DNA of 32,009 bases from Flavobacteriales bacterium. Its GTDB lineage: Bacteria > Bacteroidota > Bacteroidia > UBA10329. The DNA lies in assembly GCA_021739625.1 (NCBI GenBank), contig JAIPBJ010000035.1, positions 1 through 32,009 of the forward strand. Direction: 5' to 3'. The notes under the pieces were generated by a model. It worked only from the letters and a program-made list of their open reading frames with translations, made no database searches and was not told the DNA's origin. Position 1 is the stretch's first letter; every line of letters begins with the position of its first letter. Shown here piece by piece: positions 1 through 32,009 of the stretch. The translations under genes and the position numbers were made by a program.

Positions 1-1009
1 CGAGCAGGTATCTGCCACCACCCCGTTCGAACAGGGTGATCGGGAATGCGGCCATCACAGTGCCGAGCGCCAAGAGCAGGAGATCCACGTTGGCCGCCTT
101 GGGACTCCTCCAGATGACAAGCAAGAGGAGCACCGACATGAGCGCTACGAACACCATGCAGGCGATCCTTAGACCAGTGGGCACCGCCACTTCATACTCA
201 TAGAGGAAAAAACCCGTGAAATAGGACCAGAAACCGGCAATGAAGCGATGGAAGAGGTTGCAGACATGCACCGAACCCATTCCGGTGGGCATCCAGAGAT
301 CGGGATTGAGATAGGCCGGCAGCCGCAAGAGCACCAAGGCCATAAGGCCAAGACCGAACACCGGCAGTATGTCCCTGCGCGACATGGCCAGAAGACGCTG
401 CGTCAACAAGGGGAACACCACAAGGACGAAGAACACCTGCGACACCGCGATCACCGCCACGCTGAGACCCACCGCCAGCCAGTGCCTCCGCTGCCAGACC
501 GGATACAGCAACAGATGCTCGATGATGAAGCAGACCGCCACAAAGGCGGTGATGTAGCCACCTCGGAGCATGGTTCCCCAAACGGTCCATGGGGGGAACA
601 TCGCCAGTACGAGTGCAAAAAGAAGGTAGCCGGACCACGGGAGACCCTTTGAGCGCAGAACGCGCATCAGGCGCTGAATGCCCAACGAGAACAGGAGCAT
701 TCCGCCCAGTTTGAGGCTGGCCACCCCGCTGCCCAGAAAGACGGTGAACAATGCAGCGGCAAGTGTCTCGAACAGCGAGAACCCGTACTGCTGGCCATAG
801 AAATAGAATGGTGACCCGTTCAAGGACAGCAGGTCGCGGGCCATGATGCCGATGATGGCCTCATCGCCATCAAAGAACACGTGGTCGCCAAGCAGATAGG
901 GCAGACGGGCAAGCATGACCAGAAGGAAGGCCACCGGCCATTCGACAAGGAATGGGAGACCCTTGGGCGGGGGGGCCTCACCGGTCTTTCGGGATGGGGA
1001 TCTGTGCAT
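1..1009 (-). CDS. GT-C-like membrane glycosyltransferase, C-terminus beyond window
   Basis: Reading the minus strand from an ATG at 1009 gives an open frame of 336 codons with no stop before base 1, so the C-terminus is missing. After a short basic, proline-rich N-terminus (residues 1-20) a first membrane helix (about 24-41) is followed by a loop with an acidic DGDE motif (residues 48-51) and the pattern YGQQYG (71-76). Several further hydrophobic helices follow. An acidic motif in the first extracytoplasmic loop, then a YGQ-like segment, is the usual arrangement in GT-C transferases of the GT39/PMT and ArnT kind, which use polyprenyl-phosphate sugars as donors. Only 9 bases separate it from the upstream gene, so the two are probably co-transcribed. 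The family call is an inference from topology and motif; donor and acceptor are unknown. Confidence 0.6.
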   Translation of the reverse strand, partial: MHRSPSRKTGEAPPPKGLPFLVEWPVAFLLVMLARLPYLLGDHVFFDGDEAIIGIMARDLLSLNGSPFYFYGQQYGFSLFETLAAALFTVFLGSGVASLKLGGMLLFSLGIQRLMRVLRSKGLPWSGYLLFALVLAMFPPWTVWGTMLRGGYITAFVAVCFIIEHLLLYPVWQRRHWLAVGLSVAVIAVSQVFFVLVVFPLLTQRLLAMSRRDILPVFGLGLMALVLLRLPAYLNPDLWMPTGMGSVHVCNLFHRFIAGFWSYFTGFFLYEYEVAVPTGLRIACMVFVALMSVLLLLVIWRSPKAANVDLLLLALGTVMAAFPITLFERGGGRYLL

Positions 1010-1018
1010 CGGCCGCGC

Positions 1019-2008
1019 CTAAAGCAGTTGCACCACATAGTGCAGCTCGATCCCATTGGCATTGACGGCCGTCAGATGGCGATGCGCGGCATGGTCGCTG
1101 ATGCCGAAACGGGACACGCTGATGACGGCAGCGGCCGCATCGGCCATCACCTCCACCGGGGTGCTGTCGGTGCCACTCGGGGTGGTGGCAAGGTGGAAGC
1201 GCACGGGCGTGCCAGCAGGCGCCCCGTCCTCAGACCTCACCCTGATGCGCAGCCCGTCATCGGCCATGAAGGTGTGTGTGAGCACCGCTTCGGTCTCTCC
1301 CGGGCTCAGGGTTCCTGTGTAGCGCACCTGATCGCTCTGGCGCAGCACATTGAGGTCGAAGAACGGGGCGATGGCCTTGGGCGTACTGGCCAGCTTGTCG
1401 ATAAGGAACCCGAGGTTGCGATACTGCTCGGTCATCACCGCCCTGCGGGCCTGCTCCACCTCAAGGCTCTTCGATCGCGTGTGGCCCCGGGCCCCCATCT
1501 GCGAAGCGAGGGCGGTGGCGAGCTGCGTGGCAAAGGCATCCACGGTCGCATGCACAGTGGTCAGGGCCGGGTGGTCGGCCAGGGCCTTGGCCAGGGTCTC
1601 CACGGCTGCGATCCGCGACACCCTGTCGCCATGGTGAAAGGGTTTGCGCGCATTGGGAAAGAGCATCTGGTGGCCCGGAGAGCCTTTCGCATAGCCGGCC
1701 ACCGATCTAATGTTGGCGTCCCATGTGTCCAACGCTGCGTTCAGCAGCCCCATCATCTGCTTGATATCAACGGTGCGCCCCTGTTGCAGGCCGCTCGCGG
1801 TGCTCCATTGCGCGTAGTGCTGCGAATAGGCCGCATGGAAGGGGCTGTAGCGATCGCAGAGCATGGCCCAGTCCGGGTCCGATGGGTCAGCGGTCATCCG
1901 CCCCTGCAGCACCGAATGATGGTAACTGCTCAGTTGGAACGCCTTCTTGTAGCTGCCTTCGGTCTCATTGAGCAGCTGATTGCTCAGGTAATGCCAGTCC
2001 TTTTCCAT
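1019..2008 (-). CDS. Unknown soluble protein of about 329 residues
   Basis: I do not recognise this family. The ATG at 2008 (MEKDWHYLSN) is preferred over upstream in-frame codons because a Bacteroidota-like -7 box (2014-2021) lies just before it. No signal peptide or membrane segment is visible. Residues 1-215 look alpha-helical, rich in H, A and Q, with an IDKLASTP-type segment near 203-210. Residues 235-329 look like a beta-rich, Ig-like or carboxypeptidase-regulatory-like domain (TGTLSPGETEAVLTH, then PAGTPVRFHLATT). Only 9 bases separate its stop from the GT-C-like gene, suggesting an operon. A longer plus-strand frame covers the same DNA but has the Arg/Gly/His-rich composition of an antisense shadow. 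Confidence 0.6.
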   Translation of the reverse strand: MEKDWHYLSNQLLNETEGSYKKAFQLSSYHHSVLQGRMTADPSDPDWAMLCDRYSPFHAAYSQHYAQWSTASGLQQGRTVDIKQMMGLLNAALDTWDANIRSVAGYAKGSPGHQMLFPNARKPFHHGDRVSRIAAVETLAKALADHPALTTVHATVDAFATQLATALASQMGARGHTRSKSLEVEQARRAVMTEQYRNLGFLIDKLASTPKAIAPFFDLNVLRQSDQVRYTGTLSPGETEAVLTHTFMADDGLRIRVRSEDGAPAGTPVRFHLATTPSGTDSTPVEVMADAAAAVISVSRFGISDHAAHRHLTAVNANGIELHYVVQLL

Positions 2009-2013
2009 GGGTT

Positions 2014-2021
2014 CAAATGTA
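2014..2021 (-). promoter_or_regulatory. Putative -7 box TACATTTG for the 1019-2008 gene
   Basis: On the minus strand TACATTTG fits the Bacteroidota -7 consensus TAnnTTTG and lies 5 bases before the ATG at 2008. If it is used, the transcript would be nearly leaderless. A small hairpin (2025-2029 pairing with 2037-2041) carries AGGAGGA in its loop a little further upstream. No clear -33 element is seen. Confidence 0.35.
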
Positions 2022-2105
2022 TTTGGCACTCCTCCTGTGCCGAAATGCAAGCATTGCGCGTGCTTTGCTGCGGCAAGGGATTACGGGACGTGACAAAATT
2101 ATTGT

Positions 2106-2541
2106 TTTCATGCAATCCGCTGCAACGGAATGCATGTAACCTAATGGTTTCATTCAATCCCCTACAGGGGAACGTATCCAATCTAATGGTTTCATTCAAT
2201 CCCTTACAACGGAACGCATCCAACCTGATGGTTTCATTCAATCCCCTACAGGGTAACACATCTAACCTGATGGCTTCATTCAATTCCTTACAGGTGAACA
2301 TATATAACCTAATGGTTTCATTCAATTCCTTACAGGGGAACATATATAACCCAATGGTTTCATTCAATCCCTTACAACGGAATGCATGGAAACAACTGCT
2401 TCGTTGCAATCCGGGGTGACGGAGTGCGTCAGCGAGGCTGCTCCGCTGCAATCCGAGTCAGCGCAATGGAGAGATGCAACTGCTTCGTTGCGAGCTGCTG
2501 CGACAGCGCACGGCAGCGAGGCTGCTCCGTTGGCATCCCTT
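2106..2541. repeat. 42-bp tandem repeat array with 84-bp higher-order repeat
   Basis: Copies of a 42-bp unit start at 2106, 2148, 2190, 2232, 2274, 2316 and 2358. They are recognised by TTTCATTCAATCC at the start and a CTAATGG-like end. Subtypes partly alternate: one has a CCCCTACAGGGG palindrome (2159-2170), another CTTACAACGGAA. From 2400 the sequence changes but keeps the register: CAACTGCTTCGTTGC occurs at 2393 and 2477, and CAGCGAGGCTGCTCCG at 2430 and 2514, both exactly 84 bases apart, that is two units. The array sits between the unknown gene at 1019-2008 and the toxin-antitoxin pair. Because 42 is a multiple of three, both strands give 14-residue peptide repeats, but neither frame looks like a real protein. 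Confidence 0.9.
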
Positions 2542-2774
2542 GCCATCTGCACCGGCCGATCGCCCTCCTCGGTGGTCATGGTGGCGGTCGCGGCCCGGGC
2601 AGATGATGCTGTGGAATGCCGTGCAGCCCCGGCCTACTTGTCCGCATGGAGCGTCCATGACCGGGAGTTGCCCACCTTCGCCTAACTTTGTGATTGACAA
2701 TCAAAGACCATGATCTTCGGAGCCATCATCATGGATCCTTCAACGACCCCAAGGTGCTCCATGCGAGAAACGGT
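2542..2774. other. Intergenic stretch with no recognised feature
   Basis: Between the repeat array and the promoter of the toxin-antitoxin pair there are only short, unconvincing frames. I see no RNA gene, no strong hairpin and no transposon end here. Confidence 0.6.
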
Positions 2775-2782
2775 TAATTTTG
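2775..2782 (+). promoter_or_regulatory. Putative -7 box TAATTTTG of the toxin-antitoxin operon
   Basis: TAATTTTG matches TAnnTTTG and lies 10 bases before the antitoxin ATG at 2793, the usual short spacing in Bacteroidota. No convincing -33 element is visible, and no operator palindrome was recognised around it. Confidence 0.45.
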
Positions 2783-2792
2783 TTCCGATCAC

Positions 2793-2990
2793 ATGCCCAT
2801 GAAGACGCACACGCTCGAACTCAAAAGCAAAGACCCGTTCGTGGTGCTGCCATTGAAGCAGTACGAGTCGTTGTTGGAGCACATAGAGGAGCTGGAGGAC
2901 AGGGCCGCACTCCTCACCCGAAAGAGCGAGGAGGATGTGCCATGGGAAGATTTCGAGAAGAAGTTCAAGAAGAAATTCGGCAGCAGGTGA
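2793..2990 (+). CDS. Antitoxin of a RelBE/ParDE-type module
   Basis: A 65-residue acidic protein. The pattern VVLPLKQYESLLEHIEELED (residues 17-36) resembles the N-terminal region of Phd/YefM/RelB-like antitoxins, and a charged C-terminal tail rich in E and K (residues 44-65) is typical of the segment that wraps the toxin. It would neutralise the downstream toxin and, by analogy with the family, repress its own promoter. The start may be ATG 2793 or the in-frame ATG 2799. Its stop overlaps the toxin start by four bases (GTGA, 2987-2990), implying translational coupling. The exact antitoxin family is not certain from sequence alone. Confidence 0.7.
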   Translation: MPMKTHTLELKSKDPFVVLPLKQYESLLEHIEELEDRAALLTRKSEEDVPWEDFEKKFKKKFGSR

Positions 2991-3244
2991 GCTACACGCT
3001 CGTTCTCAAGCGCAGTGCCGAGAAGGAACTCCTCGCACTACCAAAGATACAGGCCTTCAAGGTGAAGGCTGCCATCGAGGGTCTGGCCGACAACCCGCGG
3101 CCAAAGGGCTGCAAGAAGATGGCAGGTGCCGAGGACGACTACCGCATCAGGGTCGGCAACTACCGCGTGGTCTATTCTGTCAGTGATGCAGAGGTGACCG
3201 TATGGGTCATCAAGGTCGGGCATCGGAAAGATGTCTATCGTTGA
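2987..3244 (+). CDS. RelE/ParE-superfamily toxin
   Basis: An 85-residue basic protein starting at a GTG that overlaps the antitoxin stop. Diagnostic features are the N-terminal YTLVLKRSAEKELLALP (residues 3-19), the middle PRPKGCKKMAG segment (about 40-50), and the C-terminal DDYRIRVGNYRVVYSV block followed by VTVWVIKVGHRKDVYR. These are hallmarks of RelE/YafQ-like ribosome-dependent mRNA interferases: the central R-x-R and the final H-R-x-x-x-Y-R correspond to the usual functional residues. In-frame sequence upstream of GTG 2987 runs antisense-like through the antitoxin gene and was not included. It ends 42 bases before the convergent lipoprotein gene, with a hairpin in between. Confidence 0.85.
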   Translation: MSYTLVLKRSAEKELLALPKIQAFKVKAAIEGLADNPRPKGCKKMAGAEDDYRIRVGNYRVVYSVSDAEVTVWVIKVGHRKDVYR

Positions 3245-3257
3245 CAGCTTTCCGCTC

Positions 3258-3275
3258 AGAGTGGAATGCCACTCT
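3258..3275. terminator. Hairpin between convergent genes
   Basis: AGAGTGG, loop AATG, then CCACTCT: a perfect 7-bp stem with a 4-base loop. It lies between the toxin stop and the end of the convergent lipoprotein gene. There is no strong T-run on either side, so a bidirectional terminator role is inferred from position and symmetry. Confidence 0.5.
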
Positions 3276-3286
3276 TGAACAGAGGT

Positions 3287-4639
3287 TCACTCCTCCGTAA
3301 ACTCCATCACCTGCAAGTAAATCCCCGTTCTGCCCAACTGCCCATGCAGCCAATTTCGGTATGCACGCTGGGGCGGTGAGGTGTAGTTGGCGATGAGGAA
3401 CCGGTCGCGGTTCAAGCGGATGATGCTGGGGAATGCCGTGTCGCCCGCGCCCGGCAGGTCCATCACATGCACCACTTTCCGCTTGTGGCGGTCGATGCGG
3501 TAGAGCGCGGTGGTCTTGGGGCTGAGGGAGAAACCCACCCAGTTCACGATGCGCTGCCACGCCATGCTGCGCTTGCGCGAGGCGCGACCAAAGGGGTGGT
3601 CGCCCAGCTGGTAGCGGGCAATGAGGTACAGCTCGTCCCCGTGGCGGAACATCCGGGGCGACATGTAGCAGTTCGGGTCCGAGATTTCTGGAAACTGCCA
3701 CTGGCCGAGGCTGTCGGCAGGGGCGAACACCACGTGCGAGCCGAAGCCCGTGGCATCACCGTCCTCATTGCGGGTCACGGCCCAGAGGTTGCCCTCGCGG
3801 TCGAACTCGAAGGCCGACTCGCTCACCCCGCCCTGATACACGCGGCCGCTGTCGCCCAGGGCCGTCCAGTTGATGCCGTCCGTGCTGTGCTTCAGGTGCA
3901 GGTTCACCTTCACATCGCCCCGCACCTGATAGTGCGAACCGCTGTAGCCCGTCATCCAAAGCCTGCCGTTGCGCGGCTTCATCTCCCAGTGCACCTCGCC
4001 CTTGTCCAGCACGTTCTGCGGGCCTTGCCAAGTGCCGCTGCCGTCCGTGGTGTAGAGACTGATGTGGTCGGGCGTGAATGACGTCATGCTGCTGCCTGCC
4101 GCGAAACAGTAGAAGTGCAGCCGCCCGTCCACGGGGATGAGATACGGCTCGCGGAAGTCGCGCCCGAGGAAGAACTCCATCTCCTTGCGCCATTCGCGCC
4201 CATCGGCCGTGGAGATGATGTACATGCCCGTCTTCTTACTGGCGAAATGGGTAGGCCCCGTGCGGAATGCCACATAGAGCCTCTTTCTGAAGATGCTGAT
4301 GCTGACGTTGTTGTTCGATGTCTGCGGATGCACACCCTCTGGCAGCCGCACGGAGGGGATGAGCCACAGCGGCTCGCTCAGCGTGGGGGTACACTTCTTC
4401 CCCGAGGGAAAATCCTTGTCAAAATAGGCAGGGTCGTCAGGCGCGAAGTCGAGCAGTGGGAGGTAGTGCGCCAGCATGTCCTCCACGGGGTGGGATGGCG
4501 GACGGGTGGTGGCATCCCACGGGGCACGACAGGAGGCGAATGTGAGTGTGGCCAACAGCATCAGCAGAACACTCTTCGTCCCGAAAGACCCGTCCTCCGC
4601 CTCAGGCAGAAGGGGAACTGTACGACCTTGAAACCTCAT
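3287..4639 (-). CDS. Sialidase-like (BNR propeller) lipoprotein
   Basis: A 450-residue protein with a lipoprotein signal: the hydrophobic stretch SVLLMLLATLTFASC ends in Cys37, fitting a lipobox. The n-region is long (22 residues), so the true start could be later. The mature part has repeated Asp-box-like patterns, for example STADGREW, YTTDGSGTW and STDGINW, separated by beta-rich segments (SISIFRKRLYVAFR, RLHFYCFAAGS, MSPRMFRHGDELYLIAR). This suggests a sialidase/glycosidase-like beta-propeller anchored to the cell envelope. Substrate and activity cannot be read off; the Arg triad of true sialidases was not established. It is a single gene, convergent to the toxin-antitoxin pair, and may act on environmental or host glycans. 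Confidence 0.6.
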   Translation of the reverse strand: MRFQGRTVPLLPEAEDGSFGTKSVLLMLLATLTFASCRAPWDATTRPPSHPVEDMLAHYLPLLDFAPDDPAYFDKDFPSGKKCTPTLSEPLWLIPSVRLPEGVHPQTSNNNVSISIFRKRLYVAFRTGPTHFASKKTGMYIISTADGREWRKEMEFFLGRDFREPYLIPVDGRLHFYCFAAGSSMTSFTPDHISLYTTDGSGTWQGPQNVLDKGEVHWEMKPRNGRLWMTGYSGSHYQVRGDVKVNLHLKHSTDGINWTALGDSGRVYQGGVSESAFEFDREGNLWAVTRNEDGDATGFGSHVVFAPADSLGQWQFPEISDPNCYMSPRMFRHGDELYLIARYQLGDHPFGRASRKRSMAWQRIVNWVGFSLSPKTTALYRIDRHKRKVVHVMDLPGAGDTAFPSIIRLNRDRFLIANYTSPPQRAYRNWLHGQLGRTGIYLQVMEFTEE

Positions 4640-4724
4640 CAGCTGATCATCACTTCTCCGGTCCCGTCAGTCATAATGGACATCACCGATAATGCCCGAA
4701 AGATAGGGATGGCCATGCAGCATT

Positions 4725-4745
4725 GGGGCGATGCGGCATCGCCCC
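4725..4745. terminator. Perfect hairpin downstream of the 29-codon ORF
   Basis: GGGGCGATG, loop CGG, CATCGCCCC form a 9-bp perfect GC-rich stem. It starts four bases after the stop of the small minus-strand ORF at 4750-4839. No T-run follows, so it may be a terminator, an RNA-stabilising hairpin or a small palindromic repeat. Confidence 0.5.
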
Positions 4746-4749
4746 GCTC

Positions 4750-4839
4750 CTACCGCTGTTTCAGGCTTTGGAATATCAGCACATTGAAGACCGCCAGGCC
4801 GATTATCATTACGATGTCGGGAAGGAGGGGAATTTCCAT
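4750..4839 (-). CDS. 29-residue membrane peptide or CPA2 antiporter fragment
   Basis: The minus strand encodes 29 residues: one hydrophobic helix flanked by MEIPLLPD and SLKQR, then TAG. The pattern (IPLL.DIV.I.GLA...LIF..LKQ) strongly resembles the first membrane helix of CPA2/KefB-type cation:proton antiporters, whose N-termini often read LPLL.D..I..G...LIF..LKQP. Here the frame stops exactly where the family continues. An upstream CATCTTTG box (4855-4862) and a downstream hairpin suggest it is a self-contained unit. It could be a relic of a deleted antiporter gene or a genuine small membrane protein. No remaining antiporter sequence is seen nearby. Confidence 0.4.
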   Translation of the reverse strand: MEIPLLPDIVMIIGLAVFNVLIFQSLKQR

Positions 4840-4854
4840 GTCGGGCCTGATCTG

Positions 4855-4862
4855 CAAAGATG
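4855..4862 (-). promoter_or_regulatory. Possible -7 box CATCTTTG for the 29-codon ORF
   Basis: On the minus strand CATCTTTG differs from TAnnTTTG only at the first base and lies 15 bases before the ATG at 4839. The assignment is tentative. Confidence 0.3.
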
Positions 4863-4901
4863 GTCTGTCGAAAATGGGCTACCCGTGCTTCGTTGACCGC
4901 C

Positions 4902-4909
4902 TACCTTTG
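4902..4909 (+). promoter_or_regulatory. Putative -7 box TACCTTTG for the aroBAC operon
   Basis: TACCTTTG is a perfect match to TAnnTTTG. It ends only two bases before the ATG at 4912. If it is the active promoter, transcription would begin at or after that ATG, and translation would have to start at TTG 4918 or GTG 4930, or the mRNA would be leaderless. No clear -33 element was found. Confidence 0.45.
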
Positions 4910-4911
4910 AC

Positions 4912-5919
4912 ATGCTATTGAGAACGCCCGTGACCACTGTCAGCTATTGCGAAGTACCCATCTATTTGGGCGAAGCCTTCGTCAAGGTTTGGGAAAAGGT
5001 TCCACCACGCACCATCATCATCACCGATGAGCATGTGAAAGCCCTTTGGGGCCATCTCTTTGAGGACAGGCCATGCATCGTATTGCCTCCAGGCGAGGAA
5101 GCGAAGTCTCTGGAGACTGTCGGCCAAGTGGTGGAGGAACTCGTGGAACTGGGGGCCGACCGGGGCAGTTTTCTGTTGGGCGTGGGCGGTGGTGTGGTCT
5201 GCGACCTCACGGGTTTCATCGCATCGGTGTTCATGCGTGGCATCCCGTTCGCATTCGCACCAACAACCCTGTTGGCACAGGTGGATGCGGCCATCGGGGG
5301 CAAGAATGCCGTGAACACAGATCACTACAAGAACATGATCGGCCTGTTCAATCAGCCACAGTTCATTCTGAGCGACCCGCAATTCCTGAGCACGCTGCCC
5401 GACCACGAGTTCAGCAATGGACTTGCCGAGTGCATCAAGCATGCCTGCATAGTTGACGAAGCGTATTTCTCTTGGATGGAGCAGCACTTGGACAGTCTCC
5501 ATCAGACCGACACGGTGCTGTTGGAAAAGCTCATCATCGCATCTGTAAGGATCAAGTGTGCCATTGTGGATGAAGACCCCTTGGAGCAAGGCACGCGCAA
5601 ACTGCTGAACTACGGCCACACCTTTGGGCATGTTTTGGAGAAACAGCACGGATGGTCCCATGGAAAGGCGATCAGTGTGGGGATGAATCTCGTGAACCAG
5701 ATGGCGGTTGACAGAGGGATGTTGAACCCCGATGACCGGCTCCGTATCTCCGAACTTCTGATGCGGGCGGGGCTTCCGGGCGACACTGGAGGAATTCACT
5801 GCACCGACCTGTTCCAAGCAGTGCGCAGCGACAAGAAGAAAGAGGACGGGCATATTGCGTTCGTCCTGCTCAAAGGAATCGGAAGGGCAGAGATTGTAAG
5901 GGTCGCCTTGGATGATTGA
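4912..5919 (+). CDS. aroB: 3-dehydroquinate synthase
   Basis: Converts DAHP to 3-dehydroquinate, the second step of the shikimate pathway, in the cytoplasm using NAD and a divalent metal. The 335-residue protein has the nucleotide-binding GGGVVCD (92-98), GFIASVFMRG (101-110), PTTLLAQVDAAIGGKNAVN (117-135), and the metal ligands Glu173 (LAECIKH), His236 (NYGHTFGH) and His250 (WSHGKA). Length is near the lower end for the family. The start is uncertain because a promoter-like box lies two bases before ATG 4912; TTG 4918 and GTG 4930 are in-frame alternatives, all upstream of the conserved core. Its stop overlaps aroA by 8 bases. The operon context with aroA and aroC argues against a secondary-metabolic DHQS homologue such as 2-deoxy-scyllo-inosose synthase. 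Confidence 0.95.
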   Translation: MLLRTPVTTVSYCEVPIYLGEAFVKVWEKVPPRTIIITDEHVKALWGHLFEDRPCIVLPPGEEAKSLETVGQVVEELVELGADRGSFLLGVGGGVVCDLTGFIASVFMRGIPFAFAPTTLLAQVDAAIGGKNAVNTDHYKNMIGLFNQPQFILSDPQFLSTLPDHEFSNGLAECIKHACIVDEAYFSWMEQHLDSLHQTDTVLLEKLIIASVRIKCAIVDEDPLEQGTRKLLNYGHTFGHVLEKQHGWSHGKAISVGMNLVNQMAVDRGMLNPDDRLRISELLMRAGLPGDTGGIHCTDLFQAVRSDKKKEDGHIAFVLLKGIGRAEIVRVALDD

Positions 5920-7162
5920 GACCGTAACCCCATCGCGGTTGTCTGGAACGGTGGTCGCTCCACCGTCAAAGAGCCACATGCAGCGGTCGGTGGCCATTGC
6001 CGCCTTGGCCGATGGGGAAAGCCGCATCAGCGGTTATGCACCAAGTGCCGATGTGGATGCGGCCATCTCGGTGGTGCGCGAACTCGGAGCAACGCTTACC
6101 GTCCATGATTCCGAGATCATCATCACCAAAGGAATTTCGCTTGACCAAGCCACTTCAATCCATTGCGGTGAGTCGGGATTGGCCGCAAGGATGTTCAGTG
6201 CCATCGCTGCGCTGTCTCCGAAACAGATTACCATAACAGGAGAAGGTTCGCTTTTGAGAAGGCCATTTGGAATGGTGCATGAGGCACTGTCGCAACTGGG
6301 CAAAACGGTCATCTTGACGGATGGGAGACTGCCCATGGATATCTCTGGGACGATGCTGCCATCGGAGATCTGCATTGATGGGTCTGAGAGTTCGCAACTG
6401 CTCACAGGCCTGCTCATTGCCCTGCCGATGTTGGATGGGAGAAGCATCATCCATGTGGACGGGCTGCAAAGCAGTCCATACGTACAGATGACCATCGACA
6501 CCTTGGAGCAGTTCGGGGTCCAGATTCAGAATGAGGGGTTCAAGAAGTTCATTGTCGAAGGAAATCAACGGCCAAGGCCGACCTCACTGACAGTTGAGGG
6601 CGATTGGAGCGGAGCAGCATTTCTGCTGGTGGGCGGTGCGATCGCGGGCGAGGTGACCGTCACGGGGCTGAACCCCGGATCATCGCAGGCCGACCGCGCC
6701 ATCCTCGATGTGCTTCAAATGGTCGGTGCGACTGTGAACGTTCAGAACAGTCAGGTAACCGTGAAACGCGACCGGCTGTTGCCGTTCTTCTTTGATGCCA
6801 CTGACTGCCCCGACCTGTTCCCACCACTTGCCGCCCTGGCCGCCTATTGCGATGGGAAGTGCATCATTGCTGGAACCCATCGTCTGGGCCACAAGGAAAG
6901 TGACCGTGCGGCCACCATCACTTCCGTCCTTCACGGGCTTGGGATTGCGGTGAGTTCGGAGGACAATGCGATGCACATCATGGGCGGGCAGGTGAGTGGA
7001 GGAACCATCTCATCACACAACGATCACCGCATCGCCATGATGGCCGCCACCATGGGCTGTATGGCCTCGGGAGCGGTCAACATCACCGAAGCCGGGGCCA
7101 TCAACAAATCCTACCCTGATTTCTTTCGTGATATAGCATCTTTGACGGACAGAATCAGATGA
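5912..7162 (+). CDS. aroA: 3-phosphoshikimate 1-carboxyvinyltransferase (EPSP synthase)
   Basis: Transfers the enolpyruvyl group of PEP to shikimate 3-phosphate, the sixth step of the pathway. The 416-residue frame has PPSKSHMQR near the N-terminus (Lys20 and Arg25 bind substrate), GESGLAARMF (PEP-binding loop region), SSQLLTGLL, the catalytic-Asp segment DCPDLFPPLAALA, RLGHKESDRA, HNDHRIAMM and the final KSYPDFF. All are standard EPSP synthase signatures. GESGLAARMF replaces the usual G-x-SGT-x-x-R with Leu-Ala. The protein starts inside the end of aroB and its stop overlaps the aroC ATG (ATGA), so the three genes form one translationally coupled operon. Confidence 0.95.
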   Translation: MIETVTPSRLSGTVVAPPSKSHMQRSVAIAALADGESRISGYAPSADVDAAISVVRELGATLTVHDSEIIITKGISLDQATSIHCGESGLAARMFSAIAALSPKQITITGEGSLLRRPFGMVHEALSQLGKTVILTDGRLPMDISGTMLPSEICIDGSESSQLLTGLLIALPMLDGRSIIHVDGLQSSPYVQMTIDTLEQFGVQIQNEGFKKFIVEGNQRPRPTSLTVEGDWSGAAFLLVGGAIAGEVTVTGLNPGSSQADRAILDVLQMVGATVNVQNSQVTVKRDRLLPFFFDATDCPDLFPPLAALAAYCDGKCIIAGTHRLGHKESDRAATITSVLHGLGIAVSSEDNAMHIMGGQVSGGTISSHNDHRIAMMAATMGCMASGAVNITEAGAINKSYPDFFRDIASLTDRIR

Positions 7163-8133
7163 ACAGTTTCGGGACGATATTCAGGATTTCAGTGTTCGGT
7201 GAGTCGCACGGGCCTGCCGTTGGCGTGACCATGGATGGTTGTCCGCACGGGATTGCCCTCTCAGAGGAAGACCTGCTGCCCGACCTCGAACGCAGGAAGA
7301 GCGGTGCCAAAGGAACCACCCCTCGCACAGAGACCGATTCTCCCGAATTCATCAGTGGGGTGCATAACGGCCACACCACAGGTGCGCCACTCACGGTCAT
7401 TTTTCGCAACGGGAATGTCCGGTCTGCAGATTATGATTCCCTGAAAGACATGCCCCGCCCCGGTCATGCCGACCTCACGGCAAGGGTGAAGTTCAAAGGG
7501 TTCAACGACCCGCGCGGTGGAGGTCATTTCTCTGGAAGACTGACGGTCTGCCTTGTGGCAGCGGGAGCAATTGCCAAGAAAGTGTGTGAAGGCATTTCCA
7601 TCCGGGCAAAACTGGTCGAGGCCGGAGGACTGACTGACGTTGACGCTGCCATCGATGCAGCGTTGACAGCGGGCGATTCCATCGGAGGTATCATCGAATG
7701 TCGCGCCACCGGAATACCCGCAGGTCTGGGCGAACCGTTCTTCAATTCCGTGGAGTCGGTGATATCGCATCTGGCGTTTTCAATTCCTGCCATCAAGGGC
7801 ATCGAATTCGGCTCAGGGTTCGGTGCTGCAAGGACCCGTGGAAGCGTCCACAACGACAGTATCATCGCACGGTCGGGCAAGACCTCCACGAACAATGCCG
7901 GAGGTATCAACGGAGGAATCACCAACGGGAACGAGCTGATCGTGCGCATCGCGGTGAAACCGACCTCAAGCATCGGCCTGCCACAGCGAACGGTGAATAT
8001 GAGCACAGGGGCGTTGGAGACCTTGGTAGTGCTCGGCCGCCATGACGTGTGCATCGCATTGCGCGTGCCGGTGGTGGCGGAGGCCATCACGGCCATTGCA
8101 CTGGCCGATCTGCTCCTTCAGAAGAGGGATTGA
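7159..8133 (+). CDS. aroC: Chorismate synthase
   Basis: Makes chorismate from EPSP with reduced FMN, the last shikimate-pathway step. The 324-residue protein opens with FGTIFRISVFGESHGPAVGV, containing the conserved GESHG with its catalytic-region histidine (His17). It also has RPGHAD, DPRGGGHFSGRLT, a GSGF segment and a C-terminal GRHD motif. The glycine-rich flavin loop reads GGGHFSGRLT rather than the better known GGGRSSARET, and the protein is shorter than the usual 350-370 residues. It therefore belongs to a divergent AroC branch. It overlaps aroA by four bases and is 27 bases from the convergent ABC1 gene. Confidence 0.93.
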   Translation: MNSFGTIFRISVFGESHGPAVGVTMDGCPHGIALSEEDLLPDLERRKSGAKGTTPRTETDSPEFISGVHNGHTTGAPLTVIFRNGNVRSADYDSLKDMPRPGHADLTARVKFKGFNDPRGGGHFSGRLTVCLVAAGAIAKKVCEGISIRAKLVEAGGLTDVDAAIDAALTAGDSIGGIIECRATGIPAGLGEPFFNSVESVISHLAFSIPAIKGIEFGSGFGAARTRGSVHNDSIIARSGKTSTNNAGGINGGITNGNELIVRIAVKPTSSIGLPQRTVNMSTGALETLVVLGRHDVCIALRVPVVAEAITAIALADLLLQKRD

Positions 8134-8160
8134 GGCATGGGATCCTGCCCAAGGGCCGGA

Positions 8161-9852
8161 TCACTTGTATTTGCGCCTTCTGATGGCCGAATATGCCAGC
8201 ACCAATAGGAAGAAACCGGCAGCCCATAGCCCATAGACGCTGATCTCAGGCATTCCCATGACGTGGCCCATCTCTGGGCCATAGTCGGCCGTCATGGTGA
8301 TGGCCGAGGCAATGAGGCAGCCCACGGTGAGGAATGTCAGCGACATGCGATTGGCCACGCTGTCCATTTTCTTCAGCAGGTAGCCGTATCCCTGAAGCTC
8401 CACCTCAAAGTGGATTTTTCCCTGTTGTGCTTTGGCCAACAGGGTACGGATGTCCTTCGGAAAGGCGGTGAGGAAGGCATTTATCTGCCCGAACTGCTCA
8501 GAAACCTCACTGAAGATGTTCTTGGGCGAGTACTTCTCCTTCATCAGCTTCATCCCATAAGGGCGGATGAAGTCGTAGGTGTTGAAGTGTGGGTGAATGG
8601 ACTTGCCTATGCCTTCAAGGATTGCGAAAGCGCGGAAAATGAGGAAAACCCCGCCCGGCACCCGAATCTGATAATCGTACATGATCTTCTGCAGTCGTTC
8701 GACCACATCGGCAATGCTGCTCTCGTCCACATCGAGCTGCGTGAAGTCCTCAATGATCTCGTTGAGGTCATACTCAAGTTGGCGCATGTCCTCAATGCGG
8801 TCTTCCACAGCAAGGGCCTTCATGCTCATGGCCATCTTTCGGGCATTCTGCTCGGCCATGCCGATGAAGATGCCCGCAAAGGCGAACTTGTCCTTCTTCA
8901 TCATGGTGCCCACCATACCGAAATCGAGCAGGCAGATGACCCCGTCCTTGCGCACCAGCACGTTGCCCGGATGCGGATCGGCATGGAAGATCCCGAACTC
9001 GAAGATCTGGGTCAGATAGATGTCCATCCCATTCTCTGCCACCTTGCGCGGATCCAGTCCCCAAGCACGCATTTGTGGCACATCAGAGATCTTGCAACCA
9101 CTGACAAACTCCATCACCAGCACATTCTCAGAACAGAATTCCTTGTGCGCCTTGGGGATGTAGAAGTTCTTATAGTCCTTGTAAAGGGTCCGGAACCGTT
9201 CGAGGTTGCGGGCCTCGTTGCGGTAGTCCAGTTCCTTGTTCATGCTCCGCTCGAAGGAGCGGACAAGGTCGGGAGCACTCAGCACGCCCTGTTTCTTCAG
9301 ATAACGGTCGGCACGGTTCACCGCGTCCACGAGGATGGCGAGGTCGCTCTCCACCTGCTCCTTCACCTCGGGCCGCTGAATCTTGACCACCACCTCCCGC
9401 CCGTCCTTGAGCCGGGCCTTGTGAACCTGCCCAATGGAGGCGGATGCCAGAGGCTTCTCATTGAACACGTCATAAATGTCCTCCAGCTTCTTGCCGTTGT
9501 CCTTTTCAATGATCTGGCGTACGCTTTCGAAACCGAACGGGGCCACATTGTCCTGAAGCTTCTCAAACTCTGCGATGAGCGGAGCGGGGAGCATGTCAGG
9601 CCGGTTGCTGAGCACCTGCGCCAGTTTGATGAACGTGGGGCCCAGTTCCTCGCAGGCCATGCGGATGCGCTCCCATCTTGAGTATTGGAACACGGGCTTA
9701 TCCTGCCGCATCCAAGAAAGGCGCACCTTCTCTGTGACGAAGTTGCGCAACGTGCTATTGGTGACGATGTCCTCGAAACCATACTTCACAAGCACCCCGA
9801 TGATCTCGCGGATGCGCCCGATGTTCTTGAAAGTCTGCCCGTTGAAAATCAT
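8161..9852 (-). CDS. ABC1/UbiB-family atypical kinase-like membrane protein
   Basis: This family (UbiB, COQ8) supports isoprenoid-quinone or related lipid biosynthesis and binds ATP with weak kinase or ATPase activity. The 563-residue protein shows the family order: GPTFIKLAQVLSNRPDMLP (71-89, the KxGQ region with Ala in place of Gly), the Ala-rich loop ASASIGQVHKA (136-146), the VVVKIQRP lysine (157), ELDYRNEARN (207-216), FHADPHPGN (289-297) and LLDFGMVG (308-315). Two hydrophobic helices end the protein (about 500-560). The ATG at 9852 is chosen because a TACCTTCG -7 box precedes it at 9869-9876; an earlier in-frame ATG at 9882 would lie upstream of that box. It is convergent to aroC. Confidence 0.88.
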   Translation of the reverse strand: MIFNGQTFKNIGRIREIIGVLVKYGFEDIVTNSTLRNFVTEKVRLSWMRQDKPVFQYSRWERIRMACEELGPTFIKLAQVLSNRPDMLPAPLIAEFEKLQDNVAPFGFESVRQIIEKDNGKKLEDIYDVFNEKPLASASIGQVHKARLKDGREVVVKIQRPEVKEQVESDLAILVDAVNRADRYLKKQGVLSAPDLVRSFERSMNKELDYRNEARNLERFRTLYKDYKNFYIPKAHKEFCSENVLVMEFVSGCKISDVPQMRAWGLDPRKVAENGMDIYLTQIFEFGIFHADPHPGNVLVRKDGVICLLDFGMVGTMMKKDKFAFAGIFIGMAEQNARKMAMSMKALAVEDRIEDMRQLEYDLNEIIEDFTQLDVDESSIADVVERLQKIMYDYQIRVPGGVFLIFRAFAILEGIGKSIHPHFNTYDFIRPYGMKLMKEKYSPKNIFSEVSEQFGQINAFLTAFPKDIRTLLAKAQQGKIHFEVELQGYGYLLKKMDSVANRMSLTFLTVGCLIASAITMTADYGPEMGHVMGMPEISVYGLWAAGFFLLVLAYSAIRRRKYK

Positions 9853-9868
9853 CCCTCCGAAAGAGTCG

Positions 9869-9876
9869 CGAAGGTA
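9869..9876 (-). promoter_or_regulatory. Putative -7 box TACCTTCG for the ABC1 gene
   Basis: TACCTTCG on the minus strand is one base off TAnnTTTG and lies 16 bases before ATG 9852. Together with the divergent gene at 10062, it makes 9853-10061 a divergent promoter region of about 210 bases in which no other feature is seen. Confidence 0.4.
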
Positions 9877-10048
9877 GCACAAATGGAAACCTCGCTACCT
9901 ATGGGTAATGCAAAGGAGGTCTGCGGCATCAAGTTGATGCAACAGCCACAGATCCATCACAAGAATACAGGACATGCTTGCAGGAATGATTTAGATTTAC
10001 GGATCGTCCTTGGTCGGGCAGCTCTGTAGAATTGCCCTGAATTTCAGA

Positions 10049-10056
10049 TATTCTTG
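10049..10056 (+). promoter_or_regulatory. Possible -7 box TATTCTTG for the SGNH gene
   Basis: TATTCTTG is one base off TAnnTTTG and ends 5 bases before ATG 10062. TTG at 10032-10034 could be a -33 element, though the spacing (14 bases) is short. Confidence 0.3.
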
Positions 10057-10061
10057 GATTG

Positions 10062-11345
10062 ATGCGCATTGAGCAGAAGAACAATAGGGGGCGGTCATGG
10101 ACCATGGCTTTGGGCCTTGCGGTGGTAGGATTCCTATTGCTCCTGTTGACCCGTTGGCTCGGCACCCGTCATTACGGGATGACTGAATCCTGGCAATCGT
10201 TGGTCTTCCATACGGGAATCTTCTTGCTTGTCGCTTCAATGATCCAATGCATAGCGCCCTTGTTCCGTTGGTCTGCCGTGAACACGAGGGTGCTCATCGG
10301 AAGCGTGTGCATGGCGTGGATGGCACTTGAGCTCGCTGTTCGCATGTCCGGTGCGGCTCAGACCTATCCAGAGTTAAGGTCGGGCTTCTATCAGTCGTCC
10401 TATGTCATGGATCAGGACAATCCGCTCAGGGTGAACAATCCATTCGAGAAGCTGATCATCACTGCGCCAGAGTACAGCTTTCCGCGACAGGTGAACACAC
10501 ATGGGTTCAGCGACTTGGAATTCGGAGTGAAGCAGCCCGGGCAGCTGCTCATTCAAACTTATGGTGACTCGTTCACCGAAGGCGATGGCGCTCCTTATGA
10601 TTCGGCCTATCCCACCATTCTGCGCCATATCCTTCAGCAGAATTTCTCGAAAGACATCCTGATTCAGAATTTCGGCATCCGAGGCAATGACCCCGGGTTC
10701 TATTGGAAGCAGCTCCGCGATATTGGGGAGGCAATGAGGCCCGATATCGTAGTGATAAGCTACGGATCGTACGATTACACCACCGATTTTTTTACCCGTG
10801 GTGGATTGTCCAGATTCCATGACGGCCTGTGGAGTGCGCTGCCGGCCCCTTGGTGGGAGTTCATCTATGCCAACAGTCATCTGGTGAGGATCATATTGGA
10901 TATCGCTTTCGATGTGGAGGCACATGCCTTCCTGACCACTCCCGCACAACGGGAAGAACGTCTGCGAGCACTGCGGCCGGCTTGGAATGAGGTGTTCGAC
11001 AGTATAGCCGATCTGGCCCGCAGGGCCGAAGCGCGGGTACTCCTTATCAAGAAACCTGAAAGGAGCGAGATCGATGCCGGGGAATACGAGGAGGATCTCT
11101 CGTTTTTCGACCACTATTTGGAGAAGGACACGTTTTTCAGGCACTTTGACCTGAACGACTACTATCGCTCAGAACGGAAACTCACTGCAGACAGCACATA
11201 TCGCTACTACTGGAAGCACGATGGACATCACAATTCCAAGGGATATGAGCTCATGGCGCAAGGTGTTCATCAGGCCCTCATAAGGAGTTTTCCGGAACGC
11301 TTTGCGCTTCCTGACAGCACCAGCAGAGAAGTTGTTCCACAATAG
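10062..11345 (+). CDS. Membrane-anchored SGNH/GDSL hydrolase
   Basis: A 427-residue protein with three predicted N-terminal helices (about 15-33, 46-68 and 77-97) followed by an SGNH domain. Block I is TYGDSFTEGDG with the nucleophile Ser170. The Gly block is NFGIRGNDPG (203-212). The C-terminal catalytic pair is in HDGHHNSKGYELMA, with Asp387 and His390 as the DxxH dyad. The usual GxND block reads YGSYDY, lacking the Asn. Such proteins remove or transfer acyl esters on glycans; related domains occur at the membrane in O-acetylation systems. A TTG directly precedes the ATG. The gene lies 57 bases upstream of two radical SAM genes on the same strand and probably belongs to the same unit. Confidence 0.75.
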   Translation: MRIEQKNNRGRSWTMALGLAVVGFLLLLLTRWLGTRHYGMTESWQSLVFHTGIFLLVASMIQCIAPLFRWSAVNTRVLIGSVCMAWMALELAVRMSGAAQTYPELRSGFYQSSYVMDQDNPLRVNNPFEKLIITAPEYSFPRQVNTHGFSDLEFGVKQPGQLLIQTYGDSFTEGDGAPYDSAYPTILRHILQQNFSKDILIQNFGIRGNDPGFYWKQLRDIGEAMRPDIVVISYGSYDYTTDFFTRGGLSRFHDGLWSALPAPWWEFIYANSHLVRIILDIAFDVEAHAFLTTPAQREERLRALRPAWNEVFDSIADLARRAEARVLLIKKPERSEIDAGEYEEDLSFFDHYLEKDTFFRHFDLNDYYRSERKLTADSTYRYYWKHDGHHNSKGYELMAQGVHQALIRSFPERFALPDSTSREVVPQ

Positions 11346-11402
11346 TCACCTATGCACTGCCTGCCCACCTGTTTGGTAGTTTAGCCGTCCCAACTCCCGC
11401 CC

Positions 11403-12923
11403 ATGAACCGCTTCATTGAAGGCATCCGCTCCCGCCTCAGCGAGAAAGCTGACCATGAGACAGCTTTGGCGGCAGGCTATGACCCGCTGAACAGGGAGCA
11501 GTATCGCAGGTTCAACCGTTTCAGGCCCGAAGGCCCCAAGCGGCTGTTCTGTTACCTGCCTTTCAACAGCCTCACGTTCTCGTTCAATGGTGAAGTTTAT
11601 GTCTGCTCCTATAACCGGGATGTGGAACTGGGCCATTATCCAGAGAACAGCATCCACGAGATATGGGAGGGTGAGAAGGCCAGACAGTTGCGCCAGCACA
11701 TGCGGCACAACGACCTCAGCTTCGGCTGCCGCCACTGCAAGTTCTTCTTCGACAAGGGCAAGTTCTCCAACCTGCGGCCATTGGTGTTCGACAAGTATCA
11801 CGGTCACACGGACGGAGACCATCCCCGCGTGTTCGAATTTGAGCTGAGCAACACCTGCAACCTCGAATGCCAGATGTGCCATGGCGAAGTGAGCAGCAGC
11901 ATCCGCAAGAACAGGGACCGGCTGCCTCCGTTGGTAAGTCCGTATGATGATGCATTTGTCAATCAGCTCCGCGAGTTCATACCGACTTTGAAAGAGGCCA
12001 AGTTCTATGGTGGCGAGCCGCTCCTTATCCCCATCTATTACAAGATATGGGATGTGGTGAAGGAGCTGAATCCGAAGCTCAACATGTTCGTGATCACCAA
12101 TGGAACGAACTGGAACGACCGCATAGAACGGCTGGTAAATGACCTGAACTTCGATGTGGCCGTGTCCATCGATGCTGCCGAGAAGGAATTGTTGGAAAGG
12201 ATCAGGAAAAATGTGGTCTTTGAGGAGTTGATGGTGAACATCAAGCGGTTCAGCGAGGTCTGCAATCGCAAAGGCAAACATCTTTCGCTGAGCTACACCG
12301 TGCAACGCGACAATTGGCGGCAGTTCCCCAAGATGATCGAGCTGTGCAACGATGTGGGCGCCTACATCTATGTGAGCTATCTGGAGCGTCCGCGCCAGTT
12401 CGCACTGGCCGAGATGGACAGGCCGGACCTGATGCGCATCCGCGAGGAGATGGAGAAGTACGTACCCAGCGCACGGAATGCCAAGGAGCGGCACAACCGC
12501 AACTGTTTCGAGGATTTCAAGGCATATCTGGACAGTTATATCGGCAACGAGGCCGAAAGGCATTATCACGAATATGAGTTCAGCGAGGAACACAGGAAGG
12601 AGGTCGGAGAGCTGAGGGTCGGTTTTCTGAACAGCGTGACACCTGCCGCCAGCGAAGGTCATTTCAGGGATTGGGCCGAGGCCTGCTATGCCACCGATCC
12701 GACACATGAAACAATCTTCAGCAAGGAATCCTTCTTCAACCGGGTGAACGAGGCAACATCCGAACTGACGGACGAAGAGGTCAACATACTGCGGGGGTTC
12801 ATGATGGCGACAGATTTCAGGCAGTTGCTCAAAGGAATCGCCAGCACGGACAATGCCGAACTGGTGGCCAAAGGCCGCGAATCATTGCGTGCATATCGCG
12901 AACGTCAGGGGACGCACGCATGA
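11403..12923 (+). CDS. Twitch-domain radical SAM protein (paralog 1)
   Basis: A 506-residue protein with a permuted arrangement. An N-terminal auxiliary iron-sulfur (SPASM/twitch-like) module has Cys50, Cys68, Cys109 and Cys112, around the pattern NGEVYVCSYN, SIHEIWEG, FGCRHC. It precedes the radical SAM core, whose SAM-cluster motif CNLECQMC contains Cys152, Cys156 and Cys159. Further core motifs are YGGEPLLIP (SAM-binding GGE), TNGT and a SIDAAEKELLERIRKN segment. The C-terminal 150 residues are helical and variable. Relatives usually catalyse radical oxidation, epimerisation or C-C/C-S bond formation; the substrate here is unknown. The next gene overlaps by four bases (ATGA at 12920) and is a paralog, as is the gene at 14367-15941. 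Confidence 0.85.
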   Translation: MNRFIEGIRSRLSEKADHETALAAGYDPLNREQYRRFNRFRPEGPKRLFCYLPFNSLTFSFNGEVYVCSYNRDVELGHYPENSIHEIWEGEKARQLRQHMRHNDLSFGCRHCKFFFDKGKFSNLRPLVFDKYHGHTDGDHPRVFEFELSNTCNLECQMCHGEVSSSIRKNRDRLPPLVSPYDDAFVNQLREFIPTLKEAKFYGGEPLLIPIYYKIWDVVKELNPKLNMFVITNGTNWNDRIERLVNDLNFDVAVSIDAAEKELLERIRKNVVFEELMVNIKRFSEVCNRKGKHLSLSYTVQRDNWRQFPKMIELCNDVGAYIYVSYLERPRQFALAEMDRPDLMRIREEMEKYVPSARNAKERHNRNCFEDFKAYLDSYIGNEAERHYHEYEFSEEHRKEVGELRVGFLNSVTPAASEGHFRDWAEACYATDPTHETIFSKESFFNRVNEATSELTDEEVNILRGFMMATDFRQLLKGIASTDNAELVAKGRESLRAYRERQGTHA

Positions 12924-14377
12924 AGGACAAGCTGCTCAATATCTACAGTCGAATGAGCAGTTCGCTGCGCAACCAGTCGGGACCCGGGCTGCCGGCAAGC
13001 ACGGTGGCCGCCTACAATGCATCGCGGGGAAGGCCGCACTCACGCCATATCTGCCATGCCCCGTTCACCAACATGTATTTCAATGTGCATGGCGACTGCT
13101 CGCCCTGCTGGCTCACCTTCCATGACCCCGATTCCTATCCGAACAGGTCTGTGCATGAGATCTGGTTCGGAGAAAGGTTCCAGAAACTGCGTGAGCGCCT
13201 TCTTCATTTCGACCTGACCCAGAAATGCAGCGTGTGTCTCAAGAATCTGCAGACAGGCAACCACACATCTGTGCTCGCGCGGGCCTATGATGTGAACGAG
13301 ATCAGGGAGTATCCCACCATGCTGGAACTGGAGGTGTCCAACACCTGCAATCTGGAGTGCGTGATGTGCATAGGCGAACTGTCTTCCTCCATCCGCAGGA
13401 ACCGTGAAAAACTGCCCCCGATGGTCAGCCCGTATGATGACGCTTTCGCTGACCAGTTGGAAGAGTTCATCCCTCATCTGCACGAACTGCGTTTCAACGG
13501 AGGGGAACCATTCCTCATTCCGTTGGTTTACAGGATATTTGAGAAGGTGGAGAGGCTCCATCCCAAACTCAAGATCGTGATAGCCACCAATGGAACCGTG
13601 CTCAACAACAAAGTGAAGGACTGGTTGGGGAGACTCAACATCCACATCAATTTCTCGCTCGATTCACTGACGGCCGACATCTATGAGACCATACGCGTCA
13701 ATGCGAAATTCAGCCGGGTGATGGAGAACTTTGACCATCATCATGCCTACTGTCGCGACAATGGGCGCACCATGTGCATCATGGTCAATCCGATGCGCAA
13801 CAACTGGCACGAGATGCCGGAGTTCGTTCGTTTCGCCAATGGCCGCAATGTGAACCTGTGGTTCAACACTATCCATCGCCCAAAGGAGTGGGCCATCTGG
13901 TCTTTGCCCACCGACCAGTTGCGCGATGTTCATGCTACCCTAAATGCTGTGGACTTCGGGACAGAAGCGCGTACATCCATCGGCAGTTTCAACATCGGTG
14001 TCTATCGCAATCTGGCCGATGTGCAGCTGCGCAACTGGCTGCGCGAGGCCGAGGAGCGGGAACATACTGCGGAAATAGCCACACCGGCACTCACTCCCGC
14101 AGAGGCCTCCACCGCGCTCATGGAGAAACTCACCGTGTTCATTGACAACAATTTCGATGAAGGAGTGGAGCAGAAGCAGAACCGCGTGAAGCAGCTTGCC
14201 GAGAAATTGAAGTCCATAGATGCCAAACTGCGTGAGCGCAATGATGATGAGGATTTCTTCGTCAATGCACTGGAGGTCCCGTCAGATGTGCTGTACACGG
14301 GCCTTGAAAGCCGCAGTGTGAACAGCCTTGTAGAGGAATTCGAGAATTGGATGGTACGCAAGGCGGCTACGCGGTGA
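12920..14377 (+). CDS. Twitch-domain radical SAM protein (paralog 2)
   Basis: A 485-residue paralog of the preceding protein, translationally coupled to it by an ATGA overlap. The N-terminal auxiliary-cluster cysteines are Cys45, Cys60, Cys63, Cys103 and Cys106 (HGDCSPCW, SVHEIWFG, KCSVC). The SAM cluster is CNLECVMC with Cys143, Cys147 and Cys150, followed by the shared signature GELSSSIRRNREKLPP, then SPYDDAF, NGGEPFLIP and TNGT. Residues 360-485 form a charged, helical tail with coiled-coil character (EKQLAEKLKSIDAKLRERND-like composition). The 3' end overlaps the end of the convergent third paralog by 11 bases. Having two coupled paralogs suggests either sequential reactions or a heteromeric enzyme. 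Confidence 0.85.
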   Translation: MKDKLLNIYSRMSSSLRNQSGPGLPASTVAAYNASRGRPHSRHICHAPFTNMYFNVHGDCSPCWLTFHDPDSYPNRSVHEIWFGERFQKLRERLLHFDLTQKCSVCLKNLQTGNHTSVLARAYDVNEIREYPTMLELEVSNTCNLECVMCIGELSSSIRRNREKLPPMVSPYDDAFADQLEEFIPHLHELRFNGGEPFLIPLVYRIFEKVERLHPKLKIVIATNGTVLNNKVKDWLGRLNIHINFSLDSLTADIYETIRVNAKFSRVMENFDHHHAYCRDNGRTMCIMVNPMRNNWHEMPEFVRFANGRNVNLWFNTIHRPKEWAIWSLPTDQLRDVHATLNAVDFGTEARTSIGSFNIGVYRNLADVQLRNWLREAEEREHTAEIATPALTPAEASTALMEKLTVFIDNNFDEGVEQKQNRVKQLAEKLKSIDAKLRERNDDEDFFVNALEVPSDVLYTGLESRSVNSLVEEFENWMVRKAATR

Positions 14378-15941
14378 ACTTGGCAAATGCTTGCTGAAGG
14401 TCCTCAATGCTCTGGTTCAACAGAACGGTTGCCAGCTCCATGGGCGGTGCAGCGGCCATCTGTCGGAGAACGGCCGGTGCGTGGCCGCTTGTCAGCATCA
14501 TCGCAGCAATGGCCGCAACCTTCGCCCGGGTATCCTCGGTTCCAGGCAGGTCTTCCAAATGCCAGTAGGCCACCGGATACTGCATCAGGGCAGCGGTAAG
14601 ATCGCCCTCTGCGGCTGCGAGCAGCATGCCCGCAAGCTCGGCCTGTTTCTGGTGTTCGCAATCAAAATCTCCCGTCCTGCCCATTTCCACCAGATCGAGG
14701 ATGGTGGAAAGGACCGCCTCCTCAGACCAGTTGTCGGCCTTTGGCACGACCACTGATGCCGGCAGCGTTGCCCTTGCCCTTGCCACTTTGGCCTCCTTCT
14801 CTGCCAATAATGTCTTGCGCTCCGCGATCCACCCTTCCAGCAGTTTTATGAAGTCGTTGTAGGCCCTGATACTGAGATTGCGGGCGCTTCGCCCTCGTCC
14901 AGTCTCCTTTGGTGCAGGATGCTGCTTCAAGAAGGCGATGATGCGCTCCTGATCTTCCAATGGCTGTTCGCGCAGTGACAGCTCCACCGGAGTGAACACT
15001 GCATTCAGATAGAGCGAAACGCCTCTGTCGATGCAGAACTGGAGCATCTCTGGCAACTCGTGCCAATTATGGGTGATGGGGCAGGCGGCCATGGAAATGA
15101 ACGTGCCCTTTCGCTCGGCATAGGTGCGGAAATACTCCAGGTTGGCCATTACCCGGTCGAAATCCCCATTCACGCGAATCCTATTGTAAGTCTCACGGTT
15201 CACCGAATCGCAACTGAGGATGATACCGGCCGTTAGCCCCTCCAACAGTTCTTTGACGCGGTCGGTGAGCAAGGTCCCGTTGGTGGTGATGTGGATGCGC
15301 ATATTCGGGTTCACCTTGCGGATGCGCTCCCAGATCTTCAGATATACGTCTATCATGAACGGCTCGCCACCAAGGAATTTCGCGTCTGTGAGATGAGGCA
15401 GGAACTCCTCCAGTTCGTCCACGAACCGGTCATCATAAGGCGATTCGAGTGCGGGCAGCTTTTCCCTGTTCTTGCGGATGGATGAGGAGAAGTAACCGTT
15501 GCACATCACGCATTCGAGATTGCAGCGGTTGCTAAGTTCAAACTCCATCACCTTCGGGTATCCGATGTGCCCCGTCATCCGATGGCGAAGATATCCGATG
15601 GCAGTACCGATGCCATTGGGGGCGTACTCATCAGAATTTCTGGCCCTGACGCCATGGTGATTTCCGGCCACGATCATGCTGCCACACTCACTGCAACCGC
15701 CTCCAAGCTCATCTTCCCTTATCCATTGCCTGAGCTGCTCGGCCTCCTTGCTCCGCCAGATTTCCCCGATGCGCTGCTCCGGCCATTTGCCCAGCACGTG
15801 TTTGAAGTTGTAGCAGCACGCCCGAACATTGCCGTTCTGCTCGAAGTTGAGGCTTACGAACGGTGCATGGCAGATGATGGGCCTGTACGTTCCGCTGCGG
15901 GATGCCGCATATTCGGCCTTGGCCTTTTCGGGGAGTCTCAT
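14367..15941 (-). CDS. Twitch-domain radical SAM protein (paralog 3)
   Basis: A 524-residue third paralog on the opposite strand. The auxiliary module contains Cys24, Cys42, Cys43, Cys83 and Cys86 (NVRACCYN, IGEIWRS, GCSEC). The SAM cluster CNLECVMC has Cys140, Cys144 and Cys147, followed by GYFSSSIRKNREKLP, SPYDDRF, LGGEPFMID and TTNGT. The C-terminal 180 residues are Ala/Glu-rich helices unlike the tails of the other two. It is the last gene of the minus-strand block, 29 bases after the two-domain glycosyltransferase. Its 3' end overlaps paralog 2 tail to tail by 11 bases. The strong conservation of the core but not the tails suggests related chemistry on different substrates or partners. 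Confidence 0.85.
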   Translation of the reverse strand: MRLPEKAKAEYAASRSGTYRPIICHAPFVSLNFEQNGNVRACCYNFKHVLGKWPEQRIGEIWRSKEAEQLRQWIREDELGGGCSECGSMIVAGNHHGVRARNSDEYAPNGIGTAIGYLRHRMTGHIGYPKVMEFELSNRCNLECVMCNGYFSSSIRKNREKLPALESPYDDRFVDELEEFLPHLTDAKFLGGEPFMIDVYLKIWERIRKVNPNMRIHITTNGTLLTDRVKELLEGLTAGIILSCDSVNRETYNRIRVNGDFDRVMANLEYFRTYAERKGTFISMAACPITHNWHELPEMLQFCIDRGVSLYLNAVFTPVELSLREQPLEDQERIIAFLKQHPAPKETGRGRSARNLSIRAYNDFIKLLEGWIAERKTLLAEKEAKVARARATLPASVVVPKADNWSEEAVLSTILDLVEMGRTGDFDCEHQKQAELAGMLLAAAEGDLTAALMQYPVAYWHLEDLPGTEDTRAKVAAIAAMMLTSGHAPAVLRQMAAAPPMELATVLLNQSIEDLQQAFAKFTA

Positions 15942-15970
15942 CAGTATAATCCGCTAACTGCTGGTTTCAT

Positions 15971-17962
15971 TCAAAGGAACGTCTTTTCAAGCCGTCTGGA
16001 CCACTCCGCATTCCTCCATTCATTCTTGGTCCTCTCCCAGCGGCTTTCAGGAATCTCGAACAGCCCGTGCTTGGCCATCAGCTTGGCCAGGGCGGACCGA
16101 TGATAGAAGTCAGCGCGATTCACATTCCGTGTGCGCCATTCCTCATTCTGCCAATGGATGAAAAGCCATTGTTCGGGAATCTCATCCTCCTTCCAGATGA
16201 ACCGGGATGTAATGTCCCAGCGGTCGTGGTTGCTTACTTCCCTAGAGATGTATCCCTCCAATCCGAGTTCGCAGATGTTGTCATTCAAGATGCGGATGGG
16301 CCGAAGCCAGTCGGTGTTCTCCGCGTTCACCTCTATCATGGCCTGATCGTAACACATTTTCATCAGTTCAGATCCCGCTGGGCATTTCATCACATTGCCC
16401 ACCACTGGCAGGTCGTGATGCGGGCGGAAAAAATAAGGTCTATCAGTGAAGATGGGCCGCAGACATGTAATGTCCATATCCGTCCACCAGCCGCCCCGTT
16501 CATAAAGCAGCCTATAGCGGAAAATGTCGCTGAAACCCGCATAGCTGCCCTTGCCGTGACCGAATGCGTTCTTCTTGCGGTAGCAGAAGACCTCATCTTT
16601 GGGAATGATCTCTGATGCATCGGCAAGTAACACGCCTGCGGGCAGCGGAGTCTCCAAATGTTCATACGCCCATAGCCTGAAAACATGCCCCTGTGAAATA
16701 TGAGAGTTGATGGTCAGCAGTTCCACTGCGCTGAGCCGATTGCCTATCCAGAGCGCGTTGAAGATCTGCCGTTCTGGGTGTAGGCTTATCCCCGTCCGTT
16801 CCTCCACCGCCTGCCAAACGTCCCATTGTGCATCGCCCCAGTGGTGATATACATGGATGAAATGTGGAGAGACCTTTTCATTCGGTTCTTCAAGCGTGAA
16901 CCGCAGACCACCATGGTGAATGATGCGGTCGTGTGCATGGTCGGCAATCAGATTGAAGGCCGAAGGCAGCACAGGTGCATCCTGAAGCCCCATTTCCCAA
17001 ACAGTGGAAATAAGAGTGCCCTGATCGCGGGTCTTCCATTCTGGAAGACCGAAGATGCGTGCCGTGCGGTCGTGCCACATGTCGAGAAAGTCATGACTGC
17101 GGCCATCGAACAGGAACACACCTCCATTCCAATGGTGCCAGTCTGCTGTGGCCACCTCTGTGCCAAAAGTGGTCTCGATCTGTTGTCGCAGATGGTCGCA
17201 TTTGCAGTCGAACACTTCCTTTCCATTGATGGTCCACAAGTGGCCGTTCGATGTGTCGCAGCGGTAGTCGGTCGAAGCCTCAATACGGGCGATGGCACTG
17301 TCCTCCCTTTCATAGAGCACTGCCCGTCCTGCACTGTTGCGCCACAGTCCCTCATCTTTATGCAGCACGAACTCATCGTTCAATTCAAACCTTTTCCGCG
17401 CAAGCCAGAATCGCACAGTGAGCCATGTATATGAAAGGCGGTCTTTTTTGATGTCGATGAACAGTTGCTCCAATCGCACCTTCAATCCAGCATCCTCCTC
17501 TTCGCGCTCAAGATGGTGGTATCTTTTGAAAAGCCCCTTCAGTTCCTTCTCCCACGCTGCAAACTGATGGATGCAGCCACAGTTGACGGCCGATGGACTG
17601 AACTTGTCCATGCGGCAGTGATCACGGGCAAAGGTGATTGGGGCTGCATAGTGCTCGAATATCCCGTCAACCTTGTCCGAAAGTGCGACCACATCGGTGT
17701 CGAGGTAGCAGTACAATGGGCCTTCAGGAAGATAGCGGTGCAGCGAGGTCTTGAGCCAGATACTGGCCTGATGGTGGTCGAGATGATCGGGCGTGCGCAC
17801 ATCAACCACTTGGTTGTGAGAGATGGCGATCGCATTGCGGCTTCGGTCGGTGACCACAATGATGTTGCTGCGCGAAAACTTCCGAAGCGCCTCCAGAGAG
17901 TAGTTCAGCGCAGCAATGTGCTCCTCTGCCCCGCAGACCACGAAAACGAAGGTGCCTTTCAT
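15971..17962 (-). CDS. Two-domain glycosyltransferase (GT8-like plus GT32-like)
   Basis: A 663-residue fusion. The N-terminal domain (about 1-370) begins with a GT-A Rossmann-like strand and has YLDTDVVAL (87-95) as its DxD metal site, then HWNGGVFLFD and RDQGTLI as in GT8-like transferases. A roughly 130-residue insertion separates the two parts of this domain. The C-terminal domain (about 375-663) has the GT32/capsular mannosyltransferase signature FRYRLLYERGGWWTDMDI, with Asp495 and Asp497 as DxD. It likely adds two sugars from nucleotide-sugar donors in succession. It is a cytoplasmic protein with no membrane helix visible. A degenerate heptamer repeat lies in the 102-base gap before it. 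Confidence 0.75.
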   Translation of the reverse strand: MKGTFVFVVCGAEEHIAALNYSLEALRKFSRSNIIVVTDRSRNAIAISHNQVVDVRTPDHLDHHQASIWLKTSLHRYLPEGPLYCYLDTDVVALSDKVDGIFEHYAAPITFARDHCRMDKFSPSAVNCGCIHQFAAWEKELKGLFKRYHHLEREEEDAGLKVRLEQLFIDIKKDRLSYTWLTVRFWLARKRFELNDEFVLHKDEGLWRNSAGRAVLYEREDSAIARIEASTDYRCDTSNGHLWTINGKEVFDCKCDHLRQQIETTFGTEVATADWHHWNGGVFLFDGRSHDFLDMWHDRTARIFGLPEWKTRDQGTLISTVWEMGLQDAPVLPSAFNLIADHAHDRIIHHGGLRFTLEEPNEKVSPHFIHVYHHWGDAQWDVWQAVEERTGISLHPERQIFNALWIGNRLSAVELLTINSHISQGHVFRLWAYEHLETPLPAGVLLADASEIIPKDEVFCYRKKNAFGHGKGSYAGFSDIFRYRLLYERGGWWTDMDITCLRPIFTDRPYFFRPHHDLPVVGNVMKCPAGSELMKMCYDQAMIEVNAENTDWLRPIRILNDNICELGLEGYISREVSNHDRWDITSRFIWKEDEIPEQWLFIHWQNEEWRTRNVNRADFYHRSALAKLMAKHGLFEIPESRWERTKNEWRNAEWSRRLEKTFL

Positions 17963-18017
17963 GAACTGGAAGAGGAGTGATTGGCCGAAGACGACAGACA
18001 GACTCCGTTCGGCCCGA

Positions 18018-18045
18018 CCTTGAACATTGATTCTTGAATCCTGAA
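18018..18045. repeat. Degenerate heptanucleotide repeat, four copies
   Basis: CCTTGAA, CATTGAT, TCTTGAA and TCCTGAA follow each other in a 7-base period. The repeat lies in the 102-base gap between the amidotransferase gene and the two-domain glycosyltransferase. On the minus strand it falls within a 29-codon frame (18048-17959) whose stop overlaps the transferase start as ATGA. Confidence 0.6.
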
Positions 18046-18064
18046 CATTTCCACACTTGCAATT

Positions 18065-19909
18065 TTACGCCTCAGCGGCCCATTGACGGTACCAGTTTTC
18101 CATCACCGCAAGTTTCCAAAGCCGCCAATGGTCCTCCCGCTCCAAAAGGCGTGAAATGAATGCATATCTTACAATTCCATCCCCTGCCAAACGGCTGTTC
18201 GCCAACTGTGCCGTGTACCATGCAATGTCCATGTAATAGCTGTCCGGTCCCACAAAACCCTGCTTCTTGCGGTGGAGAATGGCCTGCGGCAACCTGTCCT
18301 TGATGTTCTCGTGAAGCAGGAACTTGGCTTTCTCTGGCCGAAAATAGTTCTGCTCTTTACAGGCGAACACCCTTTCGAACAACCGATGGTCGAGGAATGG
18401 AACCCGGACCTCCAACGAGCAGGCCATGCTGGCACGGTCTATCTTGGTCAGCACCAGTTCTCCCATGAAACACTTTATGTCCATGTTCTGGATGGATTTG
18501 AGCGGGGACAGTTCCTTTCGGTAATGTCGGCGGTAAAACCAGTCCACGTCCTCACGGATGTGGTGGTGATGTTCGGGCTCCAGCATCTCTTGGAGCATCT
18601 CTCGGTCGAAACGCCCCATGGACATGGCCTCTGCGTAGAAATTGATGATTGATGATTGATGATTGATGATTGGCGAATGTGGACGGATCCCAAATGCAGT
18701 CTTAAACTTTCCCCATAAACCGGATCCCATTGATGCGGAAGCCTCCTCTGAAGCCTGCGCCAACTCAGCCATGTATCGCTTCTGCCAGTCGTATCCACCG
18801 AAGATCTCATCGGCCCCTTCTCCGCTCATCACCGCCTTCACATGCTGCGCGGCAAGTCGGCTCACCATCAGCGTTGGGATGATGGAGATGTCAGCGATCG
18901 GCTCGTCATACACCTGTGCCATGCCGGTAAGCAGGTCGAGGCTGTGACGGTCGGCCACTGTGGTCGTGTTACCGATTTTCAAATGGTCGGCCACCAATGC
19001 TGCTGCCAGATGTTCGCTCTTCTCCCAACCCTCGAACCCGATGGAAAACGAGCGCAGCGATGGGTTCTGCTCGGATAGAAAAAGTGCGATGGCGCTGCTG
19101 TCGTAGCCCCCGCTGAGGAAGGTGCCTACCTCCACATCGCTGCGGGCATGGATGCGGACCGATTCTTTCAGCATGGCGCCCACTTCATCTGCCAACTGCC
19201 CCGGGTTGCAGTTTCCATCGGCTGCATTCAGCTTCCAGTATTCTGTGGTCGAATGGCCGAGATCCTCCAGACTTATGGACATGAAATGTGCTGGCGGCAG
19301 TTTAGAAACGCCTTTCCAGATGGTGAGGGGTGATGGCACATAGCGATACACGAAATAGTCGGTGAAAGCGGCCATGTCCAACTCCTTCGCAACCAGTCCC
19401 GAGGCCATGATCCCCTTCAACTCGCTGGCGAAAATGAGCCGTTCTGCCGAAAGATGATAGTAGAGCGGTTTGATGCCAAAGCGGTCCCGTACGAGATGCA
19501 GGGTGTTCGAATTCCTGTTCAGCAACGCGAAGGCGAACATGCCGGTGATGCGCTCCAAAAGCCCTTCAATGCCCCATTCTGTATGGCCATGCAGCAACAC
19601 CTCGGTGTCGGTGGCCGTATGGAAAACGTGCCCTTTGGACATCAGCTCATCGCGCAGCTCCACATAGTTGTATATCTCCCCATTGAGGGTCACCACCAGC
19701 GAACCGTCCGCATGGGCCATGGGCTGCGCCCCGTTCTCAGACAGGTCGAGAAACGAGAGCCTGCGATGTCCCAGCGCAAAATGACCATCCGCAGAAAGCC
19801 ACGTGCCCGCCCCGTCAGGCCCGCGATGGGCCAAAGTGTCGCGCATACGATCGAAAAGCACTCGGTTCACCGTGCCTCTCAATTCCACCTGTCCTATGAT
19901 ACCGCACAT
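18065..19909 (-). CDS. Asparagine-synthetase-type glutamine amidotransferase
   Basis: A 614-residue class II amidotransferase fused to an ATP-dependent synthetase domain. Cys2 is the glutaminase nucleophile (MCGIIG), with HRGPDGAGTW, NGEIYNY and RDRFGIKPLYY completing the N-terminal domain. The synthetase domain has the PP-loop LSGGYDSSA (265-273) and SGEGADEIFGGY (362-373). Free-standing AsnB makes asparagine, but members in glycan and secondary-metabolite clusters amidate carboxyl groups of sugars or other acceptors, and the context favours that. Residues 412-423 (SPIINHQSSIIN) are encoded by four and a half copies of a 7-bp repeat, a linker-like insertion absent from usual AsnB sequences. 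The gene is two bases downstream of the UbiA gene. Confidence 0.88.
   Translation of the reverse strand: MCGIIGQVELRGTVNRVLFDRMRDTLAHRGPDGAGTWLSADGHFALGHRRLSFLDLSENGAQPMAHADGSLVVTLNGEIYNYVELRDELMSKGHVFHTATDTEVLLHGHTEWGIEGLLERITGMFAFALLNRNSNTLHLVRDRFGIKPLYYHLSAERLIFASELKGIMASGLVAKELDMAAFTDYFVYRYVPSPLTIWKGVSKLPPAHFMSISLEDLGHSTTEYWKLNAADGNCNPGQLADEVGAMLKESVRIHARSDVEVGTFLSGGYDSSAIALFLSEQNPSLRSFSIGFEGWEKSEHLAAALVADHLKIGNTTTVADRHSLDLLTGMAQVYDEPIADISIIPTLMVSRLAAQHVKAVMSGEGADEIFGGYDWQKRYMAELAQASEEASASMGSGLWGKFKTAFGIRPHSPIINHQSSIINFYAEAMSMGRFDREMLQEMLEPEHHHHIREDVDWFYRRHYRKELSPLKSIQNMDIKCFMGELVLTKIDRASMACSLEVRVPFLDHRLFERVFACKEQNYFRPEKAKFLLHENIKDRLPQAILHRKKQGFVGPDSYYMDIAWYTAQLANSRLAGDGIVRYAFISRLLEREDHWRLWKLAVMENWYRQWAAEA
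18641..18672. repeat. ATTGATG heptamer tandem repeat inside the amidotransferase gene
   Basis: Four perfect copies of ATTGATG (18641, 18648, 18655 and 18662) plus a further ATTG lie within the coding region. The unit is not a multiple of three, so gain or loss of one copy would frameshift the protein after about residue 412 and remove the last third of the synthetase domain. Confidence 0.95.
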
Positions 19910-19911
19910 GG

Positions 19912-21069
19912 CTAAGACAGCTTTGACTTGATGAAATCCACGGCCGACTTTTCCTCACGGACGAGGTCCACCCCGAAAAGCCGGAAGAGCCAATAGATGG
20001 GATAGTTGACCATGGCGCTTATGGCCGACCTCAGTTTCGGACGTTGACTGTCGGCCCACCAGAATGTGTTGCGACACACGTCAGAAAGTAGGGAAAGGAC
20101 ATGCACAGGGGTCATCAGCGCGGAGTGCAGCGTCAATAGCAGCAGCCAATGCCAATCTCGGACAGACAGGGCCAACAGCAGCATCACGGGAAAAATCAGT
20201 TGGTAGAATGGGTCGGGCAGGTGACGCGTCCGCTCCAGGGCCAGGAAGCGGAGTACAACTATATCGCGCAGCACGTAGAGCCGCAGCAGACAGAATGCGG
20301 CAAACAAGACGGGAAGAATCGCGAGGACAGGATCCTGATAGGACAGCATCATTCCGAATGAGAGAAATGCAGCGATTTCGAGCACCAAGAGAACAAACAG
20401 AACCGTGGATGTGCGGTTGGGTCCCAACAACTGAGGCATGGTGACCACGCCTGCTCTCCGGTCGTTGAAAAGATCGTTGACCTGATGGATGAGGATGTTG
20501 CGAAGCCCAATGAGCGCGGCAACGAACATCAAAGGGAACAACCAGATGGGCAGTACTGCCCCTGTTCCTACAAATAGCGAATAGGTGTGGAACGAGAGCA
20601 TCAGCGGCACCAGATAGGCATAGCCCATGTCCACAAGATTGGAGACAACAGGCACCACCTTCAACCGGGGGAAAGGCAGCGAATAGACCAGAAGCAATCC
20701 CACCTGCGCGGAGATGAGCACCCACGAGAGCAGATCTGACGGCAGCCACACCCACGGACAGACGGCCACGATGAGAATGCCTGACAAGAGCATGCACCGC
20801 TGTCCGATCGTAAGTGGTGCCATTCGGTTGGCCTTGCCGGCCATGGCATCATCGCTCTGATCGAAAAACTCGTTGATGAAATATCCAAGCGCAGCAAAAC
20901 CTGTGGCGGTGATCAGCGAAAGCACGATGAGCAGGACTGTGCGTCCCTCCCATGACAGTTGGAAATGCCACAGCCACAGATACACACAGCCCATGATGAA
21001 GGGTAGGAGGCTGAGGCGCCAGTCCTTCGTGCGCGAGGATTCGGATATGCGCTCCCACAGGGCGGCCAT
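19912..21069 (-). CDS. UbiA-superfamily prenyltransferase-like membrane protein
   Basis: A 385-residue polytopic protein. The first Asp-rich motif is NEFFDQSDD (66-74), fitting N-x-x-x-D-x-x-x-D, and the second is NDLFNDRRAG (198-207) with Asp199 and Asp203. Both are the magnesium-diphosphate-binding motifs of UbiA enzymes, which attach polyprenyl chains to aromatic or phospho-sugar acceptors in the membrane. There are about eight to nine predicted helices. The C-terminal tail (about 330-385) extends beyond the core. It starts one base inside the methyltransferase stop (TGATG) and ends two bases before the amidotransferase start. Quinone, chlorophyll-like or phosphoribosyl-lipid substrates are all possible; the glycan-like setting slightly favours a lipid-linked intermediate. 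Confidence 0.8.
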   Translation of the reverse strand: MAALWERISESSRTKDWRLSLLPFIMGCVYLWLWHFQLSWEGRTVLLIVLSLITATGFAALGYFINEFFDQSDDAMAGKANRMAPLTIGQRCMLLSGILIVAVCPWVWLPSDLLSWVLISAQVGLLLVYSLPFPRLKVVPVVSNLVDMGYAYLVPLMLSFHTYSLFVGTGAVLPIWLFPLMFVAALIGLRNILIHQVNDLFNDRRAGVVTMPQLLGPNRTSTVLFVLLVLEIAAFLSFGMMLSYQDPVLAILPVLFAAFCLLRLYVLRDIVVLRFLALERTRHLPDPFYQLIFPVMLLLALSVRDWHWLLLLTLHSALMTPVHVLSLLSDVCRNTFWWADSQRPKLRSAISAMVNYPIYWLFRLFGVDLVREEKSAVDFIKSKLS

Positions 21070-21920
21070 CAGTCCTTGCGGTTCAAGTGATAGAGATGCT
21101 GCTCCTTCTCAGCACTGTAGGCGGGCTTCACCGCAAGGATCTCATAGAAATCGATGGGGAATACATAGCTGTCCCAACTGTCGATCTTGCCGATGCCGAA
21201 CAGATTCTGGAAATCGTTAGAGATGCTCAGGTGTTCGAATTTTTCCATCGGAACCTGAGGTGGCCGCAGGAACTCAAGGATGAAACCCTGCTTGCGGATG
21301 GCCGACAGCACCTGGTGGAGGTCGCCCACCTCATACTCATAGGCCCGGTCTATCTGCCCGCAGATATGGTCGATGTGCAATTGTTCCCATTCATCCTTGC
21401 TCTCTCGCCTGAACAGGTCCTTGATGTAGAGCTTGCCTCCCGGTCTCAGCACCTCCCAAGCCGACCTGACGGCACCGGCCTTGTCTTTGGAATGTCCGAA
21501 GGATTCCAGAAAGATGACCCGGTCGAAGGACAATGGGGGAAAAAGCGAGGGCAGTCGGTGATAATCGCCCAAGGTCACGTTCACACGGTCTTCAACGCCT
21601 TTTTGGCGGATATGCTCCCTGGCGAGTTCGGATTGAACAGATGACACGGTGCACGACTCCACCTTCAGTCTGGCAAGACTCCCTGCAAAATAGGCAGCCG
21701 GGCCGCAGATACCACATCCCGCATCGATGATGTGCTGCCCATCTGCAAGTTGTGCGCTTGCGATGGTGTAGTCGAGATAATCGGCCACATCCGTAGTGCG
21801 GAAGGCCTGAATGATCTCGCCATAAACCTCGAGGAACTGGGGCGTGGTGCGGTCGTAGAAGTCGCCCACCCGTTTCGGTGCATCCTGCACCATGCCTCTT
21901 ACCTTACTGTCTGATGCCAT
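21069..21920 (-). CDS. SAM-dependent methyltransferase (class I)
   Basis: A 283-residue Rossmann methyltransferase. Motif I is IIDAGCGICGPAAYFA (64-79). Motif II/III regions with VESCTVSSVQSELAR, RVNVTLGDYHRLP and LESFGHSKDK follow, then LRPGGKLYIKD. These match small-molecule or lipid methyltransferases related to the tocopherol and sterol C-methyltransferases. The ATG at 21920 is preferred over an upstream in-frame TTG at 21950. The gene overlaps the UbiA start by one base and lies 76 bases after the carbamoyltransferase. Pairing of a UbiA enzyme with this methyltransferase resembles quinone or meroterpenoid tailoring, but the acceptor is not known. Confidence 0.85.
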   Translation of the reverse strand: MASDSKVRGMVQDAPKRVGDFYDRTTPQFLEVYGEIIQAFRTTDVADYLDYTIASAQLADGQHIIDAGCGICGPAAYFAGSLARLKVESCTVSSVQSELAREHIRQKGVEDRVNVTLGDYHRLPSLFPPLSFDRVIFLESFGHSKDKAGAVRSAWEVLRPGGKLYIKDLFRRESKDEWEQLHIDHICGQIDRAYEYEVGDLHQVLSAIRKQGFILEFLRPPQVPMEKFEHLSISNDFQNLFGIGKIDSWDSYVFPIDFYEILAVKPAYSAEKEQHLYHLNRKD

Positions 21921-21996
21921 TGCAGCCGTGTTGGATCCCTTACTGGACAAAGAACGTGAATGCCGCCTGAACAGATATCCCCATTGGCAATTCCGG

Positions 21997-23613
21997 TCAT
22001 TTCTTGGTCAACAGAAAGTCTCCGATCAGCATCGCATCCATGCCACAGCCATAAAATGCCGAGACCGCATCCATCACTGAATACACCATCGGTTCGCGGT
22101 TGCGATTGAAACTGGTGTTGACAACCATTCCAGTGCCTGTGGCCGCTTTGATAGACTTCAAAAGCAGTGGGAAACCACCGGGTTCACCTGCCGAAATGGT
22201 CTGAACACGAGCTGTTCCATCAACATGGGTCACAGCGGGATACTTGTCAGAAACAACGTCCACATTTACCGTCATGTACGGCAGTTCGCTTTTCGGTGAA
22301 GCGAATGCTCTGGTGAAATCCTCTTCCAGCACCGATGGGCAGAACGGACGGAATCCCTCTCGGAACTTGATGCGGCCGTTGATGATCTCCTTCATTTCGG
22401 GATTGAACGGTGAAGCAAGGATGCTGCGGCTGCCCAATGCACGGGGGCCGAACTCGGCACGGCCCTCCATCCAACCCACAACCTTATCCTGAAGAATGAG
22501 GTCTGCGGCCATATGCCAGGGCTCGTTCACTTGCATGTACTTCGCGCCAAGCCTTGCAAGCGTGTCAGCAATTTCTTTGTTGGTGAACTCCCTACCGAGT
22601 TTTGCGGTGATCATCGGAGCAGGACTGACATCGAATTCCACTGAAGCGAGATAGGCCGCGCCCAATGAGATTCCTGCATCGCCAGAAGCCGGCTGCACGA
22701 AAATGTCATCGATGCAGTCGAGCGCCAGCAGTTTGCGGTTGGCCGCGCAGTTGAGGGCCACGCCACCGGCCAAGCACAGTTTCCGCAGGCCTGTCTGTGC
22801 TGAAAAGGATCTCACCACCTCCAAAAGGGCGTTCTCCAAAAGTTGTTGCGTGGCCGCAGCTACATTTTTGAAACGGGCATCCATAGTACTGTCGGGCAAA
22901 CGAGGCCCTCCAAGTTCGGAGATCAGTTTTTGATTGAAGATCGCCTGTTGACGGGAGCCCTGAGGCTGACCGGGCACATAGTGTTTCACGTATCCGTCAT
23001 TCAACTGATATGACCCGTTTCCGACCGCAAGCAGAAAGGAGAGGTCAATGGCATCTGCATTCCCGTAGGGCGCAAGTCCCATCAGCTTGTATTCGTCCGT
23101 GTCGCGGGTGAAGCCACAGAACTGGGTCATCATCGAATAAAAGATGCCAAGACTGTTGTCGCGCGCAATCTGCTCAAGCACATCCAGCTTTCCTCCCCGT
23201 CCGATTGCCTTCTGTAGCGAGATGCCATCGCCCGATGCATCGATGGTGATGACCATCGTGTCATCAAATCCTGAAGCGTAGTAGCTGCTGGCCGCATGGC
23301 AGAGATGATGGTGGTAGCGCACAGTTCGCGGACAGTGGCCGAAGCTGTAGATGAAATACTCCTTCAGTGCGGCTTCATACTCATCACCCCAGGTGCTGCC
23401 ATGGGTGGCCATGATGTCCACATCGCGAATACTGATGCCTGCAAGGTTCAGCACCTCATGAACGGCAAGGAAGGGCAGCTGTCCGGACGAGTGCTTGACA
23501 CGGTTGAGGCGTTCCTCTTCCCCTGCGGCCAACAATATCCCATCGCGCAGCAGCACGGCCGAAACGTCCTGATAGCCGGCCCTCACACCACCGTTTATGC
23601 CCAGAATAGTCAT
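21997..23613 (-). CDS. Carbamoyltransferase (NodU/CmcH/TobZ family)
   Basis: A 538-residue protein with the two-domain plan of the family. The N-terminal Kae1-like domain (about 1-340) has ILGINGG, DVSAVLL, the metal-binding HHHLCHAASSYYASGF (101-116, His102 and His106) and TIDASGDG (123-130). The C-terminal YrdC-like domain (about 350-538) has GWMEGRAEFGPRALGSRSIL, FREGFRPFCPSVLEED and a VNTSFN segment. Such enzymes make a carbamoyl-adenylate intermediate from carbamoyl phosphate and ATP, then carbamoylate a hydroxyl group on a sugar or antibiotic. It is 27 bases downstream of the TMTC-like gene in the same minus-strand block. A carbamoylated sugar in the product is the natural inference. 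Confidence 0.92.
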   Translation of the reverse strand: MTILGINGGVRAGYQDVSAVLLRDGILLAAGEEERLNRVKHSSGQLPFLAVHEVLNLAGISIRDVDIMATHGSTWGDEYEAALKEYFIYSFGHCPRTVRYHHHLCHAASSYYASGFDDTMVITIDASGDGISLQKAIGRGGKLDVLEQIARDNSLGIFYSMMTQFCGFTRDTDEYKLMGLAPYGNADAIDLSFLLAVGNGSYQLNDGYVKHYVPGQPQGSRQQAIFNQKLISELGGPRLPDSTMDARFKNVAAATQQLLENALLEVVRSFSAQTGLRKLCLAGGVALNCAANRKLLALDCIDDIFVQPASGDAGISLGAAYLASVEFDVSPAPMITAKLGREFTNKEIADTLARLGAKYMQVNEPWHMAADLILQDKVVGWMEGRAEFGPRALGSRSILASPFNPEMKEIINGRIKFREGFRPFCPSVLEEDFTRAFASPKSELPYMTVNVDVVSDKYPAVTHVDGTARVQTISAGEPGGFPLLLKSIKAATGTGMVVNTSFNRNREPMVYSVMDAVSAFYGCGMDAMLIGDFLLTKK

Positions 23614-23640
23614 GATGCCCTGTTAGCTCCTTTCTTCATT

Positions 23641-26409
23641 TCACTTGAGCTGGCTCAGTCTTTCTCTGAATTCCGCTGTCTTTTCCACATTGCCCATCGT
23701 CTCATAGGTGTGTGCGATGTTCTGATAAGGGTCCCGCCAAGCAGGATTGTAGGAAATGGCACGCTCATTCACCGCAATGGACTCCACGTACATCCCAGAC
23801 CTGAAATACAGGTAGCTAAGGTTGTTGTATGCCTCAAGCATTTCGGGGTTGAACCTGATGCAGCGTCCATAGTATTCGATGGCAGTGACGTTGTCACCCA
23901 ATTGATCGGAAATGACTGCTGCATTCAGCGTTGCATCATAGAACGTGGAGTCCAGTCTATGCGCCTCCTTGAAGCATGACAGTGCGTTCTGTGGCTCGTT
24001 CAGGATCTGATAGACCCGCCCGAGGTCATACCACGCGTTGAAGAACTCAGGCCAGATCCTCACCGCCTGTTTGAAATGTCCGAGCGCCTCGCGCCTCATG
24101 TCCATGGCCTCACGGGCATATTCGGGCCCGAACGAATTCTTCATCAGGTGAGAGGCCAGCAGGTTGTGTGCCTGTGCTGAATTGGGAACGTGTTCGAGGT
24201 CGTTCCGCATAAGGGTGAGCGCATCCTTCCACTGTAGGCTTCTGGCGAGGGTCAGCCCCGAAAGGGATACCAACAGTAGGATCGCTCCCATTGTCAGGAC
24301 CTTACGGGCACGCGGACCTACAACCATTTCATATAGCCATGATAACAGATATCCGACTGCAATGCAGAAACCGAAGGAGGCCACGTAGGTGAGGCGGTCT
24401 CCGATCATGCCAGCGACTGGGCCTATCAGATTGGAGAACAGGAATATGGATGACAGGTAGGCAAGAATACCAAAGGAGAGCATCGGTCTGCATATGGCAA
24501 AGAATATGGCACATAACAGCAACAGCAGATGAACCGCGACAGAAGTGATGGCCCAAGGGTCTTTCATGTTTGCAATCCGCACCTCATCGAATCCATAATA
24601 GAATGACTGAGGCCACGGCATCACCATCATCGTCAGGTAGTGGCCGAGTACCAGCGATGCTGTTCCGAGTCGCGTGGACAGCCCCGCCTCCGTATCAAGA
24701 GGATACTCTGCATAGGTCAGTGGGCGGTCTTCCAGCGAAGTGGATACAGAGACTTCAGCAATCTTCGGTGCAGTCTCAGGCCGTGGGGCCATGGGTGTTT
24801 CTTGAAGTGTGTGGCCGGTCGGAGAGGGAGCAAGAAGTTCGTCCCCTCCCAGTACCACAAAAGCATAGGAGATGGTGATGAGCAAGGCCAGTGCTAACTC
24901 CAGTTTCCGGGAACGTCTGTCATCTGAATCCGTGAGATGGAGATACAGGGCGACAAGTGCAATGAAGGACAAGACAAAATCCAATGTGAAGTCGCTTACG
25001 ACTGACTGTATCCCCAAGGCCAGCATGACCCACAGCAAAGGCCTGAGGGCCCGCTTTTCAGCAAGCTTATGCCTATAGATGTAGATGACCATCAATGGCA
25101 GGATCGGCCATAGCGAGATGAATTTCAATATCAGCCATGGACTGGCCTTCAAGTCAATGCGATGCCACAGCGAAACGGTGGCAGGCCAGTCGCTCAGAAG
25201 CCCGTAGGCGGTGAGGCACAGGAAGAACATGGCCGCACAGCAAGCCAGGAAAGTGCGTGTGGTCCTGCCTCCGTCCCTAAGCACAACCGCCAGATAGATC
25301 AGCATCAGATAGCCGCTGGCCTCCACATCGACCATCAGAAAGGACGACAGCACCAGAACTGCAAGCAGAATCATGCCTGAGCCACTGTGTCGGCCCGTCC
25401 AGTACGGCCCAAACAGAATGAAAAGCAGTGGAAAGGCGAGAACAGCCATCTGCGCAGTGACAAGGGAAATGATCAGCGCAACTGCCGTCAGCCCGATGAG
25501 CACCGCGTCCCAACGGGTCCTGGGCAACCAATGCGTCATTGCCATAATTGAGGTTTCAGGCCATTTCCGTGGAAAAACCTCCCTGACCATCTTTGCCCAT
25601 TCCACGCTCTTTGCCCATTTCCAGAGTATGAGCCCTAATAACAGCAGGAACATGGTGCCGACCGGCAGCGTGAACCACGACAGCTGCCATTCACGCAAAT
25701 GGAAATATACCGCCAATGCAACACCTGAAGTGGTCATCAAAAGCAAGGACCTTGAGGGTCGAAACGCGAGCATGACCGATGAAAGCGGAATCATCAGAAG
25801 AAAAGGCGCAGCGGAGCTCTTAGACAGCAGAGAGAGCAGCATAAGCAGCACAACCAGTGGCAACCGCCACCATCTCCCCTCAGCATTGAACCTCCACGCA
25901 TTGCCCATGGCCAACATGGCGAATAGCAGGGCCAATATCTCATCGCGGTTCTTGATGCTGGCCACCACCTCCGTGTGCATCGGGTGAGTGGCGAACAATA
26001 GCGTGGCGAGCATTGGAAATAGGGATGCACCAGGAGACATTCTGCCGAGCAGGCCGAACATCACCAGACATGAAAGGCCATACAGCAGGGCGTTGAGCAC
26101 ATGTCCAGAACGCGCAGTGCCACCAAAGAACTGATGCTCCAACGCGAAGGATATGTGTGTGACAGGCCGATACTCATAGCTGTAGCCCATGGCATCCTCA
26201 TAATAGGGCGAGGTGAGAATCTTCCGGATGCCAGAAACGCCCTGCGAAACGAGGCTGTGGCCGTTTGTCACCAGCTCATCGTCCATATTGAAGGAGTGGT
26301 TGAAGGTGACCGCATATAGGCCAACGGCCAGCAGGAACAGCATCATTCCGATCCGGTTCCGAAACTTTGGGTCCGAGATGCTGAAAGCCGTAATGAGCTG
26401 CTGTTTCAA
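23641..26409 (-). CDS. TMTC-like GT-C glycosyltransferase with TPR domain
   Basis: A 922-residue protein. Residues 20-680 hold many membrane helices, with an acidic NMDDELVTNG loop (41-50, Asp43 and Asp44) after helix 1, then a loop with HPMHTEVVASIKNRDEIL. These fit the TMTC/GT105-type GT-C fold, in which eukaryotic members O-mannosylate proteins from dolichol-phosphate mannose. Residues 743-922 are at least four tetratricopeptide repeats (for example AWYDLGRVYQIL, AYNNLSYLYFRSG, YQNIAHTYETMG). The start appears to be TTG 26409, since an in-frame stop lies just upstream; ATG 26346 is an alternative at the edge of helix 1. It is 12 bases downstream of the GT8-like gene. A lipid-linked sugar donor is likely; the acceptor is unknown. 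Confidence 0.75.
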   Translation of the reverse strand: MKQQLITAFSISDPKFRNRIGMMLFLLAVGLYAVTFNHSFNMDDELVTNGHSLVSQGVSGIRKILTSPYYEDAMGYSYEYRPVTHISFALEHQFFGGTARSGHVLNALLYGLSCLVMFGLLGRMSPGASLFPMLATLLFATHPMHTEVVASIKNRDEILALLFAMLAMGNAWRFNAEGRWWRLPLVVLLMLLSLLSKSSAAPFLLMIPLSSVMLAFRPSRSLLLMTTSGVALAVYFHLREWQLSWFTLPVGTMFLLLLGLILWKWAKSVEWAKMVREVFPRKWPETSIMAMTHWLPRTRWDAVLIGLTAVALIISLVTAQMAVLAFPLLFILFGPYWTGRHSGSGMILLAVLVLSSFLMVDVEASGYLMLIYLAVVLRDGGRTTRTFLACCAAMFFLCLTAYGLLSDWPATVSLWHRIDLKASPWLILKFISLWPILPLMVIYIYRHKLAEKRALRPLLWVMLALGIQSVVSDFTLDFVLSFIALVALYLHLTDSDDRRSRKLELALALLITISYAFVVLGGDELLAPSPTGHTLQETPMAPRPETAPKIAEVSVSTSLEDRPLTYAEYPLDTEAGLSTRLGTASLVLGHYLTMMVMPWPQSFYYGFDEVRIANMKDPWAITSVAVHLLLLLCAIFFAICRPMLSFGILAYLSSIFLFSNLIGPVAGMIGDRLTYVASFGFCIAVGYLLSWLYEMVVGPRARKVLTMGAILLLVSLSGLTLARSLQWKDALTLMRNDLEHVPNSAQAHNLLASHLMKNSFGPEYAREAMDMRREALGHFKQAVRIWPEFFNAWYDLGRVYQILNEPQNALSCFKEAHRLDSTFYDATLNAAVISDQLGDNVTAIEYYGRCIRFNPEMLEAYNNLSYLYFRSGMYVESIAVNERAISYNPAWRDPYQNIAHTYETMGNVEKTAEFRERLSQLK

Positions 26410-26421
26410 GGCGGGGTGCGG

Positions 26422-27342
26422 TCAGAGAATGCCGGCCTGTTCCATCCTGCGGACGAACAGCCAGACCAGATGCCGAAGATATGCGCGGACATCAGATGCT
26501 CGAAGTCTGGTTTCCTGCTTGACGGAGTAACCCTCATTCCATTTGTGGAGGAGGGACTCATAGTGCTCAAGATGCGGCCGCATGAGCGGGTCTCCGCCCC
26601 GCAGAATGGTTCTGAAGGTGAATGCGTTGAAGTGAATGCACACCAGCGGCCATTGTCCATTGAGCATCAAATTTCCTTCACTGTCAAGCATCCTCTGAAC
26701 CATGTGCGTATTCCAACCGGCCACGTTGCAGCCACGGTGCCGAAGAATCCCCGTTTCGGGAAAGATCACTGGCACAAGGTCCAGATATTTCTGGTCATCG
26801 AACAGGCCGCGCCATGCCGACTGCTTCACGTTGTAGGCACAGCAGTCTGCCCACCAACGCAGCGCATCCTCGGCCCCTGAGGCCGCAGCAACCAGACCTG
26901 CATTGTAGAGCCCGACCCGGAAATTGGCCTCCAACCAGAATTGCTCGCGCTGTGGATCGGCCGGATAACAGTGGGGTGTCAGCAGCAGACTGTGCGCGTG
27001 GAGCGCATCGAATATGGGAGACGGGGAACCGAAGAAACACATGTCGTTGTCCGCATAGACCACCTGCGCATATCCCTCTGCAAGTAGATGCAGCAAAAAA
27101 AGGGGCTTACAGGCCCACCGGAGTTCATTTCCACCATGGCGGGCCTTGATGCGCTCCATCATCGCAGAAGGCATATCGGTCAACAAGTGAAAAGTGATGC
27201 CGTCCACTGCCACAGGCTTTCCGTCATCTTCCATCACCAGACAATGGAACTCGGCATCGGTCCTTTCATCCAGACTGTCGTGCACGGCCATCACCTTGAA
27301 CAGGTGGCTCCGGGTGGTGATGGTGCAAATGGCCTTTCTCAT
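26422..27342 (-). CDS. GT8-like glycosyltransferase
   Basis: A 306-residue cytoplasmic transferase. Starting at ATG 27342, it opens with RKAICTITTRSHLFKVMAV, typical of putative GT-A domains acting on nucleotide sugars. The DxD-type site is VVYADNDMCFFGSP (94-107; Asp98, Asp100). YNAGLVAA, FDDQKYLDLVPVIFPE and CNVAGWNTH are further GT8-like signatures. An in-frame extension upstream of 27342 was excluded because a TTCCTTTG promoter-like box precedes that ATG. It begins the long minus-strand block ending with the third radical SAM gene. Confidence 0.8.
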   Translation of the reverse strand: MRKAICTITTRSHLFKVMAVHDSLDERTDAEFHCLVMEDDGKPVAVDGITFHLLTDMPSAMMERIKARHGGNELRWACKPLFLLHLLAEGYAQVVYADNDMCFFGSPSPIFDALHAHSLLLTPHCYPADPQREQFWLEANFRVGLYNAGLVAAASGAEDALRWWADCCAYNVKQSAWRGLFDDQKYLDLVPVIFPETGILRHRGCNVAGWNTHMVQRMLDSEGNLMLNGQWPLVCIHFNAFTFRTILRGGDPLMRPHLEHYESLLHKWNEGYSVKQETRLRASDVRAYLRHLVWLFVRRMEQAGIL

Positions 27343-27352
27343 GTGCTCAGGG

Positions 27353-27360
27353 CAAAGGAA
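27353..27360 (-). promoter_or_regulatory. Putative -7 box TTCCTTTG of the long minus-strand operon
   Basis: TTCCTTTG is one base off TAnnTTTG and lies 10 bases before ATG 27342. The 125 bases between this gene and the divergent hydroxylase gene (27343-27467) must hold the control of both blocks. Confidence 0.4.
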
Positions 27361-27467
27361 CGCAGACCGTGGCAATTGCGCATGGCACCAACATACCGGT
27401 CGTCCTCCCACCAATTGATCACACGCCACTACTACGTTGCCAATCCAATGCTAAATTCACCGCCACA

Positions 27468-28226
27468 ATGACAGCCGACAAGCCCACACCTGTATTCTTT
27501 CTGTCGGAGGACGACCGGTATGACGGTCCCGAACCCTATTTCTATGACAGTGCCAAGTTCCCTTGGGCAAAGCAGCTGGAAGACAACTGGCGAGTGATCC
27601 GTGATGAAATGGCCCCATATATCGATGGCCACATGTCGTTCAGTCTGTCCAGCCCCAACCCTCCCTACCTGTCAGACCCGCAGGCGTGGAAGAACATTTA
27701 CTTCTGGAACTTCCTATGGAAATATCACCCCAATTGCAAGAAGTATCCGGCCACATTCAAGTTGTTGAGTTCGATTCCCGGGCTCACCTTTGCGGAGTTC
27801 ACTGTGCTGGAACCGCACTCGCGGGTGCTGCCCCATATCGGTGAGACCAACACCACCATCCGTGGTCATCTGGGCGTCTCCATTCCTGGCACACTTCCCG
27901 ATGCAGGCATCCGTGTGGGCGATCAGGAACGGTCGTGGGAGGATGGAAAGACCGTGCTCTTCAGCGACTGTCATCGCCACACGGTGTGGAACGGGACAAG
28001 CGGCAGGCGCTTCGTACTGGTGTTCGATGTGATGCGCGATGAGTTCGTGGCCCGAAAGTACTGGATGTGCGCACTGTCGCTCTCTGCACTCACGATCAAG
28101 TACTTCGATTCGAGGTGGGATCTGCTTCACCGTCTTCCCAAATGGCTGCTCAGGGCCAAGCACAGGGCCATCGCGGTGCTTTGGTACCTGTATCTGCCAT
28201 TGCAGAACCGGTTGCCGTTGCCATGA
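27468..28226 (+). CDS. Aspartyl/asparaginyl beta-hydroxylase family protein
   Basis: A 252-residue iron- and 2-oxoglutarate-dependent oxygenase of the AspH/LpxO group. The iron-binding pattern HxG...H is seen as LPHIGETNTTIRGHLGVS (His123, Gly125) and CHRHTVWNGTSGRRFVLVFDVMR (His171). Arg181 or Arg182 corresponds to the 2-oxoglutarate-binding Arg. Like AspH, the family's usual Asp ligand is replaced by Gly. Relatives hydroxylate protein Asp/Asn residues or the acyl chain of lipid A. ATG 27468 is chosen over earlier in-frame codons because the conserved region begins well after it and an operon start is expected there. It is divergent from the GT8-like gene and followed after 45 bases by the radical SAM pair. 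Confidence 0.8.
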   Translation: MTADKPTPVFFLSEDDRYDGPEPYFYDSAKFPWAKQLEDNWRVIRDEMAPYIDGHMSFSLSSPNPPYLSDPQAWKNIYFWNFLWKYHPNCKKYPATFKLLSSIPGLTFAEFTVLEPHSRVLPHIGETNTTIRGHLGVSIPGTLPDAGIRVGDQERSWEDGKTVLFSDCHRHTVWNGTSGRRFVLVFDVMRDEFVARKYWMCALSLSALTIKYFDSRWDLLHRLPKWLLRAKHRAIAVLWYLYLPLQNRLPLP

Positions 28227-28256
28227 GATGTCCCGCAGCAGGCATTTTCCTGCGGC

Positions 28257-28264
28257 TACCTTTG
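28257..28264 (+). promoter_or_regulatory. Putative -7 box TACCTTTG before the B12-radical SAM genes
   Basis: TACCTTTG matches TAnnTTTG exactly and ends 7 bases before ATG 28272. It would allow the two radical SAM genes to be transcribed apart from the hydroxylase gene. Confidence 0.45.
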
Positions 28265-28271
28265 CGCGTGT

Positions 28272-29852
28272 ATGACCCCCTCAGAAAGAACGTTCAGGGT
28301 TTGTCTTGTCAATCCGCCTGTAATAGCGGTAATCGAACCGTGGTATGATACACCCCCGTTCGGACGCACAGCTTTGGCCTATCTGGCCGGCTACCTGAGG
28401 CAGTTCGATGGGTTTGAGGTGAGCATCATAGATGCTAAGTTCGAAAGGCTCAGCTTCGATGCCACCATGGCAAGGATTGCGGAGCTGAAGCCCGATGTGG
28501 TGGGACTCACCGCCTTCACCAACGAGATAAAGCCTGCTGCCTTCCTCGCGCATCTCGTCAAGATGGAATTGCCCGAATGCATTACCGTGGTGGGCGGGCC
28601 GCATGTCACGGCCATTCCGCAGGAGACCTTGGCCGAGTTCCCTTCATTCGATATGGGCGTGGTGGGCGAGGGCGAAGTAACCTTCCATGAACTCTGCACA
28701 GCTCTGCGGAGCAGAACGGAATTGGAGCCGGTCAAAGGCATCGCTTACAGGAAGCATGGAACAATCATGCAGACTGCGCCCCGCGAACGCATCCTCGATC
28801 AGGACTGCATCCCCTTCCCAGCATGGGATCTGCTGCCACGCGCATCCACCTACTTTATCCAGTCGGTGCGTGGATGCCCGTTCAACTGCCTTTTCTGCAT
28901 GAACCCCAGTGGCCGTGTAGCACGCAAGCGCAGTGTGGCCAATGTGATGAAGGAATTGCAATGGGTCATCGATGAGTTCAGTCCAGAGCGCATCAGTTTC
29001 GGGGATGAGCTCTTCAGCGTTGACATGCAGCGCACAGCCCTACTGCTTGATGCCATGGCCGACAGCGACATCGGCCACCGTGTGCGCTGGGATGTGCAGA
29101 CCCACGTGCAGTTCGTTGACAGGCCTCTTTTCAGGAAATTCAAGCGGGCAGGGGTGGAGCGCGTGGAACTGGGCGTGGAGACCGGTGATGAGCAGTCGCT
29201 TAAAGGCATGGGCAAGGGAACGACCCTCAAGATGATACACTGTGCCTGTAAGGCCGCCAAGGATGAGGGCGTGACCATCGGCACATTCTTCCTCTTCGGC
29301 CAGCCCAACGAGACGCCCGAAAGTCTCGAAAAGACCGTTGATCTGGCCGTGAAACTCAACCCGAATCTGCCCATGTTCGGCCTTATGACGCCCTACCCAG
29401 GAACAGAAGTGGCCAGCATGGCCGCCAAGGGCGAGGGAGGCTATAGGCTGCTGACCACAGACTGGGACCAGTATAACAAACAGATAGGTGGGGCCATGGC
29501 CTTTGCGGGCCTAAGCAGGGCACAGATCGAGTGGTTTCAGGTAATGGCCTATCTCAAGGTCTATATTTACAACCACAGATTCCGCGACCTTGCCGCATTT
29601 TTGTGGGAGTATCGCAAAGCAGGCATGGAGGTGATGAAGAAGATTGTTTTCCGCAGGAATACACTGACCGGGGCGCAGCAACGTCCTGTGGGCTATGACG
29701 CCTTCTTCGCAGGGTCGGCTGCGCCAGATATGAAGGTCATGGAGGCATCGCGCACCAACTGGAACCGTACCCAGCAGCGCGAACTGAAACGCGCCAAGGA
29801 ACTTGCTCCCGAACTCTTCACCAGCATCAGGACCCATGCAGAGGTGCGATAG
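28272..29852 (+). CDS. B12-binding-domain radical SAM enzyme 1
   Basis: A 526-residue protein. Residues 1-170 form a cobalamin-binding-like Rossmann domain (VCLVNPPV, DVVGLTAF, VVGGPHVTAIP, MGVVGEGE). Residues 190-420 form the radical SAM core with RGCPFNCLFC (Cys202, Cys206, Cys209), DELFS, GVETGDEQSLKGMGKG and a FLFGQPNETPES segment. The classic DxHxxG cobalamin motif is not visible, which is common in this family, so B12 dependence is not certain. Such enzymes methylate unactivated carbons or rearrange lipids and sugars, as in hopanoid and antibiotic pathways. The stop overlaps the next gene by 17 bases, so the two are probably translationally coupled. Confidence 0.85.
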   Translation: MTPSERTFRVCLVNPPVIAVIEPWYDTPPFGRTALAYLAGYLRQFDGFEVSIIDAKFERLSFDATMARIAELKPDVVGLTAFTNEIKPAAFLAHLVKMELPECITVVGGPHVTAIPQETLAEFPSFDMGVVGEGEVTFHELCTALRSRTELEPVKGIAYRKHGTIMQTAPRERILDQDCIPFPAWDLLPRASTYFIQSVRGCPFNCLFCMNPSGRVARKRSVANVMKELQWVIDEFSPERISFGDELFSVDMQRTALLLDAMADSDIGHRVRWDVQTHVQFVDRPLFRKFKRAGVERVELGVETGDEQSLKGMGKGTTLKMIHCACKAAKDEGVTIGTFFLFGQPNETPESLEKTVDLAVKLNPNLPMFGLMTPYPGTEVASMAAKGEGGYRLLTTDWDQYNKQIGGAMAFAGLSRAQIEWFQVMAYLKVYIYNHRFRDLAAFLWEYRKAGMEVMKKIVFRRNTLTGAQQRPVGYDAFFAGSAAPDMKVMEASRTNWNRTQQRELKRAKELAPELFTSIRTHAEVR

Positions 29853-31272
29853 GATTCTGCTGCTAAACCTGCCGGGCAAGGAGCAGATAACGCGCAGGTA
29901 CATGTGCTCTTATGTGTCACCAGAAAGCCTGCTGCCGCCCGTTGAACTCATCTCTATGGCCGCTGTGGCAAGAGAGTGGAAGGGCGCACACGTATTGCTT
30001 GTCGATTCCATGGCGGAGCGGCTGGACGAGGCGGCAGTGCGAAGCCGCATCACCGCATTCGCACCGGACATCATCGTGAGCCTCTCGGGCTTCGAGTGCT
30101 ATGAAGAGGACATGGACACGCTTCGTGGTCTCAAGTCTGCTTTCCCCAACACCCTTTTCTTACTGTTCGGCCACTATGCCACTCATTTCCCCAAGGAAAC
30201 GCTCATTCATTCGGCCACGGACTACATCCTATTGGGCGAGCCCGAGCTCATCTTCTCCGACCTGTTGGACGCCTTCAAGGGCCAGCACGACCTGAAGGAT
30301 GTGCAGGGCATCGTATATCGCAGCGGCACCGAGGTGCTGGTGCAGGGCACAGGCACCCGCATACCCGACCCCAACGCGCTGCCCATGCCGGCCTACGACC
30401 TGCTGCCTAAAGGCAGGCGCTATTACGAGCCGCTGATGGCCGAGCCCTTCGGCATGATACAGACCGCACGCGGATGTCCTTATCAGTGCAACTACTGTGT
30501 GAAATCGTTCGGTACCAAACTCACAACACTGACCCCGCAGCGCATTGTGGATGAAATGAAGGAGTGGAAACGGCTCTTCAATGTAAAGTCCATCCGCTTC
30601 ATTGACGACACCTTCACCATCACCCGTGCACGGGTCATAGAGCTCTGCCAACTGATGATAGCCGAGAAGCTGAACTTGGAATGGGCCTGCCTGAGCCGAA
30701 CCGACAACCTCGATGCCGAGCTGCTGCAATGGATGCGCAGATCCGGTTGCAAACGCATCTATTTCGGTATGGAGTCTGGCAGCCAGCGCATGTTGGACAT
30801 CTATAGGAAACAAGTGAATGTGGATGAGGCGCGCGCTGCGCTGCTCCTGTGCCGTGAGGCAGGCATAGAGACCGCTGCCTTCTTCATGTCGGGCCACCCT
30901 GAAGAGACCGAGGAGGATTTTGAGCTAACAGTGAACTTCGCGCGCAGCGCAAAACTCAACTTCGCATCGTTCAATCCGCTGACGCTCTACCCGGGCACAG
31001 CCATCTTTCGTGAGATGAACGGAAAGGTCAACTTCTCTATTTATCCCTACAGCAACGATTGGAAGGACTCGTCCATTTATGACGATTTCACCCGAAGGAA
31101 GAAGCGCTTCTATCGCAAGTTCTATATGCGACCCTCCTTTCTTCTTTCGAGCGCTCGTCTATTTCTCAGCAGTCCTGCCAGCATTGCCCAAATGGGCATT
31201 GGCCTGATGCGCTATCTGTGGTGGGACAGCAAGTTCGTCATCTCTGGCCTCAAAGGGGCGCGCGATGCCTGA
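29836..31272 (+). CDS. B12-binding-domain radical SAM enzyme 2
   Basis: A 478-residue relative of the preceding gene, starting at ATG 29836 inside its last 17 bases. The N-terminal Rossmann domain has ILLLNLPG, DIIVSLSGFECYEED, FLLFGHYATHFPKE and ILLGEPEL. The core has ARGCPYQCNYC (Cys214, Cys218, Cys221), RFIDDTFTITR, FGMESGSQRMLD and FMSGHPEETEED. The C-terminal segment (about 400-478) is basic. The DxHxxG motif is again missing. Two coupled homologous enzymes suggest successive modification of the same substrate. The gene ends three bases before the convergent sugar amidotransferase. Confidence 0.85.
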   Translation: MQRCDRILLLNLPGKEQITRRYMCSYVSPESLLPPVELISMAAVAREWKGAHVLLVDSMAERLDEAAVRSRITAFAPDIIVSLSGFECYEEDMDTLRGLKSAFPNTLFLLFGHYATHFPKETLIHSATDYILLGEPELIFSDLLDAFKGQHDLKDVQGIVYRSGTEVLVQGTGTRIPDPNALPMPAYDLLPKGRRYYEPLMAEPFGMIQTARGCPYQCNYCVKSFGTKLTTLTPQRIVDEMKEWKRLFNVKSIRFIDDTFTITRARVIELCQLMIAEKLNLEWACLSRTDNLDAELLQWMRRSGCKRIYFGMESGSQRMLDIYRKQVNVDEARAALLLCREAGIETAAFFMSGHPEETEEDFELTVNFARSAKLNFASFNPLTLYPGTAIFREMNGKVNFSIYPYSNDWKDSSIYDDFTRRKKRFYRKFYMRPSFLLSSARLFLSSPASIAQMGIGLMRYLWWDSKFVISGLKGARDA

Positions 31273-31275
31273 GCT

Positions 31276-32009
31276 TCAATCCCCGCAGTTGAAATACTTG
31301 TCGTAAACGATCTCGGGCATGAAGCCCAGCTTCGTGGCAATGCGGATGCCCGGGCGCAGCCACAGCATCAACCCATATCCCGTCTCATAATCGCGAAAGG
31401 TCTTGGGCGGCAGGGCCATCCATGCTTCGAACTGCTCGCGGGTGATGGCAAGCCGCTTGAGGCAGAGGTCTATGATGCGAGGGTCTTCCATCACATAGGG
31501 CTTCTTCACCGCCTCTATGGCATAATCGCGATCCATCTGCCCATCACGGATTAGCGCACTGTAGGCATTGATACGGAAGTCGATGTTGAATTTCACCCTG
31601 TGCACGTAAGTGATGAGCGCCCAATAGAGGTCATCGAAATAGTGCGCTCCGGGATATACCCAGCCATATTCGCGGGTCAGCAGATCATCGGCCTCCTTGC
31701 GCACATAGTTCTCATAGTACAGGGGCGAATGGGCGCGGTGGCCTTTCAGGATGCTGTAATAGAAAAGTTCCTTCCAACCGAGGCGATAGTTGGGGTCATC
31801 GGCCTTCCAGGGGCGCAGCGGCACAGAGCCGAATTTCTGCTGCACATCTTCCACATAGTCGCCCACCATGAACGACCAGCTCATGGGCTTTATGCCCTCG
31901 GTGCGGAAGCTCTGCCCATAGAGCAGATGTTTCACGCCTTCCTTGTGCGCCACGCCATAGCACGAGGCGGCTATGCCCACATCCGTGCCCTCGTTCAGCT
32001 CTGGCACCG
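31276..32009 (-). CDS. N-acetyl-sugar amidotransferase (WbpG/PseA-like), N-terminus beyond window
   Basis: The minus strand is open to the right edge, so the 244 visible residues are the C-terminal part. KHLLYGQSFRTEGIKPMSW, REYGWVYPGAHYFDDLY and KFNIDFRINAYSALIRDGQM are close to the C-terminal region of the WbpG/PseA family. In that family an ATP-PPase domain, usually with separate HisH/HisF-like partners, converts an N-acetyl sugar to an acetamidino sugar, as in B-band O-antigen and pseudaminic acid derivatives. The N-terminal SGGxDS loop lies beyond the window and cannot be checked. HisH/HisF-like genes would be expected upstream, off the right edge. Confidence 0.75.
   Translation of the reverse strand, partial: VPELNEGTDVGIAASCYGVAHKEGVKHLLYGQSFRTEGIKPMSWSFMVGDYVEDVQQKFGSVPLRPWKADDPNYRLGWKELFYYSILKGHRAHSPLYYENYVRKEADDLLTREYGWVYPGAHYFDDLYWALITYVHRVKFNIDFRINAYSALIRDGQMDRDYAIEAVKKPYVMEDPRIIDLCLKRLAITREQFEAWMALPPKTFRDYETGYGLMLWLRPGIRIATKLGFMPEIVYDKYFNCGD

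Follow-up and report, generated by a model that had tools for sequence, protein, structure and literature searches.

The window analysed here (32,009 nt, one whole contig) contains a recurrent and previously undescribed core cassette lying among glycan genes. It has the order MT-UbiA-(AsnB)-GT32-twiC facing twiB-twiA-(SGNH), in which MT is a methyltransferase and twiA, twiB and twiC encode radical SAM proteins with an N-terminal twitch domain. Another 17 loci from Bacteroidota MAGs carry the cassette with order and strands kept and with ∼50% protein identity, and no description of it was found in the open-access literature searched on radical SAM enzymes, UbiA and polysaccharide loci. Pairwise identities across the cassette loci are 50–95% for twiC (median 56), 25–80% for UbiA (median 34) and 46–98% for MT, and the stop-codon ends of twiC and twiB overlap by 4–17 bp in 15 of the 17 relative loci. 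A locus scan found MT in 18/24 UbiA loci versus 1/50 loci without UbiA, and GT32 in 20/24 versus 8/50; MT adjoins UbiA in most UbiA loci. The two-domain glycosyltransferase is encoded by two separate genes in some loci (L027, L028, L029, L033, L062 and L064). A cultured organism, Taishania pollutisoli CZZ-1, carries a reduced version of the cassette (L058), in which twiC, MT, UbiA and AsnB lie close to Wzm/Wzt genes.

The genes of the window are packed as the first-pass annotation had described, with same-strand intergenic gaps of −5 to +102 bp, most of them below 60 bp (Table 1). Family searches confirmed the three twitch-type radical SAM paralogs that it had listed, together with the UbiA protein, methyltransferase, carbamoyltransferase, AsnB-type and sugar amidotransferases, AspH-type oxygenase and SGNH protein. 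Its 'at least three glycosyltransferases' resolve into three glycosyltransferase domains in two proteins (two in one and one in the other) plus a probable GT-C. All five radical SAM proteins of the window have the CxxxCxxC motif, but only one of the two that had been called B12-domain enzymes (28272–29852) kept that description; in the other (29836–31272) Pfam detected a radical SAM match and no B12-binding domain. The nearest solved relative of the latter is the radical SAM diol dehydratase AprD4, although its score is far below the AprD4 equivalog cut-off (110.8 bits versus 500). Searches of solved structures gave no match for the SGNH protein or the two-domain glycosyltransferase. The cut WbuX-type protein scores 70.5 bits against TIGR03573 (threshold 203), a score obtained with a partial protein; its gene has a full-length copy with 81% identity in one relative locus (L022) and an 81% match in another (L015).

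Table 1. Features of the window.
Feature	Position	Strand	Evidence
SGNH/GDSL-fold protein, 3 N-terminal hydrophobic segments; core-associated, twiA side	10059..11345	+	Pfam Lipase_GDSL_2 E 4e-8; GDS and DxxH motifs; downstream of twiA in several relatives
twiA, radical SAM with N-terminal twitch	11403..12923	+	NF033640 176.9 bits (cut-off 170); orthologue clade n=21, SH-aLRT 100
twiB, radical SAM with N-terminal twitch; 4-bp overlap with twiA	12920..14377	+	NF033640 156.7 bits (<170); orthologue clade n=21, SH-aLRT 100
twiC, radical SAM with N-terminal twitch; convergent to twiB, 11-bp 3' overlap	14367..15941	-	NF033640 165.6 bits (<170); orthologue clade n=20, SH-aLRT 100; AF2 pLDDT 91
Two-domain glycosyltransferase: GT-A-like (DTD) and GT32 (DMD)	15971..17962	-	Pfam Gly_transf_sug E 2e-6; motifs
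AsnB-type glutamine amidotransferase; 7-bp tandem repeat inside gene	18065..19909	-	Pfam Asn_synthase E 9e-72; TIGR01536 443.7 bits; N-terminal Cys2
UbiA-fold membrane enzyme, glycan-associated clade; N[DE]xxDxxxD and HxxxDxxxD	19912..21069	-	Pfam UbiA E 4e-11; AF2 pLDDT 90
SAM methyltransferase (MT), RebM-like	21069..21950	-	Best solved profile match RebM 3bus E 1e-24
NodU/CmcH-type carbamoyltransferase, accessory	21997..23613	-	Pfam Carbam_trans_C E 1e-56; in some relatives only
Polytopic protein, C-terminal TPRs, TMTC-like layout, probable GT-C, accessory	23641..26409	-	TPRs ~770-920; 14 hydrophobic segments
GT-A-like glycosyltransferase, DND motif, accessory	26422..27342	-	No Pfam match; DxD; resembles genes in relatives
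AspH/LpxO/OlsC-family 2-oxoglutarate hydroxylase, accessory	27468..28226	+	Pfam Asp_Arg_Hydrox E 2e-35; OlsC model 109 bits (cut-off 450)
B12-binding radical SAM protein, accessory	28272..29852	+	Pfam B12-binding E 3e-23, Radical_SAM E 3e-20
AprD4-like radical SAM protein, accessory	29836..31272	+	Pfam Radical_SAM E 4e-22; AprD4 6fd2 E 7.5e-27
WbuX/WbpG-type N-acetyl sugar amidotransferase, N-terminus cut by contig end, accessory	31276..32007	-	TIGR03573 profile positions 143-343 only

The twiA, twiB and twiC genes represent three separate, ancient orthologue groups, each forming one clade with a support of 100. Pfam places the SPASM domain before Radical_SAM in all three proteins, i.e. the twitch is N-terminal to the core, and exactly seven Cys residues are invariant over 42 sequences: three of the radical SAM motif and four auxiliary (C24, C42, C83 and C86). 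The same arrangement is seen in the proteins of NCBIfam NF033640, from which the trio differs in that twiB and twiC fall slightly below the cut-off and in that its orthologue groups are bound to a fixed cassette. The twitch domain profile matches the twitch of BtrN, the butirosin dehydrogenase (PDB entry 4M7T; E = 6e-12), with the match limited to that domain. BtrN likewise combines a twitch holding a four-Cys auxiliary cluster with a radical SAM core, and such a cluster is a hallmark of BtrN and of the two-electron oxidation that it performs (PMC9012708); the Twi proteins differ in having the twitch ahead of the core, a long C-terminal helical extension and three paralogs per locus. A fold search with the AF2 model of twiC gave BlsE, viperins and SuiB as the best neighbours of the radical SAM core, tied at Z scores of 13–14, which are generic radical SAM matches. 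The three paralogs are the sole strong members of the family in the source genome, and a sample of 394 other Bacteroidota genomes contained no member at E ≤ 1e-60, so that their density here is far above chance; in a phylum-wide linkage test the families were too rare in the sampled genomes for co-occurrence to be measured.

The UbiA protein has the fold and the two Asp-rich motifs of its superfamily, and its AF2 model superposes on ApUbiA (PDB entry 4od4) with a Z score of 19.0 and an r.m.s.d. of 3.4 over 263 aligned residues. In the tree it belongs to a clade separate from both phosphoribosyl-type and housekeeping UbiAs (clades 99/100 and 100/99). Members of this clade adjoin GT4 or GT2 genes in five of five distant genomes, and UbiA is fused to GT4 in two species. 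Assignment to the phosphoribosyl type (DPPRS/PPPRS) was rejected, as the protein lies outside the NF008978 clade and only one of 24 members touches that model (E = 0.003). The membrane PRTase 8j8j is likewise among the ranked fold matches (Z = 15.2), so structure alone cannot decide the phosphoribosyl question.

Judged by its relatives, the whole neighbourhood falls into several parts and is not the single unit of five radical SAM enzymes that had first been proposed: the twitch trio is conserved with MT, UbiA and GT32, whereas close relatives of the B12-binding enzyme occur in four of the 17 cassette genomes and are adjacent to the cassette only in the sister species. A search for the same gene set in other Bacteroidota, the check suggested at the outset, recovered the core; the scattering that was to count against the unit is seen for the accessories and not for the core. 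The B12-type, AspH, carbamoyltransferase, WbuX and TMTC genes are variably present; the flanks examined end at 10 kb, and the accessory genes are therefore possibly undercounted.

The glycan-decorating character of the locus is well supported, with GT32, GT2, GT4, GT-C-like and Wzm/Wzt genes surrounding the cassette. Wzt- or Wzm-type genes lie within ∼10 kb in roughly one third of the UbiA loci and at 17–20 kb in two others (L022 and G008); they are absent within 10 kb at many cassette loci, and in one genome nothing matches Wzt at E ≤ 1e-40. Support for Wzt does not include the ABC exporters of L147 (an ABC_membrane fusion) or L149. The exporter-type genes, glycosyltransferases and late modifying enzymes of some relatives recall Wzm/Wzt ABC-exported O-polysaccharide loci; the window itself shows no exporter, and only part of the relatives have one near the cassette. 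As the window is a whole contig, the WbuX gene is cut and missing Wzx, Wzy or exporter genes cannot be read as missing from the pathway; any exporter for the locus would sit beyond the contig ends. Between the surface and protein-linked glycans originally put forward, the Wzm/Wzt-type genes near the cassette in several relatives favour an ABC-exported surface polysaccharide, with a protein-linked glycan less favoured.

On balance, and with moderate confidence, we regard the locus as part of a biosynthetic region that is built around the core cassette and makes a surface polysaccharide bearing many modifications, with a Wzm/Wzt-type ABC transporter as the probable exporter; the following chemistry and product are what we infer. 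GT32-type enzymes would assemble the chain. UbiA, with both Mg-binding Asp motifs intact, would prenylate an acceptor of glycosyl or phosphate type, and the resulting lipid-linked intermediate could be either the base on which sugars are built or the donor from which GT-C transfers them. The Twi enzymes, each with a predicted single four-cysteine auxiliary [4Fe–4S] cluster in a domain shifted to the N-terminus, may abstract hydrogen at a sugar carbinol as BtrN does, leading to oxidation (or epimerization). Solved relatives of other members (RebM and AprD4) work on sugars, in keeping with the reading as a whole. AsnB would probably convert a uronic acid to its amide and the RebM-like enzyme would O-methylate. 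In the source species, accessory enzymes may add carbamoyl (CmcH type), hydroxyl (AspH) and methyl (B12 radical SAM) marks, deoxygenation (AprD4-like) and an amino or amidino group (WbuX).

UbiA and the TPR-tailed membrane protein might instead be parts of the Kelly–Whitfield three-component side-chain system, in which PRPP gives a polyprenyl-phosphate-pentose that is flipped and transferred by a GT-C to an exported polymer. Pentofuranose addition in Citrobacter youngae O1/O2 (PMC11127046) shows equal logic, with a UbiA-fold enzyme and a GT-C-like protein in an O-polysaccharide setting. The TMTC-like gene lies near UbiA in 13/33 UbiA loci (10/24 loci with UbiA versus 3/50 without; p = 0.0004), and a putative flippase-like LPG_synthase_TM gene adjoins UbiA in G008, the only locus with such a gene. 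Here, however, UbiA belongs to another clade, as described above, no PPPRS or phosphoribose phosphatase domain was seen alongside the probable GT-C, the radical SAM trio and RebM-like MT are additional, and the joining of UbiA with a GT4 of cytoplasmic type is more in keeping with an acceptor than with a donor used in the periplasm. We consider this explanation unlikely.

A diffusible small molecule, aminoglycoside-like or a prenylated glycoside, would fit the nearest solved relatives, since those of the BtrN, AprD4, RebM and CmcH types are antibiotic-tailoring enzymes; the glycan genes around the cassette speak against it, the window shows no gene recognisable as dedicated to resistance or to small-molecule export, and such a product seems quite improbable. 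Radical SAM enzymes with SPASM/twitch domains usually modify peptides, and the core here matches peptide maturases at the family level and SuiB by fold. We nevertheless give a RiPP system very little credence: the stronger neighbours all belong to glycan metabolism, no gene resembling a precursor was noticed (short ORFs being outside any systematic scan), and the auxiliary cluster is a single four-Cys cluster at the N-terminus rather than the two clusters of a C-terminal SPASM. Finally, the locus might be no functional unit, frequent gene exchange having brought independent sugar-modifying modules together in such polysaccharide regions. The twiA-twiB-SGNH, twiC and MT-UbiA-AsnB blocks are indeed each found apart in some loci (L070, L072, L041 and L013) and accessories vary from locus to locus, but order and overlapping convergent 3' ends are kept at ∼50% identity, and we consider this reading very unlikely.

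Returning to the modified surface polysaccharide, neither a characterised pathway with this combination of genes nor a paper on radical SAM enzymes modifying surface polysaccharides was found in the open-access literature searched. A more far-reaching reading, which we hold to be less likely than not, is that the glycan-associated UbiA clade makes a novel class of prenyl-linked sugar intermediate and that the three permuted BtrN-like enzymes act serially on sugars of the pathway; sugars undescribed in bacterial surface glycans would then be formed without a need for oxygen. Those UbiA enzymes of glycan loci for which a characterisation was found in the literature are phosphoribosyl transferases, and the UbiA described here is of a separate clade. 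Radical SAM modification of surface polysaccharides is almost undescribed, and the cassette offers a defined set of genes in constant order, and the radical-enzyme and UbiA questions are both testable in a carrier available in culture, T. pollutisoli.

Contig C38 (32,009 bp), which the window covers from end to end, belongs to a 3.69 Mb draft genome that is 96% complete. One part of it holds genes unrelated to the cluster, including aroB-aroA-aroC and ubiB; an array of a 42 bp unit (5.8 copies) lies there within a low-GC stretch. The remainder is occupied by fifteen tightly packed genes that continue to the contig end, which cuts the last of them, the sugar amidotransferase gene WbuX; the window is silent on genes past that point. 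Family searches upheld nearly all of the gene labels in the first-pass annotation, except that one of the two proteins labelled as 'B12' radical SAM enzymes lost this designation: according to Pfam, a B12-binding domain is present in one only, and the other is nearest to AprD4.

The twitch family, to which the radical SAM paralogues TwiA, TwiB and TwiC belong, was searched for in 84,980 species genomes, and the genes of the resulting 74 loci (flanks of up to 10 kb, with several loci truncated at contig ends) were compared with those of the window. A recurrent block emerged in which a RebM-like methyltransferase (MT), a UbiA-fold membrane enzyme, sometimes the glutamine amidotransferase AsnB, one or two GT32-type genes and twiC lie on one strand, with twiB, twiA and frequently an SGNH-fold protein convergent on the opposite strand. 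Seventeen loci, exclusively in Bacteroidota, carry the whole block or a portion of it, some of them on truncated contigs, and one of the 17 (L034) is from the sister species G008; the locus set includes near kin, e.g. L028 with L033 and L031 with L032. Across the block loci the identity of TwiC is 50–95% (median 56%) and that of UbiA is 25–80% (median 34%). Although these identities are moderate, the convergent genes twiC and twiB have a 3' overlap of 4–17 bp in 15 of the 17 loci. A 130-protein tree resolves TwiA, TwiB and TwiC as three clades, each with a support of 100, and the trio is thus old and has been retained together. UbiA is also joined to twitch enzymes in a second arrangement (L036–L038 and L061) and in looser ones (L045, L052, L054, L058, L077 and L082).

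In an evenly drawn sample of 395 Bacteroidota genomes, the UbiA clade was present in six, and at E ≤ 1e-60 the twitch family was found solely in the genome studied here. No published description of the cassette was found in the open-access literature.

Structure prediction gave a confident model of UbiA (pLDDT 90) that shows the UbiA fold. Most members of the family carry the motif N[DE]xxDxxxDxxAGKxN, and the clade stands apart from phosphoribosyl-type and housekeeping UbiAs. It again adjoins GT4 or GT2 genes in five distant Bacteroidota genomes, and UbiA–GT4 fusions of 761–767 residues occur in two species of one genus. Paired paralogues of ∼340 residues with no Pfam match recur in several loci between UbiA and a TMTC-like gene (encoding a polytopic protein with C-terminal TPRs). 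By profile comparison the methyltransferase is nearest to RebM, a sugar O-methyltransferase.

The AsnB gene contains a perfect 7 bp tandem repeat, ATTGATG (4.6 copies), within a loop insertion that is absent from homologues. Adding or removing a single unit would change the reading frame, so AsnB might be phase-variable. Heptamer arrays of at least four copies were absent from 397 kb of the same genome.

Around the cassette in relatives there are PhyH oxygenases, SGNH proteins, GT2 and GT4 glycosyltransferases, UDP-glucose dehydrogenase and genes of the Wzm/Wzt type (ABC-type polysaccharide exporters). Wzt lies ∼20 kb past WbuX in G008, where PhyH-family dioxygenase paralogues form a tandem array directly ahead of it. 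The nearest published logic is that of the three-component O-antigen side-chain system (PMC11127046), although its defining enzyme, for which we tested, was not encountered here.

Coordinates of features in the window and in related loci
Feature	Window	Related loci
Genes unrelated to the cluster	1-9882	
Array of 42 bp unit	2106-2387	
ubiB	8161-9882	L013:17791-19482
Fifteen-gene cluster	10059 to contig end	
ATTGATG repeat in AsnB	18641-18672	
Paralogue pairs of ∼340 residues		L013:9969-13836; L136:3051-5079; L137:4163-7404
UbiA–GT4 fusions		L017:8843-11146; L018:7014-9299
PhyH-family tandem array (G008)		L015:15939-20000; L130:1-1967
WbuX with CN_hydrolase		L015:417-2488; L022:2232-4258

The genes outside the core cassette are accessories. 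The B12 radical SAM protein has close relatives in four of the 17 cassette genomes, and these adjoin the cassette only in G008; the presence of the carbamoyltransferase, WbuX, AspH and TMTC-like genes differs among loci. The modules also occur separately. In G008 a second MT-UbiA-AsnB-GT set adjoins ubiB and lacks twitch enzymes, and in L070 and L072 SGNH-twiA-twiB is present but twiC and UbiA are not. Since ubiB adjoins both this second set and the window cluster, the two perhaps occupy the same chromosomal site. In two species WbuX adjoins a CN_hydrolase gene, the product of which is a possible ammonia donor replacing HisH/HisF.

Seven cysteines are invariant across the twitch family: three belong to a CxxxCxxC motif and four are N-terminal. 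The domain order is permuted relative to BtrN, in that the N-terminal domain of the family matches the twitch that BtrN carries at its C-terminus. The auxiliary cluster of BtrN has four cysteine ligands, and the enzyme carries out the two-electron oxidation of an aminocyclitol (PMC9012708). By analogy, we infer that the Twi enzymes would catalyse the oxidation or epimerization of a sugar.
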